In this document: positions 1-64,000 of the stretch, piece after piece | Numbering within the stretch: the stretch's first letter is position 1 | Layout: every line of letters begins with the position of its first letter | Virus record (IMG/VR): IMGVR_UViG_3300036864_000176 | Coordinates: 1 to 64,000 of that record | Origin: a virus | Reading direction: 5' to 3' (one strand) | Length of the DNA: 64,000 nt | Notes under the pieces: generated by a model | What the model was told of the DNA's origin: nothing | Database searches by the model: none | What the model saw: only the letters and a program-made list of their open reading frames with translations | Position numbers and translations under genes: made by a program

Positions 1-257
1 TCTGGGACAGCAGCAGCCGACGGTTGCAGGTCTTCGAAGATACAACTGCCGGATTGGCGGAGCTCAGCACCGCCGATGCCATCTACGCCCTGATTCCCGT
101 GAATGGAACGATCACGCGCAGTGAACTCGACCAGCTCGCGGAGCGCCATGAGATTTGCGCCCGTACGACCGTCTGGCGGTACTTGACGCGGCTCAAGGAA
201 GCCGGTCGGATCCTGTGGGAAGAACGCGGTCCAATCAGCAGGCGAAACCTGCACTAG
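1..257 (+). CDS. C-terminal fragment of a protein ending in a winged-helix domain
   Basis: The reading frame is open from the first bases of the window, so this is the 3' end of a longer gene. The visible 85 or so residues contain a helix-turn-helix pattern (TRSELDQLAERHEI, then TTVWRYLTRLKEAGRI) typical of a winged helix that binds DNA. Such C-terminal winged helices occur on replication initiators, primase/helicase-type ATPases and transcription regulators, and I cannot tell which this is. It ends just before the GGTGAACC repeat cluster, which would suit a protein that binds those repeats. That link is inference. Confidence 0.55.
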   Translation, partial: WDSSSRRLQVFEDTTAGLAELSTADAIYALIPVNGTITRSELDQLAERHEICARTTVWRYLTRLKEAGRILWEERGPISRRNLH

Positions 258-280
258 GGGCGAAAACCCCCCCTGTCTCC

Positions 281-429
281 GGTAAACGGTGAACCAAAGG
301 GGTCTGTACACATTATTCTTAACTGCTTGGTTCATCTGAACTGTGGCAGGGTTCGTTGTCCAGGGGTGAACCAAGCGGTGAACCGAGGTTAAATACAAGA
401 CTGCAAACGAGATAAGTGGCTTGGTTCAC
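281..429. repeat. GGTGAACCAA repeat cluster (iteron or operator array)
   Basis: Five copies of a 10-12 bp element lie in a non-coding stretch. Direct copies are GGTGAACCAA at 288-297 and 365-374 and GGTGAACCGA at 377-386. The last two are parts of 12-bp units set exactly head to tail (365-376 and 377-388). Inverted copies GCTTGGTTCA lie at 325-334 and 419-428. A degenerate GGTAAAC sits at 281-287. The arrangement resembles iterons of a replication origin or a multi-site operator. A near copy, GGTGAACAAA, occurs at 13356-13365. Confidence 0.6.
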
Positions 430-486
430 TATTTCCTACTTACTTAGGGGGCTTGTTTTACACCAGCGTCAAAAAGGGGGGCGAAA

Positions 487-918
487 ATGCAGCATCGTCA
501 GCAGTGTCTGATGCTCGTGAAGCGACCCGTCGACGTCATCATGGTGCTCGGCCTCGGCACGGTGTCGATCGCATCAGTGATCGACCGCATCGCCCACACC
601 GTCACGTTCGGCTGTCCCCACTGCGGCCGGACGGTGACGAAGACCTACGATCCGGACCAAGGCGACCCAGACGGACTCCCGACCCGATCACCGATGTGCA
701 CGCTGTACCTCACGCATACGAAGCACTGCCCGCTTTGGGCGCACCTCGAACAACAAGGCCGGGAGAACGACGTCGATTGCAGTCAGCCGTGGTGGGGTCA
801 AGGCGAATGGACCACGCTCCACGTCGTCAGCGGCCCGCCGGGCGATGTCCAAGGCCACGATCCGGAACAGTTGAAGGAGGTGGTTCTCGCTAGACAGGCG
901 CGCCATTTCCGGAATTGA
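487..918 (+). CDS. Hypothetical zinc-ribbon protein (143 aa)
   Basis: The ATG follows a G-rich stretch (aaggggggcg) that can act as an SD. The N-terminus has a moderately hydrophobic segment (VIMVLGLGTVSIASVI), then a CPHCG knuckle near residue 43. Further cysteines and histidines (MCTLYLTHTKHC) could complete a metal site. I do not recognise the family. Its 3' end overlaps the end of the converging gene at 890-1420 by 29 bp. Confidence 0.5.
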   Translation: MQHRQQCLMLVKRPVDVIMVLGLGTVSIASVIDRIAHTVTFGCPHCGRTVTKTYDPDQGDPDGLPTRSPMCTLYLTHTKHCPLWAHLEQQGRENDVDCSQPWWGQGEWTTLHVVSGPPGDVQGHDPEQLKEVVLARQARHFRN

Positions 919-1420
919 TCAGCTCCTCAATCAGGCACCCATGAATCGGGCAGTCCGGGTTGATGATGAACCGGCAGCGCATATCCTTCGGGGTGCCCCA
1001 CTTGCTTTTTCCCCTGGTCCCGCCCCTGATGCGACACACGCATCCATCCCGGATGACGGTGTTCCGCGCCGCCTTCCAGCGCACCGCCATCGGCGCCAGG
1101 TAACTCACCGTCTGGTTCCGCAGCGCGAGTCCCTGCCGGTAGGTCGGCGTCCAGTCCTCGGCCACGTCCTCGCCGTGCCGGTCGTCGACCGGGTAAAGGT
1201 ACAGCCCGACCGCGAACACCGATTCGCAGCTCGGACAGCGGAACTTGCCCGTGCGGTAGTTGTACGGACCGGGCGACCACCGTGGATGCCGACTCGGATG
1301 CTGCATGATGTTCCGGCCCGGGCTATTGAGGTGATAGACCTCTGAGCATTGCGGACACTCGAGATCGAGCTCGTACACGCGACCGAAGATCCGGTCTCCG
1401 TCTAAGCGACTGCTGAACAT
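890..1420 (-). CDS. Hypothetical double zinc-ribbon protein (176 aa)
   Basis: The start is supported by GGGGGAG upstream of the ATG. Two CxxC knuckles (CPQC near residue 22, CPSC near residue 63) form a probable zinc ribbon in the first half. More cysteines near the C-terminus (CVCR, CRFIINPDCPIHGC) may form a second site. It is the last gene of the leftward accessory block. GTAC-rich sequence upstream (about 1445-1475, and GTGTAC at the SD) resembles the operator motif at 5634. No function can be assigned. Confidence 0.65.
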   Translation of the reverse strand: MFSSRLDGDRIFGRVYELDLECPQCSEVYHLNSPGRNIMQHPSRHPRWSPGPYNYRTGKFRCPSCESVFAVGLYLYPVDDRHGEDVAEDWTPTYRQGLALRNQTVSYLAPMAVRWKAARNTVIRDGCVCRIRGGTRGKSKWGTPKDMRCRFIINPDCPIHGCLIEELINSGNGAPV

Positions 1421-1495
1421 GGCGGTACACTCCCCCGGCCCCGGAGTACCACTGCGTACGTACTGAGACCGGTACGAAACATTGCCTCATCCATC

Positions 1496-1750
1496 CTAGC
1501 GGCCAGGCGGCTCGTCCTCTTCGGCGAGGAGGCGGCGCAGCGCCGCTTTCCGCTTCACGCGTCCCGCACGCGCCTGGAACCCGGCGGCCTCGGCGCGGGC
1601 GACCAGGTGGGCGAAGAGGTGGGGGTTGGTGCGGTACCAATGATGAGGTAGAAGGCGGCTGCTCGGCCCTGCGGATCCTTGCTCCTGGAACCAGATCCGC
1701 AGGGCGTGCTGATAGGTGGACTCGCGGGGCGCTTTGCGGTCCTGAGTCAT
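1496..1750 (-). CDS. Hypothetical small basic protein (84 aa)
   Basis: An 84-residue basic protein rich in Arg and Ala, with an ARAEAAGFQARAGRVKRKAAL helical stretch and an acidic end. Its start lies 7 nt after the stop of the upstream gene, so the two are probably co-transcribed. I recognise no family. Confidence 0.5.
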   Translation of the reverse strand: MTQDRKAPRESTYQHALRIWFQEQGSAGPSSRLLPHHWYRTNPHLFAHLVARAEAAGFQARAGRVKRKAALRRLLAEEDEPPGR

Positions 1751-1757
1751 TCGTCGG

Positions 1758-2030
1758 TCATTCGTCGGTCGGCCACTCTCCCAGGCGGCCGACAGGCGCC
1801 GCGGTGGCCGCCGCCACTTTGCGCCTCTCGCATTCGTCCGTCAATCCGGCGACGGCTTGCTTCAGCTCGTAGATTGCGGAGGTGAGGCAGGCGACGGCAT
1901 CCGGGGCCGTCGCCAGCATGACCGCGCCGCCTACCGCCTCGGGCAGCTCGTAGGTCACATCGTCCTCAGTCTCGCCGGTGATCAGGTGTACGCCTTCGTC
2001 GTCCAGCCAGACCGCGTAGTGCTTCGGCAT
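1758..2030 (-). CDS. Hypothetical protein (90 aa)
   Basis: I place the start at ATG 2030 (MPKHYAVWLDDEG), 4 nt after the stop of the preceding gene. A longer upstream extension would overlap that gene and looks non-coding. The N-terminal half looks like a small beta-rich fold (YAVWLDDEGVHLITGETEDD), followed by a helix. The family is not recognised. It sits inside a tightly packed leftward operon. Confidence 0.6.
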   Translation of the reverse strand: MPKHYAVWLDDEGVHLITGETEDDVTYELPEAVGGAVMLATAPDAVACLTSAIYELKQAVAGLTDECERRKVAAATAAPVGRLGEWPTDE

Positions 2031-2034
2031 GGCG

Positions 2035-2316
2035 TCACACCACATCCGGCAAGCCGTACCGCTCGCGGATTGCCTTGGCGGTCCGGTCCACCTGGGCAAT
2101 CGCGGCGTGGACATAGGCGAGCTGCGGCGTCTGCGGGAGTTGTTCGCGCACCCGGCGCATCATGGCGTCGAACATCAGCACGATCCCGACCGCCTCTCGC
2201 CCGAGCGGCTGGCCGGTCTGGTCGAGCGCATCGGCAAAGGCATCGACCGCGATGATCGTCGTGATCATCGCGTCGTTCGAGGTGAGGTCGAGAGTCTGGC
2301 CGTCTTGGAGTCTCAT
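2035..2316 (-). CDS. Hypothetical alpha-helical protein (93 aa)
   Basis: Predominantly helical, with heptad-like spacing (DAFADALDQTGQPLGREAVG) and no cysteines. Its ATG overlaps the stop of the upstream zinc-knuckle gene by ATGA (2313-2316), indicating translational coupling. No family is recognised. Confidence 0.6.
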   Translation of the reverse strand: MRLQDGQTLDLTSNDAMITTIIAVDAFADALDQTGQPLGREAVGIVLMFDAMMRRVREQLPQTPQLAYVHAAIAQVDRTAKAIRERYGLPDVV

Positions 2317-2495
2317 GGGTGTTCTCTCTCCTTCTGCTGTGTGTCGGGACGATAGGGGAATGGCCAGGTCTCACCCGCCAGCCAGCGCGCGCGCAGGCAG
2401 GCGGCACAGATCGCGAAGTGGCGGGCGCGCGTCGGGCGGCCACAGTCGCGGCAGCGGGTGACGGCAGCGGCGAACCAGAGGAGCTTCGCGGTCAT
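2313..2495 (-). CDS. Small C4 zinc-knuckle protein (60 aa)
   Basis: The start at ATG 2495 forms an ATGA overlap with the end of the RadC-like gene. Two CxxC pairs (CRDCG and CAAC) separated by about 13 residues make a compact C4 zinc site, followed by a Trp/Arg-rich tail. Such mini zinc ribbons are frequent in phage accessory operons and may bind nucleic acid or a host protein. The precise role is unknown. Confidence 0.6.
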   Translation of the reverse strand: MTAKLLWFAAAVTRCRDCGRPTRARHFAICAACLRARWLAGETWPFPYRPDTQQKEREHP

Positions 2496-2992
2496 CGATG
2501 GGACATCCGGCCCGTGTCGACGAACGAGCAATAGGCGCGATCGCCCACGATGATGTGATCGAAGACTGCCACCTCGCACAACGTACACGCAGCTACGACG
2601 CGGCGGGTCAGTTCAATGTCTTCAGGGCTTGGATCAGGCGTGCCCGACGGATGGTTGTGAAACAAAACGACTGCCGCCGAATTCCGTTCGCCCAGACAGG
2701 CCGCGAGAATCGGCCGGACCGAGACGATCGTCTCAGCCAGTGCGCCGCGGGCGATCTCCTGCGCCCCGAGTAGGCGGGCTTTGGAATCTAAATGCAAAAC
2801 GCCGAAGACTTCCTGACTCTCATTCCCGAGCAGCGGGACGACGACCGCGGCGGCGTCGGCGGCCGTGGTGATCGCCCGACCATCGACCAGAACGCCGCTC
2901 GGACTCGGCCGATAGCCGACATAGAGCTCTCTCAGGCGGCCGGCGACGCCCGGTCGGGCCGGCGTGGTGAACCACGGGATGCGGATCGTCAC
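2492..2992 (-). CDS. radC: RadC-family JAB/MPN+ domain protein
   Basis: The protein (166 aa) carries the RadC signature HNHPSGTPDPSPEDIELT near residues 113-130 and the preceding ESQEVFGVLHLDSK strand. This is the JAMM/MPN+ fold, in which His-x-His and a downstream Asp bind zinc. RadC proteins are common on phages and mobile elements, and their biochemical role is unsettled despite the DNA-repair name. The N-terminal helix-hairpin-helix of full-length bacterial RadC is absent, so this is the catalytic domain alone. ATGA overlaps at both ends place it in the operon. Confidence 0.85.
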   Translation of the reverse strand: MTIRIPWFTTPARPGVAGRLRELYVGYRPSPSGVLVDGRAITTAADAAAVVVPLLGNESQEVFGVLHLDSKARLLGAQEIARGALAETIVSVRPILAACLGERNSAAVVLFHNHPSGTPDPSPEDIELTRRVVAACTLCEVAVFDHIIVGDRAYCSFVDTGRMSHR

Positions 2993-3258
2993 GACTCCGC
3001 CTCGGCGTCGACGCTTTTGCCACCGTCCAGCCGTTCCAGCAGCACGCAGACGAGCGATCGAACGTTGACCGGCCTAAGAGCCCTTTGGGCGGCCTTTGTC
3101 GCGCGGGCGACGAGATTACCGTAGCTAGACGCGGTTACCGTGCCGGTTTGGGTGAGGACCGGCCGGAGATCGAACTCGAACGAGACGCTGTACTTCCAAG
3201 TCTGCTGTCGCTGGCTGGGTTGGCCGGGGATGCCGGCAGGTATAGTACGCGGAGCCAT
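2989..3258 (-). CDS. Hypothetical protein (89 aa)
   Basis: An 89-residue protein with an alternating strand pattern (WKYSVSFEFDLRPVLTQTGTV) followed by a basic helix. Its stop overlaps the radC-like start. The strand-helix layout is compatible with a small nucleic-acid-binding fold, but I do not recognise a family. Confidence 0.55.
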   Translation of the reverse strand: MAPRTIPAGIPGQPSQRQQTWKYSVSFEFDLRPVLTQTGTVTASSYGNLVARATKAAQRALRPVNVRSLVCVLLERLDGGKSVDAEAES

Positions 3259-3330
3259 CGCTGAAACCTCCTTCTGCGTGGTGAGGACCGGCCGATCGCC
3301 TTGCTCGCGATCGACCGGCCCGATTCTACT

Positions 3331-3678
3331 TCAGACGTTGGCCGCCTCGATGATGCGCCGCACCTCGGCAAAAGTCCGACGCTTGTCGTCGTTCCAACTG
3401 TGGAGGTACGGCGTATCTTCGTGTTTGATCGTGCCGTCCGCCTTGGCGAGCACCATCCGCTGAATCGCGGCCCGGAGCCGCCGCTCGATCTCGCCGCGGG
3501 CGCTTTCGTTCTGCCGTTCGCTGCGGGCTGTGTCGGTGTAGCAGCGGTTGACGGCACCCAGCAGACACCAGCTCGCCGCGCCGGGGTTTGTGCTGGAGCA
3601 CGGTTCGCCGGTCGGCAGCCGGGCGTACGCGTTTTTCGTCCAGGCGGTTTCGTCGGTCAGCAATTCCTGAATCGTCAT
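3331..3678 (-). CDS. DUF6197-like protein
   Basis: The 115-residue product has the features I associate with DUF6197 in phages and actinobacteria: a central WCLLGAVNRCY segment, a variable helical middle, and a C-terminal SWNDDKRRTFAEVRRIIEAA segment. The family has no established function. ATGA overlap couples it to the gene upstream. About 70 bases of intergenic sequence separate it from the next gene downstream. Confidence 0.55.
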   Translation of the reverse strand: MTIQELLTDETAWTKNAYARLPTGEPCSSTNPGAASWCLLGAVNRCYTDTARSERQNESARGEIERRLRAAIQRMVLAKADGTIKHEDTPYLHSWNDDKRRTFAEVRRIIEAANV

Positions 3679-4058
3679 TTCTTGCCCTTCCCTTTCTCCT
3701 TCAAAAATCCCGGCGTCAGGCCCAGCGCCTTGCGGGTCGCGGCGGCTTTCCGCGCGCCGCGCTTCCGCATGGCGTCGTTGATCCCGTCGTGCTGCCGCGT
3801 GATCGCGGCGACGACATCCGGGGGCAGGACGATCCGCGTCCCACCCTCGGCCGTGTTCCGCTGCAAGAAGATGGTTTCCTCACCGTCCACGCGCAGCGTG
3901 CGAAGTACCCAGCTTTCGGTGTTGCCGTAGAAGTCCTGGCGCTCGATCAGCGATTCCTTTTCGACCAGGGCCGGATTGGCGCGGAGCTGCCGCAGGACGA
4001 CGGAGTACTCGTCCTGCGGGAGCGTGCGCGTGTGCTGATGCGTGGGTTCGTCGATCAT
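3675..4058 (-). CDS. Hypothetical protein with basic C-terminus (127 aa)
   Basis: A 127-residue protein: an N-terminal beta-rich half (DFYGNTESWVLRTLRVDGEE) and a strongly basic C-terminal tail ending KEKGKGKK. The tail suggests contact with nucleic acid or membrane. It is translationally coupled to the DUF6197-like gene. No family is recognised. Confidence 0.55.
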   Translation of the reverse strand: MIDEPTHQHTRTLPQDEYSVVLRQLRANPALVEKESLIERQDFYGNTESWVLRTLRVDGEETIFLQRNTAEGGTRIVLPPDVVAAITRQHDGINDAMRKRGARKAAATRKALGLTPGFLKEKGKGKK

Positions 4059-4061
4059 GGT

Positions 4062-4160
4062 TCAGTTCTTCCTGACTTCCGCAATCTTGGCGACGATGGC
4101 GGCGTCGATGGCCCGTAGAGGCACGGCATCCGCCAGCACGTTAGCGGACTGCGGCGGCAT
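4062..4160 (-). CDS. Probable short CDS with unclear start
   Basis: On the minus strand a frame open from about 4336 to a TGA at 4062-4064 reads as natural protein (MPPQSANVLADAVPLRAIDA, then AIVAKIAEVRKN). Its only ATG (4160) gives 32 residues. Upstream it continues open (AKQLSWPTSRGTLVATP) with no ATG, GTG or TTG. The overlapping ATG frame at 4261, which does have AGGAGT upstream, encodes a Ser/Pro/Arg-rich product that looks like out-of-frame translation. Either initiation is at a rare codon or a frameshift joins the two frames. Confidence 0.4.
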   Translation of the reverse strand: MPPQSANVLADAVPLRAIDAAIVAKIAEVRKN

Positions 4161-4303
4161 CCTGGGCACGGGGACCAGGGGTTCGGGCTGGTGTCGTTCG
4201 GCTTGGCGGGGAGTCGCGACGAGCGTGCCGCGCGAGGTGGGCCAGCTGAGCTGTTTCGCATTCTGATCGCCTACTCCTGAGAGATCGCCGATTGCCGGGG
4301 TCG

Positions 4304-4364
4304 GGCCGTTCTGCGGCGCTCAGAACGGCCGGGCGATCGGGCGGCCTGATGGTCGTCCCGATCG
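4304..4364. terminator. Two consecutive hairpins
   Basis: GGCCGTTCTG (4304-4313) pairs perfectly with CAGAACGGCC (4321-4330) around a 7-nt loop. CGATCGGG (4334-4341) pairs with CCCGATCG (4357-4364). They lie in the gap between two leftward genes. Neither has a clear U-tract, so they may attenuate or protect RNA ends rather than terminate. Confidence 0.5.
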
Positions 4365-4396
4365 CCGTTCGTCGATCGTGGTCGAACTGTTGCGTC

Positions 4397-4675
4397 CTAC
4401 CTGCCCATCACGACGGTCCCCGCGCCGGCGTACGGCACGTTGCACACGACGAGCGTCTGTGCGCCGTCCTGCTTGCAGATGGCCCAAGCGGTGAGGACGC
4501 CGGTCGTGGTGTCGAGCCGCCAGGCGATCGCCGGGATGCCGACACTCGGCACGGCGGCGGCGAGCTGGAAGCGCCCGCTGCCGGTGGCCTGCTGCGCGTC
4601 GAGCTTCGCCGCGGGGACCGTACTCCACGCCCAAAGCACCGCCGCGGCGGCGAGGACGATTCCCACGGTTCGCAT
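4397..4675 (-). CDS. Secreted or membrane-anchored hypothetical protein (92 aa)
   Basis: The start chosen is ATG 4675 (MRTVGIVLAAAAVLWAWSTV), giving a classical hydrophobic signal or anchor segment at residues 4-20. The remainder is beta-rich with two cysteines (AICKQ, VVCNV) that could form a disulphide outside the cytoplasm. A longer frame to 4987 overlaps a convincing zinc-ribbon gene and is rejected. Function unknown. Confidence 0.55.
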   Translation of the reverse strand: MRTVGIVLAAAAVLWAWSTVPAAKLDAQQATGSGRFQLAAAVPSVGIPAIAWRLDTTTGVLTAWAICKQDGAQTLVVCNVPYAGAGTVVMGR

Positions 4676-4683
4676 GACCACGG

Positions 4684-4905
4684 CTACTCCTCCTCCCAGT
4701 ACGGCTCGTCGAGGTCGCGGTAGTCGCCTTGCCCTTCGGCGCGATACCCGCAGGCATCGCGGTAGCCGCTGATGGCGCAGTCCCGGCACATCACGCCGGC
4801 ATACACGCCGTAGCTGTACTGCTCGTCGATATCCTGTTTCGCCTTGCCGCATCGAGGACACACGCCGCTGTCGAGCACGTCCCGCAGGTAATCGCCTCTC
4901 GCCAT
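4684..4905 (-). CDS. Small zinc-ribbon protein (73 aa)
   Basis: ATG 4905 follows a strong AGGAGAGGAG ribosome site. CPRCGK near residue 15 and CRDC near residue 39 form a C4 zinc site, and the tail is very acidic and aromatic (YRDLDEPYWEEE). It is the second gene after the HNH endonuclease at the head of the leftward block. No specific function. Confidence 0.65.
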   Translation of the reverse strand: MARGDYLRDVLDSGVCPRCGKAKQDIDEQYSYGVYAGVMCRDCAISGYRDACGYRAEGQGDYRDLDEPYWEEE

Positions 4906-4987
4906 GACCGCTCTCCTCTCCTGCTGCTGAGTTGTATACTTGGTATCCACTTCCGCCCCGTCGCCTGCGATCTGAATCACACACCAA

Positions 4988-5557
4988 TTACCCGAGATGC
5001 TTCCACGTCCGCCGGTGAACGATGTGATTGACGGTCGGGGCCGGCACCCCGAATCGTCGTGCGAGCTCCGCCTGCTTCACGCCGATCGCGGCCAGCTCGC
5101 GGATCGCCCGCACCTGGTCGTCGTCGAGCCGCGCCCGCCCGTTGCGGCTGCCTCGGGTCTTGCCCGCGGCCGCGGCATCGCGCATGTTGTCGAACGCACT
5201 GCCGGCGTAGAGGTGGGCCGGGTTGATGCACCGCCGCACGTCGCACCGATGGCATACCAGCGTGCCGGCCGGGATCGCGCCGGAGGTCAGCTCGTAGGCG
5301 AGCCGATGCGCGCGAGTCCAGCGGCCGCGCCAGGTGAACACCCCGTAACCGGACGGGCTGAGATGCCCGCGCCAGAGCCAGCACCCCGCCTTCGTCTTCC
5401 GCGCCAGCGCCCAGAACCGCGCGATCGTCTGCTCGGTCGTCTGGTCGCGGTCGTAGCCGCGCCAGCACTTCCACGAGCAGAAGCGCCGGCCGCGCTCGAG
5501 GTCACGGGGCCAAGCCAAGAACGACACGGCGCACCGCTCGCATGTCAACGACAGCAT
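4988..5557 (-). CDS. HNH endonuclease with zinc knuckle and C-terminal HTH
   Basis: The 189-residue protein starts with a CERC...CSWKC zinc site. It then shows the HNH_3-type core: CWLWRG...GYGVF, AHRLAYEL, LVCHRCDVRRCINPAHLYAG (the catalytic His and the Asn-Pro-x-His metal ligands). It ends in a helix-turn-helix of the resolvase-like type (DDDQVRAIRELAAIGVKQAELARRFGVPAPTV, shown only in part). This is the layout of a free-standing homing endonuclease. It is the first gene of the leftward accessory block, next to the divergent control region. Confidence 0.85.
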   Translation of the reverse strand: MLSLTCERCAVSFLAWPRDLERGRRFCSWKCWRGYDRDQTTEQTIARFWALARKTKAGCWLWRGHLSPSGYGVFTWRGRWTRAHRLAYELTSGAIPAGTLVCHRCDVRRCINPAHLYAGSAFDNMRDAAAAGKTRGSRNGRARLDDDQVRAIRELAAIGVKQAELARRFGVPAPTVNHIVHRRTWKHLG

Positions 5558-5608
5558 GGCTCGACCAGCTAAACACAGTCAGCCACTCGGCTGTCAAGGC
5601 ACGGGAGT

Positions 5609-5647
5609 GGGGTGTACTTCTGCGAACAGGGGTGTACTCCTGAGTAC
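5609..5647. promoter_or_regulatory. Paired operator-like repeats
   Basis: GGGGTGTACTTCTG (5609-5622) and GGGGTGTACTCCTG (5629-5642) are direct repeats offset by 20 bp, two helical turns. The second is extended into an inverted repeat GTACTC-CT-GAGTAC (5634-5647). They sit in the divergent region between leftward and rightward genes, where a dimeric repressor such as the XRE protein at 7859 could act on both directions. Binding is inference. Confidence 0.5.
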
Positions 5648-5671
5648 AGTCACGATTCGTGGGGTTGACAG

Positions 5672-5839
5672 ATGAGTCGTCGGCGTGGTTGCGGTCGGGC
5701 TTTGCGGCGTAAAGCTCGGCCGGCCGATTCCGTCCTATCCCAGGATGAGAACGAGCGCGACGAGCTCGCGGCGCTGGCGGCGGCGCGCGCGGCGCTCGCC
5801 CTGGCGCGCGGCGGGTCCGTCTCGTTCGCGCACGGTTGA
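5672..5839 (+). CDS. Small basic/helical protein (55 aa)
   Basis: ATG 5672 follows GGGG at a reasonable distance. The product has a basic N-terminus (MSRRRGCGRALRRKARP) and an amphipathic Ala/Glu-rich helix (ENERDELAALAAARAALAL). Codon use matches neighbours (GC-rich third positions), unlike the competing frame at 5685. It lies immediately downstream of the operator-like repeats, so it could be a regulated early product. Function unknown. Confidence 0.45.
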   Translation: MSRRRGCGRALRRKARPADSVLSQDENERDELAALAAARAALALARGGSVSFAHG

Positions 5840-5919
5840 TTGTCCGCAGAACGGCCCCGCCCCCGGCCCCGGCGCCGCGTGGGATCTACCGATTCATTTT
5901 TTCTTAAAAAATTTTGTGG

Positions 5920-5925
5920 TATTCT
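5920..5925 (+). promoter_or_regulatory. Extended -10 promoter candidate
   Basis: TATTCT preceded by TGG forms an extended -10, downstream of an A/T-rich tract (5895-5917) that is exceptional in this GC-rich sequence and may act as an UP element. It lies 38 nt before the ATG at 5964. Confidence 0.5.
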
Positions 5926-5963
5926 CTGTGCCTGGTCGTTAGCTCAGCAGAAGGATGGTTGAC

Positions 5964-6245
5964 ATGTTCGTGCTCATCTTTGCGTATCTCATCGGGGCGT
6001 GGGTGGTGGTGCTCGTGCTGGGGATGCCGGTGCTGGCGGTCGTCGCGCTGACGCGGCAGGTGCGGGCGTGGATGTGGCCGGAGATACCGGAGGGGCCGAA
6101 GCCGCCACCGACACCGGCCGAATTAGCGGAGGCAGCACGGCAACGGCGACTCAGCGGAAGGCTGGGGCCGTACTGGGCGGCGGTGGAGCGACAGGAGGCG
6201 CGGGAGGCGGCCGAATGGCGGGCCAAGATTCTGGGGAGACCATGA
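5964..6245 (+). CDS. Membrane-anchored hypothetical protein (93 aa)
   Basis: I chose ATG 5964 because AGAAGG (5949-5954) is 9 nt upstream, whereas it abuts the in-frame ATG at 5955. Residues 1-30 form one long or two short membrane segments (MFVLIFAYLIGAWVVVLVLG). The rest is a cytoplasmic Pro-rich linker and charged helix. First gene of the rightward small-gene series; its stop overlaps the next start (ATGA). Confidence 0.6.
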   Translation: MFVLIFAYLIGAWVVVLVLGMPVLAVVALTRQVRAWMWPEIPEGPKPPPTPAELAEAARQRRLSGRLGPYWAAVERQEAREAAEWRAKILGRP

Positions 6246-6562
6246 CGCGACCAGGCGATGATCGGCGCAGCGGGACGGAGCGGCGGTCGGCGTTTCGGGA
6301 GGCGTGGGCGCACCTCAAGCTCGGCCAGACCACGGCCGACCGACTGGTCGGCGACTTCATCCCGTTTCTCGAAGCCATCGTGCAGGAGGGCGGCGCGAAC
6401 AGCCACGCCTGGCTCATGGCGCACGCCACGACGCACTTGGCGACGCTGCGGGCGTACCGGGAACGCGACCAGCCGCGGCCGGCGCTCTGTCCGGACTGCG
6501 ACCACGGCATCGCGGGCGGGCAGCCGTGCCGGACGTGCGGCGGGAGCGGGTATCGGCCATGA
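6242..6562 (+). CDS. DnaJ-type zinc-finger small protein (106 aa)
   Basis: Starts at ATG 6242 in an ATGA overlap. An N-terminal helical region (FREAWAHLKLGQTTADRLVG) is followed by two cysteine knuckles, CPDCDHG and CRTCGGSG. The second is the CxxCxGxG motif of the DnaJ zinc finger. Isolated versions are widespread in phages and of unknown role. Confidence 0.6.
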   Translation: MTRPGDDRRSGTERRSAFREAWAHLKLGQTTADRLVGDFIPFLEAIVQEGGANSHAWLMAHATTHLATLRAYRERDQPRPALCPDCDHGIAGGQPCRTCGGSGYRP

Positions 6563-6807
6563 GGCGCAGCGTGGCCATGCTCGCATCGGTCGTCATCGCC
6601 GCCTTGCCCGGCGCCTGCAACGAATGCCCACCGGGGACCGAATTCCGGACGCTCTGGGTAACGACGCTACCCGTGGCCTGCGAGCTCACGGTCGTGCGTG
6701 AGGGCGGGAACGTGAGCTACAGCACGATGTGCGGCGCCCCGGCGTTTCGGTCTGTGAATGTGTGCGTGGTGAAGCCGCCGGAGAAACCGGAACCAGCGCA
6801 GCGATGA
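6559..6807 (+). CDS. Probable secreted protein or lipoprotein (82 aa)
   Basis: ATG 6559 overlaps the preceding stop. The N-terminus MRRSVAMLASVVIAALPGAC is a signal peptide with a cysteine at residue 20. The preceding LPGA is an imperfect lipobox, so lipidation is uncertain. Four more cysteines suggest disulphides in the periplasm. Position and size would suit a lysis or envelope accessory, but no family is recognised. Confidence 0.5.
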   Translation: MRRSVAMLASVVIAALPGACNECPPGTEFRTLWVTTLPVACELTVVREGGNVSYSTMCGAPAFRSVNVCVVKPPEKPEPAQR

Positions 6808-7019
6808 CGCCCTACCCCCACACAATAAAGGACGGCGACAGCTACCGGCTCTGCTGCAATTCGTGTGGTCAGTCGGTGTCGACACCGTTCTACCCGGTCA
6901 AGACCGACACCCCCGACGGCGGCCTGATCGTGCGGGCGTTCATCCAGTGCCCCGAATGCCTGGAGCGGAGCCGGGCGCCGGTCGCGGAGCGCACGCTGCC
7001 ACCGGATCGCCGACAATGA
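6804..7019 (+). CDS. Small zinc-ribbon protein (71 aa)
   Basis: ATG 6804 overlaps the preceding stop. The cysteine pairs CNSCG (near 20) and CPEC (near 52) form a C4 zinc ribbon around a beta-hairpin. The fold resembles other mini zinc ribbons in this window. Function unknown. Confidence 0.55.
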   Translation: MTPYPHTIKDGDSYRLCCNSCGQSVSTPFYPVKTDTPDGGLIVRAFIQCPECLERSRAPVAERTLPPDRRQ

Positions 7020-7023
7020 CCGG

Positions 7024-7101
7024 ATGGACATTCTCGGCGCCCTCGTCAGCCTGGTCGCGGCCCTCTGGCTCATCATCTGCCGCGGGAATGTGAGGAACTG
7101 A
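7024..7101 (+). CDS. Membrane micropeptide (25 aa)
   Basis: ATG 7024 to TGA 7099-7101 encodes MDILGALVSLVAALWLIICR followed by GNVRN, one clean transmembrane helix with a short positive end. Its stop overlaps the next ATG (TGATG). Its size and position recall other single-span peptides in this phage at 19944 and 36523. Translation is plausible but unproven. Confidence 0.4.
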   Translation: MDILGALVSLVAALWLIICRGNVRN

Positions 7102-7256
7102 TGGCGAAAATCAAGGCCAAAGCGAAGAAGACCAAGAAGCGAAATCCTCAAGACGCCACACGCGTGAACGTCCAGGCGGCGAACAAGCGCCTGGCCGCGC
7201 TCGAGCAGCGGGTCGCTACGCTCGAGGCCGAAGTGCTGCCGCCCGAGCAGGACTGA
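7101..7256 (+). CDS. Basic coiled-coil protein (51 aa)
   Basis: ATG 7101 overlaps the preceding stop. The N-terminus is Lys-rich (MAKIKAKAKKTKKR). It is followed by a regular heptad stretch (NKRLAALEQRVATLEAEV) that should dimerise or trimerise. It could be a DNA- or membrane-associated oligomer. No family assignment. Confidence 0.5.
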   Translation: MAKIKAKAKKTKKRNPQDATRVNVQAANKRLAALEQRVATLEAEVLPPEQD

Positions 7257-7263
7257 TGCCGCC

Positions 7264-7467
7264 GTGACCTCGCAGGACATCAGCGAATCCGTGCTCTATG
7301 TCTGTTGCGCGCTGGCCGCGATCGGGATGATCTGCTGCGAGGTCGTGAAGAATCAGCAGGAAGCCGTCACCGAGCGCCTGGCGATCGAGAAGGGCTACTG
7401 CCGGGAGACCAGCTTCGGCCAGTGGAAACCCTGCCCGCCGCCGCCAGAGGCCGAGAAAGGGAAGTGA
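7264..7467 (+). CDS. Single-span membrane protein (67 aa, GTG start)
   Basis: GTG 7264 begins MTSQDISESVLYVCCALAAI, a Cys-rich transmembrane segment at residues 9-28. A charged helix and a CPPPP-containing tail follow. It is the third membrane protein in this small-gene run. Function unknown; a spanin- or holin-like accessory role cannot be excluded. Confidence 0.5.
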   Translation: MTSQDISESVLYVCCALAAIGMICCEVVKNQQEAVTERLAIEKGYCRETSFGQWKPCPPPPEAEKGK

Positions 7468-7468
7468 C

Positions 7469-7714
7469 ATGATCCGCGTCGGGGTCTACCGCAAGAAGGA
7501 TACGGTCACCGCCGAACGGCCGCAGGGCTTCCTCTACCTCCTGCTGACGCTCTCGCGCAATCACTACACCAGCGAGGAAAGCGTCATCTACGTGCCGCTG
7601 CGGGTCGAACCGGAGTGGACCGGCCCGCGCGTCTGCGATATCCCGCGCGGCGACTGGGACCGGAAATTCGAGTACGTCGGCGAAGGGCTGCCGACACCGG
7701 TGGGACGGCAATGA
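7469..7714 (+). CDS. DUF1653-like hypothetical protein (81 aa)
   Basis: The beta-rich product (GFLYLLLTLSRNHYTSEESV, then IYVPL and DWDRKFEYVG) resembles DUF1653 proteins, which have a short SH3-like barrel, but the match is from memory and weak. The ATG overlaps the end of the upstream gene, and its own stop overlaps the next ATG (ATGA). Confidence 0.4.
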   Translation: MIRVGVYRKKDTVTAERPQGFLYLLLTLSRNHYTSEESVIYVPLRVEPEWTGPRVCDIPRGDWDRKFEYVGEGLPTPVGRQ

Positions 7715-7857
7715 CGATTCCCTGGAAGACGATCGCGACCTACGCGGTGAAGCTGGCGATCTGGGCCTCTGATCATCCGGATTCAGTGATTCAGATCGTG
7801 CAGGAACTCCGGCCCAAGCCGGTCGAACCGGTCAGAAAGCCCACACCGCCAGCGTGA
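7711..7857 (+). CDS. Small helical protein (48 aa)
   Basis: ATG 7711 in an ATGA overlap. The sequence MTIPWKTIATYAVKLAIWAS forms an amphipathic or membrane-surface helix, followed by a Pro-rich tail. No family. Likely expressed by coupling with its neighbours. Confidence 0.45.
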   Translation: MTIPWKTIATYAVKLAIWASDHPDSVIQIVQELRPKPVEPVRKPTPPA

Positions 7858-7858
7858 G

Positions 7859-8122
7859 ATGGCGCCGACCTTCAACCCCAACCCCCCACCGAAAGACCCG
7901 GTCCGCCTCTCGGCCGCGCTCCGCACCGCCCTCATCGCCCACCGCCACCAGACGCGGCAGCTCTACAAGGATCTCGCGGTGGCGATCGGGATCAGCCCGT
8001 CGATGCTGAGCCAGCTGCTGCACGGCAAGATCGTGCCGAAGGGGGATCCGCGGCTGGCGGCGATCGGACAGTACGTACAGGGGCAGGGGATTGACGTCAT
8101 GGAGTGGGAGGAGCCCGCCTAA
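7859..8122 (+). CDS. XRE/Cro-type helix-turn-helix regulator
   Basis: Residues 20-75 show the XRE fold (YKDLAVAIGISPSMLSQLLHG and later LAAIGQYV). Helix 2 to helix 3 (AVAIGISPSMLSQLL) would be the recognition unit. At 87 residues it is the size of a phage Cro-like or plasmid regulator. It closes the small-gene series and precedes the long non-coding stretch. The palindromic repeats at 5609-5647 are candidate targets. Confidence 0.75.
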   Translation: MAPTFNPNPPPKDPVRLSAALRTALIAHRHQTRQLYKDLAVAIGISPSMLSQLLHGKIVPKGDPRLAAIGQYVQGQGIDVMEWEEPA

Positions 8123-8256
8123 GTGACACAATTCGAGGTTGTGACAGGTTGATACACTTTCGTGCGATCCGACCAAAACCCCGTATTTCGACACCGAATC
8201 CCCCCGCTAGACAGCCCGGCCGACACGAATTCGCGGCTTACGGCAAATCTTCGCGT

Positions 8257-8265
8257 TGGTATAAT
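8257..8265 (+). promoter_or_regulatory. Strong extended -10 promoter
   Basis: TGGTATAAT carries a consensus -10 hexamer (TATAAT at 8260-8265) with the TGn extension. TTACGG 16 bp upstream is a weak -35. Transcription should start near 8272. Confidence 0.65.
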
Positions 8266-8475
8266 CCGCCCTGGCGGGACGCGCCCGGCGGCCGGCGGGA
8301 AACCCACCAGGTCAAAGGGCGAGCGGCGATGCCGGCTGAGACCGCTCCACCACGTTCCGCCATTCGCGATCGCTTCGCTAGTGCGCGCCCGGCGGGATTC
8401 CGCACCACCCCCGCTGGGACAGCGTGTCCCGTTTCGGCACATGCAGCCAGCCGAGCCGCAGCCGATAAGTCTGCT

Positions 8476-8545
8476 GACAGAGCCGTAGGATTTCTGCTGC
8501 GTGGGCTGGGGACGCACTCGTAGTGGGTGGTGTGGCGGCTCTGTC
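8476..8545 (+). ncRNA. Long hairpin element
   Basis: GACAGAGCCG (8476-8485) pairs exactly with CGGCTCTGTC (8536-8545). The 50-nt interior can form a second hairpin through TGCGT...ACGCA (about 8499-8517). GATTTCCCTTC follows. It may be the 3' end of an RNA begun at the promoter near 8260. Confidence 0.4.
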
Positions 8546-8634
8546 GATTTCCCTTCAACAATGCCTGAGTCGGTCGGTGCCTGCGGTCCAGATGTGACCG
8601 GGGTGGCCGGCGGCTCGTTTACATAGCTTTTTCT

Positions 8635-9153
8635 ATGCTTCAGATCGATCGCCTCACGCCCGGGATGGTCCTGCTCTACAAGCCCACCAGCGCCTTCGGC
8701 AAGCTCATCGTGTTCCACACCGGCGGGCCGTGCAGCCACGCCGAGCTCTACATCGGGGACGGCACTTCGCTGGCCTCGCGTGACGGTGAAGGCACCGGCC
8801 GCTACCCGCTGCGAACGACCGATCTCGGCTGGGTGCTCCGGCCGATGACTGCGTTCGATCAGCCGAAGGCGCTGGCGTGGTTCACCGCCCAGGCGCACCA
8901 GAAGTACGGCTGGAGCGATTTGCTGCAGTTCTGCGGCTACCCGGTCAACGGCGACGGCGTGGTCTGCTCGCCGTTTGTCGTCTACGCCCTGCGGGCCGGC
9001 GGTGTGCATGTCTTCAAGGACATTGCCCCGGAGCGGATTGCGCCCAATGACCTGCTGCTCTCCGAGTACCTCGAGGACGTGACGACCTGGGTCTGTGGCG
9101 TGGTGGGCCCGTCCCGGGTGGGCGCATCGGTCGGGCTGCCGGTATCCGCCTGA
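8635..9153 (+). CDS. Permuted papain-like (YiiX/NlpC-P60 superfamily) hydrolase
   Basis: The 172-residue protein has the circularly permuted papain layout: an N-terminal LTPGMVLLYKP strand, then catalytic His in CSHAELYIGDG (about residue 34), and catalytic Cys in VVCSPFVVYAL (about residue 115). YGWSDLLQF lies between them. These enzymes cleave peptide or amide bonds, often in cell wall or lipids. In a phage, an envelope hydrolase at entry or exit is likely, but the substrate is not visible. No SD; a loose TAGCTT hexamer precedes the ATG by 5 nt. Confidence 0.7.
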   Translation: MLQIDRLTPGMVLLYKPTSAFGKLIVFHTGGPCSHAELYIGDGTSLASRDGEGTGRYPLRTTDLGWVLRPMTAFDQPKALAWFTAQAHQKYGWSDLLQFCGYPVNGDGVVCSPFVVYALRAGGVHVFKDIAPERIAPNDLLLSEYLEDVTTWVCGVVGPSRVGASVGLPVSA

Positions 9154-9154
9154 G

Positions 9155-9379
9155 ATGCCGACGACGACCATCTGCCGCCCGATCGCCCCCTCGACGTGGG
9201 AGTACCTCCGGCGGCTTGAGGAAATCGTCCGCCGCCCTGAAGCCTGGCGCACGGCCGCAGTAGAATCGCCGCGTGAAGCTGCTCGACCGGTTCGCGCTGA
9301 AGACGACCGCGGGGATGGTGTGGTTGCTCGTGCGCGAACTCCGCCGCCTCACCCACGCCATCGAGGTGGGAGTCGATAG
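9155..9379 (+). CDS. Doubtful small ORF (74 aa)
   Basis: ATG 9155 lies 2 nt after the hydrolase stop. The first 40 residues look natural (STWEYLRRLEEIVRRPEAW). The rest runs out of frame through the start of the gene at 9273 and is Arg/Pro-rich. It may be a real short gene with an uninformative tail, or none. Confidence 0.25.
   Translation: MPTTTICRPIAPSTWEYLRRLEEIVRRPEAWRTAAVESPREAARPVRAEDDRGDGVVARARTPPPHPRHRGGSR
9261..9266 (+). promoter_or_regulatory. Leaderless-type -10 (TAGAAT)
   Basis: TAGAAT ends exactly 6 nt before the GTG at 9273 and no SD is present. The geometry places the transcription start on the start codon. Confidence 0.55.
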
Positions 9380-9641
9380 TTTCCGAACCGTCCACGGCCA
9401 TCAGCCGGCCTTCGATGGGTTCAAACCGGTGTCTGAGTACGATGTAGACGCCGGTCGAACCGTTCCCCACTTTGAAAGCGACGCCCCGGACTACTTGCGG
9501 CTGGACATCATCGAGTGCCTGTGCCGCGAGCACCACATCCCGGTCGAGGACAGCACGAACCTGCTGGACATCGCCAGAGCTCAACACTGGATTGATGAGT
9601 CAGGGGATCTCGTCGTCATGCCGAAGGACTACCTGACCTAG
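9273..9641 (+). CDS. Hypothetical protein with N-terminal hydrophobic helix (122 aa)
   Basis: GTG 9273 gives MKLLDRFALKTTAGMVWLLV, a hydrophobic or amphipathic helix. A soluble domain with a short helix-turn pattern follows (YLRLDIIECLCREHHI, then STNLLDIARAQHWI). No family. It appears to have its own leaderless promoter. Its 3' end overlaps the converging HNH gene by 26 bp. Confidence 0.55.
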   Translation: MKLLDRFALKTTAGMVWLLVRELRRLTHAIEVGVDSFRTVHGHQPAFDGFKPVSEYDVDAGRTVPHFESDAPDYLRLDIIECLCREHHIPVEDSTNLLDIARAQHWIDESGDLVVMPKDYLT

Positions 9642-10122
9642 CCGCCTGCCGCCATCGTCGTTTGGCGGCGGCATCGATCGCTCGTTGAAGCTGGCGGCAT
9701 CGGGCGCAGAGTCGCACACGACGTACCGGTTTCCCTTGTGATCGGAACTCACAGATAACGATGTTGTCCGGTGTGAGCTGGTGCCCGTAGCGGCAGTGCG
9801 TACGGACTGTGGCCCGCCGATTCTGAATCTGCTCGCGCCGAGTTGCCCACCTGACGTTCCCCGGTTCGTAGTTCCCATTGTTGTTCGGCCAGCGATCCAA
9901 GGTGTGCTTGGCAGACGGCCGCTTGCCGACGTAAGCGAAAAACACAACAAAACTGGCATCCCATGCCGGCCACATCCGGACGCCGCGGCCACCGTAGTAC
10001 TTCCAGCTTGCGTTCTTCGGGTTGTTGCACCGAGACTTGGCGCAGATCCACGCCGCGTACTCAGGCGTTCGGCTCATCCCGTGGATCGGATGCGATTTGG
10101 CGGGTACAGTAAGCGGAGACAT
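9616..10122 (-). CDS. YGGRG-type HNH endonuclease
   Basis: ATG 10122 is preceded by AAAGGAG. The 168-residue protein carries the phage HNH signature SRTPEYAAWICAKSRCNNP, YYGGRGV, LDRWPNNNGNYEPGNVRW. This differs from the HNH_3 group found elsewhere in the window. A C-terminal C-x-R-Y-G-H / CARC zinc site follows. It lies on the opposite strand just before the packaging genes, as expected of a homing endonuclease. Confidence 0.85.
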   Translation of the reverse strand: MSPLTVPAKSHPIHGMSRTPEYAAWICAKSRCNNPKNASWKYYGGRGVRMWPAWDASFVVFFAYVGKRPSAKHTLDRWPNNNGNYEPGNVRWATRREQIQNRRATVRTHCRYGHQLTPDNIVICEFRSQGKPVRRVRLCARCRQLQRAIDAAAKRRWRQAARSGSPSA

Positions 10123-10190
10123 CGGAAGTTCACTCCTTTCGATGATCGAGGCGGGCCGCCACGGATTTGCACTCCGTCCGGCCTGCCGTA

Positions 10191-10196
10191 TTCTAT
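10191..10196 (+). promoter_or_regulatory. Leaderless-type -10 (TTCTAT)
   Basis: TTCTAT, inside TATTCTAT (10189-10196), ends 6 nt before ATG 10203. There is no SD. It is the first promoter candidate of the packaging operon. Confidence 0.5.
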
Positions 10197-10202
10197 CGCA
10201 CG

Positions 10203-11093
10203 ATGAACGAGCCGCTGCCGCCACCCTGCCCGCCGCCCCTGAAGTTCGTCCACGTCACGGCGAAGCGCTTCCCCACCGAACAAGCGCTGGCCGCCGGAGA
10301 GGCGCTGCTCAATCGGCGCCAGCTCGGGCAGCGCGGCAAGGACTGTCCGCAGCCGATCTCGCGCCCCAACGCCGTCGCCGCACTGACGCCGGCCGAAGAA
10401 GCGCAGTTCGCCGCCTTCGAAGTGGAACTCGGTGGCCGGCTCCAGCTCGCCGCCCTGCTCGCCGCCGCCGATCTGCCCGAGCGCGATCAGCGGCTCGCCG
10501 CGCTGCTGGTCGATCCGGCCAACGACGGCACCAGCCTCGCCAAGCTCTGTGCGTGGTCGCGGATCTCGCTCCGGCGCCTGCTCGATTTCGTCAAGGATGC
10601 GGCGCTCGTCAAGGGCCAGATCAAGGCGCTGGTCGCGGTGGGCGAGCGGCTGCCGGATGTGGCCGTCGGCTTGATGACTGACGCCATTCCCGGCGATCGG
10701 ACCTGCCCGGTCTGCAAAGGGCTGCGGCAGCTGCTCGACGATCCGACGCCGCAGGAGCCCTCACCTGTCCCGCGGATCTGCAAGACCTGCGACGGCACCG
10801 GGACCGTGCCGTATCATCCCGAGACTGAGCTGCGGAAGGTGGCGCTCCAGATCGGGAAGCTGCTCGACAAACCCGGCAACACGAACAATGTCTACGTCGC
10901 GCAGAAGTTCGGCGCCGGCACCGTGCAGCCCTTCAGCCAGGTGGTCGGCGAGCTGGACGGGGTACTCGACGCCCACCTGCGGGATCGGTTCGGCCGCCGC
11001 GTCACCCCGCCGATCGAAGGAGAAGCCACCGATGGATCGATCCAATCCGGCGACCGACCACCCGACGCCCCCGACGGACCCGACGCCGCCTGA
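10203..11093 (+). CDS. Putative small terminase or DNA-binding packaging protein (296 aa)
   Basis: Position directly before the large terminase, a helix-turn-helix-like stretch (GTSLAKLCAWSRISLRRLLD) near residues 107-126 and a helical C-terminus suit a small terminase. Residues 165-200 add a zinc finger (CPVCKGL and CKTCDGTGT), unusual for TerS. Small terminases bind the packaging site and feed DNA to the motor. No motif proves the assignment, so this is inferred mainly from gene order. Start ATG 10203 is set by the -10 at 6 nt. Confidence 0.5.
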   Translation: MNEPLPPPCPPPLKFVHVTAKRFPTEQALAAGEALLNRRQLGQRGKDCPQPISRPNAVAALTPAEEAQFAAFEVELGGRLQLAALLAAADLPERDQRLAALLVDPANDGTSLAKLCAWSRISLRRLLDFVKDAALVKGQIKALVAVGERLPDVAVGLMTDAIPGDRTCPVCKGLRQLLDDPTPQEPSPVPRICKTCDGTGTVPYHPETELRKVALQIGKLLDKPGNTNNVYVAQKFGAGTVQPFSQVVGELDGVLDAHLRDRFGRRVTPPIEGEATDGSIQSGDRPPDAPDGPDAA

Positions 11094-11493
11094 CGATCAC
11101 CGGCCGCGGCTGACGGCGGTCTACGACAACACCTGGCAGCGGCAGATTCGGCCGGGCACCTGTGTCGTGCACATCATTCCGGTCCACGATCTGCGGCCGC
11201 ACCGGGCCGGGGTCGATTGCGAGTGCCAGCCGCAGCCGATCGTGTCGCCGTTCGGCTACGCGCGTGGCCCGGTCCTGCTCCACAGTGCGTGGGACTGCCG
11301 CGAGCACCTGGCCCCGGACGAGCACGCCGAGCAGGTGACTGACGTGCTGATGCCGCACGCGGAGGAAGACGCGGCGGCCGACGACGACGCTAACGATGAG
11401 AATGATTTGAGTGGCGTCGATGACGACGACGATGACGACGATGACGAAGACGACTACTACGACGATCTCGATGATCTCGACGGCGACGACTGA
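11032..11493 (+). CDS. Hypothetical protein with extreme acidic tail (153 aa)
   Basis: ATG 11032 has AAGGAG upstream and overlaps the end of the previous gene by 62 bp. A central domain has cysteines and histidines (CVVHIIPVHDLRPH, CECQPQ, CREHLAP) that could bind zinc. The last 45 residues are almost all Asp/Glu with a few Tyr. Such tails can mimic DNA or shield a basic partner. Its place between the TerS candidate and TerL suggests a packaging accessory. Confidence 0.55.
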   Translation: MDRSNPATDHPTPPTDPTPPDDHRPRLTAVYDNTWQRQIRPGTCVVHIIPVHDLRPHRAGVDCECQPQPIVSPFGYARGPVLLHSAWDCREHLAPDEHAEQVTDVLMPHAEEDAAADDDANDENDLSGVDDDDDDDDDEDDYYDDLDDLDGDD

Positions 11494-11504
11494 TCCGACT
11501 ATCT

Positions 11505-11519
11505 AGGAGGAATAAGATT
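11505..11519 (+). promoter_or_regulatory. Perfect SD followed by AUU start codon
   Basis: AGGAGG (11505-11510) is spaced 6 nt from ATT (11517-11519). No ATG, GTG or TTG occurs in the terminase frame until 11886, although the translation is clearly protein-like from 11517. AUU initiation is known from infC and is discriminated against by IF3. Confidence 0.6.
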
Positions 11520-12782
11520 TATTCCCAGGCCGTCATCGATCACTCGCGCGCGAACCTCGAGTCAGCCTGGGCGCACGTCTTCCCGCAGGGACTGCTCGAC
11601 ATCCCGCCCGGCGACATTCCTGGCTGGCGCCGCCGCCTCAGTGACGTCTTCGACGAACAGGGCCGGCAGCTGCGCGGGCTCACCGCCGAGGAGCAGTACT
11701 TCGTCCACAGTGAGCAGGCCCGCTCGCGCATCGACTATCCGTACTGGGCCGAGCGCTACTCCACGATCAACCTGGAAGCCTCCACCATCGGGCCGCTCTA
11801 TCCGCTGTGGGAGTCGCAGCGGCTGATCCTCCGCGAGATCGGGCGCATTCAGCAGGAGCGGCTCGACACTGACTATCCCGACGGTGTGCTGGTCAACATC
11901 CTCAAGGCGCGGCAGCTCGGTGCCTCGACGCTCTGTTCGTCCATCCTCTGCCACCGCACGACGACGCGCGCGCACACCTTCGGCCTGCTCGCCAGTGACG
12001 TCCCCGACAACTCGGCGTTCCTGTACGACATGTACGAGCGCCAGCTCGATCACCTGCCCTGGTGGATGCTGCCCAGTGTTGTGGAGCGGGTGAAGAACGA
12101 CGAGATCGTGTTCGACACCGACAGTCGGCTCTTCGTCAGCGCGAGCAAGTCGACGCGCGGCGCCGACAAGCTGCGGCGCGACTCGGTCGACGGCAAGAAA
12201 GGGCAGCTCGGGCGCGGCCGCACGATCGCGGTGTTCCACCTCTCCGAGATTGCGACGTGGACGAACCCGCGGCAGATCGACACGTCGTTCATGCCGACGG
12301 TGCCGTACTCGCCCGTCGTCTGCGGCGCGAAGGAATCGACCGCGCAGGGCTGGGGGCCGAACAACTGGTGGTATCAAGACTGGCAACAAGCGAAGTCTGG
12401 AAAAGGAAGATTCTCCGCGGTATTTATTCCGTGGTACGCAGAGCAGAGCAAGTACCGACTGCCCGCACCGCTGTCATGGTCACCGTCACCTGATACGCTG
12501 GCACACGCCCGCCGCGCTGAAGAGTACGGTCCCCGGTGGATGCATCGTTCCGTTCAACTCACCCGGGACCAGTTGTACTTCTACGAACAGGCACGCGCGG
12601 CGGCGGAAGCCAAAGACATGCTGGCCGAGTTCCTTCAAGAAATGCCTGCCGATGATGAAGAGGCATTCCAAATGAGCGGTCGATCGATCTTCACGGTCGG
12701 TGTTATCGAGCGGATAAAGAACCAAGCCAGACCGTTGTGTGGAATGGTCGAGATACGACCTAATCGTCAAATGGGTGTCTGA
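11517..12782 (+). CDS. terL: Large terminase, ATPase half (split gene)
   Basis: From the ATT start the product is 421 residues. A Walker A-like LKARQLGAST lies near residue 130 and a Walker B-like VFHLSEIATW near residue 243. The ATPase domain ends with PADDEEAFQMSGRSIF, the usual junction to the nuclease domain. The nuclease domain is missing here and lies separately at 13716-14684. The last residues (EIRPNRQMGV) run into the 3' end of an antisense HNH gene, overlapping by 16 bp, so the original junction was disrupted. Starting at GTG 11886 would remove over 120 residues ahead of Walker A. This enzyme powers DNA packaging at the portal. Confidence 0.8.
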   Translation: MYSQAVIDHSRANLESAWAHVFPQGLLDIPPGDIPGWRRRLSDVFDEQGRQLRGLTAEEQYFVHSEQARSRIDYPYWAERYSTINLEASTIGPLYPLWESQRLILREIGRIQQERLDTDYPDGVLVNILKARQLGASTLCSSILCHRTTTRAHTFGLLASDVPDNSAFLYDMYERQLDHLPWWMLPSVVERVKNDEIVFDTDSRLFVSASKSTRGADKLRRDSVDGKKGQLGRGRTIAVFHLSEIATWTNPRQIDTSFMPTVPYSPVVCGAKESTAQGWGPNNWWYQDWQQAKSGKGRFSAVFIPWYAEQSKYRLPAPLSWSPSPDTLAHARRAEEYGPRWMHRSVQLTRDQLYFYEQARAAAEAKDMLAEFLQEMPADDEEAFQMSGRSIFTVGVIERIKNQARPLCGMVEIRPNRQMGV

Positions 12783-13210
12783 CGCTGCCGTGCTCTCCGC
12801 TCGCGGACGCACGCACGACACCAGCGACGACCCTTCCAGTCGCGCCATGTGTTCTCGGTCGTGTACTCGTGTCCGCGTGGGCAATGTGTGACGGCCGCGT
12901 TTCGGGCCGCAATGCCCTTCCCACGAAGTTGGTTGATCTGGTGAGTCACGACCTCAAGATGTGCCGGATTCACGCAGCGTGGGATGCGGCACAAGTGATC
13001 GAGTTCTTTGTCGGCTGGAATGTGACCGACGAGAAATTCGTACGCGATGCGGTGGGCGTAGACAGCTGGTCGTTTCCGGAAATAGAACTGACCGTAGCCG
13101 TTCTTCAGACTCGCGGTCCACAACCAGCACGGTCCCAGCTCACGCCGGTACGCAGGCGGAGGGCCGACGACGACTTTCGACCAGAAGCGAATAGACTCTG
13201 GAACAGCCAT
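12767..13210 (-). CDS. HNH_3 homing endonuclease inserted in the terminase
   Basis: Start ATG 13210 (MAVPESIRFW) is preferred over GTG 13267. The core shows CWLWTASLKNGYGQF, AHRIAYEF, LDHLCRIPRCVNPAHLEVV and a C-terminal HCPRGH...CRAC zinc site, typical of small HNH_3 proteins. It is antisense and sits exactly where terL is broken between ATPase and nuclease domains, which implicates it in the split. Confidence 0.85.
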   Translation of the reverse strand: MAVPESIRFWSKVVVGPPPAYRRELGPCWLWTASLKNGYGQFYFRKRPAVYAHRIAYEFLVGHIPADKELDHLCRIPRCVNPAHLEVVTHQINQLRGKGIAARNAAVTHCPRGHEYTTENTWRDWKGRRWCRACVRERRARQRQTPI

Positions 13211-13306
13211 GCGAGCAGCGCCTCGATCGCTGTGAACGTGGTAAGGCACGCAGCGGTGTTTCCGCACTGCTGCGCGCCGCTATCCTACCATCGTGCGACC
13301 GCCGTG

Positions 13307-13312
13307 TAGAAT
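13307..13312 (+). promoter_or_regulatory. Promoter TAGAAT with structured leader
   Basis: TAGAAT with six following bases puts transcription at about 13319. That is the first base of GGGAGCC, which pairs with GGCTCCC before the gene at 13382. Confidence 0.45.
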
Positions 13313-13318
13313 CTCCCT

Positions 13319-13378
13319 GGGAGCCTATCCATTGCCGCGGACGCGTGGTTCACTGGGTGAACAAACCCGGGGGCTCCC
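13319..13378 (+). ncRNA. Structured 5' leader
   Basis: GGGAGCC (13319-13325) pairs with GGCTCCC (13372-13378). Inside, GTTCAC (13348-13353) pairs with GTGAAC (13357-13362) across a 3-nt loop. The internal hairpin also contains the GGTGAACAAA element related to the repeats at 288-428. Confidence 0.45.
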
Positions 13379-13381
13379 GTA

Positions 13382-13507
13382 ATGTTGGACGACCCTGGCC
13401 GCGATCGGATGCTGGCGCTGTGGGACGCCGTGCTCTGGCTGGCGATCGGCTTCCTCGTCGGCGGTGCGTTCGTCGGCTGGTACGGGGTCGCGGCGCCGTG
13501 TAACTGA
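13382..13507 (+). CDS. Single-span membrane protein, holin-like (41 aa)
   Basis: ATG 13382 has GGGGG about 10 nt upstream. Residues 11-36 form one transmembrane helix (VLWLAIGFLVGGAFVGWYGV). The N-terminus is charged. It is located inside the split terminase and could be a holin-like or head-associated peptide; the size alone does not decide. Confidence 0.5.
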   Translation: MLDDPGRDRMLALWDAVLWLAIGFLVGGAFVGWYGVAAPCN

Positions 13508-13510
13508 CCC

Positions 13511-13723
13511 ATGGTGAACCGCCGCGCCTTTCTCCGCTCGCTCCTGGCGCTGCCGATCGCGGCGACCTTCGATGTCGAGAAGCTGCTCTGGGTACCGGGG
13601 CAGATGGTCGTCGTCCCACCGATGCCGACGGTGATCGCCGTTCGCTTCGCTCATATTTCCTACGAGGACATCCAGCGCGCGTACATGGAATGCGTGCTCG
13701 GCCGGCTGCCGTACGATGGCTGA
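13511..13723 (+). CDS. Small protein with Tat-like signal (70 aa)
   Basis: The N-terminus MVNRRAFLRSLLALPIAATF has the NRRAFLRS pattern and hydrophobic stretch of a twin-arginine signal peptide. The short remainder (MPTVIAVRFAHISYEDIQRA) shows no cofactor motif. Its stop overlaps the start of the terminase nuclease gene. A phage Tat substrate would be unusual; the motif may be fortuitous. Confidence 0.5.
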   Translation: MVNRRAFLRSLLALPIAATFDVEKLLWVPGQMVVVPPMPTVIAVRFAHISYEDIQRAYMECVLGRLPYDG

Positions 13724-14684
13724 CTTCGTTTCCTTCCCACGAGCCGACAATCTCCTCTCGCCCAACCAGCAGCTGCTCGACGCCGCCCTCGCCGAAGCCC
13801 CCTACCGCGTCGCGCCCGGCTACGGGATGCGCTCGCTCAAGCCCGCCGACTGGAAGGCGCTCCAAGCCGAGCCGGACGACGCCGGCCTCTTCGATCGGCT
13901 CCAGGTCTACGAACCGCCGCGGAAGGGGTTCCTCTACGTCGTGCCGGTGGACGTCAGCAGCGGCATCGGGCTCGACCGCTCGGTCATCGACGTCATCCGG
14001 GTCGCCACGATCCGCGAGCCGCATGAGCAGGTGGCGCAGTTCATCAGCGACCAGATCGATCCGTCCGACCTCGCTTACTTCGTCGACGCCATCGGACGGC
14101 TCTACAGCGGCCGGGACGACCTCCCCGCCGAGGTTGCCGTCGAATGTGTCCCCGGCCCGGGCATGACGACGCAGGACACGCTCTTCAAGCGGCTCGGCTA
14201 TCCGAACCTTTACATCTGGCAGGTGCTCGACAGCCGCGATCCGGCGAAAGCGTTCACGACGAAACTCGGCTGGTGGACGACCCGGCAGTCGCGGCCGATC
14301 ATCCTGCAGGGGCTGCATCACGCGCTGAAGACGGTCGATCCCCACACCGGCGTGCCCGACTTCCGGCTCAACTCCCCGATCACGCGGCAGGAGCTGCGGA
14401 CCTTCATCAGCCCCGGTCCAGTCTGGATGGCGGAGGCCGCCGAAGGCGCGTTCGACGACTGCGTGATGGCGGCCGCGATCGGCCTCTTCGTCGCTGAGCG
14501 CAAGCAGGAGACAACCCGCGAGACCATCCACGAAACGCGGCGGCGGCTCTCCGAGGAGTCGGCGCGGCTCACCGAACGGCGCCGCCAGGACAAGCACCCC
14601 ATCACCGCGCAGACAACTGACGTAACTTTTGCTGAGCTTTATGGCTTGGCGGATCCGTACGACGCAGATCCACACATGATATAA
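13716..14684 (+). CDS. terL: Large terminase, nuclease half (split gene)
   Basis: The 322-residue protein has the RNase H-like terminase nuclease layout. The first catalytic strand VVPVDVSSGIGLDRSVIDV (Asp near residue 75) resembles the D-x-S/A-x-G motif. A middle region (NLYIWQVLDSRDPAKAFTTK) precedes the Gly/Trp motif (LGWWTT), and the third acidic motif is EGAFDDCVMAAAIG. No ATPase motif is present; that domain is encoded at 11517-12782. ATG 13716 overlaps the upstream stop. The two polypeptides presumably assemble into one working motor. Confidence 0.8.
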   Translation: MADFVSFPRADNLLSPNQQLLDAALAEAPYRVAPGYGMRSLKPADWKALQAEPDDAGLFDRLQVYEPPRKGFLYVVPVDVSSGIGLDRSVIDVIRVATIREPHEQVAQFISDQIDPSDLAYFVDAIGRLYSGRDDLPAEVAVECVPGPGMTTQDTLFKRLGYPNLYIWQVLDSRDPAKAFTTKLGWWTTRQSRPIILQGLHHALKTVDPHTGVPDFRLNSPITRQELRTFISPGPVWMAEAAEGAFDDCVMAAAIGLFVAERKQETTRETIHETRRRLSEESARLTERRRQDKHPITAQTTDVTFAELYGLADPYDADPHMI

Positions 14685-14748
14685 ACCGGTGCGGATCGGC
14701 GCGTGTTCAGCACGCCGACCCGCTGGAACATCGAAAGGGGGACTTCCG

Positions 14749-15255
14749 ATGCTCGCGACTGCTGTAGTAGACCGCTTTTGGACGTGTGTCAACAAGCAGG
14801 GCAGAGAACAGCCGGATGGCACACGTTGTTGGGAATGGACGGCCGGGCGCTCGCACGGGTACGGGCTGGCTCGGTGGCTTTCGTGGGAAGGAGCACACCG
14901 ATTCTCATGGCGGCTGCACCGAGGACCGATTCCGCCGGGCAAATGCGTCCTGCACCGATGCGACAACCCACCATGCGTGAATCCCGATCATCTGTTCCTT
15001 GGCACCAAAGGCGACAACGCTGCCGACATGGCGGCGAAGGGACGGGCGATCGGCTGGCCTCGACGCGAGGTTGTCTGTCATCGTGGCCATCCGCTCACAG
15101 GCGCGAACGTGCTCTACAGAGCGGCAGGAACCCGCTCATGTCGGATCTGCTTCAATCGCTGGCAGCGGGAGTACCGGAAACGCACCAACTACAACGAGCA
15201 GCAGCGGGCGTACCGGAGACGAAAGGCCAATGAAGGTCACACTGACCCTGGATGA
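14749..15255 (+). CDS. HNH_3 homing endonuclease
   Basis: ATG 14749 follows AAAGGGGG. The HNH core reads CWEWTAGRSHGYG, AHRFSWRL, VLHRCDNPPCVNPDHLFLG, KGDNAADMAAKGR, followed by a CHRGH...CRIC zinc site. It lies directly after the terminase nuclease half, so terL is flanked by endonuclease genes on both sides of its second half. Confidence 0.85.
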   Translation: MLATAVVDRFWTCVNKQGREQPDGTRCWEWTAGRSHGYGLARWLSWEGAHRFSWRLHRGPIPPGKCVLHRCDNPPCVNPDHLFLGTKGDNAADMAAKGRAIGWPRREVVCHRGHPLTGANVLYRAAGTRSCRICFNRWQREYRKRTNYNEQQRAYRRRKANEGHTDPG

Positions 15256-15625
15256 CGAGATTGCAGAGTATTACCAGAAGGAAGCGGTCAGTCGGCGTGT
15301 CGCGGTCGGTGTGGTGATCAACGAACGGCTCGCCCTCGCGCGCCCGCTCAATCCGCGGCACCGATCAATCGTCGTTGGCGATCCTGACATCATCCATCGC
15401 CTCGAGCGCGCGCTGGGCGGCGGGCATCTCCTGGGCGAACGCGATCTGCTCAGCAAGGTCGAGCGCCTGGCGCGCATCGACTTCGGGCCGCACACCTTCC
15501 AGATCACCCCCGGCCAGTTCGAAGAGCTGAAGTTCCGCGCCGGCAAGACCGGCCGGTCGGTCGAGCAGCTGGTCGCCGACATGTACACGAAAATGAGCGA
15601 AGATTTTTTCCGGGCTGTGCCGTAG
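15230..15625 (+). CDS. Hypothetical protein with ribbon-helix-helix-like start (131 aa)
   Basis: ATG 15230 overlaps the HNH 3' end. The N-terminus MKVTLTLDDEIAEYYQKEAV resembles the strand-helix start of ribbon-helix-helix DNA-binding proteins. The second half has another helix-rich unit (FQITPGQFEELKFRAGKTGR, then SVEQLVADMY) that looks like a repeat of the same idea. A DNA-binding role is inferred, not shown. Confidence 0.5.
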   Translation: MKVTLTLDDEIAEYYQKEAVSRRVAVGVVINERLALARPLNPRHRSIVVGDPDIIHRLERALGGGHLLGERDLLSKVERLARIDFGPHTFQITPGQFEELKFRAGKTGRSVEQLVADMYTKMSEDFFRAVP

Positions 15626-15633
15626 GAGGACCG

Positions 15634-16320
15634 ATGCGTCGTTACAAAGCTGCCGGCTTGTTCACCGCACTGGGCCTCGCCCTCGGGATGCTCGTCACGC
15701 TCGGTGGCCAGCAGGCCACCATCACCACGACTGTACCGACCCTGCCCAGTAATCAAGCGCAATGGGGCGGCAGCACGCTCACCGCGGCGGCCGTCCTCGG
15801 CGACACCACCGGCAATCCGACGGCGCCGCTCGTCGGCGAGGCCGGCATGGTCTGGGACACGACGCAGTGGTCGCGGCACAAGGGCACCGCCCTCGCCACG
15901 ATGCCGACGGCCGTCACGCTCACGTCACGGAACATCGTCGGCGGCGCGATTACCGAGCGGTCGTCGCGCTGGTCGGTCGTCCACAATCCGGCCGCGAGTT
16001 CGCAGGCTACGGCGTCGATTGCCGCGGAAGGCTCGGTCCGGCATGTCGCCGACTGCATCGCGTTCAGCGCCGGATCGACCAGCGCGCCCGCGCTCACGGC
16101 GCTCACCGTCAACCTGCGCGACGGGGCGACCGGGGCCGGCACAATCATCTGGACGCATGAAGTCATCGTCGCCAACGCGACGGGGCAGAACGTCCCGCCC
16201 TTCTCGACCTGCGGCCTCAACCTGCCGGGGACGACGAACACGGCGATGACGCTCGAGTTCTCGGCCCTGCTGACGAACCTGATCGAGAGCGTGTCGATTT
16301 CCGGCTTTAACGTACAGTGA
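15634..16320 (+). CDS. Signal-bearing beta-rich virion-type protein (228 aa)
   Basis: The N-terminus MRRYKAAGLFTALGLALGML is a strong signal or anchor segment ending near QQA. The body is Thr/Ser/Ala-rich and beta-predicted (ALTALTVNLRDGATGAGTII), as in phage decoration or fibre proteins. AGGAGG precedes the ATG. The combination of export signal and virion-like body recurs at 29515. Confidence 0.55.
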   Translation: MRRYKAAGLFTALGLALGMLVTLGGQQATITTTVPTLPSNQAQWGGSTLTAAAVLGDTTGNPTAPLVGEAGMVWDTTQWSRHKGTALATMPTAVTLTSRNIVGGAITERSSRWSVVHNPAASSQATASIAAEGSVRHVADCIAFSAGSTSAPALTALTVNLRDGATGAGTIIWTHEVIVANATGQNVPPFSTCGLNLPGTTNTAMTLEFSALLTNLIESVSISGFNVQ

Positions 16321-16342
16321 CCTGAGCCGAGGTGAGCGCCTG

Positions 16343-16477
16343 ATGTTTGCCAACGTCCACTTCCTGCTCATCATCCTCGCCTTCGGCCTGACGATCGTCA
16401 GTGGCACGACGGGCAAGTGTCCGTTGTGGGTGCCACTGCTGCTGGTCACGATCGCCATGCTGATTGGAGTGCGGTGA
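16343..16477 (+). CDS. Two-span membrane protein (44 aa)
   Basis: ATG 16343 has GAGGTGA upstream. Two hydrophobic segments (NVHFLLIILAFGLTIVSG and WVPLLLVTIAMLIGV) are joined by a short KCPL turn. This is the size and layout of a minimal class II holin, but there is no lysis context here. The stop overlaps the next start (TGATG). Confidence 0.55.
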   Translation: MFANVHFLLIILAFGLTIVSGTTGKCPLWVPLLLVTIAMLIGVR

Positions 16478-16911
16478 TGGATGCGGCGACGGCGACGGAT
16501 CCGATGGAAGGCTTAAAGCCAGGGAGAATCGTCTACTACGTCTTCAGCCAGCAGACGGCGGACGAAGTGAACCGGCGGCGGACGACCAGCAACTCGATCG
16601 CCGAGCGGATGGAAACCGAGATCGAGCCTGTGTTCGGCGATCGTCTGCCCGCCTGGCCGGTTGGCGCACAGGCGCACATCGGCAATCCGGTCTCGCCTGG
16701 AGACATCTATCCGGCAATGGTCGTGCGCGTGTTCGAGGAGGCGGCGTTCAGTCGATCGATCAACCTCAAGGTGCTGCTCGACGGCAGCGACGACTTCTGG
16801 GCGGTCTCTGTGCCCTACGACGAGGCGAAGCGGCCGGCGACCTGGCACTGGATGTTTGAAGGACAAAATACGCGGTACCAGCCGGATCGGGTGGAGAAGT
16901 CGAATGCCTAG
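16477..16911 (+). CDS. Hypothetical protein (144 aa)
   Basis: ATG 16477 is coupled to the preceding micro-gene. A beta-barrel-like protein: GRIVYYVFSQQ, ...GDIYPAMVVRVF, SINLKVLLDGSDDFWAVSVP. Such sequences occur in phage head operons without known role. Its 3' end overlaps the next gene by 8 bp. Confidence 0.55.
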   Translation: MDAATATDPMEGLKPGRIVYYVFSQQTADEVNRRRTTSNSIAERMETEIEPVFGDRLPAWPVGAQAHIGNPVSPGDIYPAMVVRVFEEAAFSRSINLKVLLDGSDDFWAVSVPYDEAKRPATWHWMFEGQNTRYQPDRVEKSNA

Positions 16912-17383
16912 ACAGCGCTTTCTCTGCCCGCGCTGCGGCTTCGTCGGCGAAATTTTCTATCCGCCGCCGGTCTACGATGCCGATCACAACCGGCTCTCGG
17001 TCTATCCCGCCTGCCCGGAGTGCCGATCCGTGGACTACCTCGCACAGCAGACGCTCGTCCCCTACCCGGATCGGCTGCAGCACGATCTCCTCACCGGGGG
17101 CACCGGCCTGGTGGTCGAGAACGAACGCGGCCAGGACGTGACCATCTCCTCGCTCGGCGAGATCCGGACCATCGAACGGGAATCGCTCCGGCGCGCGAGC
17201 AACGGCGACGGCTCCCCGATGGTCTTCCGTGGCTTCAGCCAGAACCGCAGCAACCGCGGCCAGAACACGCTGCGGGGGTCGGAGTTCGAGAAGAACCGGT
17301 CGGTCCGGATCGAGCGGCCGACGACGGTGCGCGGGTTGCCGATCAGGCCGCGCGTCATCAGTGAGTCGGAGGCACCGAAATGA
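16904..17383 (+). CDS. Zinc-ribbon protein upstream of the portal (159 aa)
   Basis: The N-terminal half has CPRCGF (residue 8) and CPECRS (residue 39) forming a zinc ribbon. The C-terminal half is basic and disordered (RGFSQNRSNRGQNTLRG). It may bind nucleic acid or a capsid component. Start ATG 16904 overlaps the previous gene; the stop overlaps the following HNH gene. Confidence 0.6.
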   Translation: MPRQRFLCPRCGFVGEIFYPPPVYDADHNRLSVYPACPECRSVDYLAQQTLVPYPDRLQHDLLTGGTGLVVENERGQDVTISSLGEIRTIERESLRRASNGDGSPMVFRGFSQNRSNRGQNTLRGSEFEKNRSVRIERPTTVRGLPIRPRVISESEAPK

Positions 17384-17733
17384 CACGTCCTATCGCTACG
17401 TCTGAGGAACTTCGTGCGCGGTTGCTTGATTACATCGAACCGGAACCGATGTCGGGCTGCTGGCTCTGGACGGCGTCACTCGGACCGAAAGGCTACGGCC
17501 AGATCAGCGCGTTCATCGACGGGTGCCGCCGCCTCTGGCGCGCACACCGGCTCGCATGGCGGCTGTTTCGCGGTACGATTCCCACCGATCGCTACGTCCT
17601 GCACAGTTGCGACACGCCCTGCTGCATCAACCCCGATCATCTCTGGCTCGGCACGCAGGCCGACAACCTCGCGGACAACCGACGGAAGGGCCGACCCATG
17701 GGCCGCTACGCTCACCGGCAGACAGCCGCATAG
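17380..17733 (+). CDS. Compact HNH_3 homing endonuclease
   Basis: A 117-residue HNH_3 protein: CWLWTASLGPKGYGQI, AHRLAWRL, VLHSCDTPCCINPDHLWLG, QADNLADNRRKGR. It lacks the C-terminal zinc knuckle of its relatives here. It sits immediately upstream of the portal gene. Confidence 0.85.
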   Translation: MTRPIATSEELRARLLDYIEPEPMSGCWLWTASLGPKGYGQISAFIDGCRRLWRAHRLAWRLFRGTIPTDRYVLHSCDTPCCINPDHLWLGTQADNLADNRRKGRPMGRYAHRQTAA

Positions 17734-17736
17734 AAT
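17731..17736 (+). promoter_or_regulatory. Leaderless-type -10 of the portal gene (TAGAAT)
   Basis: TAGAAT ends 6 nt before ATG 17743 and no SD is present, although the portal must be made in quantity. Confidence 0.6.
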
Positions 17737-17742
17737 CCCGCA

Positions 17743-19944
17743 ATGGCGCCTGCAATCGTCCAGTCAGTCAACCGCGCTGAGAACCCACTCCTGAAGGCAA
17801 CCGACAGCTTCCTCAAACCCGGGCAGACGACGGGGCCGGTTCTCGATTGGATCAAAGAGGCCGTTGCGGAGGGTGAGGCGTTCATGCAGGCGGACCCTGC
17901 ATGGGACACCGTGGATCGAAATCAAGACTACATCATGGGGCGGCAGCGGGCGCTCCAGATCACCGAGCTCAGGCCCGCCTACGTCAGTCACGCCGTGCTC
18001 AACGAGACCAAGCGCACGCGCCGCCGCCACGTCTCGGCGCTCACCGATCTCAAACCCGTCTACGCCTACCGTACGCCGAATCCGAACTTCCAGAAGCAGG
18101 GCCTCCTCCTCAATCAGCTGACCGTCGTCCACTGGATCAATACGTTCGCCGACCTCGCCCTCGCTGACGCCGCCGACTATGCCTTTGCCTGCGGCAGCGG
18201 CGACATCGTCTGCGAGTACGATCCGTACTACGGACCGATGGGCGACATCGTCATGTCCGCGCGCGATCCGCGCGACACGATTCCGATCCGGCCGTCGCGC
18301 GATGGGTCGCTTCAAAATTGGTTCGGCATGATCATCCGCGAAGCGCATTCGATCAATGTGCTGCGCCAGATGTACCCGAATCACCCGGCACTCCTGCAGC
18401 AGTCGGCGTCACCGTGGGGCGGCGGGGTCTTCACCAAGTGGAAGCGCGCGCTCAACCGCATCATGGGGTCGGGCTCGACCTCGACGCTCGCCGGCCTGTC
18501 GAAGGTGCACTCCGGATCGTCGCAGCTCACCGGCAGCGAGATCATCCTCTACCGCTGCTACTTCAACGACGCCTCGATCAACACGACCAGCCACACCGTG
18601 CTGATGGGCCCGCCCGGCGCGGCGTGGTCATATCTCGTTCCGCCCGGCGGCCGTCTTTATCCGCGCAAGCGCCTGGTCGTCGCCACCGAAGCGGGCATCC
18701 TCTGGGACGGGCCGAACACCTACTGGCACGGCATGTTCCCGACGGCGCGGCTGCAGCTCGATCACGTCCCGTGGTCCTTCTTCGGCGTGCCGATTGTCGA
18801 TTCCAACCTGCCGATTCAGGACGCGATCAACGACCTGCTGAACTACATGCTGGACGACATCCGGCAGAAGAAGCGGCCGCCGCTGGCCGGCAACGCGCGC
18901 GTCAGCGAGCCGAAGCTGAAACAGTTCGATCCGCTCAAGCCGAACGCGCGCATCCGCACCGAAGAGCAGGTCGGCACCGGCCTGCAGGTCGTGGAGATTC
19001 CGGATCTCCCCGCCTACACGCTCGAACTGTGGCAAGCGCTCCGCACGGCGTTTCACGAAGCAACCGGTGACTCCACACTCGACGCGCTGCAGGCCGCCGC
19101 CGCCAACCAATCCTTCGATCCCGAGCAGATCGAAGCCTTTATGAACGCCCTCAGCCCGGAGATGAAGCTCGAGGGCCGCCGGGTGGAGGTCTGCCTGCGC
19201 GAGCTGGCGGAGATGCAGAAGGCGAACATCTTCCAGTTCTACGACACGAAGAAGCGCATGGCGATTCTCGGCGATGCGGGGACGACGCTCGCCGATTTTG
19301 ACTTCGACCCCGGCAGTCTCATTCCGGCGATGGTGCCGGGGCAGCCTGGCTATCATCAGGAGCTCGACGCCAACCGTGATCAGAAGGATCGCGCGCAGTT
19401 CTTTCTCCAGCTGTTCACCTTCTACGTCACGCCCAATTCGCTGCTCGCGCTCAACGCGAAGTCGGAGCAGTTGAAGTACGTCCAGCTCGCACGCGCGGGC
19501 CTGTGCGATCGGTGGACGCTCTGGGAGAAGCTGGAGATTCCCAACGCCGGATCGCCGCCGAAGATGCTGCTGCCACTCGATGAATCCGGCGAAGCGGGCC
19601 AGGCCGATCCCCAGCTGATCGCCGAAGTCGCTTCTGGCCTGCACCCGGACATGAGCCTCGATCCCAACACCGGCGAGCTGCTGGTACTCCGCGCACCGAC
19701 GACGATCACCGAGCGGCTGCTGGCCGAGCAGGAGCTGTTCATGGGCGGCATGACCGTCGGCCCGGCCGGATCGAGTGCCGGGCAGGGCCAGCCGACCAGC
19801 GGCGGCGGCCCCGGCGGCGGCGGCATGGGCGGGGCGCGGCAGGGGGCCGGGCGAAAGGCGACCGCGCAGAAGTCGCCGTCGATCGAGCGGCAGCCGATCC
19901 CCGGCGGCGGCGAGCGGATCAAGATGGTGGAGAGCCGACGCTGA
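17743..19944 (+). CDS. Portal protein
   Basis: At 733 residues this fits the portal of podovirus-like phages, the dodecameric ring through which DNA passes. Supporting features are the position after terL, the beta-hairpin and wing region (ARDPRDTIPIRPSRDGSLQN), and the long stem-region helices. A conserved patch (GVPIVDSNLPIQDAINDLLN) precedes the clip/stem helices, and a Gly-rich basic C-terminal tail (about residues 680-733) ends the protein. Identification rests on overall resemblance plus gene order, not on a single catalytic motif. Confidence 0.8.
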   Translation: MAPAIVQSVNRAENPLLKATDSFLKPGQTTGPVLDWIKEAVAEGEAFMQADPAWDTVDRNQDYIMGRQRALQITELRPAYVSHAVLNETKRTRRRHVSALTDLKPVYAYRTPNPNFQKQGLLLNQLTVVHWINTFADLALADAADYAFACGSGDIVCEYDPYYGPMGDIVMSARDPRDTIPIRPSRDGSLQNWFGMIIREAHSINVLRQMYPNHPALLQQSASPWGGGVFTKWKRALNRIMGSGSTSTLAGLSKVHSGSSQLTGSEIILYRCYFNDASINTTSHTVLMGPPGAAWSYLVPPGGRLYPRKRLVVATEAGILWDGPNTYWHGMFPTARLQLDHVPWSFFGVPIVDSNLPIQDAINDLLNYMLDDIRQKKRPPLAGNARVSEPKLKQFDPLKPNARIRTEEQVGTGLQVVEIPDLPAYTLELWQALRTAFHEATGDSTLDALQAAAANQSFDPEQIEAFMNALSPEMKLEGRRVEVCLRELAEMQKANIFQFYDTKKRMAILGDAGTTLADFDFDPGSLIPAMVPGQPGYHQELDANRDQKDRAQFFLQLFTFYVTPNSLLALNAKSEQLKYVQLARAGLCDRWTLWEKLEIPNAGSPPKMLLPLDESGEAGQADPQLIAEVASGLHPDMSLDPNTGELLVLRAPTTITERLLAEQELFMGGMTVGPAGSSAGQGQPTSGGGPGGGGMGGARQGAGRKATAQKSPSIERQPIPGGGERIKMVESRR

Positions 19945-20018
19945 TGTGGATGATCGTCCTGGTCTTTCTCATCGGGGCGTGCGTGGGCGCGGTCTTCGTG
20001 CTCTTGATTCGTGACTGA
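19944..20018 (+). CDS. Membrane micropeptide (24 aa)
   Basis: ATG 19944 overlaps the portal stop (TGATG). The product MWMIVLVFLIGACVGAVFVL with a LIRD end is a single transmembrane helix. It is immediately followed by the ATG at 20019, so translation would pass through by coupling. Confidence 0.45.
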   Translation: MWMIVLVFLIGACVGAVFVLLIRD

Positions 20019-20246
20019 ATGAGCCGCCTCACCGATCTGCTCGCCCGCTACGCCGCCCACCACCAGCCAATCGATCTCCGCCTGGTCGAGTCGATCATTC
20101 GGCAGGAGAAGCTCACCGGCTCCCTCACGATCCACTATCGCCACGGGCAGCCGAAGCTGCTCGAGGCCGGCAAGCCGATCGTGGTCGAGGTCGAGCCCGA
20201 CAGCACGCACCCTGCCGATCAAAACTTGACACCGGCCCGCCTCTAG
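20019..20246 (+). CDS. Hypothetical protein (75 aa)
   Basis: ATG directly abuts the micropeptide stop. The sequence MSRLTDLLARYAAHHQPIDL is helical, then a small beta region (GSLTIHYRHGQPKLLEAG). No family recognised. Conserved-looking head-operon filler gene of unknown role. Confidence 0.5.
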   Translation: MSRLTDLLARYAAHHQPIDLRLVESIIRQEKLTGSLTIHYRHGQPKLLEAGKPIVVEVEPDSTHPADQNLTPARL

Positions 20247-20302
20247 CCGCACTCTCTCGATCGCGAATCAACGGGCCGACTGACCACCTGACGAGTGGTC
20301 GA

Positions 20303-20346
20303 CGCCCGACCGCGACGCGGCTTCTCTCCCCGCGCGTGGTCGGGCG
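20303..20346 (+). terminator. Hairpin after the portal block
   Basis: CGCCCGACC (20303-20311) pairs with GGTCGGGCG (20338-20346), and TTTCGTT follows. The 26-nt interior has CGCG blocks that can also pair. A smaller hairpin ACCAC/GTGGT lies at about 20283-20299. It probably works as a weak terminator or processing site. Confidence 0.45.
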
Positions 20347-20367
20347 TTTCGTTGTACGGAGTGATTG

Positions 20368-20787
20368 ATGGCGAAACGACAGAACGACGAGCACGACGCC
20401 GCGGTGAAAACCCTGAAGGACGAGGCCACGACGGCGTACGACACGGATATGGCGGCGGCGTATCCCCCGGACCCGGCACCGCCTGCCGCCGCAGCTCCCG
20501 CTCCGACCGGTACCGAATCCACACCGCCGGCCGCCACCGCTGAACCCACCGCGGCCCCAACGACCGAATCCGCGGCGTCGTCCGAGCAGGATTTCGACAT
20601 CATGCTCAAGAGCAACGACAACCCGACCGCGACGCAGACCGTCGTTGCGCGCGGGATCGATCCCGGCCTGGCCGCGCAGACGGCGATGCGGCAGCACCCG
20701 GGCTGGACAGCCGATCACGCGCAGACGCACCCGCACGACGAGGCACCGACGACACACCCGGCGGACACGACCCACGGTGAGCGGTGA
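20368..20787 (+). CDS. Disordered Ala/Pro/Thr-rich protein (139 aa)
   Basis: ATG 20368 has GGAG 6 nt upstream. The middle (about residues 35-75) is a low-complexity Pro/Ala/Thr linker, flanked by a charged N-terminus (MAKRQNDEHDAAVKTLKDEA) and a His-rich end. It may be a flexible scaffold or head-assembly factor. No family. Confidence 0.5.
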   Translation: MAKRQNDEHDAAVKTLKDEATTAYDTDMAAAYPPDPAPPAAAAPAPTGTESTPPAATAEPTAAPTTESAASSEQDFDIMLKSNDNPTATQTVVARGIDPGLAAQTAMRQHPGWTADHAQTHPHDEAPTTHPADTTHGER

Positions 20788-20810
20788 CACGCTGACGAGG
20801 GAGTAGGACG

Positions 20811-20963
20811 ATGGCCTACGTCGGCTTTAACAAACTGAAAGGACAGCTGGCGAAGAAGGGGGGCATCAGCAACCCGGGTGCGCTGGCCGCGTCCATCGGC
20901 AGAAAAAAGTACGGCGCGAAGAAGTTCAACAAGGCGGCGGCGACGGGCAAGAAACTCGGGTGA
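20811..20963 (+). CDS. Small basic head-operon protein (50 aa)
   Basis: ATG 20811 encodes MAYVGFNKLKGQLAKKGGIS followed by NPGALAASIGRKKYGAKKF. I recognise near-identical small basic proteins from podovirus head operons, where they sit between portal and capsid genes. They have no known function; DNA or scaffold binding is plausible because of the Lys content. Confidence 0.6.
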   Translation: MAYVGFNKLKGQLAKKGGISNPGALAASIGRKKYGAKKFNKAAATGKKLG

Positions 20964-20967
20964 GTCG

Positions 20968-21135
20968 ATGCCGCTCACGTCGAAGAAACAGGCGTTCGAC
21001 GAGTTCAAGGCCGGCACGCTCCACAGTGGGAAAGGCGGCCCGGTCGTCAAGAATCGGAAGCAGGCGATCGCCATTGCGCTCAGTGTCGATCGCCGCATGA
21101 AAGGCAAGTCCCGATCACTCGGAGGGAGGCGGTAG
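20968..21135 (+). CDS. DUF6496-like small protein (55 aa)
   Basis: ATG 20968 is 5 nt after the previous stop. The product contains FKAGTLHSGKGGPVVKNRKQ followed by AIAIALSVDRRMK, the typical phage DUF6496 pattern of a short basic loop then a helix. Function unknown; commonly found in head operons. Confidence 0.6.
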   Translation: MPLTSKKQAFDEFKAGTLHSGKGGPVVKNRKQAIAIALSVDRRMKGKSRSLGGRR

Positions 21136-21279
21136 ATGGCGTTCAGTATGCCGCGGCCGAAGATGGCCGCACCCGGAAGCGGCGCGAAGCGGCTGGGACC
21201 GAAAGTCCCATCGAAACGTATCGGCGGCATCCGCACCAATTTCACCCAAGGCATTGCGATGCCGAAGATGAGCAAGTAA
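21136..21279 (+). CDS. Small basic Met/Pro-rich protein (47 aa)
   Basis: ATG 21136 follows GGGAGGCGG. The sequence MAFSMPRPKMAAPGSGAKRL is basic and probably disordered. Third in a series of short basic proteins (50, 55, 47 residues), which may be packaged or bind DNA during head assembly. Inference only. Confidence 0.5.
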   Translation: MAFSMPRPKMAAPGSGAKRLGPKVPSKRIGGIRTNFTQGIAMPKMSK

Positions 21280-21364
21280 CGAGGAGCCCGCTGTCGCCGA
21301 CGTCCGCTGGGAATCACGCCATCGCCCCCGGCGTGATGGACCGCTCGCGGCAGCGTCTTTCATC

Positions 21365-21811
21365 ATGGCCTTTGGTCCCGCGCAACTCGACGCCCCACCG
21401 CCCAGCCCGGTGACCTCACCGCCGGCCGCGCGCGAGTCGTCGCAGCTCGGCATGTTGACCGGCGGAGCGCCGCCGCTGTCGGGCATGGCTGGACCTGGCG
21501 GGGGTGGACCGTCCGGGATGCCGCAGGGACCGGATCTCACCGGCATCATGGCGCTCGGCAGCAAGATCGACGAAGGCGTGCTCACGCTGGCGAGCGTGAT
21601 GCCGGAAGTCGCGCCGCAGCTCGATCAGGCGCGCGAGCTCATCGCCAACGCCGTAGCCAGCTTCATCCAGACCGTCAGCGGCAGCCAGGGGGCGGCACCG
21701 GGCATCCCCGGCGCACCGGGGGGCACGGCCGGGATGCCGCGCGGCGGCGGCGTCGTCCAGGCCGGCAACCAGTTTCCTGGGGGCGGCTTCGGCGCAGGCC
21801 GGGTGGCCTGA
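21365..21811 (+). CDS. Gly/Pro-rich head-assembly protein (148 aa)
   Basis: Low-complexity Gly/Pro/Ala ends surround a helical centre (IMALGSKIDEGVLTLASVMP and ELIANAVASFIQTV). Proteins of this look lie before scaffold genes in many podoviruses. The function is unknown. The stop overlaps the next ATG (ATGA). Confidence 0.5.
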   Translation: MAFGPAQLDAPPPSPVTSPPAARESSQLGMLTGGAPPLSGMAGPGGGGPSGMPQGPDLTGIMALGSKIDEGVLTLASVMPEVAPQLDQARELIANAVASFIQTVSGSQGAAPGIPGAPGGTAGMPRGGGVVQAGNQFPGGGFGAGRVA

Positions 21812-22005
21812 TGACGCCCAATCTCTATCTCATCATCGGCGGCGTGACAGCAGCAGCAATCGGCGGCGTGCGGCACTGGCTCACACGCGGTAGGTCGGCT
21901 TCTCCTGCAGTGAACGAGAAGGCGACTGGCACCGGCGTCCCTGAAGGTGGCGCGAAAGGGGAGATCCACGCGGTCTCCAAGCAACCCAATGGCACAACTG
22001 AATAA
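21811..22005 (+). CDS. Membrane-anchored small protein (64 aa)
   Basis: The N-terminus MTPNLYLIIGGVTAAAIGGV is a transmembrane helix. The rest is a short polar tail. It overlaps the scaffold gene by 17 bp. Unknown role. Confidence 0.5.
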   Translation: MTPNLYLIIGGVTAAAIGGVRHWLTRGRSASPAVNEKATGTGVPEGGAKGEIHAVSKQPNGTTE

Positions 22006-22732
22006 GACGAAATCGTTCCTCGACACCGTCCTGCAGAAGCTCCCCGAGGCCGAGCGTGACGCGGCCCGCTCGCTCTACAGCCAGGCGCAGGACGAAGCCA
22101 CAGCCCTCGATCGGCAGCTGACCGAGGGGATCGCCCAGGTCAACGCCAAGGCGGCGGAGCAGGCCGCCTGGTGGGAGAAGCACAAGCACCTCGCGCAGCC
22201 GGGCGCGCACCCCAACGGGCAGCCAAACGGCAACGGACAGCCCAACGGCCAGCCGGTATTCGATCCGGCCGCCTTCATGGGCGAGATCGACAAGCGCATC
22301 AACACCGTGGCTGACACGCTGGCCGGGCAGGGACTCGCCCTCTCGACCATTCTGCCGACGCTGGTGGCGCAGCACGGAGTGGAGTTCGGCGAAGTGCTCG
22401 ACGCCGAGAAGCTGGCCAAGGAGGCGCTCGCGGCGAACATGGACATCCGCGCCTATTACGGCCAGTCGGTCGCCGAGCGGCGCACCACCAAAGCGAAAGA
22501 GAAACACGATGCCGACATCAAGGCGGCGGAAGAGCGCGGCCGGGTGGCCGGGCTCGCCGAGGCGGGCAAGTCGATGATGCCCTACCCCTCGACCCGCCAG
22601 TCGGCGACCACGTTGTCGGGACTCCGGATCCCCGAAGCGGAGAAAACCGCCGCGGCGAATCAGTACTCGCTCGATGCGGCGGTCCAGACGGCGATGGAGG
22701 TCATGCACAAGCAGGCCGGTTCGTCGGCCTAG
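21989..22732 (+). CDS. Scaffolding protein
   Basis: ATG 21989 (MAQLNKTKSFLDTVLQKLPE). The 247-residue protein is charged, helical and coiled-coil-like. A repetitive NGQPNGNGQPNGQP linker lies near residue 75, and a C-terminal helix (AAVQTAMEVMHKQAG) may contact the capsid. Composition, length and position immediately before the major capsid gene identify it as the internal scaffold that directs procapsid assembly and is then lost. Confidence 0.7.
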   Translation: MAQLNKTKSFLDTVLQKLPEAERDAARSLYSQAQDEATALDRQLTEGIAQVNAKAAEQAAWWEKHKHLAQPGAHPNGQPNGNGQPNGQPVFDPAAFMGEIDKRINTVADTLAGQGLALSTILPTLVAQHGVEFGEVLDAEKLAKEALAANMDIRAYYGQSVAERRTTKAKEKHDADIKAAEERGRVAGLAEAGKSMMPYPSTRQSATTLSGLRIPEAEKTAAANQYSLDAAVQTAMEVMHKQAGSSA

Positions 22733-22792
22733 AGACGCCTGCACCGCTCGGTCTCGATCCGGGAGGGTGGCGGGCGAGAAGGACAGAGAACC

Positions 22793-23965
22793 ATGCAACA
22801 GCTCGCGCGGGCAACGCGCTGGCTCGCGGCCCACCGCTTCCTCGTCGTGGTCGCCGGCCTGCTCGTTCTGGCCCTCTCCCATCCCGAAGTCCTCGTCCTC
22901 GCACCAGCCGTCATCGGCCTGGTCAACCTTGATCCGATCAACACGGCCACGACGAAGAACATCATGCCGGGGCTGGCCGACAACTTCTTCAAGAACGATC
23001 CGCTGATGGAGTTCCTGAAGGCGCGGCACCACGTCTATCCCGGCGGCCCGCAGATCCAGGAGAACTTCCTGTTCAAGCCGCTCATCGGGCAGGCGTACGC
23101 CAAGGGCGTCGGCGGCTTCAACATCAGCAAGCGGCAGACCTTCGCCGGCCTGCTCTTCGGGCCGAAGTACTACGAAGTGTCAGTCCCCGAGTACCTCGAG
23201 GAAGTCGAGATCGAGGTCAACGGCCCGACTGCCGTGCTCTCGATGGTGAAGACCGACTATGGCAACGCGGCCCTCACGATGTCGGCGATCCTGGCGATCG
23301 ACAACTACCAGGGCGGCCAGGATCTCGGGGGCGTCGACCGCACCCTGCATATCAACGGTCTCGCTGAGCTCGGGGACGGGCTGGCCGCCTCCTGGGACGG
23401 CAACACCTATCTCAGTTATGGCAGCCAGACCATTGCGGGGGTCGGCGCCGCGATCAAGACGCCGGTCGGGCTCATCGCGGCCAACATCAACGGCCCGATC
23501 ACCTTCCGCGCGCTCGAGCACAGTTACCAGAGCTGTGTGATCGGCCGTGAGCACCCCGTCATCGGCGTCACGACCAACCGCTGCACCGGGTTCATCTCGG
23601 AGAGCTTTCAGCCGCATCAGGTGATCGATTCGGTCGAACCGACCATCGGCTACGTTGGGCTGAAGTTCAAGCGGGCGACGATCGTCGAGAGTCAGTACGC
23701 GCCTGGCGCCGACGGCGTGAACGACGCCGACCTGGGCAACTACAACGCCTCCGGGGAGACCTTCTGGTGGCTCAATCCCGGCCCCGAAGGCGAAGACGCC
23801 TACATCAAGCTGCGGATCTCGGTGTCGCCGCTGTTCCAGTTCGGCACGACCGGTTTCAAGCCGGCGCAGGACAACACCGTCGTCGTGGCGCAGGTGCTCT
23901 TCGCCGGTAACTTGACGGTGCGCGCGCGCCGGCTGCAGCGGGCGCTGTTCGGCATCACCGGGTAG
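22793..23965 (+). CDS. Major capsid protein with hydrophobic N-terminus
   Basis: The 390-residue size, position after the scaffold and a body resembling HK97-fold capsid proteins support the call (NFFKNDPLMEFLKARHHVYP, then GPKYYEVSVPEYLEEVEIEV, and a long central domain with ALTMSAILAIDNYQGGQDL). GAAGGA lies upstream of ATG 22793. Oddly, residues 9-45 are very hydrophobic (FLVVVAGLLVLALSHPEVLV then LAPAVIGLV), like a membrane anchor. The recognisable capsid sequence begins near residue 46. Whether this extension is cleaved or is translated at all is open. Confidence 0.75.
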   Translation: MQQLARATRWLAAHRFLVVVAGLLVLALSHPEVLVLAPAVIGLVNLDPINTATTKNIMPGLADNFFKNDPLMEFLKARHHVYPGGPQIQENFLFKPLIGQAYAKGVGGFNISKRQTFAGLLFGPKYYEVSVPEYLEEVEIEVNGPTAVLSMVKTDYGNAALTMSAILAIDNYQGGQDLGGVDRTLHINGLAELGDGLAASWDGNTYLSYGSQTIAGVGAAIKTPVGLIAANINGPITFRALEHSYQSCVIGREHPVIGVTTNRCTGFISESFQPHQVIDSVEPTIGYVGLKFKRATIVESQYAPGADGVNDADLGNYNASGETFWWLNPGPEGEDAYIKLRISVSPLFQFGTTGFKPAQDNTVVVAQVLFAGNLTVRARRLQRALFGITG

Positions 23966-23992
23966 ATTTCGACTGAGAAACAGCAGGCTTGA

Positions 23993-24015
23993 CCCACCGG
24001 CATTCCGCCGGTGGG
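23993..24015 (+). terminator. Perfect 9-bp hairpin after the capsid gene
   Basis: CCCACCGGC (23993-24001) pairs with GCCGGTGGG (24007-24015) around ATTCC. There is no U-tract, so it may protect the capsid mRNA 3' end or partly terminate. Confidence 0.5.
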
Positions 24016-24047
24016 CATACCCTGCCAGGCTCGAAAGGACCACGTCC

Positions 24048-24587
24048 ATGCCGCTGGGTCGCTATATCCAATCGCCCTACTTCGCCACGGGCAATCCGGA
24101 AACCGAGGAGATGACGACGCTCTACGCGCCGGGGATGCTCGGACTCCGCGCCGAGTTCGACCAGGGGTTGCTCGCCGGGCCGCCCAATCCGTGCGTCTAC
24201 CAGCTGGTGAAGCAGTACACCTCGATTCAGGGGGTCGTCGGCAACGTGATGTACTGGGTCACGAAGTCCGCCTACACCGTCACGACGACGGCGACCAACA
24301 CCGGACAGGTCGCTGGCATCTGCCGCATCGCGGCGGCCGCGGCGGCGACCTACATCTGGATCCTGAAGAAGGGCGACCGCGAAGTCCTGTTCATCGACGC
24401 ACCCACCGTGGCGCCCGATGCGACCGGTCTGCCAGTGCTGGGCGTGACGGCGACGGCGGGCAAAGCCGATTCCAAGGCGCTGACGACGGGCGCGATCCCG
24501 TGGCCGTGCATTGGTACGACCCTCGCCGCGCAGGATGCGACGAGCAAGCTGGCGCTGGTGCGGGTCAACATTCCGGACCAGTACTGA
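24048..24587 (+). CDS. Capsid decoration or head protein (179 aa)
   Basis: An SD-like AAAGGA is upstream. The beta-rich protein (NVMYWVTKSAYTVTTTATNT, ...WILKKGDREVLFID) directly follows the capsid gene, the usual site of cement or decoration proteins. No family motif is visible. Confidence 0.5.
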   Translation: MPLGRYIQSPYFATGNPETEEMTTLYAPGMLGLRAEFDQGLLAGPPNPCVYQLVKQYTSIQGVVGNVMYWVTKSAYTVTTTATNTGQVAGICRIAAAAAATYIWILKKGDREVLFIDAPTVAPDATGLPVLGVTATAGKADSKALTTGAIPWPCIGTTLAAQDATSKLALVRVNIPDQY

Positions 24588-24613
24588 CTGAGTACTCGGC
24601 CTGAGTACTCGGC
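24588..24613. repeat. Tandem 13-bp repeat with palindromic core
   Basis: CTGAGTACTCGGC occurs twice without spacing (24588-24600, 24601-24613). Each copy contains the perfect palindrome GAGTACTC, the same half-sites as in the operator-like element at 5634-5647. Confidence 0.6.
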
Positions 24614-24626
24614 CTTTACGGACGAC

Positions 24627-24656
24627 GGGCCGCTTCGCTGATCGGCGGAGCGGCCC
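24627..24656 (+). terminator. 8-bp hairpin
   Basis: GGGCCGCT (24627-24634) pairs with AGCGGCCC (24649-24656). It lies between two head genes, just after the tandem repeat. No U-tract. Confidence 0.4.
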
Positions 24657-24680
24657 ACAGGTGTACGCAAAGGAGTGCCT

Positions 24681-25022
24681 ATGGCAGCAGGTGTCGTCTC
24701 ACGCACGATCTCTCGCGGCAAGGATGTCTGGGGGCATACGGCGGTCATGCCCTTCAGCTACTACGGGCCGACGTCGTATTCCACCGGCGGCGAAACGATT
24801 GCCGCCAACGTCTTCAAGCTGGGCGTCATCGAAGAGATTCCGCCGTTTCTCGGCGTCAACTCGGCGGGCACGCTGGCCGTCGTCTACCAGTACAACTACG
24901 CAACCGGGAAGATGCAGGCATTCTGGCAGAACGAAGCCGCGTCCTCCGCGCTGGTCGAAGTGCCAGCCACGACGAATCTGTCTGTCTACACCGGGCGCGG
25001 CCGCGCGTACGGGAAAGGCTAA
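24681..25022 (+). CDS. Virion-type protein (113 aa)
   Basis: ATG 24681 has AAAGGAG 5 nt upstream; the GTG at 24675 overlaps that SD. Beta-rich (FSYYGPTSYSTGG, VYQYNYATGKMQAFWQNEAA) with a Gly/Arg end. Probably a minor head or decoration protein. No family. Confidence 0.5.
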   Translation: MAAGVVSRTISRGKDVWGHTAVMPFSYYGPTSYSTGGETIAANVFKLGVIEEIPPFLGVNSAGTLAVVYQYNYATGKMQAFWQNEAASSALVEVPATTNLSVYTGRGRAYGKG

Positions 25023-25031
25023 GGAGTTCCC

Positions 25032-25571
25032 ATGCTTCGCCGTTTTCTCAACGTACTCGAGCAGTCGCCCGGCGGCCTGCTGCACAGCCTGGTCTCCAGT
25101 GTGGCCGATGCCGTCACCGCGTTAGACGCGGCCGATACGAAGGTCGCCTTCGCAACGACGCAGTTCGACGCCGTGACCGGCACGACCGGCGCGACGCTAA
25201 CCAACGTCGTCGGCATGGTGCTGACGCTCGCCGCCGGCACGTATCACTTCCGGCTCAACCTGCCGGGCGTCGCTACGGCGAACAGCGGCGTGAAGTACGG
25301 CTTCAAGTACACGACGACGGTGCTGACGTCGCTGGAAGCGACCGGGCGTGGCCACACCGCATCCGCCGTGGCGGTGCAGCACACCACGACCGCGACAGAC
25401 CAGGCAGCACTGTTCGCGCAGACGGCCGCCGTGATCGACACCGTCATCGAAGGCCGGATGGTCGTCGCGACCGGCGGCACGGTGCAGCTGCAGGCGGCGC
25501 AGAACGCGGCGCACGTCGACACCACGTCGGTCTATGTCGGCGCGTCGATGACCTTCACCAAGGTCAGCTGA
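25032..25571 (+). CDS. Virion-type protein, trimer-like beta fold (179 aa)
   Basis: AAGGAG precedes the ATG. An N-terminal helix (LRRFLNVLEQSPGGLLHSLV) is followed by a Thr/Val-rich beta domain with the motif LAAGTYHFRLNLPGVATANS, a jelly-roll pattern common in phage decoration and receptor proteins. Unassigned. Confidence 0.5.
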   Translation: MLRRFLNVLEQSPGGLLHSLVSSVADAVTALDAADTKVAFATTQFDAVTGTTGATLTNVVGMVLTLAAGTYHFRLNLPGVATANSGVKYGFKYTTTVLTSLEATGRGHTASAVAVQHTTTATDQAALFAQTAAVIDTVIEGRMVVATGGTVQLQAAQNAAHVDTTSVYVGASMTFTKVS

Positions 25572-25600
25572 GGTTCGCTGCGCGGGGAGGATAGCGGGGC

Positions 25601-26551
25601 GTGTCACAGTTCACGATTTACCGGTCGACTGATGGCAGCGCCCCGACCCTCTCCGGCACGGCGGGCGACCTGACGACCCTCCTCGATGCCTGTCTCGTGA
25701 ACGGCTACGGCGCGAAAGCGAACGCGGGGTGGACGATCGCCTACACGGCGACGAACCGCCGTGCGTATCGCAACGGGAGTGGCAGCACGCAGCTCTATTG
25801 GCGCGTGCGCGATGACGCGGGCGGCACGGGTGGCGCGAAGGAAGCGCTGATTCGCGGCTACGAAACGATGTCGGATGTGAATACGGGGACGAACCCGTTT
25901 CCGACCAACGCACAATTGGCCCTGACCGACAACTCGCTGATGATTCGTAAGTCAGCGACGGCGGATGCGACGGCGCGGGCGTGGATCGTGGTGGCCGATG
26001 CGAAGACCTGCTACGTCTTCATCGCGACCGGGGATTTAGCGAACACCTACATAGGCACGGGTTTCGGAGACTGCTACAGCGTCGTCAGTGGGGATGTGTG
26101 GAACGCCTTCGTCATCGCGCGGGGGGCCGAAAACACAGCCACCGTTACGTCGAACGGGGGCGAACTGGATGCACTCCAGAGTGCGCTGAACAACACGATG
26201 GCCGGTCATTACCTCGCGCGGTCATATACCGGAGCGAGTGGTTCCTATCAGTTCTGCTGTGTCACGACATGGTCCGCCACTTCTTTCGCCTTCAGCACCG
26301 TCTATCCTCCCTACCCGAATCCAGCCGACAACAGCATCTACTTGTCGCGAGTATTTATTGGCTCCTCTTCAGGGCTTGTTCACTTACGCGGGTATCTGCG
26401 CGGTCTGTGGCACTGGCTCCACAACGGCGGCGTGAACGACGGTGACACCTTTAACGGTTCTGGTGATCTGGCTGGTAAGACGTTTCTTATCGTGAAGTTC
26501 AGCCAAAACCAAGGGTGTTTCGTGATCGAAACCTCGAACACGCTCCCCTAA
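25601..26551 (+). CDS. Virion structural protein (316 aa, GTG start)
   Basis: GTG 25601 has GGGAGG upstream. The sequence is beta-rich with YRSTDGSAPTLSGTAGDLTT at the start and HLRGYLRGLWHWLHNGGVND near the end. This is a pattern I associate with a structural protein found next to capsid genes in several tailed phages. Its location in the particle is unknown. Confidence 0.55.
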   Translation: MSQFTIYRSTDGSAPTLSGTAGDLTTLLDACLVNGYGAKANAGWTIAYTATNRRAYRNGSGSTQLYWRVRDDAGGTGGAKEALIRGYETMSDVNTGTNPFPTNAQLALTDNSLMIRKSATADATARAWIVVADAKTCYVFIATGDLANTYIGTGFGDCYSVVSGDVWNAFVIARGAENTATVTSNGGELDALQSALNNTMAGHYLARSYTGASGSYQFCCVTTWSATSFAFSTVYPPYPNPADNSIYLSRVFIGSSSGLVHLRGYLRGLWHWLHNGGVNDGDTFNGSGDLAGKTFLIVKFSQNQGCFVIETSNTLP

Positions 26552-26554
26552 CTT

Positions 26555-26701
26555 ATGGCTGCCCTTGCCTACACGGCCCAGGATTCCACGTCGGCGCTGA
26601 GCGCTGGCGCGCAGGCCGCGAAGGCGTTGTCGTCGACGGCGAAATCCTCGGAGCTGATGCGGCCGCCGGGCTACCCAAAGAGCCGCGTTGTGAACGAATG
26701 A
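26555..26701 (+). CDS. Small Ala/Ser-rich protein (48 aa)
   Basis: ATG 26555 encodes MAALAYTAQDSTSALSAGAQ, a helical Ala/Ser segment. Its stop overlaps the next start (ATGA at 26698). Short but with natural composition; function unknown. Confidence 0.45.
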   Translation: MAALAYTAQDSTSALSAGAQAAKALSSTAKSSELMRPPGYPKSRVVNE

Positions 26702-27378
26702 GGGTCATCAAGCTCGCGACGGCGTACACCCTGACCGTCTTTATGACGGACACGGATCACATCACCGGCAAGACCGGGCTGACGCTGACCATCACTGCCA
26801 GCAAGGCCGGCGCGGCGTTCGGCAGCATCACGCCGACCGTCACTGAGCTCGTCAACGGCTGGTACGCGCTCGCGCTCACCGCTTCGCACACCGATACCCT
26901 CGGCGACCTGGCGTTCCACATCACGGCGAGCGGCGCCGACCCGACCGACCTCGTCCTGCAGGTGCGCGCGAACGTGCTCGGCGACACGCTCCCGGCCTCC
27001 CTCGCCGACAAGACCGGCTTCGCACTCACCGCCGCCTACGATCCGGCGAAGACCGCCGCCCAGGCCGCCGATCTCGCGACGGTCGCGGGGTACATCGACA
27101 CGGAAGTCGCCGCGATCAAAGCGAAGACGGACAACCTCCCAAGCGATCCGGCCGACCAGTCCGTCCTGGAGGCAGCGCTCGCGGCGCTTCCCCTGGCCCC
27201 GTCCGCGGCGGCGATCCGGGCGGAGATCGACAGCGCCTCGACGCAACTGGCCGCGATCAAGGCGAAAACCGACAACCTGCCGACGGACCCGGCCGACCAG
27301 TCGCTGCTCATCGCCGCCATCGCGGCCATTCCGGCGCCGCCGGCCGTGCCCAGTGGCGCGTCGCTCGTCCAGGCGTGA
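26698..27378 (+). CDS. Fibre-like protein with repeated AKTDNLP unit (226 aa)
   Basis: ATG 26698 follows the ATGA overlap. An N-terminal beta-sandwich (KTGLTLTITASKAGAAFGSI) is followed by a stalk with two copies of AAIKAKTDNLPSDPADQS, a phage fibre or whisker motif. It likely forms a trimeric appendage on head or neck. Confidence 0.6.
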   Translation: MRVIKLATAYTLTVFMTDTDHITGKTGLTLTITASKAGAAFGSITPTVTELVNGWYALALTASHTDTLGDLAFHITASGADPTDLVLQVRANVLGDTLPASLADKTGFALTAAYDPAKTAAQAADLATVAGYIDTEVAAIKAKTDNLPSDPADQSVLEAALAALPLAPSAAAIRAEIDSASTQLAAIKAKTDNLPTDPADQSLLIAAIAAIPAPPAVPSGASLVQA

Positions 27379-27412
27379 GATACCGGGAGATGCCAGGGTG
27401 CCGAGGATGCCG

Positions 27413-27418
27413 TAGGAT
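27413..27418 (+). promoter_or_regulatory. Leaderless-type -10 (TAGGAT)
   Basis: TAGGAT ends 6 nt before ATG 27425. No SD is seen. Confidence 0.45.
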
Positions 27419-27424
27419 GCACGT

Positions 27425-28744
27425 ATGAGTGAGGCACTCGGCAACCGGGCGGTGGGATCGACCATCCGGAAGTATTTCCGGACGACGAGCCAGGCATCGC
27501 TGCCGATCACCCTGGTCGGCGGGGCGGTCCGCGTCTACAAGGACGGCGGGGTCATCGAATCGGCGGCTGGTGTCACGCTCACGACCGACTTCGACGGCAC
27601 GGTCGGCCTACACCTCGTCACCATCGACACCACGACCGATGCGGTGTTCTACGCGGTCGGGTCCAGTTACGCGGTGGTCCTCACCGCAGGCACCGTGGAC
27701 GGCCTCTCGGTGGCCGGCGTGCCGCTGGCCAGCTTCTCGCTCATCACCGCGGCAGCTGCCGCCGTCGCGATTGCCGGGGTTACTCCGCTTCCCGGCCAGG
27801 TCACGTTCGAGTCGGTCTGGCGCATGGTCCTCGGCCATGCGCCGATTGCCGGCGCCGGGCTCGCGCGCGAATGGACGCAGTGGGCCTATAGCGAGTTCTG
27901 CCTCGCGCGTCGATCCTGGGCCCACCTGCGGGTCCAGAGCGGCCTCTCCATCACCGCCTCACGGAGCGGTACCTGTGCGGTCGTGCAGGGCCAGGCCAGC
28001 GCCGCCTCTGGCACACTCGTCTTTGTCGCCGGGGACGTCGGCCGCACCTTCCGGGTCGGCACCGGCGCCTACTACACGATTCTCAGCGTCACGACCGGGG
28101 TGGCCGCCCTCGATCGCGCCTTCGCTGAGACGACGGATGCGGCCGCGGCCGGCACCGTCTTTGACGGCTATGCCACCCTACCGGCCGACTTCGCGCGCTT
28201 TCTCGCGGTGATCGATCCGTCGATGCGGTGGCGCATTCGGTTCGACGTCAGCAGCGACTGGCTGAACCGGCTGGATCCCGTCCGGCAATCCGCAACCGGC
28301 TCGCCGCGGATCCTGGCCAACGCCACGTTCTCGCCCGTTGCCGCCACGCTCGGCCAGCCCCGCTATGAGTGGTACCAGACCTCGGCGAGCGCGCGGTCGT
28401 TCCCGATGTGGTACCTCCGCAAGCCGGAGCTGCTGACCGACGATCAGGTGCTCATCGGCCCGCTCGGCGATCGCAAGGACATCCTGGTCGAGGGGGCGCT
28501 CAGCCGGGCGGCGCTCTGGCCGGGCCTCGAGGGGCGGCGCAATCCCTACTTCAACCTGCCGCTGGCTCAGGTTCACGACACGAAGTTCCGCGATAAGATT
28601 TCCGCGTCCTACGTCGCCGACGAAGAGCTGTACTGGGAAGGGCTGCCGGTGGCCGAGATGGGCTACGCGCAGTTCCCGTTCGACTCGGCGTGGATGCAGC
28701 AGCACGACATTCCGGCGATGGGTGACCTGGCCAGCTGGTACTGA
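27425..28744 (+). CDS. Virion protein: fibre-like N-domain fused to connector-like C-domain (439 aa)
   Basis: Residues 10-100 form an Ig-like beta domain (ASLPITLVGGAVRVYKDGGV) related in style to the preceding fibre-like protein. From about residue 120 the sequence (SVWRMVLGHAPIAGAGLARE, WTQWAYSEFCLARRSW) resembles head-tail adaptor proteins, ending in a region with AEMGYAQFPFDSAWMQQHDI. A neck or head-completion role is inferred. Confidence 0.5.
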   Translation: MSEALGNRAVGSTIRKYFRTTSQASLPITLVGGAVRVYKDGGVIESAAGVTLTTDFDGTVGLHLVTIDTTTDAVFYAVGSSYAVVLTAGTVDGLSVAGVPLASFSLITAAAAAVAIAGVTPLPGQVTFESVWRMVLGHAPIAGAGLAREWTQWAYSEFCLARRSWAHLRVQSGLSITASRSGTCAVVQGQASAASGTLVFVAGDVGRTFRVGTGAYYTILSVTTGVAALDRAFAETTDAAAAGTVFDGYATLPADFARFLAVIDPSMRWRIRFDVSSDWLNRLDPVRQSATGSPRILANATFSPVAATLGQPRYEWYQTSASARSFPMWYLRKPELLTDDQVLIGPLGDRKDILVEGALSRAALWPGLEGRRNPYFNLPLAQVHDTKFRDKISASYVADEELYWEGLPVAEMGYAQFPFDSAWMQQHDIPAMGDLASWY

Positions 28745-28764
28745 GACGATCGAAGGAGATCACC

Positions 28765-28986
28765 ATGAAGGACTTTGGCGGCATCAGCTCGTTGTTCGAA
28801 GACGCGATTGCGCCGGTGCACACCAGCGGAGACGCGGCCAACGCCGACGTACGTGGCGGCATCAGTCTGCGCGACGGCACCGGCCAGACCGCAGGTGGTG
28901 AGACCGGGCAGCACATCAACACGGTGACGCTGCCGCAAAGCGACGTCAGCCCGACCGCGGCCGGCAAGACGATCAAGGGATCCTGA
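28765..28986 (+). CDS. Hypothetical small virion-operon protein (73 aa)
   Basis: CGAAGGAGA gives a strong ribosome site. The product (MKDFGGISSLFEDAIAPVHT) is Gly/Thr/Asp-rich and probably extended. Unassigned. Confidence 0.45.
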   Translation: MKDFGGISSLFEDAIAPVHTSGDAANADVRGGISLRDGTGQTAGGETGQHINTVTLPQSDVSPTAAGKTIKGS

Positions 28987-29002
28987 CGGCAAAGGAGCCC
29001 CC

Positions 29003-29512
29003 ATGGCGCTCACGATTCCGGTTCGCACCAAGTCGGCCGTGCACTTCATCGGGGCGATTGCCGCCGCGGGGGCGGCCGCCACTGAACACCTGAAGACGGT
29101 CGGCAATTCCTCGGTCACAGCTGGTGTCGTCCCTGAAGGACTGGCAGCCGGCGGCCACGTCCGATCGCGCGTGCGCTCGATCCGGATCCTCTCAGTGCAG
29201 CTGCTGCCGTGGGAAGTGCAGCTCTTTCACAAGGCAACCGGCGTCGGCGGCGCGGTGCTCGACACCGAGAGCTTCATCGGGTTGTGGTCGTTCGGCGGCA
29301 GCGGCACACCGGGGGACGGCAGCCAGGCGACCGGCGACACGTTCTACTACTACTACGTCGACGGGCTCGACGTGCCCTACGAGGATCTCGACAAGACGAG
29401 CCAGATCCACGTCCGGCTGGTCAACCGGCACGCGGTGACGGCGAAGATTGCCGGCGCGACTGGGGCGATCACAATCGAGTTCGGCATGGAGCCGTCGACC
29501 GGGAGGCCGTGA
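29003..29512 (+). CDS. Virion-type protein (169 aa)
   Basis: AAAGGAG precedes the ATG. A beta-rich body with an aromatic stretch (TFYYYYVDGLDVPYEDLDKT) and the end AGATGAITIEFGMEPSTGRP. Such proteins occur among minor capsid or fibre components. No family. Confidence 0.5.
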   Translation: MALTIPVRTKSAVHFIGAIAAAGAAATEHLKTVGNSSVTAGVVPEGLAAGGHVRSRVRSIRILSVQLLPWEVQLFHKATGVGGAVLDTESFIGLWSFGGSGTPGDGSQATGDTFYYYYVDGLDVPYEDLDKTSQIHVRLVNRHAVTAKIAGATGAITIEFGMEPSTGRP

Positions 29513-29514
29513 CG

Positions 29515-30375
29515 ATGAGGTCGATGAGGCAGCACCGATTGGCATGGCTGACGACAACGACGACTATCCTCGTCGTCCTGCTGCTCATGGCGGGGGCGGT
29601 CTCCGGCCAAGCACCGCTCTCCGCCCAGATTCAGCGTGCCCTTCGCAACATCTCGACGCTCGGCATCGCCAGTACCGGGACGCTCACCTTCGGCGGCGAC
29701 ACTACGCTGGCGCGCGGCGCCGGGGCCGGCACGATCAAGCTCACCGCCGCGACCACCACTAACACGTTCTCGATCGCCAACGGATCGAACCTGGAGGTCG
29801 GGGCGATCGGGTGGAGCGGGAACAACTTCCGAGTCGGTACTATCGGCGGCGTCAACGGCGGGACGGCGCGGGACACGGTCATCGGTTCGGCGGCGGGGGC
29901 GGCGAACGGGATCTACCTGGCCACCGAGGACACGTCGCGTTGGCAGATCGCGTCGACCGGGCTGCTCCGTCCGATGGTCGACAATGCCTACGACATCGGC
30001 GATGCGACCCACCGCATCCGCACGCTCTACGCCGCCGCCTACGGCCCCAGCAGTAGTAAGGCGTCGTACCCGGCGCAGACCACCACGGTCCGCACGATCA
30101 AGGGCACGGCCGGCACGTTGATGGGGTACTACATTTACAACCCGAACGCGGCCGTGGCCTACGTCCAGTTCTTCGATGTCGCCTCTGCGACCCCCGTCAC
30201 GCTCGGCACGACTGTTCCTGACCTCACCTACGGCATCCCGGCAACCGCCGGGGCCAATCTCATCTCCGACACCGGAATCACCTTCACCAACGGAATCAAG
30301 ATGGCGGTGACGACGACGGCGACCGGGCTGACCGCGCCGGGTACGGGGCTCGACGTGAATATCTACTATCAGTGA
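29515..30375 (+). CDS. Tail-fibre-like protein with signal peptide (286 aa)
   Basis: ATG 29515 starts MRSMRQHRLAWLTTTTTILV followed by VLLLMAGAVSGQAP, a textbook export signal. The body contains DNAYDIGDATHRIRTLYAAA, the tail-fibre motif usually written YDLG...W..LY, plus repeated beta motifs. A fibre with an export signal is odd: it may be displayed on the infected cell or mis-localised. Confidence 0.6.
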   Translation: MRSMRQHRLAWLTTTTTILVVLLLMAGAVSGQAPLSAQIQRALRNISTLGIASTGTLTFGGDTTLARGAGAGTIKLTAATTTNTFSIANGSNLEVGAIGWSGNNFRVGTIGGVNGGTARDTVIGSAAGAANGIYLATEDTSRWQIASTGLLRPMVDNAYDIGDATHRIRTLYAAAYGPSSSKASYPAQTTTVRTIKGTAGTLMGYYIYNPNAAVAYVQFFDVASATPVTLGTTVPDLTYGIPATAGANLISDTGITFTNGIKMAVTTTATGLTAPGTGLDVNIYYQ

Positions 30376-30384
30376 ACCGCTGAC

Positions 30385-32922
30385 ATGGATCTCGTCGCCA
30401 TCGTCACCGGCAACCTGACAGCCGCCGCCACCTGGGGGCAGACCGACGCGACCAGCAACCTGGTCTCGACCAACACCGGATCGACCGCGCTGACGACGTC
30501 CGATCAGGACTCGGCCGCCTTCGCGCCCGGTGCGATTACAGTAATCGGCATCGCGCTGCGTCTCGCGGCCCGCGCGGCTGGCTCACCGACGAACACCATC
30601 ACCATCACGCTTCGGAATTCGACAGGGAGCCTTGACGTCGCCGCGGTCACCGCGAACGTCTCGGACCTGCCGGTCGCGGCTGCGGGTGCCAACTGTGAGG
30701 GCGGCTGGCACTTTTTCAAGTTCTCCGCACCGCAACTACTCATTGCCGCGACCAACTACATCGTCCGCGCCAAGCTGAGCGCGACCACGACTGCCGTCAG
30801 CCTCTGTACCAACGGCACGGGCGCGAACTGGCAGCGGCTCATGGTCACGTCGGGGACGGCGGCGCCTGCGGCTGGCGACGATATGCACGTCTGTCAGACA
30901 CTCGACGCCGTGACGAATCCTGCGACGGTCACGGCGGTCACAGTGACGATGGACCAGACGGCGGCGACCGACTATGGTTCCGCCTCCACCAACGCCTACC
31001 TCGCGGCGCTCGACATCAGCAAAGGCGGCACCCTGACCTGGGGGGTGGCGGCGGCGACCGCGTACATCCTCCAGCTCTCTGGCAATCTCATCGTCTACCG
31101 CAGCGGCACCTACAACCAGGGCACGGTTGCCACTCCGATCCCGCGCGGGTCGAGTGCGACGCTGCAGTTTGATTGCGCGGCCGACAACGACTTCAAGATC
31201 CGCGTCATGGACGGCGGGACGTTCGTCGCGCAGGGGCTGTCGCGCACAGTCGGCAAGAACATCGTCTGGACGCTGCTGACAGCCAACCAGGCGGGGGCGG
31301 CCGTGGCGGCAACCGTCGCCGATGACACCGGCTGGCTGAACGGCGACGACATCGCGATCGCCTCGACCTCGCGCACGTACACCGAAGCCGAAACCGTCAC
31401 GTTGTCTGGTGACGCAGGCGCGACCTCTCTGGCCCACGGGGCGGTGACGAACGCGCACGCCGGATCGACTGCCGAGAAGTGCCAGGCCGAAGTCATCCTG
31501 CTCTCGCGCAACGTGGTCATTCGCGCCGTCTCTACGACCCTGCAGTTCGGCGGGATGGAGATCCGAGCGACGGCGACGGTCGATTGTGACTGGGTGCTGT
31601 TCCGCTATATGGCCGGCGCCTCCCAGTACGGGCTCGACGTCAACATCACGACAGGTTCCGCGACGTTCTCGTATTGCTGCGCCCGCGACTGCGAGCAGGG
31701 CTGGCTCAACATCGGCGGCATCGTCAACGCCGGCACGCTCACCATCGAGCACTGCGTCGGCTACAACCTGAACACGACCAACAGCAACTTCTCCTACATT
31801 TATCTTCCGAACGGGAGTCAACCGCTCAGCACGGTCACGATCAACGACTGCGTGGCTATCCCGCGCGCCGGCGGGGCGCCGCCGTTCCGCTTCTACGGGA
31901 TGTCGTCCTACGTGGTGCTGACGAACATCCGCGCCACGTCCTGCCCCCAGCAAGGCATCATCTTCGCGGGCGCCGTCGCCAACATGGGCGGGGCCACGAT
32001 TGGGCCAATCACCACGCACAGCAACGCGAACGCCGGGGTGCAGTTCTCCAGCGCCATCACCAACGCCGTCTTCGACACGATCTACAGTTGGCGCAACGGC
32101 GAACATGGCCTCTACTTCGCGGCCGGGACGACCCACGGCAACCTGAACTTCGCCGGGACGGTGGTGCTGTTCGGCAACAACTCGTGCGGGATTCTCTTCA
32201 ACGACGAGTGCATGCACGTCCGCTTCGTGGACCTGCGTAGCTATGGCGACAGCACCTTCGCGCAGGCGCGCGGCCTCTATTTCCAGCGGGCGTGCGGGCA
32301 CATCCGGGTGGAGTCGGCCGATTTCAGCACGGCGAGCGGGATCTGGGTCGCGCACTCCACGCAAGACATCCTGATCGACAGTGCCGCGATCGTGGATCTG
32401 GTCATCAACAACGCCCTGCTCGCGGCGACCACCGAGCTCACGATGACGGCCGCCGGTGGCGGCACCGCCGTCCGTCTCCAGCGACGCGATCGCGTGGCCA
32501 CGCAGCACGTCACCAAGACCGTGCGCGGCGACCTCACGTACGAGACCACGACGGTCGACGTCTCGCCGTCGCTCAAGATGACGCCGAACTGTGTCAGCCC
32601 GCTGAAGCTCCAGTCCAACGCCGGGTTCTACGGGAAAGGCTTTCGCGTCAAGGCGGACAGCGGGCAGACGGCGACGTTCAACGTGAAGGTCCGAAAAGAC
32701 GGGACGTATGCTGGAAACGCTCCCCGTCTCATTCTCTGCGCCAATCCCGCGCTCGGCATCGCGGCCGATGTAGTGGGCGCCACTCTCTCGGTTGGCATCA
32801 ATACCTGGGAGACGCTGACCTACACGACTGGCGCCGTCACCGACAACGGCGTGCTTGAATTTCTGGTCGACTGCGACGGCGTCGCGGGCAACGTCTTCGT
32901 CGACACCGCGAGCGCGAGCTAA
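30385..32922 (+). CDS. Large beta-helix tail fibre or spike (845 aa)
   Basis: Residues 1-190 form a beta-sandwich (TITITLRNSTGSLDVAAVTA). Residues about 200-290 resemble a G8-like unit (ISKGGTLTWGVAAATAYILQ and YNQGTVATPIPRGSSATLQF). Residues about 390-670 have the regular short strands and Asn/Cys ladders of a right-handed beta-helix (NAGTLTIEHCVGYNLNTTNS). The C-terminal 140 residues form another beta-sandwich. This is the layout of a receptor-binding or glycan-binding spike. No catalytic residues are evident. Confidence 0.65.
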   Translation: MDLVAIVTGNLTAAATWGQTDATSNLVSTNTGSTALTTSDQDSAAFAPGAITVIGIALRLAARAAGSPTNTITITLRNSTGSLDVAAVTANVSDLPVAAAGANCEGGWHFFKFSAPQLLIAATNYIVRAKLSATTTAVSLCTNGTGANWQRLMVTSGTAAPAAGDDMHVCQTLDAVTNPATVTAVTVTMDQTAATDYGSASTNAYLAALDISKGGTLTWGVAAATAYILQLSGNLIVYRSGTYNQGTVATPIPRGSSATLQFDCAADNDFKIRVMDGGTFVAQGLSRTVGKNIVWTLLTANQAGAAVAATVADDTGWLNGDDIAIASTSRTYTEAETVTLSGDAGATSLAHGAVTNAHAGSTAEKCQAEVILLSRNVVIRAVSTTLQFGGMEIRATATVDCDWVLFRYMAGASQYGLDVNITTGSATFSYCCARDCEQGWLNIGGIVNAGTLTIEHCVGYNLNTTNSNFSYIYLPNGSQPLSTVTINDCVAIPRAGGAPPFRFYGMSSYVVLTNIRATSCPQQGIIFAGAVANMGGATIGPITTHSNANAGVQFSSAITNAVFDTIYSWRNGEHGLYFAAGTTHGNLNFAGTVVLFGNNSCGILFNDECMHVRFVDLRSYGDSTFAQARGLYFQRACGHIRVESADFSTASGIWVAHSTQDILIDSAAIVDLVINNALLAATTELTMTAAGGGTAVRLQRRDRVATQHVTKTVRGDLTYETTTVDVSPSLKMTPNCVSPLKLQSNAGFYGKGFRVKADSGQTATFNVKVRKDGTYAGNAPRLILCANPALGIAADVVGATLSVGINTWETLTYTTGAVTDNGVLEFLVDCDGVAGNVFVDTASAS

Positions 32923-32925
32923 CTC

Positions 32926-33108
32926 ATGGCGGATACCGGCACCTTCACCTACTGGCTCGACGGGCTGCCGGTGGTCGTCATCGTCAAGGGGACGAGCACC
33001 AGCGGGAGCTTCCTCTACTGGGAGGACGGGTTGCCGGGGGTCGAACCGAACACCGGGGATGCGCCGGTCACGTCCCCGTCACGGCTCGGCCTGCTCGGGG
33101 TCGGGTGA
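32926..33108 (+). CDS. Small protein with two YW-DGLP repeats (60 aa)
   Basis: Contains two short repeats, FTYWLDGLPVVVI and FLYWEDGLPGVEP. This motif recurs in small phage proteins near tail genes. A role as trimer cap or fibre adaptor is conceivable. Starts 4 nt after the spike gene. Confidence 0.5.
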   Translation: MADTGTFTYWLDGLPVVVIVKGTSTSGSFLYWEDGLPGVEPNTGDAPVTSPSRLGLLGVG

Positions 33109-33114
33109 TGACAG

Positions 33115-33471
33115 ATGCCGCCCGCTATGAGTGAGGAGCGCGATCAGCAGCGCGAGCAGCAGCGCGACACCCGCGACCAGGTCCGCCGCAAGGTCGACTA
33201 CAGCGTCTTCACCTGGGCGATCGGCGGCCTCGGGGCGTCGATGCTGATCATCTCTGGCTACCTGTTCACCGAGAACGCGAACCTGCGGACCGCGATTGCC
33301 GAACTCAACGGCCTCTCTGACGGGCGGGTGAAGGAGCTCTCGGCCAAACTCGAAGCCGAGAAAGAGAAGAACACCACCGTGCTCGTCTCGCTCGCCGAGA
33401 TCAAAGGCGACATCAAGCTGATTCGCGATCAGCTCGAGCGGCAGGTGCGGACGGCGCCGGTCGGGCGGTAG
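33115..33471 (+). CDS. Membrane protein with coiled coil (118 aa)
   Basis: A charged Gln/Arg N-terminus is followed by a transmembrane helix (FTWAIGGLGASMLIISGYLF, about residues 33-52). A coiled coil (LSAKLEAEKEKNTTVLVSLA) follows. This resembles phage membrane proteins near lysis or tail genes; an i-spanin-like or holin-regulator role is possible. Not proven. Confidence 0.55.
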   Translation: MPPAMSEERDQQREQQRDTRDQVRRKVDYSVFTWAIGGLGASMLIISGYLFTENANLRTAIAELNGLSDGRVKELSAKLEAEKEKNTTVLVSLAEIKGDIKLIRDQLERQVRTAPVGR

Positions 33472-33492
33472 CCGCTCGCGTCGGCCCGCCGC

Positions 33493-33498
33493 TACAAT
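33493..33498 (+). promoter_or_regulatory. Leaderless-type -10 (TACAAT)
   Basis: TACAAT ends 7 nt before ATG 33506, with no SD. Confidence 0.55.
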
Positions 33499-33505
33499 CG
33501 CAGCG

Positions 33506-34453
33506 ATGCCGCTCCCGAATCCGATTCGCGGCGCTGCCGGAGGCTGGTGGTTTCACTCACCAGCCTCGTACCTGTCTGAACCCACCTTGATGTCGGTGGG
33601 CCTCGGTGCCACCCCCATCGTCAGTTTCAACATCGTCCTGCACAGCGCTACGTACCTGACGCCTCCCGGCACACTCACCGCGGTCGACTACTCAGTGATC
33701 CTGAAGTATCGCAATGCCGCGGGGACGGGCTACGTCACCCTGACGGCAAACAATCCGATTCCCGATTCGGGCATCGGCCATGTGATCCTCGGCGTCGCGC
33801 GCAGTGTCTGGGCCGCGCCTTGGCGCTTCGCCGTCGAGTTCCAGTGCAGTACCTGGGACGGGAGCGCCTACGCATTTGACGGGTTCGCGCGCTTGTACCT
33901 GAATGGCTCGCCGACGCCGCTGCTCTCGGCGGAAAACGTAAAGATCCCGATGCGGTTCACGTCGAACAGCAACCTGCGGTACTCGATTGCTCCGTTCCTG
34001 GACGCTGATCGCATCTGGGCGCGCGCGCTCCCGACCGTGCTGCCGACGGATGCAGACGGGCAGATGAACACGCCTGCGGCGCCGTGGGATCTGATCTTCT
34101 TTGAGGACTTCGACGGGGGACTTTACCCGGCGTGGACCGAATTCACGTTCTCCCCGGGATTCCCGACGACACCGTATCCCTGGTCGGATAGTGGCGGCGG
34201 CGGGAGCTGGGGAGTCGGGGTTCGCTGTAGCCACCCATCCGTGTACGCATGCGCGCCGGGCCTTTTTGCTCACTCGTTTGCGGGGTTGTACCGCGAAGCC
34301 TCTTCTGATGTGCCGGAACCGCCGCCGACGCCGCCTAGTCCGCCGGCCTGCGTCCACGGCTGCGTCCTCACCGACCCGGCCCCGATCGCCGGGGGCGGCC
34401 AGGGCTGCCGCCTCGGCGGAACGCTCGCCGGGCCTGATGTAGAGTGCGCCTGA
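33506..34453 (+). CDS. Virion structural protein (315 aa)
   Basis: Beta-rich with a lectin-like feel (VILKYRNAAGTGYVTLTANN, RFAVEFQCSTWDGSAYAFDG). A Pro-rich hinge (EPPPTPPSPPACVHG) lies near residue 275, followed by a Cys/Gly-rich end. Possibly a neck or fibre protein. No family match. Confidence 0.5.
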   Translation: MPLPNPIRGAAGGWWFHSPASYLSEPTLMSVGLGATPIVSFNIVLHSATYLTPPGTLTAVDYSVILKYRNAAGTGYVTLTANNPIPDSGIGHVILGVARSVWAAPWRFAVEFQCSTWDGSAYAFDGFARLYLNGSPTPLLSAENVKIPMRFTSNSNLRYSIAPFLDADRIWARALPTVLPTDADGQMNTPAAPWDLIFFEDFDGGLYPAWTEFTFSPGFPTTPYPWSDSGGGGSWGVGVRCSHPSVYACAPGLFAHSFAGLYREASSDVPEPPPTPPSPPACVHGCVLTDPAPIAGGGQGCRLGGTLAGPDVECA

Positions 34454-34471
34454 TCGATCGGAGATCGCCCG

Positions 34472-35296
34472 ATGCCCTTTCAGAACACCACGCTGACGGC
34501 CCTGCTGGCCCGCCTGGCGCTGCGTTACGAGTCGGCCCCCTTCTGGGCGCAGCCCTCTGCGATCTTCGCGCTGAACGAAGCCCTGCGGCTCTGGAACCTG
34601 TTGACTGGGATGGCCCGGCTGAGTGCGAACATCCAGACGATCGTCGATAACCCGTACCTCGACCTCACGACCGCGTCGACCGGCATTGCTCAGCCGCAGT
34701 GGTTAAAAATTACACGGGTGCGGCGGGCGGCCGCGCTCCAAGAACTCAACCCGGTGTCGCTGGCCGGGCTCGATGCGGCGTTCCCCGGCTGGGAAGCCCA
34801 AACCACCGTGACGGCGCGGGTCTCAAGTGTGCCACGGTACTGGGCGCCGGCCGGGGCGGGCCGGCTCGCGATCTACCCGAAAGACACATCCATCGGGGCG
34901 GGTGGCAACGGCCCGCGGACGCTGATCATCGACGCGATCAGCTGCGCGAACGTGCTCGTCAATGGCGGCGACTTTCTCGACCTCGGTGACGATGAGCTGA
35001 ACGTGCTGGTCGGGTACGCCTTGCATGTGTTGTCCTTCAGCAAGGGCACCACAGCGTTGGCGCAGACGCGGCCGCTCTACCTGGCGTTCCTCAAGGCGGC
35101 GGCTGAGCGCAACGCGATCTTCGCAGCGAGTAGTTTTTACCGGAAGATCATCGGACAGGACTGGACCCGGTTGGCCTACCCGCTGCGATCGCCGTCGGCA
35201 CTGGCCACGGCGGCGGCCCTGACAGGAGAGGCAGCGGATGGATCGCAAACCGGAGGCGCCACACCAGCCAGATCAGTCGGACCCGACGCCGCCTGA
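34472..35296 (+). CDS. Head-tail connector / neck protein (274 aa)
   Basis: GGAG lies 8 nt before the ATG. The N-terminal helical region (LLARLALRYESAPFWAQPSA) is followed by beta segments (WLKITRVRRAAALQELNPVS), as in adaptor proteins that dock beneath the portal of podoviruses. The related gene at 35655 would form the second ring. Assignment is by fold impression and gene order. Confidence 0.5.
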   Translation: MPFQNTTLTALLARLALRYESAPFWAQPSAIFALNEALRLWNLLTGMARLSANIQTIVDNPYLDLTTASTGIAQPQWLKITRVRRAAALQELNPVSLAGLDAAFPGWEAQTTVTARVSSVPRYWAPAGAGRLAIYPKDTSIGAGGNGPRTLIIDAISCANVLVNGGDFLDLGDDELNVLVGYALHVLSFSKGTTALAQTRPLYLAFLKAAAERNAIFAASSFYRKIIGQDWTRLAYPLRSPSALATAAALTGEAADGSQTGGATPARSVGPDAA

Positions 35297-35627
35297 GCGG
35301 CGGCAGACAGCTCGCCGACAGGGAGATCGCCGCCGTGTGATGCTGGGGGCTCCTGTCCCGGTTGACGTGCTCCTACTGCCGCCAGAAAAATTCAACGAAC
35401 ACGTCGAGAAAACCCTGCACTTCGTCGAAGGGGCGAGCGAGCTGGTGCGGACGGCCTACATGTGCCTCCGCCTGGTGAACGACCTCAGTCGGCTCTGTCA
35501 GCGCGCTCATCGCATCAGCCTGGTGGATTTTCCGGCACTCGACCAGCCGATTCGCGACTTGCGCCGCGATGCGGAAAATCTGGACACGCACGTCCAGATT
35601 GAACTGAGCCGACTCACCCAGCCGTAA
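35238..35627 (+). CDS. Helical hypothetical protein (129 aa)
   Basis: ATG 35238 follows AGGAGAG and overlaps the previous gene by 59 bp. The N-terminal 35 residues are charged and disordered. The rest is helical (FNEHVEKTLHFVEGASELVR). Unknown; may be an assembly chaperone for neck or tail. Confidence 0.45.
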   Translation: MDRKPEAPHQPDQSDPTPPERRQTARRQGDRRRVMLGAPVPVDVLLLPPEKFNEHVEKTLHFVEGASELVRTAYMCLRLVNDLSRLCQRAHRISLVDFPALDQPIRDLRRDAENLDTHVQIELSRLTQP

Positions 35628-35642
35628 CGGGACAACCGGAAT

Positions 35643-35648
35643 TACAAT
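35643..35648 (+). promoter_or_regulatory. Leaderless-type -10 (TACAAT)
   Basis: TACAAT ends 6 nt before ATG 35655, with no SD. Confidence 0.55.
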
Positions 35649-35654
35649 CCGCCG

Positions 35655-36335
35655 ATGCCCCTCGCGGCGATCACGGACGACACCGTACTCCACGATCTGA
35701 TGTGGCGGCACACCGAGGATGCCACCTTCAGCTCCGGGCTGTGGACGCTCACCGAAATTGCCAACTACCTGACCGAGCGGCAGAACCGGTTCAACGGCGA
35801 GACCGGCCTGGTCCTGACGCACACCGGCGCGGTCCTGGAAGCGGGCCCGGTCCTGACGGGCACAGGAGGCGCCACGTTGCCAGTCGATCCCTTCAGTCGT
35901 ATCGCTCTGCCCACCGACTGGATCAGCACGCACCGGGTATCGTGGCGGTCGGCGGACCGGACCTACGCGGTGCCGCGCGGCGATCGCTTCGCCGCCTACA
36001 TGCTCGGCGACAGTCCGTTCCCACTGATGCCGCTCGCCTACGACGATTCGAGCGGCGGCACGCGCGTCCTCGAGCTGCTGCCGGCGATCTTCCCGTCGAC
36101 GGGCGCGGTCGATCTGCTCTACGTCGGGACGCTCACCGCGCTCACGCTCACGCCCGGCAACCCGGTAACGTTGACGGTGCCGTTCGATTTCGTGCCCTAT
36201 CTCGTCTACGGCGTGATGAGCGACATGCTGAGCAAGTCAGGGCGCGGGCAGGATCTCGAGCGCGCGCGCTACTGCGAGCTGCGCTACCAGGAGGGCGTGG
36301 CGGTGGCGGCACTGCTCGCGGAGGGCTTCGCATGA
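35655..36335 (+). CDS. Second head-tail connector / neck protein (226 aa)
   Basis: Layout matches the gene at 34472. A helical start (LHDLMWRHTEDATFSSGLWT) leads to beta strands around PLMPLAYDDSSGGTRVLELL, and a C-terminal helix (YGVMSDMLSKSGRGQDLERA) ends the protein. Together they suggest a two-component neck. The stop overlaps the next ATG. Confidence 0.5.
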   Translation: MPLAAITDDTVLHDLMWRHTEDATFSSGLWTLTEIANYLTERQNRFNGETGLVLTHTGAVLEAGPVLTGTGGATLPVDPFSRIALPTDWISTHRVSWRSADRTYAVPRGDRFAAYMLGDSPFPLMPLAYDDSSGGTRVLELLPAIFPSTGAVDLLYVGTLTALTLTPGNPVTLTVPFDFVPYLVYGVMSDMLSKSGRGQDLERARYCELRYQEGVAVAALLAEGFA

Positions 36336-36523
36336 TGCACGTCGTCGTCAGCCACGCCAATCACGTTGAGCAGTTCCTAACTGCGACGCGCGTCTCCAGC
36401 ATTGGTTGGATGCTCATCGTGGATTGGGTGGACCGCTCGACAGGAGCACCGGCGGAATCACCGTGCCGGGCACAGTTCCCCTGGCCGTGGGCCGTGACGA
36501 TTGATGAATCCTGGGTCGTCTGA
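36332..36523 (+). CDS. Hypothetical small protein (63 aa)
   Basis: ATG 36332 overlaps the preceding stop. A Trp-rich product (SSIGWMLIVDWVDRSTGAPA) with a short beta pattern. Its own stop overlaps the next ATG (TGATG). No family. Confidence 0.4.
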   Translation: MMHVVVSHANHVEQFLTATRVSSIGWMLIVDWVDRSTGAPAESPCRAQFPWPWAVTIDESWVV

Positions 36524-36642
36524 TGGACGCGTGGTTCGTCGCGCACGGCTTCGATCCGGTCAGCTTCGCGCTCGGAATGGGCACGGCGAGCCTGATCTGG
36601 CTCAGTGTCATCTCGTTCCTGCAGTGGTATCTCAACCGGTGA
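36523..36642 (+). CDS. Membrane micropeptide (39 aa)
   Basis: ATG 36523 overlaps the upstream stop. The peptide FALGMGTASLIWLSVISFLQ spans a membrane once and ends WYLNR. Its stop overlaps the SD (GGTGAGG) of the large nozzle gene. Confidence 0.45.
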   Translation: MDAWFVAHGFDPVSFALGMGTASLIWLSVISFLQWYLNR

Positions 36643-36649
36643 GGCGCTG

Positions 36650-39600
36650 ATGCCCCAATCTCCGCACCCCGTCCGTCCCGCCGCCGAGTCCCCCGCTGCC
36701 GATCACTTGCCCTACGAATCGCTGCCGCTCCCGATTGGGAATGCGGGCGGCATCGATCTCATCTCCCTGCTCGATCAAATCCCCTCGGGCGCGTGCTCGC
36801 GGCTGACCAACGCCGACGCCACGCCAGGCAGCGGCTTCTCCACCCGGCCGGGCCTCACCACTGCGACGACGCATAACGTCAACCAGGCGATTCACTCGCT
36901 CGTGCGCGTCAACGATCCGTCCTCCGATCCGGCACTCAACTACTACCTGACCGGGATGGGCACGATCCTGCGGTGGAATCCGTCCGGCATCGGCGCGGTC
37001 ACCGTCGCGACGGGCTTCTCCGGCAACCCGCTCACCTTTGCCGTCACGGCCAACGAGTTCGGCCACCAGCAGACGATCTACGTCGGCGACCGCACCAAGA
37101 TGGTGCAGGTCAATGTCACGACTGGGGCGGTGAAGCCGATTGGCCTGCCCGCTCCAGCGGCACCGGCGAGTGTGGTTGTCGCCGATCCGCTCAAGACCAC
37201 GATTGCGGCGTTCACCGCCGCCGACCAGACCGCCGCCGCAAACTGGTTCCTCACGCTAGCCGTGACACAGGGGGCCGGCGTGCCGACGGTCGAGGACATC
37301 GTCGGCCCGTCCGGGGTTGGCGGCATCCTCGTCGTCGTCCATCCCGGCACGGTCCAGGGCGCGTATCAGTCCTTTGTCTGCTGTCCGTTCCGGCTGCCGG
37401 ATGCGTCGTGGACGACGCGCGACTTCTCGGTGGTGGGTCCGGCCGGACCGACGCAGCGGCTGGCGACTGACGACGATCTCATCCACCTGTGGATGAAGTT
37501 CAACCGGCCGGATCACGTCAGTGAGATTCGGATCTACTTTCAGTGCTCACCGCTCGATAGCCCGCTGCCCGATCCGTTTCCAGTGCCGGGTACCTCGTCG
37601 GAGTCAAACGTCGCCGCCTACATGCGCGCATTCCGGCCGAGTGACTACACCGCCTTCATCGCAGGCGACCAAACCGCCCTAGAAGCCGCTGGTGGGATCC
37701 GCAGCAACGCGCTGCTTGACGGTGTAACGGAGCCAGCCCCGCCGCCGGGAGAGCCGCCGCCGCCGTCCGACACGCCGTCGCAGGTCGTCACCCCCGCCGG
37801 CTCGCGGTCGTGGGCCGAGTTCGGCCGCATCGGCGTCCCGCTCCGGCGCAGCGACTTCATGAAGATCGGCACGGCCGGCCAGGACGGCACCGACTGGTCA
37901 ACGATCTCGGCCCTATGGGTCGTCGTCAGCACGATCGACAACTTCGATGTCGACGTGGCGCTCGACGACTGCTACCTGACCGGCGGCTACGATCCCGACA
38001 CCAGCGAGCCGGATGCGACACCCTACGATTACCGGCTGGTCAACTACGACACGACCAGCGGCGCGCGCAGCAATCCCTCGCCCGTGATGACCGAGACGTT
38101 CGACGTCGCCCGGCAATCCGTCACGATCACCCCGACGGCCGCCTACGGCGATGCGAACGTCCGGCAGGAGGCGTACCGACGCGGTGGCAGCAACGGGGGC
38201 GACTGGTTCTTCGTCGCGGCCAACAGCGCCGACGGCGGCGCGATTCTCGACACCGCGAGCGACACGCTCGCCGCGGCGAGCCCGGCACTGCTCACCGACA
38301 ACGATCAGCCCGTCACGTCGGTCACCGCGGCGGGCGCGGCGATCTACGGCCAGTCGGTGCGCGCGATCTTCGGACCGATTGAAGGGTTCCTCTTCGCCTG
38401 CGGCGACCCGCACCGGTCGGGCACGCTCTACTGGTCGAAGCGCTACGAGCCCGATCACTGGCCCGCCGTCAATCACCTGGAGACCTGTCCGGCGACCGAC
38501 GAGCTGATGAATGGGGCGCTCTATGGCGCGCAGGGGTTCGTCTTCAGCCGCGAGCGGCTCTACTCGATCCAGATCGACCTCACCGGCGGCAACGTCGTCA
38601 CCCTGCCGACCGATTGCGACAAGGGCATCGTCGGGTATCTCGCGTTCACGACCGGGCTAGGCGGCATCTACGGCGTCAGTCGGCACGACGTCTTCGTGAC
38701 GCAGGGCGGCGGCCCGCCCAAGGTGCTGTCGAAGCTGATCGAGCCGCTCTTCAACGGCGAGACCGTCAACGGGTATCTGCCGATCGACTTCCACTACCTG
38801 ACCGCGATCCGGCTGGCGATCTACGGCGACGATCTCTGGTTCGGCTTCCAGGACACCGGCGGCAGCCGGGTGTGGTGGGTGTTCTCGCTCATCTACGACC
38901 GCTGGCGCTTCGTCTCGTTCGCGCAGCCGGCGTGGCTGGTCTACCCCGAGCCCGGCGACAACACGAAGCGGCAGCTCATTGTTTGTGGCACTGGTGTCGT
39001 CTACGAGCACCGCGGCGTGACCGATGCCAGCCAGCCGATCGCGGTGAACATCCGCACCAATGCCGACGTCTTCGGCAAGCCGCGCGAGGAGAAGCTGCTC
39101 GGCGACGTCGCCATCCGCGCGCAGATGGGCGGGGCCAGTCTCACGGTGCAGGCCCGGCTCAATGCCGACACCGTCGCCAACGCCGCGATCACCGTCGCCG
39201 GATCGACCGCCAACGATCGCTACCTCTTCGATCTATTCGGAACCACGCCGCAGCACGCCGACAGTCTGTCGCTCAATCTCTCCTGGGCGACTGACGCCGG
39301 CACGACCGAGCTGCCCTATATCGACCGCATCGCGATCGACACGGCGATCCAGCCCGAAGTCACGATGAACCGGGCGACGACGTGGCAGCCGGTGAACGAC
39401 GTCGGCGAAGGCTACCTGATGGGGTGCTCGATCGACTGCGACACCGGCGGCAGCAACCGGACGATCCTCGTCGAAGGACTCCTCAGCGGGCAGCCGGTCG
39501 CCGTCGCGACGCTCACCGTCAACAGCAATCACGGCCGCCGCCTGTGGTTCTCCTGGCCCGCGCAGCATGTCGACATGGTCCGCTTACGGCCGACCGGCAC

Positions 39601-40642
39601 CTGCGCGCCGTGGATGCTGTTCGGTCAAGCCTGGATCTGCACGCCGGAGCCGCCACGCATCGCGGTGTGGGACTCGGTGTTCGAGAATCAGTGGGACCAG
39701 TACTGCACCGGGCTCGATCTCGAGTGCGACACGTTCGGCCAGACCAAGACGATTCAGGTGCTCGTCGACGGGATCGTCGTCAAGACCGACACGATTACGC
39801 ACACCGGCCGCCTGGTGCACCACGTCACGATCCCGTGGACGCGCGGGCACGTCTTCCGCTTCGTCGCCACCGACAGCCACGTCGGGCTGCTCTACGCGCA
39901 CCGCTGGCAGGTCGAGCCGGAGCCGAGCGAGCAGACCAACTGGAACCAGAACTACACGCTCGCCGGCACGATGGCCGACAAGTGGCTCAAGGGTCTCCTG
40001 CTCGAGTGCGACACCTTCGGCCAGGACAAGACGGTCACGGTCGAAGTCGATCGCGTCATCGTCCACACCGAGCTGGTGAACACAACCAACCGCACCGTCG
40101 TGCACGTCGCTTTCCCGCAGGTGCGGGGCCGGGTGTTCCGCGTCTATCCGACCGACGATCATCCCGGCCGGTTGTATTCATCAGCCTGGATCTTCGACGA
40201 GGAGCCGCTGCAGCTCACCCGCTACGAGACGCAGGAACAGCCCGACGGCATTCAGGATTTCCACATCCCGATTGACGGCCAGATCGCGATCCGCTCCACG
40301 ACCGACGTGACGCTCACGGTGACCGGCTACGGCCAGAACGGCGTGGCGCTGGGCGGCGCGCACGTCTATACGCTGCCGTCGACGGCGGGTGCGAAGGCAA
40401 TGCTGTCGGCGCACACGTTCCTGACGCCGCAGAAGGGGCTGCTGTTCAAGACGGTCTTCGAAGCGTCGGCCGGCTTCTGGCTTTACTCGGAGGAGTCATG
40501 GCTGACGATGCAGCCGCTCGGCGGCGGCCGGCCGGTGCGGGTGGCGATCTTCGGTGACGACGATCTCGATCCGGCACGCGAGATGCGCGATGCCTCACTG
40601 ACGGCGACGCGCGCGGGCGGCGCTATCAGATCAGTCGCCTGA
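36650..40642 (+). CDS. Large tail nozzle-like protein with three C-terminal repeats (1330 aa)
   Basis: ATG 36650 has GGTGAGG upstream. Size and location after the neck genes match the tubular B/nozzle class of podoviruses. The first 650 or so residues have blade-like beta motifs (QQTIYVGDRTKMVQVNVTTG, ALYGAQGFVFSRERLYSIQI, LRLAIYGDD-type), interrupted by a Pro-rich linker near residue 363. Three roughly 95-residue repeats follow at about 905-1000, 1003-1092 and 1093-1190, each with an E/D-C-D-T-F/G-G motif such as LECDTFGQTKTIQVLVDG. A final beta domain ends the protein. Confidence 0.65.
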   Translation: MPQSPHPVRPAAESPAADHLPYESLPLPIGNAGGIDLISLLDQIPSGACSRLTNADATPGSGFSTRPGLTTATTHNVNQAIHSLVRVNDPSSDPALNYYLTGMGTILRWNPSGIGAVTVATGFSGNPLTFAVTANEFGHQQTIYVGDRTKMVQVNVTTGAVKPIGLPAPAAPASVVVADPLKTTIAAFTAADQTAAANWFLTLAVTQGAGVPTVEDIVGPSGVGGILVVVHPGTVQGAYQSFVCCPFRLPDASWTTRDFSVVGPAGPTQRLATDDDLIHLWMKFNRPDHVSEIRIYFQCSPLDSPLPDPFPVPGTSSESNVAAYMRAFRPSDYTAFIAGDQTALEAAGGIRSNALLDGVTEPAPPPGEPPPPSDTPSQVVTPAGSRSWAEFGRIGVPLRRSDFMKIGTAGQDGTDWSTISALWVVVSTIDNFDVDVALDDCYLTGGYDPDTSEPDATPYDYRLVNYDTTSGARSNPSPVMTETFDVARQSVTITPTAAYGDANVRQEAYRRGGSNGGDWFFVAANSADGGAILDTASDTLAAASPALLTDNDQPVTSVTAAGAAIYGQSVRAIFGPIEGFLFACGDPHRSGTLYWSKRYEPDHWPAVNHLETCPATDELMNGALYGAQGFVFSRERLYSIQIDLTGGNVVTLPTDCDKGIVGYLAFTTGLGGIYGVSRHDVFVTQGGGPPKVLSKLIEPLFNGETVNGYLPIDFHYLTAIRLAIYGDDLWFGFQDTGGSRVWWVFSLIYDRWRFVSFAQPAWLVYPEPGDNTKRQLIVCGTGVVYEHRGVTDASQPIAVNIRTNADVFGKPREEKLLGDVAIRAQMGGASLTVQARLNADTVANAAITVAGSTANDRYLFDLFGTTPQHADSLSLNLSWATDAGTTELPYIDRIAIDTAIQPEVTMNRATTWQPVNDVGEGYLMGCSIDCDTGGSNRTILVEGLLSGQPVAVATLTVNSNHGRRLWFSWPAQHVDMVRLRPTGTCAPWMLFGQAWICTPEPPRIAVWDSVFENQWDQYCTGLDLECDTFGQTKTIQVLVDGIVVKTDTITHTGRLVHHVTIPWTRGHVFRFVATDSHVGLLYAHRWQVEPEPSEQTNWNQNYTLAGTMADKWLKGLLLECDTFGQDKTVTVEVDRVIVHTELVNTTNRTVVHVAFPQVRGRVFRVYPTDDHPGRLYSSAWIFDEEPLQLTRYETQEQPDGIQDFHIPIDGQIAIRSTTDVTLTVTGYGQNGVALGGAHVYTLPSTAGAKAMLSAHTFLTPQKGLLFKTVFEASAGFWLYSEESWLTMQPLGGGRPVRVAIFGDDDLDPAREMRDASLTATRAGGAIRSVA

Positions 40643-40664
40643 CGTCAAAGGACACGTATATAAG

Positions 40665-40670
40665 TAGAAG
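40665..40670 (+). promoter_or_regulatory. Leaderless-type -10 candidate (TAGAAG)
   Basis: TAGAAG ends 6 nt before GTG 40677. TATATA lies just upstream (40657-40662). A/T content is unusually high here. Confidence 0.4.
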
Positions 40671-40676
40671 TAATCT

Positions 40677-41366
40677 GTGGCGGGCTACAACTACCTCACC
40701 CAGATCCGCGACCGCGCAACCCGGGACACCCTCAAGGGCTTGACCGACCGGGTGAACGCACTCGAACGATCTGCCGACACGATCGGCACCGTCACCGAAC
40801 CGCTCACCGACGATCTCAACGCCGGTAGTCACCGTCTCACGCGCGTCGCGCCGCCGACGGCCGACACCGACGCGGTCACCCTCCGCTTTCTCAAGAGCTA
40901 TGTCGACGCCCGCCTCTCGGCCGCGGGCCTGATCGATGCGGCCGGGAACGCCGTGCGTCCGACGGACACCGACAGTGGCCAGACCGCGGCGGGCGTCGCA
41001 GCCGCCGGGGCCGACGGACACCCGACTGTCTCCGGACTCACCGCCTACAACGCCGGCCTCATCATCGGCGGGGTCGGGCATGAGTTCCCGGCGCTGGTCG
41101 CCCCCGCCGTCGACGAAGCGACGTTCGATGCGAACCGGCTCGAGCTGCTGCGCCGCACGATCTGGCACCTGATTCAATTCGGCTTCACCGCCGGACGCCA
41201 GCAGAACCCGACCGGGATCCTCTCGACCGACAAGATCGCGCTCATCGAAGACGGGCAGCTGCGCGCGTTCGACTGCTACACCGGCACGTTCACGGCGGGC
41301 CTCACGGTTCAGGCGCTGCAGGTCTATCCGGCGGTCCTGGTAGCCGACAGCGGGATCGCGGACTAG
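40677..41366 (+). CDS. Tail fibre adaptor with coiled-coil N-terminus (229 aa)
   Basis: GTG 40677 encodes AGYNYLTQIRDRATRDTLKG followed by LTDRVNALERSA, a short trimeric coiled coil typical of fibre roots. The repeated motif NAGSHRLTRVAPPTADTDAV is a fibre-shaft signature (the N.G..I.N...P....DAV pattern). The C-terminal domain is globular. It probably attaches the spike to the tail. Confidence 0.6.
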   Translation: MAGYNYLTQIRDRATRDTLKGLTDRVNALERSADTIGTVTEPLTDDLNAGSHRLTRVAPPTADTDAVTLRFLKSYVDARLSAAGLIDAAGNAVRPTDTDSGQTAAGVAAAGADGHPTVSGLTAYNAGLIIGGVGHEFPALVAPAVDEATFDANRLELLRRTIWHLIQFGFTAGRQQNPTGILSTDKIALIEDGQLRAFDCYTGTFTAGLTVQALQVYPAVLVADSGIAD

Positions 41367-41369
41367 AAT
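41364..41369 (+). promoter_or_regulatory. Leaderless-type -10 (TAGAAT)
   Basis: TAGAAT ends 7 nt before ATG 41377, with no SD. Confidence 0.55.
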
Positions 41370-41376
41370 CACCCCG

Positions 41377-41844
41377 ATGCTGGACAAGTACCTCGCCCGG
41401 ATGCTCCCGCCGGATGAATGGCATCGGCTCGGCATCGCGCCGGAGCTGCTGCCGCGCGATCCCGATCGCGCCGTCATCATGGTGGTCGAGGACGAGGCCG
41501 GTGGGATCATCGCGCGGTGGATGGCGTACGACACGACCGTGCTCGAGGGGCTGTTCGTTGCACCCGCGCATCGGCATCATCCCGGCGTCGCGGGGCGGCT
41601 GCTGCAGGCGATGACCGCGGAGCTCGTCGGTCGCAACGTCGCGATGGCGATCACGCTCATCGAGGATCCCGAGGTCATGCAGCTCGCCGAACGGCACGGG
41701 CTCTACAGCCTGCCGGGGCAGCTCTGGGTGCTCGATCTGCGGCAGCTGTTGGCAGCAGGCGCTGCTCCACCAGACCCCCAGCTCAAGGACAACGCAGAGG
41801 AGATGTGGCAGGCACTGAAGCCGAAGGCGGAACAGGAAAGGTAG
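41377..41844 (+). CDS. GNAT-like acetyltransferase fold protein (155 aa)
   Basis: The central block LEGLFVAPAHRHHPGVAGRL followed by LQAMTAELVGRNVAMAITLI has the beta4-alpha3 acetyl-CoA loop pattern of GNAT enzymes (x-x-G-x-A, weakly), then LAERHGLYSLPGQLW. Phage GNAT-like proteins sit beside tail and ejection genes in several podoviruses. Whether it is active or structural is unknown. Confidence 0.55.
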   Translation: MLDKYLARMLPPDEWHRLGIAPELLPRDPDRAVIMVVEDEAGGIIARWMAYDTTVLEGLFVAPAHRHHPGVAGRLLQAMTAELVGRNVAMAITLIEDPEVMQLAERHGLYSLPGQLWVLDLRQLLAAGAAPPDPQLKDNAEEMWQALKPKAEQER

Positions 41845-41850
41845 CGTCCC

Positions 41851-42603
41851 ATGCCGGCAGCAGCTCCGTGGATCATCCAAGGCGGTCTGGCGGCCGGGTC
41901 CGCCATCGCCGGCCACTACGCATCGAAGTCGGCGGCGAAGGGGGCGATGGCGCGCTCGCCCGAAGAGCAGCAGGCGCTCGATCGGATCTCCGGCCTGGTC
42001 GGCCCGACCGCCGCGATGGGTCGGCAGTTCTCGTCGATGGCGCTGCCGCAAATCGGCCGCGCGTTCAACTACTACGGGAACCTGGTGGGCGGGGATCGCG
42101 CGGCGCTCCGCGGCGCGGTCGCGCCGGAGACAGCCGAGATCGGCGAAGCCTACAAGGGCGCTGACCAGACGATTGGCCGCAGTTACCTGCAGGGCGGCGA
42201 ACGTGCACAAGCTCTCGCGGAGAATGCGCGATCGCGGTCGGGCAAGATCGCGTCACTCGTCAGCGGGGTGCGCCCGATGGCGGCCGAGGCGCTGAGCCGC
42301 CTCGCTCCGGCGGTCGCCAATGTCGGGCAGCAAGGGCAGTACCTCGCCGGCATCCTCAACCAGGGCGTGCTGCAGCAGGGCTGGCAAAATCGTCTGCTGG
42401 GCCAGCAGGCGGGTACAGCTGCCTCGAACCGGTGGGGACAGCTGTTTGCCCGGTTATCTGAGCTGGTGGCCTCTGGCGGCAAGACGGGTGGCAAAACGAC
42501 GACGACACAACCAAGCACGGCCGGCTCGAACATCTGGTCGCTGTTACCCGGGTATGGCACCTCGCTGCCAGGGCTCTATGGTGATCCCGAGGACTACAGC
42601 TAG
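41851..42603 (+). CDS. Ejection / internal virion protein A-like (250 aa)
   Basis: AAAGG upstream of the ATG. The N-terminus (PWIIQGGLAAGSAIAGHYAS) is Gly/Ala-rich and membrane-active-looking, followed by long amphipathic helices with many Ala and Gln (LAPAVANVGQQGQYLAGILN). This is the look of DNA-ejection proteins that form the trans-envelope channel. Position before the giant ejection protein agrees. Confidence 0.6.
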   Translation: MPAAAPWIIQGGLAAGSAIAGHYASKSAAKGAMARSPEEQQALDRISGLVGPTAAMGRQFSSMALPQIGRAFNYYGNLVGGDRAALRGAVAPETAEIGEAYKGADQTIGRSYLQGGERAQALAENARSRSGKIASLVSGVRPMAAEALSRLAPAVANVGQQGQYLAGILNQGVLQQGWQNRLLGQQAGTAASNRWGQLFARLSELVASGGKTGGKTTTTQPSTAGSNIWSLLPGYGTSLPGLYGDPEDYS

Positions 42604-42612
42604 GAGTCGTTG

Positions 42613-43893
42613 ATGGCTGACGACTTTTCCGCCTACGGCTGGGGACAGGGGCTCTCGGACATGCTCGGCGGGTATCTCTCCGAGACCGAGAAGATCCGCG
42701 CCGAGAACGACAAGAAGAACCAGGAGCAGCAGCAGGTCGAGCAGGTCGCGCTGCAGCACCTGATGACGTCGGACGATCCGCGGGTCAAGGCCGCCGCGAT
42801 CACGGCCTGGCTGCAGCCGCGCAAGGCCGGGCCGGGCGTGCTGGCGAAGTGGTACGGCGCGCAGGAGGGGCATCCGGCGTTTCAGCAGGTGCAGACGATT
42901 CTCGGGCAGGGGACGCCCGGCATGGCGCCGTGGCTGACGCCGGAGCAGAAGACGGCAGCCGAGTATCGAGGCGCGCGCACCGGGCAGGCAGAAGGGATCT
43001 TCAACGAGTACGAGAAGCGGACGGGCGGGCCGCCGCCGCAGCCCTTCGTCGAGAATGTGCTCAGAGCCATGTCGGGCGCAGCGCAGCGCGCGATAGCGCT
43101 GCAGCCTGGTGTTATCGGTCGTCGCGGAGCCGACGGCAAGATCGTCTACGAAAACGGCTTCTTCGATGCGTCGACCGGCGAGTACTACGACTCGACCTAC
43201 ACACCGGTCTACGACGGCGTCGACTTCAGGAAGACCGGCATTCACGATGCCGGCAGCCAGAACATTCAGTGGAAGCAGCGTACCGATGGCAAGTACGACG
43301 TAATGAACAAAACAACCGGGCAGGTCATGGCGACGACCGACCAGCCCTACGTGATGCCACCTGCTCCGGCTCCTGGAATCATCCAGCCACGCGAAGGTCA
43401 GCCAGCACAGGCTGTCACCGGTCGCGGCACCGGGCCGTTCACGGCAGTCGACATCGCAGGTACTGAGCGGCCACAGGAGACGCTGCGCGAGACTTACCAG
43501 CGGCTGAACGCGCTCAAGTTGAACATCGAAGCACGCGCACAGAAGGAGGATCCGAATATCCTCGGACTCGATCGCATCCCGTACGAAGCTGCCGTCGACC
43601 ACTACGCCCAAGTGAACGGACTTGAAAACTACGCTGCCCTCATCAGGCGCATAAACGAGATCGATAAACAGTTGACGGCGGGGCGGAAACCGCCGCAGCA
43701 GAAGCCGCAGAGCAACCTGACTCCGCCGCCGGGCGGCATCACGCCCGCCGACGCGACGAGCCAGAACGAGGATCTGGCCCAGAAGCCGCGCGCGCTCGAT
43801 GCGGCTGGCAACGTCGACCTCAACGTGATTCGCGCGCGCGTCCGAGCCCTCCAGGGACAGGGACGCGGCAGCGAACCGCCGCGGCAGCCCTAG
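42613..43893 (+). CDS. Internal virion / ejection protein B-like (426 aa)
   Basis: TAGGAGT precedes ATG 42613. The N-terminus contains a coiled coil (LSETEKIRAENDKKNQEQQQ). The middle is mixed and the C-terminus Pro-rich. Its place between the A-like ejection protein and the lysin suggests an internal virion protein. No family motif. Confidence 0.5.
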   Translation: MADDFSAYGWGQGLSDMLGGYLSETEKIRAENDKKNQEQQQVEQVALQHLMTSDDPRVKAAAITAWLQPRKAGPGVLAKWYGAQEGHPAFQQVQTILGQGTPGMAPWLTPEQKTAAEYRGARTGQAEGIFNEYEKRTGGPPPQPFVENVLRAMSGAAQRAIALQPGVIGRRGADGKIVYENGFFDASTGEYYDSTYTPVYDGVDFRKTGIHDAGSQNIQWKQRTDGKYDVMNKTTGQVMATTDQPYVMPPAPAPGIIQPREGQPAQAVTGRGTGPFTAVDIAGTERPQETLRETYQRLNALKLNIEARAQKEDPNILGLDRIPYEAAVDHYAQVNGLENYAALIRRINEIDKQLTAGRKPPQQKPQSNLTPPPGGITPADATSQNEDLAQKPRALDAAGNVDLNVIRARVRALQGQGRGSEPPRQP

Positions 43894-43902
43894 CTGTTTC
43901 AG

Positions 43903-44337
43903 ATGGACGTCACTGCCTTCGATCTCGCGCAGCGCTTCGTCGGGGTGAAAGAAACCCCCGGCGTGCACTCGACACCGGTCGTGCTCGCCATGCTGAAGCT
44001 CGATGGCGAGTGGCCCACTGACGATGCCGTGCCGTGGTGCAGCGCATTCGTCAACGCGATCTGCTGGCTGCTGCGCCTGCCGCGATCGAAGTCGCTGGCG
44101 GCGCGCTCCTGGCTGCAGGTCGGCGCGAGCATTCCACTCGCGTCGGCGCGGCCCGGCTACGATGTCGTGGTGCTCGCACGCGGCGCCGGCGGGCATGTTG
44201 GCTTCTATGCCGGAGTCGATGTCTCCGGCACGGTGGTCTTCCTGCTCGGCGGCAATCAGCATGACGGCGTGAACGTCGCGCCATTCCCCGTCGAACACAT
44301 CCTCGGCGTCCGCCGGATCGACACTGGACATTGGTGA
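43903..44337 (+). CDS. TIGR02594-type peptidoglycan hydrolase
   Basis: The 144-residue protein matches the TIGR02594/CHAP-like family. Catalytic Cys in VPWCSAFVNAICWLL (about residue 46) follows TPVVLAMLKLDGEWPTDD. A conserved S-L-A-A-R-SWL block and GYDVVVLARGAGGHVGFYAG supply the His (about residue 104), with LLGGNQHDGVNVAPFP after. Such enzymes cleave peptidoglycan peptides as endolysins or virion lysins. Its place among ejection genes favours a virion-associated or dual use. Confidence 0.8.
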   Translation: MDVTAFDLAQRFVGVKETPGVHSTPVVLAMLKLDGEWPTDDAVPWCSAFVNAICWLLRLPRSKSLAARSWLQVGASIPLASARPGYDVVVLARGAGGHVGFYAGVDVSGTVVFLLGGNQHDGVNVAPFPVEHILGVRRIDTGHW

Positions 44338-44338
44338 G

Positions 44339-47300
44339 ATGCCACCGCAGCAACCCGATCCCGGCACACCTGCTGCACCTGCGCCCCCGCCAGGCCAGCC
44401 GCGCCGACTGCTCTCACCCGAAGAGTTCGCCGGCATCTGGCGCCACGCCTATCCGGAGCTGTCGAAGGAAACCGACGACGATCGCCTCCTGACGCACGCG
44501 ATCGTCGGCCTCTACCCTGAGTTCGGCCGGGACGTCGTGGATGTGCTCGGCGGCGCCGAGATGGCCCAGGCGCCGCCGACCGCGGCACCGCTTCCTGGGC
44601 TGCGTCCGCCGCCGTCGCCCATCAGCCTGGAACCCTACGGCCCTGACGTGGGTCCGCTCGAGACGATCGCCCGGCAGACCGTTGCAGCGCAGGCCCAGGT
44701 GCCGGTGCAGGAGACCTACACACGGCAGCGGGAAGCCGCCGTCAACGCGGCGTATCAGGCGCAGAAGCAGCAGCGCGAACGCCGACATGCCGCCGGACTC
44801 CCGCCGAAGCCGACTGGCATCACGCTGCCGCCGGCCGAAGCGCCACCGCCCGAAGCACTCTCGCAGTTCGTCACGCACCAGCTCGGAAGCTTTCCGACGG
44901 GACTGGCAGGGGCGATTGAAGGGACACCGGATTTCCTGCGCGCGATCGGCCAGGGTCCGGCGATGACCGAATGGCGCCTGCCGCATCCGCCCACGATGAG
45001 CGAGCCGGAGGTCGCGCACGCGGTCGCCAAGTTCGCCAACAACAGCATGGAAGCGGGCACCTTCCTCATCCCGGAGGGACTTGCCAAGCATCCGATTCAG
45101 ACCGTCGTTGGCCTCTTCTTCGGCATCGGCACGTCGCACATTCTCAATGAGGTCGGTCAGTCGCAGGGATGGGATCCGCGCAACACGGAGCTGGTCTCGA
45201 CGCTCGGCGGCCTGATTACCGGCATCACGGCCGCGTGGTCGACGAGGGTGCCCGGAGCCGTCTACCGCCACTTCGACGCGCGCGCGACCGAAGCGGAGCT
45301 GGCCAAGCAGTACATCGCCGCGGCCGAAGGTGAAGCGATCGCGCAGCCGATTCGCGCGGCGGCCGCAGCCGAGCAGGCGAGCCAGCAGGCGATCTTCCAG
45401 CGCGCGTCCGACGCCATCCGGGAGATGCAGGAGGAGCGCCGCGCGAAGACGCGTGAACTCTACACCCGGGCCTGGTTGAATCGCGTCCGCGAGACGGCTG
45501 CACTCCAGGGCACACAGCCATCGCCTTTCACCGCGATTGACGCCGCCAACACCAACCTACTGCTGCAGCATCTCGATCAGTTCACGCAGCTCAGTGACGG
45601 CGCGCTGACGCGGATGGCGAACTACCCGACGCCGTACAGTCCACCGCCGCCGCCGCTGGAGCTGTCGCCACGCGGCGGGACAGGGCGAGATTACGGCCCT
45701 GGACCAGGCGGCCCGATTCTGGGGGCACCGCCTGACTATGTGCCGCCGCAGATCGAGTCCACGACCGCGACACCGTATCGCGGCCCGCGCGTGGCCGCGT
45801 CAACGGAAGAACCGCCGGCGCCGCTGACCCCACTGACCGAGCTGCTCGAAGGGCAGTTGCGCGCGCAGCCACAACCGGCGCCCGGCACGACCGGGCCGCC
45901 ACGGCCAGCCCCCGCGACAGCCGAACGGATGCGGGGCCGCCTCCGCGAGCAGCAGTCCTATCTCGATGCGTTCGAGCAGGAGATGCTCGATGCGACGTCG
46001 CAGATGGAAGACATGCCCCACGAACGTGGGCGGCTGGTCTGGAACCGCGGCACGCAGACGCTGGACGAGGCCAACGAAGTGTTCCTCCCACCAGTGCCGG
46101 GTGCGCCGATCTATCACGACATCGTGGGCCACGATACGGCGAATCCACCGACGCGTGCCTACATCACGGCGATCATGCAGGCGTGGCGGGAGACGCGCGC
46201 GAAGACAGGAAACGAGCTGCTGACCGCTGGTGAGATCGATGCGAACGGTGATACCGCGATCACGCGGTTACAGGCACGGCTCGGCTTGAAAACGACTGGC
46301 GGCGCACGCCGCGCGTACGACACCTGGATTCCCGAAGTGCGCCGGGCTGTCGACAAGAACGTCCGGCGACGGCTGTCGGATGTGGCGTGGCTGCGCGAGA
46401 AGGGCGGTGTTGAGCAGCCGACCCCGCCGCCGGAGCCGATTCCCGACTTCATGCGGGAGGACTACCAGTTCGAGCCAGAAAAGACGCGCGGTGAGCCACT
46501 CGAACCGGGCAGCCAAGGTGAGCTGCCCGGCACCGGGCCGCAACCCGGCATCAGCACACCGACCGGGCCGCCGCCGGAAGTCCCGTTCTCGCTGCGTGGC
46601 CCTGCCGTGCGCGGCACGCCGCCTGTTGAGGAGCCGCTGCCGCTGCCAGAACCGCCAGAGCCCGGCCAGGAGGGCATGATTCGCCTCGACCTACTCGTTC
46701 CCTTTGCCGACAAGCTCGATCGGTGGGCTGAAGCATGGCACGCCGGCAAGGAGCGGCGTGCGGCCGCGCGGCAACAGGTGCTCGACGAGATCGATCGAGC
46801 CATCGATCAAATGATCGCCGCCGGGCGGATTCGGGAGGACGACGCGCCCAAGGTGCAGGAGACACTGCAAGAGGTGCTGGAACGACGAGCGGTGCCAAGC
46901 GTTCGGCAGCTTGAGCAGAGCGGCCGTCCACCGGCAGCCCCGACGCGACAAGCCCCAGCGCCACCGCCGGACTACACCGAGCGCACACTCGTCGACTACC
47001 AGCTCCCTGACGGCACGGTCGTCAAGGTCGATGACAGTGCGGCGAAGGGTGCTGCGACGATCGACTTCACGCTGCAGGGCGGGAAGATCGTGCAGGCGAC
47101 GCGGGTGTCGCCGGTGACGCCAGGCATCGGCGCGCGGATCAGGCCGTTCGTCAAACCAGAGCAACAGCGCACCGTTACGCTCTACCGCTGGGAGCCCGAA
47201 TCGGGGACCGGAACCGGCGTGCCCGATTGGGTGCGGCAGTCGCCAGACTATCAAGCGAGCCAGCAGGCCGCCGGCAGCTGGTACACCGATACCCCGGAGC

Positions 47301-50300
47301 ATCTCGAGTTCTACAAGCGAGAGAGCGAGGGCCGTGGGCGCGTCGTCCAGATCCAGGTCACACCGGAAGAGGCCGAGCGGCTGAAGGTCGCCAACAATCC
47401 GCAGGCCCCGCACGCCCGGTTCTCAGCCGACCCGGAGCACGAGTACTTCGTCCCGGCTGACGTCCGCGCACGTGCGCGTACGGCTACACCGAAACCCACC
47501 GGGGAGGATCTGGCCGCCCTGCACGAACGGGTCATCGCGCTCGACGACGAACTCGGGCATCCATTCGGAGACCGCGACGACTTCTCCGCCATGCTCAACA
47601 CGGCGACCGAGGATCTCGATGCCGGCACGCTACAGGCGGCACTCCAGGATCTGGAGGCGGTCCAAGCACAGAGATGGGGACGCGGATCGGAGCAGCAGCC
47701 CGCCCTCCCCGGCGCCGAATCCGTCCGCGAGACCGAAACGCCGACGCCCGAGTTCGAAGCACCGTTCTCACTCACGCCGCCCGAGCACGGCACCCCGCCG
47801 CCGTCGCCGATCGGGCAGCCGTCCCTCTTCGGTGCTGAGCCGCCCGGGCCGGTCGGGACGCTGCCCTTCACGCCGAAGCCAGCCACGGTCCCGCCGGGAT
47901 GGCAGAACGTCGGCGGTGTGGACCTGCCGCCACTGCCCGAATCACTCACCGCAGCTCCGAAAGGACCGGCGCAGATCCGGCCATTCGAAAAACCCGGCGG
48001 GGAGCCGAGCGAAGCGCCGCCCGAACCACCGCCCGAACCTGGTGCACCACCTGCGCCACTCAAGCCAGGCCAGCCCTCCCTCTTCGATCGCCTCAAAGGC
48101 GAAGAAGGCCGCATCGGCAAGGACCGCATCTCGCTCATTGGGCTGCGCGACGGCACGTCTGTCGAGCAGATGACACGGTGGCTCAAACGCAATCGCGCCG
48201 CCTATGGCGACACCGACTGGTTCAAGGAGGTCGAAGCCGCTGTCGATCGTGGTGATGGCCGGACGGCGTTCCGCACGGTCCTCGTCGTCGAGACGCTGAT
48301 GAACAAGGAAGTGGTACAGACGCCGAAGATCATCCCAGGCGAGCAGGTGCGGCAGCCAGGTGGGCAGTACGGTCCGTCGCAGCCGAAGCAGATTCTCGAG
48401 CCGACGACACCCGGCTACAAGGTGGCGAAGAAGGACATCGAATCCATTCTCGGTGTGCCGCTCCCGCCTGACTTCGGTGTCGATACGGTCGGCGGCACCT
48501 ATCTCGGCGATCTGCACGGGCGGCTGCGGATGCCGGCGACCGACATGCTGCTCGCCGGCTCGATCGTGCGCCCGCTCATCGACGCGACCGATCCGACCAA
48601 GGTCATTCTCATCCCCGGCAACACCGACACGCGGCTCCGGCTGTTCCGGCAGATTGCCGATCAGATCGCGCGCGAGATGCCTGACGAGATCGTGCAGCCA
48701 TTGATGGAGCTGACCGGCATCAAAGATCCGATCGAGCTGGCGAAGCACTTCACCCGGCGCGCGTCCGACGCCGGCCGTCTGCTGCAGTCGCTCTCGGCCT
48801 GGCGCGATGCGAATTGGGACCAGGTCGTCAAGCTCACGCGCGAAGGCTTTGGCGACACGCTCGACGACGACGACGTCGCCGGGCTATCGAGCCGGACGCC
48901 CAACGGCTTCCTGAAGTGGCTCTACACCGAAGCCACGCCGGAGGACTTGAAGAACATCGGGTTCCGGCCGCCGCCCACGATCAAATTCAAGACCAAAGAG
49001 GGGGACGCCTGGGCGAAACGCTGGTTCCGGTCGAACCTGGATCGGCAGGCGCGGACCAAAGGGCTGCAGGAGACGATCGACAACCTGACCAAGGAGATGA
49101 GCTGGTTGAACATCGATCGCCTGATGCTGCAGGGCTCACTCGACGCCAGCCGCGGCGGCCGCAAACGGGACGCGATCGACATCACCGAAGACACCTCGCG
49201 GGCGTTTGCGATCAGTCAGTTGTCGACGGCCAACCGGAACTTCGACACGCAGGGGATTGCCTACAACGTCGCCGGACTCGATGACCTGCTCGGTGCGGCC
49301 GCCTCCGGCCTCTTCGGCGTGATGAAGAAAGCCGTTGGGATGGAGTCGGCAGCGCCCAATCTCGCCGACGCCAAGCGGCTCATTACGCACGCGCGTGAGC
49401 TGGCGAAGGCGGCCTGGCCGGGATTCGCGGGCGGGAGCTCGGGGCGCGTCGGGGTCCGCTCGATGCTGCGGCACCCGCTCACCGATACGATGCAGGTGGT
49501 CTACGACCTGCATCGCGAGCAGCTCAAGGGGATGTCGTCAAGCGACGTTCGCAAGGTGCTCGCGGTCGTCGACGAATTCCCGCGCCACGCGGCGGCGCTG
49601 CTCGGCGCGACGTCGTTCGAGGAAGCGGGTGGTGCGGGTGGAGAAGCCGGTGGCGCCATCGGTGTGCCGCAGACCAAGCTCGAACGCTACGCCGCACTCG
49701 CGCACAAGGCCCGCAACTTCGTGACGACACCGACGCGCATCCAGGAAGCGATGTATCGCGGGATGGCGGCCAGTGCGTCGTTTCGATCGCAGCTGCGGGA
49801 GAAGGGACTCGATCCGGCGGCGGTCCTCGCCGGTGACGACACGGGCGATCCGTTCCCCGGCCTGGTCGAGCGCTTCGGCCAGCAGGAAGTCGAACGGATG
49901 GCGGGTATCGCCGTCTCGAGCGCGCTCAACGCCACGTTCGCCGCCAAGCCGTATCCCGGCACGATTCCCGATGCGCTGATGCGGATCTTCTCGGCAGAAG
50001 GCATCGGGCCGGTGCTGCGGACCGGCTACCCGTTTCCGCGCTTCAACCTGGTGAACGCGCCGCGCTGGTTCTACGATCATTCGCTCGCCGGCCTGTTCGA
50101 TGCCCCGCTCTACGCCCTGAACGTCGCCGGCCGTGCGATCGGCGTGCCTGGGAGCGCCCCGTTCAAGGGACGGCTCTACCGCGGCATCGAAGCCGGGCTC
50201 ATCCACGATCAGATTCCGAAAATCACGCAGCAGATCAACGGCGCCCAGTACGACCTGGCGGTCACGACGCAGGAGTACACCGCTGCGACGCTCGCCGCCA

Positions 50301-51814
50301 AGCAGGCGGGGATCGAATACCGGCGGCTCGAACGCCGCGCCGAGCAGACCGACACGCTGCCCGACGACATCAAAGATGCGATGGTCCGGGTCGGCGAAGA
50401 GATGCACGCCCAGATCAACGCGGCCGACGACGCGCTCGCCGATCACCGTGACGCCGGTCGGCGGCTGAAGGAGTTCAAGCGGCAGCAGCAGCTCTACGAA
50501 GAGAAGGAGATGGCGGCGACCGAAGCCGGGATGCCGAAGTCGTTCGGCGAGTACTGGGGGCGGCAAGCCAGCGGGCTGGCGCTGCTCGGGGCCGCGCTCG
50601 TCATCCGGTCGTCGCGGAATGCCGACGACACCAAGTGGTACGAGTACCGCATCAAGGGCCACACCTACGATTTCCGCGCCTACTCGCCGGTGCCCGTCCC
50701 GTTCCTGCTGCCGGCCGACGTCCTCATCGACGCCTGGCGCCACACCGATTGGGACCAGTTCCATCAGATCCGCAATGACTACTTCGCGAATCACCCGGAC
50801 GCCGATCGCTGGAACCCCTACACCCAATCGGTCGCCACCGAGCAGGCGATGGAGCAGGCGTATCACGGCAAGTACACTGGTGAGTCGCTTCGCAACGAAG
50901 CCGCGGCGGCTTTCTTCTCGATGAGTCGGGCGATGGGCATCACCAGCGCGGTCATCGACTACCTCACGGGGCAGACAGGGTCGAGTGGCAGCGTCGGGCA
51001 CGAAGGCATCCAGCAGCGGATCGCGGCTGCGGTCTTCACGACCATCGGCCAGTTCCTCGGCCGCTTCACGACGCCAGGACAGATTCCCAAGGACATCATC
51101 GGGCAGTTCTCGCCTGAAGAGGCCAAGGCTCGCATCCCGGAGGAATCGACACCGGAGCACCCGAACCTGACGAAGCTGCTCTACCAGCCGGCGCTCGCGC
51201 ATCTCCCTGGCGCCAGCCGCTACATCCCGGAGAAGATCAGCCCGTTCACCGGCCAGCCGATCACCGGCGTCAACACCGGACTGCGGCAGCTCGTCGGGCT
51301 GACCGAGCGCGATCGCAACCGGTTCGAGGACGAGCTGAATCGCACCGGCACGTCTTACGGCACGCTCGCCCCGAGAGCGATTGGCGAGCGTGACTTCGAC
51401 AATTCGGTCGCCGAGCACTACGCCGAGATCCTGCGGACGACGATCGGACCGAAGCTGCTCGACAATGCGCGCTACGCCAATCCGAAGACCGAGCCAGACG
51501 TGAAGCGCGAGCTGATTTCGAAGTACATCGGCGGCGCGAAGCTCAAAGCCTATGTCGAGGCGGGCAAGGACTGGAACCTGGATGCGCGCGAGACTCGGGG
51601 ATTGACCTCACCGGCGCAGGCGGAGCGGCGGCGGCTGTTGAAGCGGTGGATCGGGTTGCTGCAGCAGCAGACCCTGGAAGACCATCCGGAGCTGAAGAAC
51701 ACACCGACAGAGCCGGAGCCGGAGCCGCGGCCAGAGCCGCCACCGCAGCCGTTTGGCGTGCCGCCGCCGCAGGCGTTCAATCAGTACGGACCGCCGCCGT
51801 CGGCCACGCTCTGA
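44339..51814 (+). CDS. Giant internal virion protein with ART-like domain (2491 aa)
   Basis: The N-terminal half is modular: helical segments with a short hydrophobic patch (QTVVGLFFGIGTSHILNE) alternate with Pro-rich linkers (about residues 430-460, 720-760, 1120-1300). Residues about 940-1040 look like an ADP-ribosyltransferase fold: LYRWEPESG, then GSWYTDTPEHLEFYKRESEG, then EHEYFVPADV (R, S/T and E-x-E). The C-terminal 1,100 residues are long helices with a membrane-like segment (YWGRQASGLALLGAALVI near 2075). Size, place and layout fit giant podoviral ejection proteins. ART activity is inference. Confidence 0.7.
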   Translation: MPPQQPDPGTPAAPAPPPGQPRRLLSPEEFAGIWRHAYPELSKETDDDRLLTHAIVGLYPEFGRDVVDVLGGAEMAQAPPTAAPLPGLRPPPSPISLEPYGPDVGPLETIARQTVAAQAQVPVQETYTRQREAAVNAAYQAQKQQRERRHAAGLPPKPTGITLPPAEAPPPEALSQFVTHQLGSFPTGLAGAIEGTPDFLRAIGQGPAMTEWRLPHPPTMSEPEVAHAVAKFANNSMEAGTFLIPEGLAKHPIQTVVGLFFGIGTSHILNEVGQSQGWDPRNTELVSTLGGLITGITAAWSTRVPGAVYRHFDARATEAELAKQYIAAAEGEAIAQPIRAAAAAEQASQQAIFQRASDAIREMQEERRAKTRELYTRAWLNRVRETAALQGTQPSPFTAIDAANTNLLLQHLDQFTQLSDGALTRMANYPTPYSPPPPPLELSPRGGTGRDYGPGPGGPILGAPPDYVPPQIESTTATPYRGPRVAASTEEPPAPLTPLTELLEGQLRAQPQPAPGTTGPPRPAPATAERMRGRLREQQSYLDAFEQEMLDATSQMEDMPHERGRLVWNRGTQTLDEANEVFLPPVPGAPIYHDIVGHDTANPPTRAYITAIMQAWRETRAKTGNELLTAGEIDANGDTAITRLQARLGLKTTGGARRAYDTWIPEVRRAVDKNVRRRLSDVAWLREKGGVEQPTPPPEPIPDFMREDYQFEPEKTRGEPLEPGSQGELPGTGPQPGISTPTGPPPEVPFSLRGPAVRGTPPVEEPLPLPEPPEPGQEGMIRLDLLVPFADKLDRWAEAWHAGKERRAAARQQVLDEIDRAIDQMIAAGRIREDDAPKVQETLQEVLERRAVPSVRQLEQSGRPPAAPTRQAPAPPPDYTERTLVDYQLPDGTVVKVDDSAAKGAATIDFTLQGGKIVQATRVSPVTPGIGARIRPFVKPEQQRTVTLYRWEPESGTGTGVPDWVRQSPDYQASQQAAGSWYTDTPEHLEFYKRESEGRGRVVQIQVTPEEAERLKVANNPQAPHARFSADPEHEYFVPADVRARARTATPKPTGEDLAALHERVIALDDELGHPFGDRDDFSAMLNTATEDLDAGTLQAALQDLEAVQAQRWGRGSEQQPALPGAESVRETETPTPEFEAPFSLTPPEHGTPPPSPIGQPSLFGAEPPGPVGTLPFTPKPATVPPGWQNVGGVDLPPLPESLTAAPKGPAQIRPFEKPGGEPSEAPPEPPPEPGAPPAPLKPGQPSLFDRLKGEEGRIGKDRISLIGLRDGTSVEQMTRWLKRNRAAYGDTDWFKEVEAAVDRGDGRTAFRTVLVVETLMNKEVVQTPKIIPGEQVRQPGGQYGPSQPKQILEPTTPGYKVAKKDIESILGVPLPPDFGVDTVGGTYLGDLHGRLRMPATDMLLAGSIVRPLIDATDPTKVILIPGNTDTRLRLFRQIADQIAREMPDEIVQPLMELTGIKDPIELAKHFTRRASDAGRLLQSLSAWRDANWDQVVKLTREGFGDTLDDDDVAGLSSRTPNGFLKWLYTEATPEDLKNIGFRPPPTIKFKTKEGDAWAKRWFRSNLDRQARTKGLQETIDNLTKEMSWLNIDRLMLQGSLDASRGGRKRDAIDITEDTSRAFAISQLSTANRNFDTQGIAYNVAGLDDLLGAAASGLFGVMKKAVGMESAAPNLADAKRLITHARELAKAAWPGFAGGSSGRVGVRSMLRHPLTDTMQVVYDLHREQLKGMSSSDVRKVLAVVDEFPRHAAALLGATSFEEAGGAGGEAGGAIGVPQTKLERYAALAHKARNFVTTPTRIQEAMYRGMAASASFRSQLREKGLDPAAVLAGDDTGDPFPGLVERFGQQEVERMAGIAVSSALNATFAAKPYPGTIPDALMRIFSAEGIGPVLRTGYPFPRFNLVNAPRWFYDHSLAGLFDAPLYALNVAGRAIGVPGSAPFKGRLYRGIEAGLIHDQIPKITQQINGAQYDLAVTTQEYTAATLAAKQAGIEYRRLERRAEQTDTLPDDIKDAMVRVGEEMHAQINAADDALADHRDAGRRLKEFKRQQQLYEEKEMAATEAGMPKSFGEYWGRQASGLALLGAALVIRSSRNADDTKWYEYRIKGHTYDFRAYSPVPVPFLLPADVLIDAWRHTDWDQFHQIRNDYFANHPDADRWNPYTQSVATEQAMEQAYHGKYTGESLRNEAAAAFFSMSRAMGITSAVIDYLTGQTGSSGSVGHEGIQQRIAAAVFTTIGQFLGRFTTPGQIPKDIIGQFSPEEAKARIPEESTPEHPNLTKLLYQPALAHLPGASRYIPEKISPFTGQPITGVNTGLRQLVGLTERDRNRFEDELNRTGTSYGTLAPRAIGERDFDNSVAEHYAEILRTTIGPKLLDNARYANPKTEPDVKRELISKYIGGAKLKAYVEAGKDWNLDARETRGLTSPAQAERRRLLKRWIGLLQQQTLEDHPELKNTPTEPEPEPRPEPPPQPFGVPPPQAFNQYGPPPSATL

Positions 51815-52329
51815 ACGTAGGCGAGTATCAAGATCGTTCGTTGAATTCTTCTATAGTACCGCGCCAAATCATGGCGTGCTCCGCATAGACGACAAGACGT
51901 GGCTCGTCCACATGGCCCACGACGCGCGGGAGGAAAGGCCGTGTGCGGCTTCACGGCTTTGCAGCAGCTACAGATTCGCTCCTCGTTTGGGTTACCGCCA
52001 GCCGCCCGAATTCGCATTCGCCAGTGCAGAAGGCGGTGGTACGCCTGATCCTGGCAGATCACCAAGTTTCGATTTCGATTGTCGAGTGAGTTTCGGTTGT
52101 GGTGATGAACGACAGCCTTCGGCGGCAGCTTGTGACCGAGTGCCTGTTCAGCAATGAGAACGTGAAGCTGTTGATTGTCGCGTTTGGAGTAACCAGCGTG
52201 GCGGATGTTCAGTTTGGCTCTGTGGCCTTTGATGAACCGAACGCACGATGAAGATGGGCGACGCGGTGCGGACACCAAACGACCACAGCCACATTCGCAG
52301 TACTTACCGCTAGAATTGACGTCAGCCAT
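51781..52329 (-). CDS. HNH endonuclease downstream of the giant gene
   Basis: The 182-residue protein begins CECGCGRLV and contains GHRAKLNIRHAGY. The HNH core is HVLIAEQALGHKLPPKAVVH followed by HHNRNSLDNRNRNLVICQDQ, then a C-terminal C4 zinc site (CSCCKAVKP...CRLCGARH). It is antisense and overlaps the last 34 bp of the giant virion gene. Confidence 0.8.
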   Translation of the reverse strand: MADVNSSGKYCECGCGRLVSAPRRPSSSCVRFIKGHRAKLNIRHAGYSKRDNQQLHVLIAEQALGHKLPPKAVVHHHNRNSLDNRNRNLVICQDQAYHRLLHWRMRIRAAGGNPNEERICSCCKAVKPHTAFPPARRGPCGRATSCRLCGARHDLARYYRRIQRTILILAYVQSVADGGGPY

Positions 52330-52362
52330 CGCCGCGAACCTCGCACTTCGCAGGAGTTGGTG

Positions 52363-52396
52363 AGAAGCCGATCGACGTTGACGCGCCGATCGGCTT
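52363..52396. terminator. Bidirectional hairpin between convergent operons
   Basis: GAAGCCGATCG (52363-52373) pairs perfectly with CGATCGGCTTC (52386-52396) across a 12-nt loop. It lies between the rightward late operon (with its antisense HNH) and the leftward replication block, so it could terminate both. Confidence 0.6.
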
Positions 52397-52408
52397 CGTT
52401 AGTCTAGA

Positions 52409-53107
52409 TCACTTCACAGTCCCCAACGAGAGGATCTTCAGGATCAGCGGAGCGGCTGATCGCTTCGCGCCAGCCACGACTTCGTTGAGCCGGGTCTCGA
52501 CGTGACTGACCTCACTACTGAGTTTCTCGGTGTCGGCGGCCTGCTGCTGCCGGAGCTGTTCGACGGCGTACAGCAGCCGATCGACTTTGGCGTCGATGGT
52601 GGCGAGGCTGTCGGCAGGATCAGGCGGCGGTGACGGCGGATCGGCCGGAGGCGGTGTCGGTGTCGGCGGTGCCGGATTGAGATTGATCGGCGGCCGCCAC
52701 CGCGCCGGATCGACCGGCGACAGCGTCATCCAATGCGGCGAGTTCGGCCCCTCGGGCCCGGCGCCGAGAATGTCCACGATCACGCCGTTCCGGTAGGCCA
52801 CGATGTCGGTGGCGTAGCCACGACAGTTTGCGCCGGTCGGCTTGTCCAGGAGTCCAGCCTGTTCACTCGCCAGCAGCTGCACGACCCGCATCGTCACCTC
52901 GAATCGGGAGCAGTCATCGTGATCGACGGCCACGCCCGCTGCGATCGCGGCCGCCTTGGCTTGCCGCACCACGTCGGTGTGATCGATCGTCTGGCTGGTC
53001 GCCGGAGTGGCCCAGAGCAGACCGAGCAGCACCAGCATCGCCGCCATGAGAGCGAGTGCAACATAGTCGCCGGGATGATTGCCGAGATGTGGGCGGGGTT
53101 TGGTCAC
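52409..53107 (-). CDS. Membrane-anchored protein with Pro-rich linker and coiled coil (232 aa)
   Basis: GTG 53107 has GGTGAGG upstream. A transmembrane segment (ALALMAAMLVLLGLLWATPA, residues 17-36) is followed by a periplasmic-type domain with two cysteines. A Pro-rich linker (about residues 145-165) and a coiled coil (DAKVDRLLYAVEQLRQQQAA) come next. The layout recalls spanins or tethered envelope proteins, but no lysis neighbours are seen. It is the last gene of the leftward block. Confidence 0.55.
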   Translation of the reverse strand: MTKPRPHLGNHPGDYVALALMAAMLVLLGLLWATPATSQTIDHTDVVRQAKAAAIAAGVAVDHDDCSRFEVTMRVVQLLASEQAGLLDKPTGANCRGYATDIVAYRNGVIVDILGAGPEGPNSPHWMTLSPVDPARWRPPINLNPAPPTPTPPPADPPSPPPDPADSLATIDAKVDRLLYAVEQLRQQQAADTEKLSSEVSHVETRLNEVVAGAKRSAAPLILKILSLGTVK

Positions 53108-53117
53108 AATGAAAACC

Positions 53118-56100
53118 TCACCCTAGTTGTACCGCCAGATCGTCGATGTCGTCGCGCTCATCGATCTCATCCGGCATATAGAAGGGCTCATGCTGCGTTG
53201 GAGGCTGAGCAGGCGTCATCGGCGGGATCGCGTAGTCGGTCATCGCGCCCCACGTCTTGCCGACTTTGACAGCGACGTCAACACGCAGGTACGGGCCAAT
53301 GTTCAATTCAGGTGGACACGGCTGCCGCAACTCCTCACGCCGCATGACCTCGACTACCGTTTCGATCACTCGATCGCACACCTGATTGGGAACTTCCAGT
53401 AACAGGCTGTCGTGAATCGGCGCACGAAACGGGGTCTTGCCGTAGTACACGTCTCCGATCCAGCTTTCTGAGTCCGGGTGGAAGAGATCGAGCTGCGCCT
53501 CCTTCAACCGACCAGCAGCGATCGATTGCGGGTAAAAGGCAATCGCCCGTTTCGCATCTTCGCCGAGCTGTAATCGGTACAGCCGTCCACCCGAGAGTAC
53601 GATGCCTTTCGGCCGCCCGTGCTCGTCAAGCTGGCCGCGCTTCGTGGCCCATAAAACACTCTTCCGGTACTCCATCTGGTTCAACGGCTTCAGCGAGAGA
53701 ATCGACCAGAACCAGTGTCGAGCCGAAAAAACGTGGTACTTCCCGCTCTGCGTCAACTGGTAGTAGTCATCGACCCACGGACCACCGAGATAGCCGTGCT
53801 CATGGGCCAGATCGCGCACGCGCTGATGGAACGCCTTTAGCTTCGGCGCAACGCCGTAGTAGAGATCCTGCACCTGCTGCGCGTCTTTGAGCGTCGGATA
53901 CACGTCGGGGAACGTCTCGACCATGCCATAGGTCGACATCCCGTACGCGTTCGCGTGCACACACCGTTTGGCGACGTTGTAGGCCGCCGGTTCGTGCTGC
54001 TTGATCTCTTTGAAGTAGGCTGCGAGATCCGCATCGGACCACGACAGTGAGGCTGGTCGGTTCAGCAGGTGACTCGCGAGAAACGCATGGATCCCGAGAT
54101 AGGCCAGCCGCACATAGTCACCGTCGCCCATCATCCAGCCCGTCTCGACCGCCTCGATACCAACGTAGTCGGCTTCGATCAACATGCAGCCAGGACTGGC
54201 TTCGATGCAGTCACGGAAGCCAGAGGCCAGTGAGTGTGGCCCACCACGATCGTGGTACACGTTCTGGATGTTCGGGTTCACCGATGAGTCGCGGAGGGTC
54301 GAAGGCCGAAACGTGATGAAGGGATGGAGACGTTCGTCAGCCCAGATGCGCTTCTGCGTGCCGACGACATAGGTCGAGTCGATTTTTTTAATCGCTTTGT
54401 ACTCGAGTAACTGCTGATAGATCGGGTTCTTCGTCTTCTTCAGTAGCCGCTGCAGTGTTTCCTTATTGCCGGTCGGCCGCTTGCTCTTCTTCGCCAGACC
54501 GGGCTGCTCACCACTGTCCTGGATCAGTCGGAGAATCTGCTGGCTCGCATCGGGGTTGAAGGGCAATTTCCAAAACCAGCGGGGCTCTCGTCGCTGCTCT
54601 AGCACGACCTCCGGCTTCGGTGGGAGACCGTCCGTGAACAGCGACGGCTCGATCAGATACTTCGGGCAGCGGTGGCGCGGACCGACATTCTCTTTTTTCC
54701 CGCACGTCCGACACACCCGGACGGTGCTCACGACGTCGCGTGCGACCAGCTCAATCCGCTCGGTGAGATACGCGGTCTTTGCCGAGTCACCGTTCTTGCC
54801 GAACAACCCGGCCGGAGGACCGCCTTCTGGTTTCTCACGATACCCGTCCTTCGGCTTCAGCGTGCCGAGCGCCGTCGAGTCTCCGAGCTGCGCCAGGCGT
54901 GTCGTCGCTTCTGCCTGCAGACGCTGGTGAAAGGCATTCAGCCGCTCGGTGTTGACGCGCAGTCCGACCTCATGCGCCGGTCGCAGCACGATCTTCTCCC
55001 GCTCGTGCGTATGCCGGTAGAACGCCTCCCAGAGTCCGGCCTGCAGCAGATCTTTCACGACACCGTGACCACAGCGGAGAGTGTGGACGCCGTCGAGGGC
55101 GGCGTACTCAGCCTCACGGCCTTTCACCTTGGCCAAGTGCTTCCATGCCGCACAGACCGAGTAGAGCGGCGCCACGAAACCGAGACCCAACGGCAAGTCA
55201 CTCTGCAGATGATGAAAAGCCCAGGCGACGTCCCAGATGTCGGTTCCGATGACCTTGTGCCCCGCCAAGCGGAGCCGTGGTTCGTCGTAACTTTTAAACC
55301 AACACAACACCGTCCCGGCTGCTGCCAGCAGGTCGTCGATGATCTTGCGGTACGGCTCCTCGTACGGGACGGTGACACCCTCATCGGAACGGTAGGCAAA
55401 ATTCACGCGCAGGATCTGCGTCGAGGTGTCGGACGGTGTCAACTCTCCTTCGTCGCGACCGACTTTATCGGCGGTCTCAATATCGACGGCTAACCAGACC
55501 GCATCCGGGTTTCGTTGGAGCTCCTGCAAGTACGTTGACGCCCAGAACTGGAAGGCGAGCGGGCTCGGATCGAGGTGGAGCGTCGGCGGCACGGGAAGCT
55601 GCCAGCCAATCTCGGCAGCCTGCTTCGCCCGCGTGAGATCAAATCGAACGACGTCCGTGAGGTTCGCCGCGCCGCGCTGTATATGGGAGGGATGGTACGT
55701 CGGCACAATCAGGCGGCCTGCGGCCGGACCGTACTCGATGCGCTGCACGGTGCCATGAAAGTTCTGCAGATTGATTCCGTCCGCACCCCAGAGATCCAAG
55801 ACCTGCCGCAGCGCGACCGCGCCCAACGTCACGATCACCCGATGCGGCTCCTGCAGCAGCGGGTCTCGATACTGCCCACACTGACTGATCGCCGAGTGCT
55901 GCCAGGGCGCCCCGTCGAGCCAATCACCGGGTGGCTCACAAGAGACGACGTTGCCAATGCGGATTGTCTCGCGGGAGAGGCCAGACCGCGTGCAGAGGCG
56001 CGACAACATACTGCCGGCCGGACCAGAGAACGGAGCACCAGTCAGGACTTCGACGTGACCAGCCGCTTCTCCGATCAGCAGAATGGGCGACGTTGGTGGA

Positions 56101-56186
56101 CCGGAGGGTGGGACGAAGCCCCAACCTCTCAGTTCAAGTGTGCAGCCCGAACAACCAGCGGGTTTCCGTCGGCTAGGTAAAGGCAC
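53118..56186 (-). CDS. Family A DNA polymerase fused to an Fe-S UDG-like domain
   Basis: From GTG 56186 the protein has 1,022 residues. Residues 12-200: family 4 UDG-like, with CSGC, VVSCEPPG and ISQCGQ cysteines (a 4Fe-4S set), GEAAGHVEVLTGAPFSGPAG and YHPSHIQRG. Residues about 230-400: 3'-5' exonuclease-like with LAVDIETADK. A zinc-knuckle insertion (CRTCGKKE...RHRC) follows. Palm/fingers: motif A IEADYVGIEA, motif B AKRCVHANAYGMSTYG, motif C PIHDSLLLE. Motif C has HDS where the family has HDE, and motif A lacks the Ser-Gln of DYSQIELR. The upstream HNH gene abuts, overlapping by 14 bp, so the true N-terminus may have been lost. It replicates the phage genome. Confidence 0.8.
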   Translation of the reverse strand: MPLPSRRKPAGCSGCTLELRGWGFVPPSGPPTSPILLIGEAAGHVEVLTGAPFSGPAGSMLSRLCTRSGLSRETIRIGNVVSCEPPGDWLDGAPWQHSAISQCGQYRDPLLQEPHRVIVTLGAVALRQVLDLWGADGINLQNFHGTVQRIEYGPAAGRLIVPTYHPSHIQRGAANLTDVVRFDLTRAKQAAEIGWQLPVPPTLHLDPSPLAFQFWASTYLQELQRNPDAVWLAVDIETADKVGRDEGELTPSDTSTQILRVNFAYRSDEGVTVPYEEPYRKIIDDLLAAAGTVLCWFKSYDEPRLRLAGHKVIGTDIWDVAWAFHHLQSDLPLGLGFVAPLYSVCAAWKHLAKVKGREAEYAALDGVHTLRCGHGVVKDLLQAGLWEAFYRHTHEREKIVLRPAHEVGLRVNTERLNAFHQRLQAEATTRLAQLGDSTALGTLKPKDGYREKPEGGPPAGLFGKNGDSAKTAYLTERIELVARDVVSTVRVCRTCGKKENVGPRHRCPKYLIEPSLFTDGLPPKPEVVLEQRREPRWFWKLPFNPDASQQILRLIQDSGEQPGLAKKSKRPTGNKETLQRLLKKTKNPIYQQLLEYKAIKKIDSTYVVGTQKRIWADERLHPFITFRPSTLRDSSVNPNIQNVYHDRGGPHSLASGFRDCIEASPGCMLIEADYVGIEAVETGWMMGDGDYVRLAYLGIHAFLASHLLNRPASLSWSDADLAAYFKEIKQHEPAAYNVAKRCVHANAYGMSTYGMVETFPDVYPTLKDAQQVQDLYYGVAPKLKAFHQRVRDLAHEHGYLGGPWVDDYYQLTQSGKYHVFSARHWFWSILSLKPLNQMEYRKSVLWATKRGQLDEHGRPKGIVLSGGRLYRLQLGEDAKRAIAFYPQSIAAGRLKEAQLDLFHPDSESWIGDVYYGKTPFRAPIHDSLLLEVPNQVCDRVIETVVEVMRREELRQPCPPELNIGPYLRVDVAVKVGKTWGAMTDYAIPPMTPAQPPTQHEPFYMPDEIDERDDIDDLAVQLG

Positions 56187-56775
56187 GAACGATGTTCTCG
56201 TGCTTGAGACGCCAGCGTGCGAGCGCGTACGACTGCATCTGACAGGAGGGCGAGCAGGTTTTCGTCTTCGGGTAGTTGACGGGGACGGTGTACTCCCCTC
56301 CACAAACTGTGCAGGTCCGCGTCTGCCTCGCGGCGCCGGCGTAATGCGTCCGGGTCAGCTCCCGACTGCGACAGGCAGCACAGACACCACGACTTTGGTG
56401 GGGATCGTCCCTTCCGCAAATGCGGCAAAGCTGTCGATGCAGACGATGCAAGCTCGTATGCCGATCCCGAGGAACGATCTCCAGATTCGCCAGATCGTTG
56501 TTGAGTTTGTTTCCGTCCTTGTGATGAACGCACTCATCGACAGCAAGTAGGCGCCCGATCTGCTGCTCAACGATGTACCGATGCTCCAGCACATCTCGCC
56601 CGTTCACACGTCGCCAGCGGTACTCCTTGTTGATCCAGGATTGTGTATCTGTGTGAGCGCCAAACGGGCGATCGAACGGCACCCCATCGTATTGCCGCTG
56701 CCAGTGAAAACGACAGAAGCCCTTCGCCCAATGCCTGCGACCGCACTCAGAAACACTACAGATCCGGTCAGCCAT
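56173..56775 (-). CDS. HNH endonuclease upstream of the polymerase
   Basis: ATG 56775 follows GGGAG. An N-terminal C/H knuckle (CSVSECGRRHWAKGFCRFHW) is followed by the HNH core: LEHRYIVEQQIGRLLAVDEC, VHHKDGNKLNNDLANLEIVP, HTSLHRLH. A C-terminal zinc site (CRICGRDD...CAAC, then CTVCGGEY) completes it. It runs into the 5' end of the polymerase gene. Confidence 0.85.
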   Translation of the reverse strand: MADRICSVSECGRRHWAKGFCRFHWQRQYDGVPFDRPFGAHTDTQSWINKEYRWRRVNGRDVLEHRYIVEQQIGRLLAVDECVHHKDGNKLNNDLANLEIVPRDRHTSLHRLHRQLCRICGRDDPHQSRGVCAACRSRELTRTHYAGAARQTRTCTVCGGEYTVPVNYPKTKTCSPSCQMQSYALARWRLKHENIVRAFT

Positions 56776-56785
56776 TTTCATCTCC

Positions 56786-57016
56786 CTAGCGATCGATCAC
56801 CTGTCCTCTAAATTCTGGTGCGGGTTGATCACAATTCCAGGCGATCGTGCCGCTCGCGCTACAGCCCGGGCAGCGCCAGTCGAACTCCCACGGCGACGGC
56901 GTGCGGGTGATGAACGTGGAGCTGCCGCAGTCGCAGTGACCTTTGGCCTGCTGCACGGCGGCCTTCGCCTGCCGCTGATTAGTGATGCCGGTCGTGTTTT
57001 CCGCTTCGGATGTCAT
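56786..57016 (-). CDS. Small zinc-ribbon protein (76 aa)
   Basis: A helical start (TNQRQAKAAVQQAKGH) leads to a C4 ribbon, CDCGSSTF and CPGCSASG, with a Trp-rich strand. Mini zinc ribbons like this may bind single-stranded nucleic acid. Located in the replication block; no specific family. Confidence 0.55.
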   Translation of the reverse strand: MTSEAENTTGITNQRQAKAAVQQAKGHCDCGSSTFITRTPSPWEFDWRCPGCSASGTIAWNCDQPAPEFRGQVIDR

Positions 57017-57122
57017 ACATCGTCCGCCGATTGATGCGGCCGAGCCGCGCGAGATCGCGGCGAGCCTTGACGTCCGCGCGCCAAGTGCGCCAGCGGCGCC
57101 ACCAGCGGACGAGGAAATTCAT
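56979..57122 (-). CDS. Trp/Arg-rich small protein (47 aa)
   Basis: ATG 57122 encodes MNFLVRWWRRWRTWRADVKA and on to TAA 56979-56981. It overlaps the next gene by 38 bp. The Trp/Arg-rich amphipathic helix looks membrane- or nucleic-acid-active. No SD, so translation is uncertain. Confidence 0.35.
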   Translation of the reverse strand: MNFLVRWWRRWRTWRADVKARRDLARLGRINRRTMYDIRSGKHDRHH

Positions 57123-57164
57123 CACTCAATTATCGCTGCAGCTCGCCGCGCACGGGCATTCACT

Positions 57165-57401
57165 TCAATCCGGCAGTTTGCCGCCGCCATGCGCTTTGCG
57201 CCAGACATCCATGGCCTCGGCGAGCTGCAGCGCCTCGTTGATCTTGGCCGCATTCACGCCACGGTACGCGGCCCGCTCAGCCCAATCACGGACGATCGCC
57301 GAGGCGATCTGGTCACGCGCACAGAGCACGAAGAGTGGCTCGTCATCTTGACTATGGGAGAAACAGCTCCCTGGGTTTGAAAGTTCTTCGGCTTTCGTCA
57401 T
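57165..57401 (-). CDS. Hypothetical protein (78 aa)
   Basis: ATG 57401 overlaps the upstream stop (TGATGA). Helical, with FVLCARDQIASAIVRDWAER and a Gly/Lys tail. No family recognised; member of a tight operon. Confidence 0.5.
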   Translation of the reverse strand: MTKAEELSNPGSCFSHSQDDEPLFVLCARDQIASAIVRDWAERAAYRGVNAAKINEALQLAEAMDVWRKAHGGGKLPD

Positions 57402-57682
57402 CACCAATCCTCGTCTGGCACCCGGCGCTGCACGTCGATGATCGTGCCGCGCAGCTCGGCGTAGCAGTACATCTTCGGCACGGTCTGGTAGTCGCCTTCG
57501 AACAGCGGCCGCAACTCCTTGATCATCGGCCCCTGGTAGAAGATCGCCTGGTCCTGGCTGTAGATCAGCACTTCGGTGTCGGCCGGCGGGTTGAGGTTGC
57601 GCTGGACCTTGACGATGCCGCGCCAGACCAGGCGGCCATGAATCGGACCGGAGCCGTTTCGGCGGGCTGCGATTTCAGGCAT
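57401..57682 (-). CDS. Hypothetical protein (93 aa)
   Basis: ATG 57682 overlaps the HNH stop (TGATG). A beta-rich protein with ADTEVLIYSQDQAIFYQGPM and GTIIDVQRRVPDEDW, similar in style to small phage OB- or SH3-like proteins. No family. Confidence 0.5.
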   Translation of the reverse strand: MPEIAARRNGSGPIHGRLVWRGIVKVQRNLNPPADTEVLIYSQDQAIFYQGPMIKELRPLFEGDYQTVPKMYCYAELRGTIIDVQRRVPDEDW

Positions 57683-58215
57683 CACTTTGTCCGTGCTGCG
57701 CGCTGTGCGGCGCGTCGTCGCCGTAGATACTTAAGTGCCCGCGCCGCGCCAGCGACTGGATCAGCCTGATATTTCTTTCTCGCCCACTCCCGACCTTGAT
57801 CACGGGCGCACACGCGACAGAAGCGCCAGCCCTTCGACTTTCCTTTCCACTCGGGCATCGGATCGAGCGGATGACCGCGTTTACAGGTGTCCTTCCGCGC
57901 ATTCTGAGCAGGGACGCTCACCCCACGCAGCGCGTTGATCTTGTGCGTCACCGGCTCCAGATGTTTCGGATTACAGCAAGCGGGCGTCCGGCAGAGGTGA
58001 TCGAGCTCCAGCCCCTCGGGCACCGGCCCGTTGATCGCTTCCCAGAGCAGGACGTGGACGTACTGGGCGCGGCCGTCCAATCGAAACGAGCCGTAGCCGC
58101 CGCTGAAGTGGCCACCGTTCCAGATCCAGCAACCACGTTCGTTGAGCGACAACTTGCCGAGATCGACGAATCGCATCGCGTCGACCGATGAGCGGAGCAC
58201 GCGCTCTACGCCCAT
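57682..58215 (-). CDS. HNH_3 homing endonuclease next to the helicase
   Basis: AAGGTG precedes ATG 58215, which lies inside the end of the helicase gene. Core motifs: CWIWNGGHFSGGYGSF, VHVLLWEAINGPVPEGLELD, HLCRTPACCNPKHLEPV, then a CKRGH...CRVC zinc site and a basic C-terminus. A further member of the HNH_3 group. Confidence 0.85.
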   Translation of the reverse strand: MGVERVLRSSVDAMRFVDLGKLSLNERGCWIWNGGHFSGGYGSFRLDGRAQYVHVLLWEAINGPVPEGLELDHLCRTPACCNPKHLEPVTHKINALRGVSVPAQNARKDTCKRGHPLDPMPEWKGKSKGWRFCRVCARDQGREWARKKYQADPVAGAARALKYLRRRRAAQRAARTK

Positions 58216-59489
58216 TGCATCACCTTCGGATGAGTGACGATCCGGGATTCAAATTGCTTGACCTGTCCGACGAGCCGCAGTCCGTCAGGTGTACGGCACC
58301 GCGACATCGCGACGTAGAGCATGAAGGGCGACGTGAAGAACTGCGAGTGGAAAATAACCTGCACCTGATCCAAAGAAAGACTCTGGGATTTATGTACGGT
58401 CGAGGCCCACCCCAAACGCAGTGGCAGGTAGGTGATCGATCCTTCGACGGCCTGCCGCGGCATCTTCACGCCTTTGTTCCCGGTCGCTGATCCCTTCTCA
58501 CGGGTAACCGATTCGACGTTCACTTCCTGCCCGGTCCGCAGCAGCTTCACTCGCGCGGTCCGCTCACTCACGCGGCCGACGTACGTCCCGAGGTCGCCAT
58601 TGCAGTAGATCAACGGAGCAGGAGGATCAGAGGGGTCATCCTTCGGATAGCGGCGGTTGGCGAGGATCATCACCAACGCGCCGGGCTTCAACTCCAAACG
58701 ATCAGGGATTTGTTTCAGCCATTCGCTCGCCTGCTTCCCGTCCCGCTTCGCGTCGTAGAAGTCCGACTTCGCGATCAGTTGCAGCAGCCGCAGCTTGTTG
58801 TGCCGGTCCACTTCGTCGTTCTTCGCAAACAGCGTCGTGCCGTTGAAATTCGATTCCTGCACCGGCTGGATGCGGGAGCCGAAATAGTCGAGCGCCAGTT
58901 TCCGGTCGCCACGACGTACTGCATGAAGAGCAGTGATGAAATCCGGGTTGGTCTGTCGCCACTGCTTCCGCAAGACAATCGTGTTGTGCTGGAAGCGATC
59001 CCAACAGGGCGATTCAAAGGCGTACGGTGCGTTCACTGGGCCAAGTTGCAGGAAATCGCCAACCACGGTCAGCCCGAGTGTCGGCCGGTCATGCTCGACG
59101 TACCACTGATTCAGATCCTCGATGGCCGTCACAAGGATGGTGATCTGCTCGGCCGGGCACATGGAAATTTCGTCGCAGACAATCCGGGTGTAGCCCGATT
59201 CGACCAGCCGCTTGAGGAACACACTCAACCGCCCGACTTCGTACGACGAGCGGAGGTCTTCGGTCGAGTAGTACATCAAGAGGGAATTGATCGTGACTGC
59301 ACCGGCGCTGAGGTTCACGGCGCTGATCCCCGTGGTCGTGCAGAGCACGGCGTCGTCGTAGTTCTCGGCCCGTTCCCGAATGAGATGGGTTTTCCCGGAG
59401 CCTGCGACGCCGGTGAGGAATTGGAACACCGGTTCGGTCTCCGGCGTCAGAACGACGACCGGTTCGTCAGCGACGGCGGTCTCAGACAT
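58206..59489 (-). CDS. SF1B (PIF1/RecD-like) DNA helicase
   Basis: A 427-residue helicase: Walker A FLTGVAGSGKTHLIRE (residue about 28), motif Ia-like LCTTTGISAVNL, Walker B RIVCDEISM, motif III VVGDFLQLGP. Motif IV is near VLRKQWRQ, and motifs V/VI read GWASTVHKSQSLSLDQV and LYVAMSRCRTPDGL. This matches Pif1/RecD2/Dda-type 5'-3' helicases. AAGGAGAG precedes the ATG. It likely drives replication fork or recombination together with the polymerase, SSB-like protein and Sak4-like ATPase. Confidence 0.9.
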   Translation of the reverse strand: MSETAVADEPVVVLTPETEPVFQFLTGVAGSGKTHLIRERAENYDDAVLCTTTGISAVNLSAGAVTINSLLMYYSTEDLRSSYEVGRLSVFLKRLVESGYTRIVCDEISMCPAEQITILVTAIEDLNQWYVEHDRPTLGLTVVGDFLQLGPVNAPYAFESPCWDRFQHNTIVLRKQWRQTNPDFITALHAVRRGDRKLALDYFGSRIQPVQESNFNGTTLFAKNDEVDRHNKLRLLQLIAKSDFYDAKRDGKQASEWLKQIPDRLELKPGALVMILANRRYPKDDPSDPPAPLIYCNGDLGTYVGRVSERTARVKLLRTGQEVNVESVTREKGSATGNKGVKMPRQAVEGSITYLPLRLGWASTVHKSQSLSLDQVQVIFHSQFFTSPFMLYVAMSRCRTPDGLRLVGQVKQFESRIVTHPKVMQWA

Positions 59490-59510
59490 CGTGCTCTCTC
59501 CTTCACGCTG

Positions 59511-59729
59511 TCACGGCAGTTGCGCGCGAACGGCGGCGTCCTTGGCTTCGAGCAGCTTCCGAAGTGCCACGGTGCGCTCGGCGCCCGGCTTGACGTAGAG
59601 GGCGGTCCACTCGGCGAGTTCACAGTACTGCCGGCTGGTGTCCTGCAGCTCGCCTTCGGGTAGGTGCGCGTACTGAAAGAATTTCATCAGCCGCTTGGTC
59701 GGTTCGTCTAGCGTGGCCGGTTCGTCCAT
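59511..59729 (-). CDS. Acb2/Tad1 hairpin-domain-like protein (72 aa)
   Basis: ATG 59729 is 6 nt after AGAGGTG; a GTG at 59738 is the alternative. The sequence has MKFFQYAHLPEGELQDTSRQ, then CELAEWTALYVKPGAERTVA, then LRKLLEAKDAAVRA. I recognise this as the short helical hairpin family annotated Acb2/Tad1 in phages (F.Y.HLP..LQ...P.G.ERT.ALRKLLEAKDA). Acb2 hexamers sequester CBASS cyclic nucleotides; Tad1 binds Thoeris signals. The family call is from memory, and ligand binding here is untested. Confidence 0.6.
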   Translation of the reverse strand: MDEPATLDEPTKRLMKFFQYAHLPEGELQDTSRQYCELAEWTALYVKPGAERTVALRKLLEAKDAAVRAQLP

Positions 59730-59730
59730 C

Positions 59731-59991
59731 TCAGGCACCTCTCAGTTTGCAGACCACCGCTCTCGGGCCTTTGGCTGTTGACGTGACGAGAAACGAGACC
59801 GGCGTGCCCTGCTCCAGCCGTGACCACGTGTCACCCTCGCAACAACTCATGTGCAGGAACGCTTCAATGCCCGTCTCATCACCACGAACGAAGGCAAAGC
59901 CCCGGTCAGTGACGATCCGGATGACCGTCCCGTCGTGCCATTCTTCAGCGGGGGCGGAAGCCGCTGCATTGTCGCGCGCGTCGTTCCTCAC
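59731..59991 (-). CDS. Cold-shock domain protein
   Basis: The 86-residue protein has an OB-fold cold-shock domain: DGTVIRIVTDRGFAFVRGDE (RNP1-like GFAFV) and EAFLHMSCCEG (RNP2-like FLHMS). It ends with VSFLVTSTAKGPRAVVCKL. Such proteins bind single-stranded RNA/DNA and act as chaperones or antiterminators. The stop lies just before the Acb2-like start, and the start overlaps the preceding stop. Confidence 0.8.
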   Translation of the reverse strand: MRNDARDNAAASAPAEEWHDGTVIRIVTDRGFAFVRGDETGIEAFLHMSCCEGDTWSRLEQGTPVSFLVTSTAKGPRAVVCKLRGA

Positions 59992-60320
59992 GATGGTTTT
60001 CCCTCCGGCGGAAAGTACTCCACGTCCCCGGCCGGGGCATCCGTGTCCTGCGCCGGGGCGGGCTTCTTCGCCTCAATCTCCTGCGCCTTCGGATAGCTGA
60101 CCGCGGTCAGAATGTCGATCGGGGTGCTGTTCTGCACAATGAGCGGCAACGTCACGGTCAGATCGATCTGATGCAGGCCCGCCGGCTGGCGCGGGTCGAT
60201 GATCGGTCGGATGTCGACGATCGTCAGCACCAGCGGCAGGGCCGCATGGAGCTCGACCTGCACACCGGGGAAGAGCGGTCGGCGGAACCTATCGTAAATT
60301 CGCGTGGCTTGGGTGGCCAT
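59988..60320 (-). CDS. Hypothetical beta-rich protein (110 aa)
   Basis: ATG 60320 has AGGAGAG upstream and its stop overlaps the cold-shock start. Beta pattern VELHAALPLVLTIVDIRPII, then DLTVTLPLIVQNSTPIDILT, with a disordered acidic C-terminus. No family. Confidence 0.5.
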   Translation of the reverse strand: MATQATRIYDRFRRPLFPGVQVELHAALPLVLTIVDIRPIIDPRQPAGLHQIDLTVTLPLIVQNSTPIDILTAVSYPKAQEIEAKKPAPAQDTDAPAGDVEYFPPEGKPS

Positions 60321-60343
60321 GAATCGAAGTCTCTCCTCTTGCT

Positions 60344-60613
60344 TCAGTCGTGCGGCTCGGCCCATGTCGTCTGTGGATCGCCGACGGCGCCAGCGACGAG
60401 GGCATCGGTGCCTTCGTAGCGGCTGACGACGTAGCACTCGTATTCCTTCATCACCGCGGCGTCACCCGTTGACGAGATGTCTTCGGCCACGATCGACACG
60501 CCGAGGATGTGGTGGCCGTGCTCCTCCATCTTGCGGAGCGCGGCCTGCAGCCGCTGGTAGCAGCCGGCGTCGAAGCTGGCAAACCCGAATGTGAGGACGT
60601 TGACGTAGATCAT
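60344..60613 (-). CDS. Hypothetical protein (89 aa)
   Basis: Start at ATG 60613 (MIYVNVLTFGFASFDAGCYQ) with GGTGA upstream. Alternating strands and helices (LQAALRKMEEHGHHILGVSI) suggest a small alpha/beta fold. Unassigned. Confidence 0.5.
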   Translation of the reverse strand: MIYVNVLTFGFASFDAGCYQRLQAALRKMEEHGHHILGVSIVAEDISSTGDAAVMKEYECYVVSRYEGTDALVAGAVGDPQTTWAEPHD

Positions 60614-60629
60614 CCCGTCACCAATCGAG

Positions 60630-61145
60630 TCACCATTCGAGGATCTGATCCACCGGCCCTGGCGGATCGGCCTGATCTTCCGGCTTGTGCTGCGGCGGCA
60701 GCTTCTCGACTTCAACCACCTCACCAGGGGACGTGGCGGCGGAACTGTGGGAAGCCGCCGCTTTCGCGAAAGGGCGCGCAGTGCGTTTCTTGCCCTTCTT
60801 CTTCTGCGGGCCTTTCTGCCGACGCGGCACGTACGGCACGGTGGCCGTCGTCGCGGGGGTCGGGAGCGGGTTCGGCGGCGGCGCCGGAATCGCCGCAGGG
60901 GGTGGCAGCACCGGCGCCGCTGCAGCTGTACTGGCAGCCGCAGCCGCGGGAATCGCCGGCCGGGCCGCGCGCAGCGGCGGCTTCGCGTCTTTCCCGACCT
61001 GCCGCTTCTTCCGCCGCTCGTCGATCACGCGGCGGACCAGCTCGTAGGCAATCTCCGCCGTCTCGAGCGGCGTCGATTCGAAGTAGCGGAGCAGCGTGTG
61101 GATCTGGGTCGCGCCCTGCTGGGCGGGTGTCATCTTGCGTGGCAT
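60630..61145 (-). CDS. Ala/Pro-rich basic protein (171 aa)
   Basis: Residues 1-60 form a helical domain (PAQQGATQIHTLLRYFESTP). Residues 60-110 are an Ala/Pro linker, followed by a very basic patch (RRQKGPQKKKGKKRTARPFA) and an acidic C-terminus ending DQILEW. The basic patch probably contacts nucleic acid. Function unknown. Confidence 0.55.
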   Translation of the reverse strand: MPRKMTPAQQGATQIHTLLRYFESTPLETAEIAYELVRRVIDERRKKRQVGKDAKPPLRAARPAIPAAAAASTAAAAPVLPPPAAIPAPPPNPLPTPATTATVPYVPRRQKGPQKKKGKKRTARPFAKAAASHSSAATSPGEVVEVEKLPPQHKPEDQADPPGPVDQILEW

Positions 61146-61195
61146 CGTCGTCCTCTCGTTTCAAATTTGAGCGGCCCCAGGTGGAAGCCGTTGAA

Positions 61196-61219
61196 CCTGC
61201 GGGCCTGAAGTCCCGCAGG
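61196..61219 (-). terminator. 8-bp hairpin in an intergenic gap
   Basis: CCTGCGGG (61196-61203) pairs with CCCGCAGG (61212-61219). It lies in the 176-nt gap between the ClpC-N-like gene and the next gene, ahead of the AT-rich spot AAATTTGAAA (about 61161-61170). It may be a partial terminator or the leader of a new transcript. Confidence 0.4.
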
Positions 61220-61321
61220 CTGGCGATCTTGGAACGGTGAGTCTGATACAGGTGGCCGCGCTGTTGCCAGCAAGCCGGATCGTGCTACCGTCCGCACCAC
61301 GCTCGGGACCGCTCAACTCGT

Positions 61322-61612
61322 TCACTCGCGTGCTTGCTGCGTCTCGCGCTCGATCTCCGCGACGATCCGCAGCAGATCATCCGGCTCGATTACCGAAGCG
61401 GCCGTCTCGTTCGCCCTGAGCAGCACCCGTTTCACGTTCGCGCCGAACGCGACCAGGCGCTCATCGCCGGGGTCGTCGCGTTCGACGGTTGTGGCCAGTT
61501 CCAGACCGTGCCGCAGGTGCCGCAACCTGATAAGGGTCGCCCCTTCATCGAGCGCCTCCTGCCGCGCCAGGACGAGCGCCCGCCGACTGCTCGCGCTGAA
61601 CCGTTCAAACAT
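61322..61612 (-). CDS. Stand-alone ClpC N-domain-like protein (96 aa)
   Basis: The N-terminus MFERFSASSRRALVLARQEA matches the start of the ClpC/ClpA N-domain (MFERFT...ARRVL.LAQEEA). RLRHLRHGL follows where ClpC has GTEHLLLGL, and VAFGANVKRVLLRANE parallels the LGADLNRVRQQV helix. There is no AAA+ module: the protein is only one Clp_N repeat plus a helix. As a decoy or adaptor it could bind the host Clp chaperone or its adaptors. That role is inference. Confidence 0.7.
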   Translation of the reverse strand: MFERFSASSRRALVLARQEALDEGATLIRLRHLRHGLELATTVERDDPGDERLVAFGANVKRVLLRANETAASVIEPDDLLRIVAEIERETQQARE

Positions 61613-61616
61613 CGGC

Positions 61617-62384
61617 CTAGAACGGAATCGGATCGTCCGCGAGCATCGCCGGGGTCGGCTTCAGGAATTTCTCGATTTGAAAGAAGCCTCTCAGCTTCGC
61701 CGAGCACTTCGGGCAGTAGGCGATGTCCGAGTACCCGCCGCGTTGACCATTCTGGGCGGGGAGCTTGAACGCTGACGTGTAGAGCCGGTGCCCGCAGCCA
61801 TGCTGTCCACTCGGATCCTGAATCGACGCAACGAGCGTCGGATCGTTCGTATCGTGGATGTAGCGCACTTTCTCCGGGTTGCAGAACGCCGACAGGCCGT
61901 GCTCGACCCGGAAGATTTTCCCGCCGAACTGCATCAGCGCATGGACCCACTCCGTGTTCTTCGAGAGTGGCCCCTTGTACTGGAGCGACTCCCGGAGCAG
62001 GTACGCGAGGTCGCTGACCAGCACGCGCGGCTCGCCTTTCCGTGCCCGGTTGCGGGGCTGGTTGGAGATCGACGTCGTCACCGGCGCGCCGTCATCTTCA
62101 CTCCCGACGACGAGCAGCGGGTTGTCCTTGTCGAACCGGACGCGCAGGCGCTGGATGACGCGCGCCTTGTTCGGATCGGCCGGGTCCGGGACCGGGTTGC
62201 CCTGCTCGTCTTTCAGGATTTCGTCGTACGCCTCGATCAGGCTCGGCACATCGGACGGGAGCCTGAAGATGTGCGTACCCGGGAGCAGGGTCGGGAGACC
62301 TTGGCCCCCCATTTGAATCGGAAGTTCGGATGGTGTTTCCTCGATCACGTCGTCACGAATCGCGAGGTCGTTGATGCTGCTCAT
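61617..62384 (-). CDS. Single-strand-binding-like protein with zinc site (255 aa)
   Basis: ATG 62384 follows AAAGGAGAG. The extreme C-terminus DDPIPF is the acidic-tip hallmark of SSB proteins that recruit partners. The core has mixed beta segments (RVIQRLRVRFDKDNPLLVVG) and a zinc site (HGCGHRLY...YCPKCSAKL), unlike bacterial SSB. Position beside the Sak4-like ATPase fits a recombination/replication ssDNA-binding protein. Core homology was not established. Confidence 0.55.
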   Translation of the reverse strand: MSSINDLAIRDDVIEETPSELPIQMGGQGLPTLLPGTHIFRLPSDVPSLIEAYDEILKDEQGNPVPDPADPNKARVIQRLRVRFDKDNPLLVVGSEDDGAPVTTSISNQPRNRARKGEPRVLVSDLAYLLRESLQYKGPLSKNTEWVHALMQFGGKIFRVEHGLSAFCNPEKVRYIHDTNDPTLVASIQDPSGQHGCGHRLYTSAFKLPAQNGQRGGYSDIAYCPKCSAKLRGFFQIEKFLKPTPAMLADDPIPF

Positions 62385-62848
62385 ACGGTTCTCTCCTTTG
62401 TCGCTCTCCGTAGGTGTTTGTGCTGGTGCCAGTAGAAACGGCCACACGCACGGCAGCCACGACTGCCGTCCTGCCGCCGCGTCGTATTTGCCGTGTCGAA
62501 CGGGTGCCCGTGGATGCAGGCAGTCTTCACTGCGTTCAGCGCAGAGACGCTGATCCCACGAAGCCGATTCACCCGTCCGGTGACAAGCTCAAGGTGTGTC
62601 GGGTTGATGCAGTGCCGGACACGGCACAGATGATCCGGCTCCAGTCCAGGAGGAATCGGACCGATGAAGAACTCGTACGCCAACCGGTGAGCACGCCATA
62701 TCTTCGACACAGGTACCCGCTGCGTGATCGTGCCGTAGCCTTTCGGCGTCAGGTACCCGGTGAACAACCAGCAGCCGTTGCTGTCCTGTTCGATCTTCTC
62801 CATGAGCCGATCGAACAGCGGTGTGTTCTCGATGCCCTTGATGCCCAC
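62381..62848 (-). CDS. HNH_3 homing endonuclease next to the SSB-like gene
   Basis: GTG 62848 overlaps the stop of the upstream Sak4-like gene; the stop overlaps the SSB-like start (ATGA). Motifs CWLFTGYLTPKGYGTI, AHRLAYEFFIGPIPPGLEPD, HLCRVRHCINPTHLELVTGR, then CIHGH...CRACGR. Close in layout to the members at 12767 and 57682, suggesting spread within the genome. Confidence 0.85.
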   Translation of the reverse strand: MGIKGIENTPLFDRLMEKIEQDSNGCWLFTGYLTPKGYGTITQRVPVSKIWRAHRLAYEFFIGPIPPGLEPDHLCRVRHCINPTHLELVTGRVNRLRGISVSALNAVKTACIHGHPFDTANTTRRQDGSRGCRACGRFYWHQHKHLRRATKERTV

Positions 62849-64000
62849 TACTTCGCCTCCGTTGCACTCGGGATCGGCGGACGCGTGGCACGGCGTGACG
62901 AGACCGCGCGTGTCGGGGGTGGCGTGGCAGGTGCCGCCGCAGCGGATGATGCGGTGGGTGCAGGTGCCGTGGGTGGCGTGGGTGGCGCTTCTTCTGTCTT
63001 CGGTGGCGGGACCAAGTGGAGATTGGCCTGCGCGGCCGCGGGCGAGACAGCGGGCTCAGCACCGGCGGGTAGCGGGGACGCAAGCACGGTCTGTTGAACG
63101 GGCGCGGCTGGTGGCGTAGGCGGCATCGGTGGCCGTGGCACACCTGCGGCCGGTGGCGGGGCAGCCTGCCCGACCGGCACCATGCCTGCCACCGGCATCG
63201 GCAGCGGCCGCGCCGGACCGGCGGCAACGCCCACTGAAGCCGGCGTCCGGGTCAGCACGTCCTCTTGGCCATCGTCCGTGAACGGCTTGAGCGCGGGCGC
63301 ATCGCGGTACTGCTCCCCGGCGCGCGCCAACGATCGCTTGAGCGCTTCGTCCATCCGGCGGAAGAAGAACTTCAGCGAGCAGGTCGTAAACGGCGGCTCA
63401 CCTTCCTTGTCTTCGAGATACGCCGGGAAGTCACCCGGCTCGCCTCTGGTCTTCGCCAGATGCGGAATGTTGCCCTCATTCGGATGCGCGTGCGTCTCCA
63501 GCCAGATCCGGTGCTTCATCGTCCCCGATGCAGTGGGGACTTTGCCGAGATTCAGGCAGTTGCCGAGCATCGATGGCAGTTCCGCGGTCTTCGCCGTGCC
63601 GGCGATCTTCGGGCCGAAGACGACGATGTTCGCGTCGTCGCTGCCACGGTTCTCCAGGAAGGTCGCAATCGGTGGGACGACCTGATAGGGGATGCGCCGC
63701 ATGTTGGCGAGCCACGATGCGACCCGGTTCTGGGCGAAGCCGTAGTGCGGCATCGAGTTGCTGCCGAACATCATCGAGCCGGAGACAATCTTCGACGGCG
63801 CTCCCCGCAGGGCGTTGCGGTCGCCGCCGCCCATCTCGTCACGCGCCGACTTCTCGGCCATGTCGATCATGATCCAGTCCGACATCGCCGTGACCGAATC
63901 GAAGATGTAGAGCCCGACGTGCTTGAAACCGGGCGAGCGGACGACTTCCTTCTCGGCCTTGCTCCAGTTCTGCATGGTGACGAGCGTGCGGCACTCCGGA
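62848..64000 (-). CDS. Sak4-like/AAA_24 ATPase (5' end cut by window)
   Basis: The frame stays open to the window end; PECRTLVT precedes the first Met, so the Walker A region lies outside. VGLYIFDSVTAMSDWIMIDM is a RecA-type Walker B strand. Further core motifs: SGSMMFGSNSMPHYG, ANIVVFGPKIAGTAKTAELP. After about residue 230 the protein becomes Pro/Ala-rich and basic. These features match phage nucleotide-binding proteins of the Sak4 (RecA-like single-strand annealing) group. It should act in recombination with the SSB-like protein. Confidence 0.7.
   Translation of the reverse strand, partial: PECRTLVTMQNWSKAEKEVVRSPGFKHVGLYIFDSVTAMSDWIMIDMAEKSARDEMGGGDRNALRGAPSKIVSGSMMFGSNSMPHYGFAQNRVASWLANMRRIPYQVVPPIATFLENRGSDDANIVVFGPKIAGTAKTAELPSMLGNCLNLGKVPTASGTMKHRIWLETHAHPNEGNIPHLAKTRGEPGDFPAYLEDKEGEPPFTTCSLKFFFRRMDEALKRSLARAGEQYRDAPALKPFTDDGQEDVLTRTPASVGVAAGPARPLPMPVAGMVPVGQAAPPPAAGVPRPPMPPTPPAAPVQQTVLASPLPAGAEPAVSPAAAQANLHLVPPPKTEEAPPTPPTAPAPTASSAAAAPATPPPTRAVSSRRATRPPIPSATEAK

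Follow-up and report, generated by a model that had tools for sequence, protein, structure and literature searches.

TANNNT boxes before structural genes of an uncultivated phage point to leaderless promoters of the kind used by its probable acidobacterial host

The window analysed here comprises bases 1-64000 of an uncultivated virus record with a total length of 68,485 bases, and no near DNA match to it was found in the phage collection. Gene calling used a simple script based on coding potential and blind to upstream signals, so that the choice of start codons is unbiased towards the motif. A preliminary description of this DNA had claimed that seven rightward genes without a Shine-Dalgarno (SD) sequence carry a hexamer resembling a -10 element that ends 6 or 7 nt before the start codon. 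All of the hexamers and start codons that it named are present, and six of the seven have the exact form TA[GC][AG]AT with this spacing. These boxes lie on the plus strand and are confined to the rightward structural block.

The first is an exact TAGAAT at 9261..9266, 6 nt before the GTG at 9273. A second TAGAAT (17731..17736) ends 6 nt before the ATG of the portal gene at 17743, a start that is fixed by homology (the protein begins MAPA and aligns at 88% identity from residue 1); the TAG of this box is the stop codon of an upstream HNH endonuclease gene. TAGGAT at 27413..27418 lies 6 nt before ATG 27425. Two boxes read TACAAT: one at 33493..33498, 7 nt before the predicted start ATG 33506, whose gene has no homologue in the relatives and thus lacks confirmation of its start by homology, and one at 35643..35648, 6 nt before the ATG at 35655 of a gene for an SU10-type adaptor protein (Pfam SU10_adaptor, E 1.3e-7), the homologues of which align from residue 6 and so support the start. 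The last is TAGAAT at 41364..41369, 7 nt before ATG 41377, where the TAG also terminates the gene at 40677-41366; the product of the 41377 region has weak matches to GNAT acetyltransferases. The three bases directly ahead of each box are CAG, CCG, GCA, CCG, CGC, AAT and GAC, and TGn is absent.

The exception among the seven is the start at 10203, for which TTCTAT (10191-10196, 6 nt before the ATG) had been put forward. This hexamer is not TANNNT, and we replaced it with TATTCT at 10189..10194 on the plus strand, 8 nt before ATG 10203. TATTCT scores 6.8 in a matrix trained on host sites, clearly above the rest, and its spacer falls inside the host's range of 6-10 nt. The start at 10203 is itself not fixed by homology, as the alignment begins at residue 14. 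A weaker eighth site had also been listed, and the hexamer is indeed there (TAGAAG, 40665..40670, plus strand, 6 nt before GTG 40677), but it is marginal: its score of 2.95 in the same matrix equals that of an SD-led leftward start, and it is therefore not distinguishable from background. A further TAGAAT on the plus strand, at 13307..13312, has no start codon nearby and is a tentative member of the set. A stable 60-nt hairpin (13319-13378) starts six nucleotides downstream of it, ahead of the ATG at 13382; its folding energy is -34.3 kcal/mol with z -3.7, and it has no Rfam match.

To find the best upstream signal, we scored degenerate hexamers (ten mask types) at each position in the 22 nt or so next to 52 confident starts, and ran 200 rounds of controls in which each upstream region was rotated and so position-randomised. 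TANNAT at a spacer of 6/7 was the top-scoring of all patterns and positions, and for all 52 starts its score was equalled in none of the 200 controls. When the search was limited to SD-less starts, 1 of 200 controls was as good. For the more general TANNNT at spacer 6/7, five occurrences were observed, whereas the local upstream frequency predicts 0.5 (Poisson P 1.7e-4); depending on the count, 5-7 starts have a TANNNT whose centre is about 10 bp upstream of the start codon, against 0.5-0.8 expected. Six of the nine plus-strand occurrences of TA[GC][AG]AT in the window, TACGAT excluded, sit 6-7 nt before a start. TACGAT sites in the window are mostly Tyr-Asp codons within genes. A count of the pattern over the whole window that ignores gene starts gave 5 against 2.1, which is not a significant enrichment, and the signal is thus visible only relative to real gene starts.

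The description of these starts as SD-less holds less uniformly. TAGGAT contains AGGA at SD distance from ATG 27425, which offers a weak SD alternative there, and this start was the one among six tested box-bearing starts that scored as SD-containing. Within the phage alone the association between the box and the lack of an SD is not significant (P 0.2). When the starts of three phages were pooled, 11 of 67 rightward starts had a box, compared with 0 of 39 leftward starts; Fisher's test, in which orthologues entered more than once, gave P 0.0065.

The probable host of this phage is an acidobacterium, as judged from sequence links. Among isolate genomes, a related portal protein was found only in two phages of Tunturiibacter (Acidobacteriota), at 26% identity. 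Of 84,980 bacterial and archaeal genomes scanned, one gave a match: a contig encoding an 88% identical portal, binned in an Acidobacteria gp7 metagenome-assembled genome (MAG; G031). Matches between this 34.5-kb contig and the window occur in the rightward as well as the leftward block, so most or all of the contig is phage. The tetranucleotide correlation between window and MAG is 0.84, which is compatible with this assignment but not specific. We call the host only probable because the assignment stands on one binned contig, for which misbinning is possible, and a distant isolate match. These links make Acidobacteriota a better candidate than Deinococcus-Thermus or Actinobacteria, the groups to which the preliminary description had looked.

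We then applied the phage pipeline to 800 kb of the MAG, comprising 547 genes. TANNNT was found at spacers of 6, 7, 8, 9 and 10 nt in 28, 12, 19, 23 and 15 cases, respectively, against 0.77 expected per position, so that about 17% of the 547 genes carry the box 6-10 nt before their start. Only 3 of the 40 genes with a box at 6/7 nt have an SD, compared with 154 of 547 overall. The commonest hexamer of the 97 sites is TAGAAT, with A favoured at positions 4 and 5; the stretch from 32 to 1 nt upstream of these boxes shows neither a -35-like nor a TGn consensus in any column. Searching 18 genomes of this family gave 319 occurrences of TAGAAT-N6-ATG and 11 of a reversed-pattern control. Provided that the acidobacterial host link holds, the host's own genes use the same box.

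A matrix was built from the bacterial sites alone, with the phage unused, and applied to the phage. At a 6-bit threshold it picked out seven starts against 0.8 expected, a result reached in 0 of 500 controls; these are the same seven starts as in the preliminary description, and nothing else in the phage scores above 3 bits. This result bears on the reading that a handful of TA-rich hexamers was picked out post hoc by chance. The numbers are small and the gene-start-blind count is not significant, yet the phage-independent matrix, the family-wise outcome of the hexamer search and the recurrence of boxes at orthologous starts all argue against chance, which we regard as extremely improbable.

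The host sites also bear on the sigma factor involved. The preliminary description saw no consistent -35 element, which agrees with the host sites, and took this to allow an unusual sigma factor. A candidate -35, AGCCG, located 17-18 nt upstream of three boxes, was discarded, there being no such column at the host sites. The boxes could be phage-specific late promoters, read because an alternative sigma factor, or a protein of the phage that remodels the host polymerase as gp39 of P23-45 does in Thermus, allows recognition of sites that have only a -10 element, and their restriction to the rightward block, together with the missing -35, would fit such a scheme. Yet the bacterium's own genes share the box, its spacing and the lack of a -35, the TGn of Thermus phage P23-45 is absent, and comparison of phage proteins with PHROGs or Pfam, which covered part of the genes and left many products without any match, turned up neither a sigma factor nor an RNA polymerase. 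Since the probable host uses an identical box grammar before about a sixth of its genes, no unusual sigma factor is needed, and we consider phage-specific late promoters quite unlikely.

It may alternatively be argued that the boxes are not promoters at all: the genes would be translated by termination-reinitiation from their immediate upstream neighbours or by SD-independent initiation by the 30S subunit, and the hexamers would be stop codons and A/T-rich starts. The TAG of the boxes for 17743 and 41377 also serves as the stop of the upstream gene and lies 9-10 nt ahead of the start. These two sites are weaker as independent evidence, since a piece of each box has a second explanation, and the AGGA within TAGGAT at 27425 points the same way. 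Nonetheless, the AAT that follows the stop at 17743 and 41377 still needs explaining, and the four other boxes are not stop codons. The arrangement of the bacterial genes also speaks against this explanation: boxes precede 41 of 166 divergently oriented genes (25%) and 14 of 136 genes in tight same-strand pairs (10%), whereas the SD follows the opposite trend (22% and 43%, respectively). The box therefore behaves as a promoter and not as a ribosome signal.

Sister phages provide a further argument, although box conservation among them is partial. Orthologues of the gene at 9273, which are 40-42% identical in protein sequence and align from residue 1, have TAGACT at 6 nt in G001 and at 9 nt in G002/C38. 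At its orthologue of the gene at 10203, G002/C38 has no box and an SD-like sequence instead. The gene after the terminase gene is preceded by TAGACT at 7 nt in G001, where the TAG is the terminase stop, and by TAAACT at 7 nt in G002/C38, where the terminase stop lies upstream of an insertion and TAAACT is separate from it. The box is thus kept when the stop moves away, and with this observation the non-promoter explanation becomes very unlikely. A third gene in G002/C38 has TAGAAT at 9 nt. This close-orthologue comparison is confined to boxes other than those at 27425, 33506, 35655 and 41377, as a search of viral contigs for relatives of the 845-aa, 439-aa and 250-aa gene products found none. 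Among other relatives, two box hits were obtained in G005, enrichment was seen in G020 (7/52) and G024 (4/24), and in the Tunturi_2 genome it was not significant. Six relatives with 40%-identity portals and 68-71% GC (G006-G011) showed no enrichment with the same gene caller, indicating that the signal is not an artefact of the caller.

The portal box stands apart. The HNH endonuclease gene (17380..17733, plus strand; Pfam HNH_3, E 2.4e-10) is inserted upstream of the portal gene and parts it from the preceding gene. The HNH gene begins in an ATGA overlap with the preceding gene and ends with the TAG of TAGAATCCCGCAATG, so that its final codon is the first half of the portal box. The junction in the window reads ...GGCACCGAAATGACACG..HNH..CATAGAATCCCGCAATGGCG, and in G002 it reads ...GGCACCGAAAGCGTAGATGGCC; G001 has a different small ORF at the same junction. 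Sister phages lack the box; their portal ATG comes directly after the stop of the gene before it or after a different small gene. We looked for the portal box in 34 portal relatives and found it in none, even in those that are 88% identical. It is therefore not an old regulatory element of the portal gene but is private to the phage of the window. The HNH gene separates the portal gene from the place it once had in its operon, and the insertion would leave it with a start signal of its own.

Taken together, the leaderless TANNNT-type promoters of the preliminary description are strongly supported as a reading of the sequence, by enrichment, by the host grammar and by partial conservation. With a probability of roughly 0.8, we interpret the boxes as -10 elements of the host's primary sigma factor that make leaderless mRNAs, translated independently of the SD, in phage structural genes. 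The host RNA polymerase with its primary (sigma-A type) factor would read the boxes as -10 elements and melt the DNA there, and a spacer of 6-7 nt would place the first transcribed base on the start codon or one base before it. Several structural genes thus seem to start transcription on the start codon, and an mRNA that begins with AUG or GUG could be translated in leaderless fashion, with no SD pairing. Such starts would be a normal alternative mode of the probable acidobacterial host, which the rightward structural genes may use at about the host's rate, while the leftward genes would use SD-led or other non-leaderless starts. A broader scheme joins these elements: leftward replication genes would be SD-led and early, rightward structural genes leaderless and late, and a shift of ribosomes towards leaderless messages would form the early-late switch, with the stop-embedded -10 box of an inserted HNH gene re-starting the displaced gene and so lowering the cost of insertion. 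We find this scheme unlikely as a whole and offer it as speculation.

With the matrix derived from genes of the bacterium, transcription starts can be predicted and start codons more easily corrected in a group of abundant soil bacteria and their phages, and the promoter grammar of an uncultivated phage suggests itself as a clue to the host. TAG stops that double as the beginning of a -10 box, including the one at the HNH insertion before the portal gene, are a small and testable oddity. The first virus isolates of Acidobacteriota were described in 2025 (PMC11924767), in a text that makes no mention of promoter, leaderless, Shine-Dalgarno or transcription.

The survey of Zheng et al. (2011; PMC3160421) gives 13.3% leaderless genes for Acidobacteria. 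The TA-led leaderless bacterial genes of that survey resemble the present sites in having TANNNT about 12 bp before the start, in mostly lacking an SD and in the high-GC form with variable middle bases; the present case differs in that it concerns a phage, in that spacers in the MAG range from 6 to 10 nt, and in the preference for A at positions 4 and 5. In Deinococcus-Thermus the same box has been validated experimentally and is reported to drive leaderless mRNA (2025; PMC12340547). Common to that system and the present one is a -10 box with a spacing requirement, placed a few bp ahead of the ORF, but the former was established by experiment, whereas the evidence here comes from sequence, and the phylum here is likely another. 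Among phages, the middle and late mRNAs of Thermus phage phiYS40 are mostly leaderless (reviewed in PMC3594737), and the middle and late promoters of Thermus phage P23-45 are of the extended -10 type and involve gp39 (reviewed in PMC7403470). As in these phages, lytic-type genes are preceded here by -10-only sites, and the leaderless signals fall on structural and not on replication genes. Unlike P23-45, the phage of the window has no TGn before its boxes, and no gp39-like factor was identified among the scanned proteins; unlike both Thermus phages, its signal equals that of the host itself. The boxes thus represent a known kind of leaderless promoter, now in a new phage group.

The portal gene is separated from the gene at 16904 by an inserted HNH endonuclease gene (17380-17733), whose stop codon doubles as the first bases of the predicted portal -10 box. 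At the junction preceding the portal gene, one sister phage (G001) carries a different small ORF and the other (G002) none, a variation which marks the junction as a gene-insertion spot.

Within 13307-13384, a stable 60-nt hairpin (GGGAGCC...GGCTCCC, z -3.7) begins exactly 6 nt after a TAGAAT hexamer, and downstream of it ATG 13382 opens a hydrophobic ORF of 41 codons. The hairpin, which had no match in an Rfam search, may form a structured leader, or it may belong to a small RNA that begins at the predicted transcription start. Immediately 5' of the box preceding ATG 10203, the sequence GGCGGGCC-GCC-ACGGATTTGCACTCCGT-CC-GGCCTGCC (10145-10190) appears hairpin-like by eye, its inner stem-loop resembling an anticodon arm; ARAGORN called no tRNA at this position. 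The program did call a tRNA-Leu(gag) on the minus strand at 40764-40847, antisense within the well-supported gene 40677-41366; this is possibly a false call. Also on the minus strand, a single long ORF (53118-56303) matches a uracil-DNA glycosylase domain at residues 65-213 and a family A DNA polymerase at residues 582-839. Our coding-potential gene caller favours a start at 56009, which gives a shorter gene.

TANNNT boxes precede 7/52 starts in G020 and 4/24 in G024, two viral contigs related through their major capsid (about 33-35% identity); TATAAT-like forms are more frequent among these boxes and both genomes are lower-GC. No significant box enrichment was found across the whole genome of the isolated acidobacterial phage Tunturi_2 (PP885685), in which TAGACT/6 precedes an HNH gene at position 58542 and TAGAAT/7 a lone minus-strand gene at position 23486.

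Follow-up and report, generated by a model that had tools for sequence, protein, structure and literature searches.

The window analysed here is the whole 64,000-nucleotide stretch of DNA, taken from a 68.5-kb virus contig (positions 1 to 64,000 of IMG/VR record IMGVR_UViG_3300036864_000176). Our interest is in a reverse-strand gene of 72 codons, which starts with ATG (59727-59729) and stops with TGA (59511-59513). Its product is MDEPATLDEPTKRLMKFFQYAHLPEGELQDTSRQYCELAEWTALYVKPGAERTVALRKLLEAKDAAVRAQLP. Note that an alternative GTG start, three codons upstream, would extend this protein to 75 amino acids. We consider the gene to be real because only one base separates it from the stop codon of the cold-shock gene upstream, a Shine-Dalgarno-like stretch (GAGAGGTG) precedes the ATG, and the product is conserved in phages and in IMG/VR. 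The surrounding features are listed in Table 1. The block yielded no promoter of the sigma-70 type, a negative that carries no information, as the host may use another consensus. Three HNH_3 endonuclease genes in the same, presumably early, block are probably independent mobile insertions. A sequence-only reading of this DNA had placed the gene in an early leftward block with a cold-shock protein and a Clp mimic. The first of these is borne out by a Pfam match. The second has the visual resemblance that suggested the name but its product matches nothing in Pfam or PHROGs.

Table 1. Features of the window discussed in the text (positions in the window; strand and basis where available).
Feature	Position	Strand	Basis
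72-aa protein, probable sister family of Acb2/Tad1 hairpin proteins (phrog_1761/phrog_5120)	59511..59729	-	ORF, PHROGs, AlphaFold2, profile link
C-terminal helix, ~residues 50-72, core E51-R-T-V-A-L-R-K-L-L-E-A-K-D-A-A-V-R68	59514..59582	-	HHalign, conservation
F-x-Y-x-H-L-P motif, residues 18-24	59658..59678	-	conservation; segment aligned at low confidence
Cold-shock-domain gene, upstream neighbour	59731..59991	-	PF00313 E 1e-8
Dda-like helicase gene, downstream neighbour	58206..59489	-	phrog_325 E 8.3e-47
Sak4-like gene, same block	62848-63975		weak match
Family-A DNA polymerase, 1061 aa, N-terminal uracil-DNA-glycosylase-superfamily domain	53118-56303	-	PF03167 E 2e-18, PF00476 E 7e-24
Three HNH_3 endonuclease genes, one early block	56173-56781, 57682-58215, 62381-62848	-	
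96-aa protein starting MFERFSASSRRALVLARQEALDEGATLIRLRHLRHGL	61322-61612	-	resembles half of ClpC/ClpA N-terminal domain, by eye
tRNA-Leu (GAG anticodon), single copy in window	40764-40847	-	

The 72-residue protein belongs to phrog_1761 (E 4.7e-19) and phrog_5120 (E 8.6e-14), both labelled 'unknown function'. The family is widespread. A tblastn search of one phage collection (cut-off E<=1e-5) returned 232 phage records that carry it. Carriers include Vibrio, Acinetobacter, Gordonia, Brevibacterium and Mycobacterium phages, as well as Erwinia jumbo phages, and the annotation is nearly always 'hypothetical'. Jumbo phages of 265 kb also carry it. Pattern scans recovered the family from at least 586 stretches in IMG/VR and from 193 stretches of bacterial genome contigs. 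Near-invariant positions are F18, H22, L23, S32, A39, L56, L59, E61, K63, D64, V67 and R68, where conservation of one stretch is inflated because some retrieval patterns contained LRKLLE[AS]KD. H22, S32, K63, D64 and R68 are conserved at 88-100%, also in ten phage sequences obtained by tblastn without any pattern. No function is given for the family in the copies of Pfam, NCBIfam, PHROGs and PADLOC that we searched.

The sequence-only reading had put the protein forward as a candidate for the Acb2/Tad1 hairpin family, pointing to two short patterns. Both are present, as F18-Q-Y20-A-H22-L23-P24 followed by L28-Q29, and as P48-G-A-E51-R-T-V-A-L-R-K-L-L-E-A-K-D-A65. The Pfam domain for these proteins is PF24729 (Acb2_Tad1_hairpin), which has a gathering cut-off of 27 bits. 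Our query did not match it, nor did any of the 53 relatives that we aligned first, and a PF24729 scan of this genome found nothing. The best relative, L182, gave E 0.0038 and 17.8 bits, below the cut-off (T4 Vs.4 scored 71.4 bits in that scan), and three others (L011, L198 and L250) gave sub-threshold matches with E about 0.1. In a more diverse set, PF24729 was the commonest Pfam match, again sub-threshold, in 4 of 27 members. An Fn3-like Pfam match (E 0.039, under the cut-off, in a single member) was dismissed as chance. Searches of Pfam, NCBIfam, PADLOC and PDB sequences, with the query or first alignment, returned nothing relevant. By Pfam's own cut-off, the family is outside PF24729.

Comparison of profiles gave a clearer result. 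We built deep profiles for the family (152 non-redundant sequences) and for canonical Acb2 (67 sequences, with family members left out). HHalign linked the two with a probability of 90.7%, or 93.5% in reversed order, and E-values of 1.2e-6 to 2.2e-7; with a profile Neff of ~3, these statistics are rough. A separate tool, using smaller alignments, gave 89.8% (E 1.8e-6). As a yardstick, canonical Acb2 and T4 Vs.4, a proven pair, align at 64% in HHalign. The alignment between the family and Acb2 is collinear across 41-58 columns. An initial HHalign comparison with shallow profiles had given 21%. A later value of 98% was discarded, since the Acb2 profile, growing by iteration, had taken in 12 members of the family, and the clean rerun was used instead. 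Against the T4 Vs.4 branch alone, the family scored 1.6%, which is not significant, and that HHalign alignment serves only for placing residues of the last helix.

Short helical hairpins with much Ala, Leu, Glu and Lys might all look similar, so the likeness to Acb2/Tad1 could be convergent. The fold is indeed simple, and the Acb2 HMM scores the query itself at a low 6.6 bits. However, the controls argue otherwise. Of 150 column permutations, none reached the real score (maximum 19.0 versus 33.4), and the reversed profile had an HHalign probability of 0.2%. Among 29 other profiles from the same loci, the top score against the family was 14.1, obtained by the T4 Vs.4 cluster, compared with 33.4 for Acb2; the 28 unrelated ones were all far under Acb2. 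Similarly, at E<=10, the Acb2 HMM picked out 117 of the 172 family members, and the 688 decoys made by reversing or shuffling their sequences gave no match. Among ~25,000 other ORFs it matched 38, including several Vs.4 proteins. The collinearity of the alignment also speaks against convergence, which we regard as very improbable. One locus, L011, has two hairpin genes in tandem. Here, a divergent paralogue (4445-4942), with an Acb2-like ESYTWAMR, sits directly upstream of a typical member (4977-5204). This upstream paralogue (DKMIGWMDPNNAPED...ERQVALRKLLESYTWAMRISL) looks intermediate between the family and Acb2.

Structure prediction was consistent with these comparisons. The AlphaFold2 model of the query, made with the family alignment, has a mean pLDDT of 92.8 and contains helices only, in line with the earlier description of a 72-residue helical protein. 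A short helix (9-18) is followed by two antiparallel helices (27-45 and 50-69), joined by a 4-residue turn. Our control model, of canonical Acb2, has the same layout (helices 5-10, 22-41 and 46-69), and the Acb2 protomer has been described as the same short helix with an antiparallel hairpin (PMC12043709). Searched against the viral structure library BFVD, the query model retrieved its own family first. Six named Acb2/Tad1 hairpin proteins followed among the best 50 matches, at E-values that are weak (1.2-3.5). The control retrieved 8 of the query's top ten (E 0.006-0.5, probabilities 0.87-1.00), and its matches interleaved the query's family with named Acb2/Tad1 proteins. In a Foldseek search of the PDB, the query model returned only unrelated helical hairpins, as convergence might lead one to expect. 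Yet, among the matches listed, control Acb2 retrieved only Tad1, and weakly (7uav, Z 5.0). Hence, the missing PDB match for the query carries no information.

We conclude that the family is very probably homologous to the Acb2/Tad1 hairpin superfamily. Because the profile comparisons, the sub-threshold PF24729 matches of relatives, and the reciprocal structure searches all point to the same tie, it is best read as a sister branch, within a superfamily wider than PF24729. The original family assignment therefore stands at superfamily level, and fails at the PF24729 cut-off.

We turned our attention to the residues that define function in T4 Vs.4, a cGAMP sponge proven by structure and genetics. 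Vs.4 contacts cGAMP with Y8, H11, K23, R79 and F82, and its hexamer relies on L29, A66, A73 and A77 (PMC10097602). We placed Vs.4 on the family directly for the last helix, and through canonical Acb2 for the remainder; the pairings of K23, Y8, H11 and F82 were made partly by eye and the N-terminal mapping is of low confidence. In the last helix, HHalign of the two profiles aligns the Vs.4 segment A66-R79, so that A66, A73 and A77 correspond to A55, A62 and A66, with small residues kept. Vs.4 R79 corresponds to R68, an arginine that is 88-100% conserved in the family and absent from canonical Acb2. One turn ahead of this position, K63 and D64 are new near-invariants. Towards the N-terminus, Vs.4 H11 pairs with H22 (98-100% conserved), and Y8 with Y20, a position where about 90% of members have an aromatic residue, the F-Y-H motif being aligned at low posterior confidence. 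Spacing of the Tyr and His also varies: it is Y-x-H in the family, Y-H in canonical Acb2 and Y-x-x-H in Vs.4.

The remaining two contacts are changed. Basic K23 of Vs.4, an Arg in canonical Acb2, is replaced by S32 (98-100% Ser), and the stacking F82 becomes L71, a position that is aliphatic across the family. A lack of ligand-pocket residues would, by the sequence-only reading, have told against its call; the outcome is mixed, with three of five Vs.4 contacts (Y8, H11, R79) retained and two (K23 and F82) lost to Ser and Leu. Since K23 has given way to a near-invariant Ser, and F82 to an aliphatic residue, cGAMP binding of the Vs.4 type is not predicted. Judged from sequence, cGAMP bound in the Vs.4 manner is an unlikely ligand. 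A kept framework, with a uniformly changed pocket, is how a change of ligand would be expected to look; protein binding could also explain it.

This second explanation deserves attention. A repurposed member of the superfamily might use the conserved surface (H22, S32, K63, D64 and R68) to bind a host or phage protein, for instance a nucleotide-cyclase, a TIR protein or a replication factor, and not a small signal. Loss of the pocket Lys/Arg at S32 would suit such a role, as would the focusing of conservation in the unusually rigid LRKLLEAKDAAVR helix. So too would the N-terminal extension of some members: in L001 (4725-5189) and L014 (4734-5180), the family domain is preceded by a segment (MGNFKIEIEAVGGHG...) that by itself matches nothing in Pfam or PHROGs, an arrangement that looks, from sequence, like the 'extra domain plus hairpin' layout of Tad1. 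Conversely, the retained positions (A55, A62, A66 and R68) are the ones from which Vs.4 builds its pocket and its oligomer, which ligand binding fits better, and the gene has no constant protein partner beside it. On balance, we think repurposing unlikely.

Gene neighbourhoods also bear on function. Our comparison covered about 25 loci in viruses and 28 on bacterial contigs, with genes called by a simple longest-ORF rule. Neighbours vary, and include HNH endonucleases, Sak4, exonuclease, terminase, replication initiation, helicase, integrase and holin/endolysin genes; most are replication/early or packaging genes. No fixed partner recurs across these loci, which fits a stand-alone accessory gene, as opposed to a subunit of one machine. 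In Brevibacterium phage AGM4 (L250, 1989-2234), the family gene has two adjacent annotated 51-bp repeats in the conserved helix-coding stretch, and copy number may therefore differ among sister phages. The frequent replication genes, both elsewhere and here (cold-shock and Dda-like helicase genes on either side, with Sak4-like and DNA polymerase genes in the block), could mean that the protein is a replication or repair accessory, helping the Dda-like helicase, an ssDNA annealing protein or the polymerase, with no part in counter-defence. However, no single partner recurs, and family genes also occur beside terminase, integrase and holin/endolysin genes and in the 265-kb jumbo phages. Moreover, homology to the sponge superfamily is the sole functional link that we found. 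We regard an accessory role of this kind as quite improbable.

Taken as a member of the Acb2/Tad1 superfamily, the 72-residue protein would be, by analogy and with reasonable likelihood, a sponge, oligomeric and of altered specificity, that takes up a nucleotide immune signal. The small all-helical protein would share a common ancestor with Acb2/Tad1 hairpin proteins. Protomers may pair along the alanine-rich side of the last helix, to build a hexamer-like ring. Held between protomers, a nucleotide immune signal could stack against Y20, the N-terminal aromatic, and be touched by H22 and R68; S32, K63 and D64 would stand in for the canonical Lys/Arg contact. If free signal is soaked up in this way during infection, the host effector (of CBASS, Thoeris or a related system) would stay off. 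The anti-CBASS or anti-Thoeris activity proposed at the outset is thus plausible.

A bolder form of the sponge reading, possible though doubtful, extends it to the whole of phrog_1761/phrog_5120, carried by phages of many bacterial phyla, jumbo phages among them. The family might then be an unrecognised branch of immune-signal sponges. The Lys/Arg-to-Ser switch, along with the invariant Lys-Asp pair, would retune the pocket to a signal unbound by known Acb2/Tad1 proteins, and possibly to one not yet discovered.

The gene is a common phage 'hypothetical', and the tie to Acb2/Tad1 offers all members a testable role together. The conserved pocket change predicts a ligand other than cGAMP, and a family protein could act as bait for fishing out the host signal. 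A survey by Tal is said to name sponge families 'Sequestin' and 'Lockin', and our family might be identical with one of these. We found no description of our family in the literature covered, with the surveys of Hadary (bioRxiv 2025) and Tal (Science 2026), as cited in PMC13232231, lying outside that scope; the link between phrog_1761/phrog_5120 and Acb2/Tad1 is new here, unless these surveys already cover it.

Among known sponges, Acb4 and Tad2 are also small phage proteins, and theirs is a demonstrated ability to trap immune nucleotides. However, Acb4 is an alpha/beta protein, tetrameric and with a three-stranded beta core (PMC11722364), and Tad2, also tetrameric, contains beta strands (PMC12043709), whereas our model has no strands. 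Tad1 has a C-terminal helical hairpin in the same named Pfam domain as Acb2, and was retrieved by the control Acb2 model. Even so, the query, at 72 amino acids and predicted to be all-helical, is without Tad1's N-terminal beta-sheet domain. With Acb2 (canonical PF24729 and T4 Vs.4), differences are the Ser32 that replaces Vs.4 K23 or the canonical Arg, the scores under Pfam's cut-off, and an end that reads K-D-A-A-V-R-A where canonical Acb2 has W-A-N-A-x-I-A-R. Shared with Acb2 are size, the short N-terminal helix with its antiparallel hairpin, the F-x-Y/H start, the LA and E-R/K-S/T-x-A-L/I-x-x-L-x-E-A core, the small hexamer-contact residues and, with Vs.4, the arginine at R79/R68.
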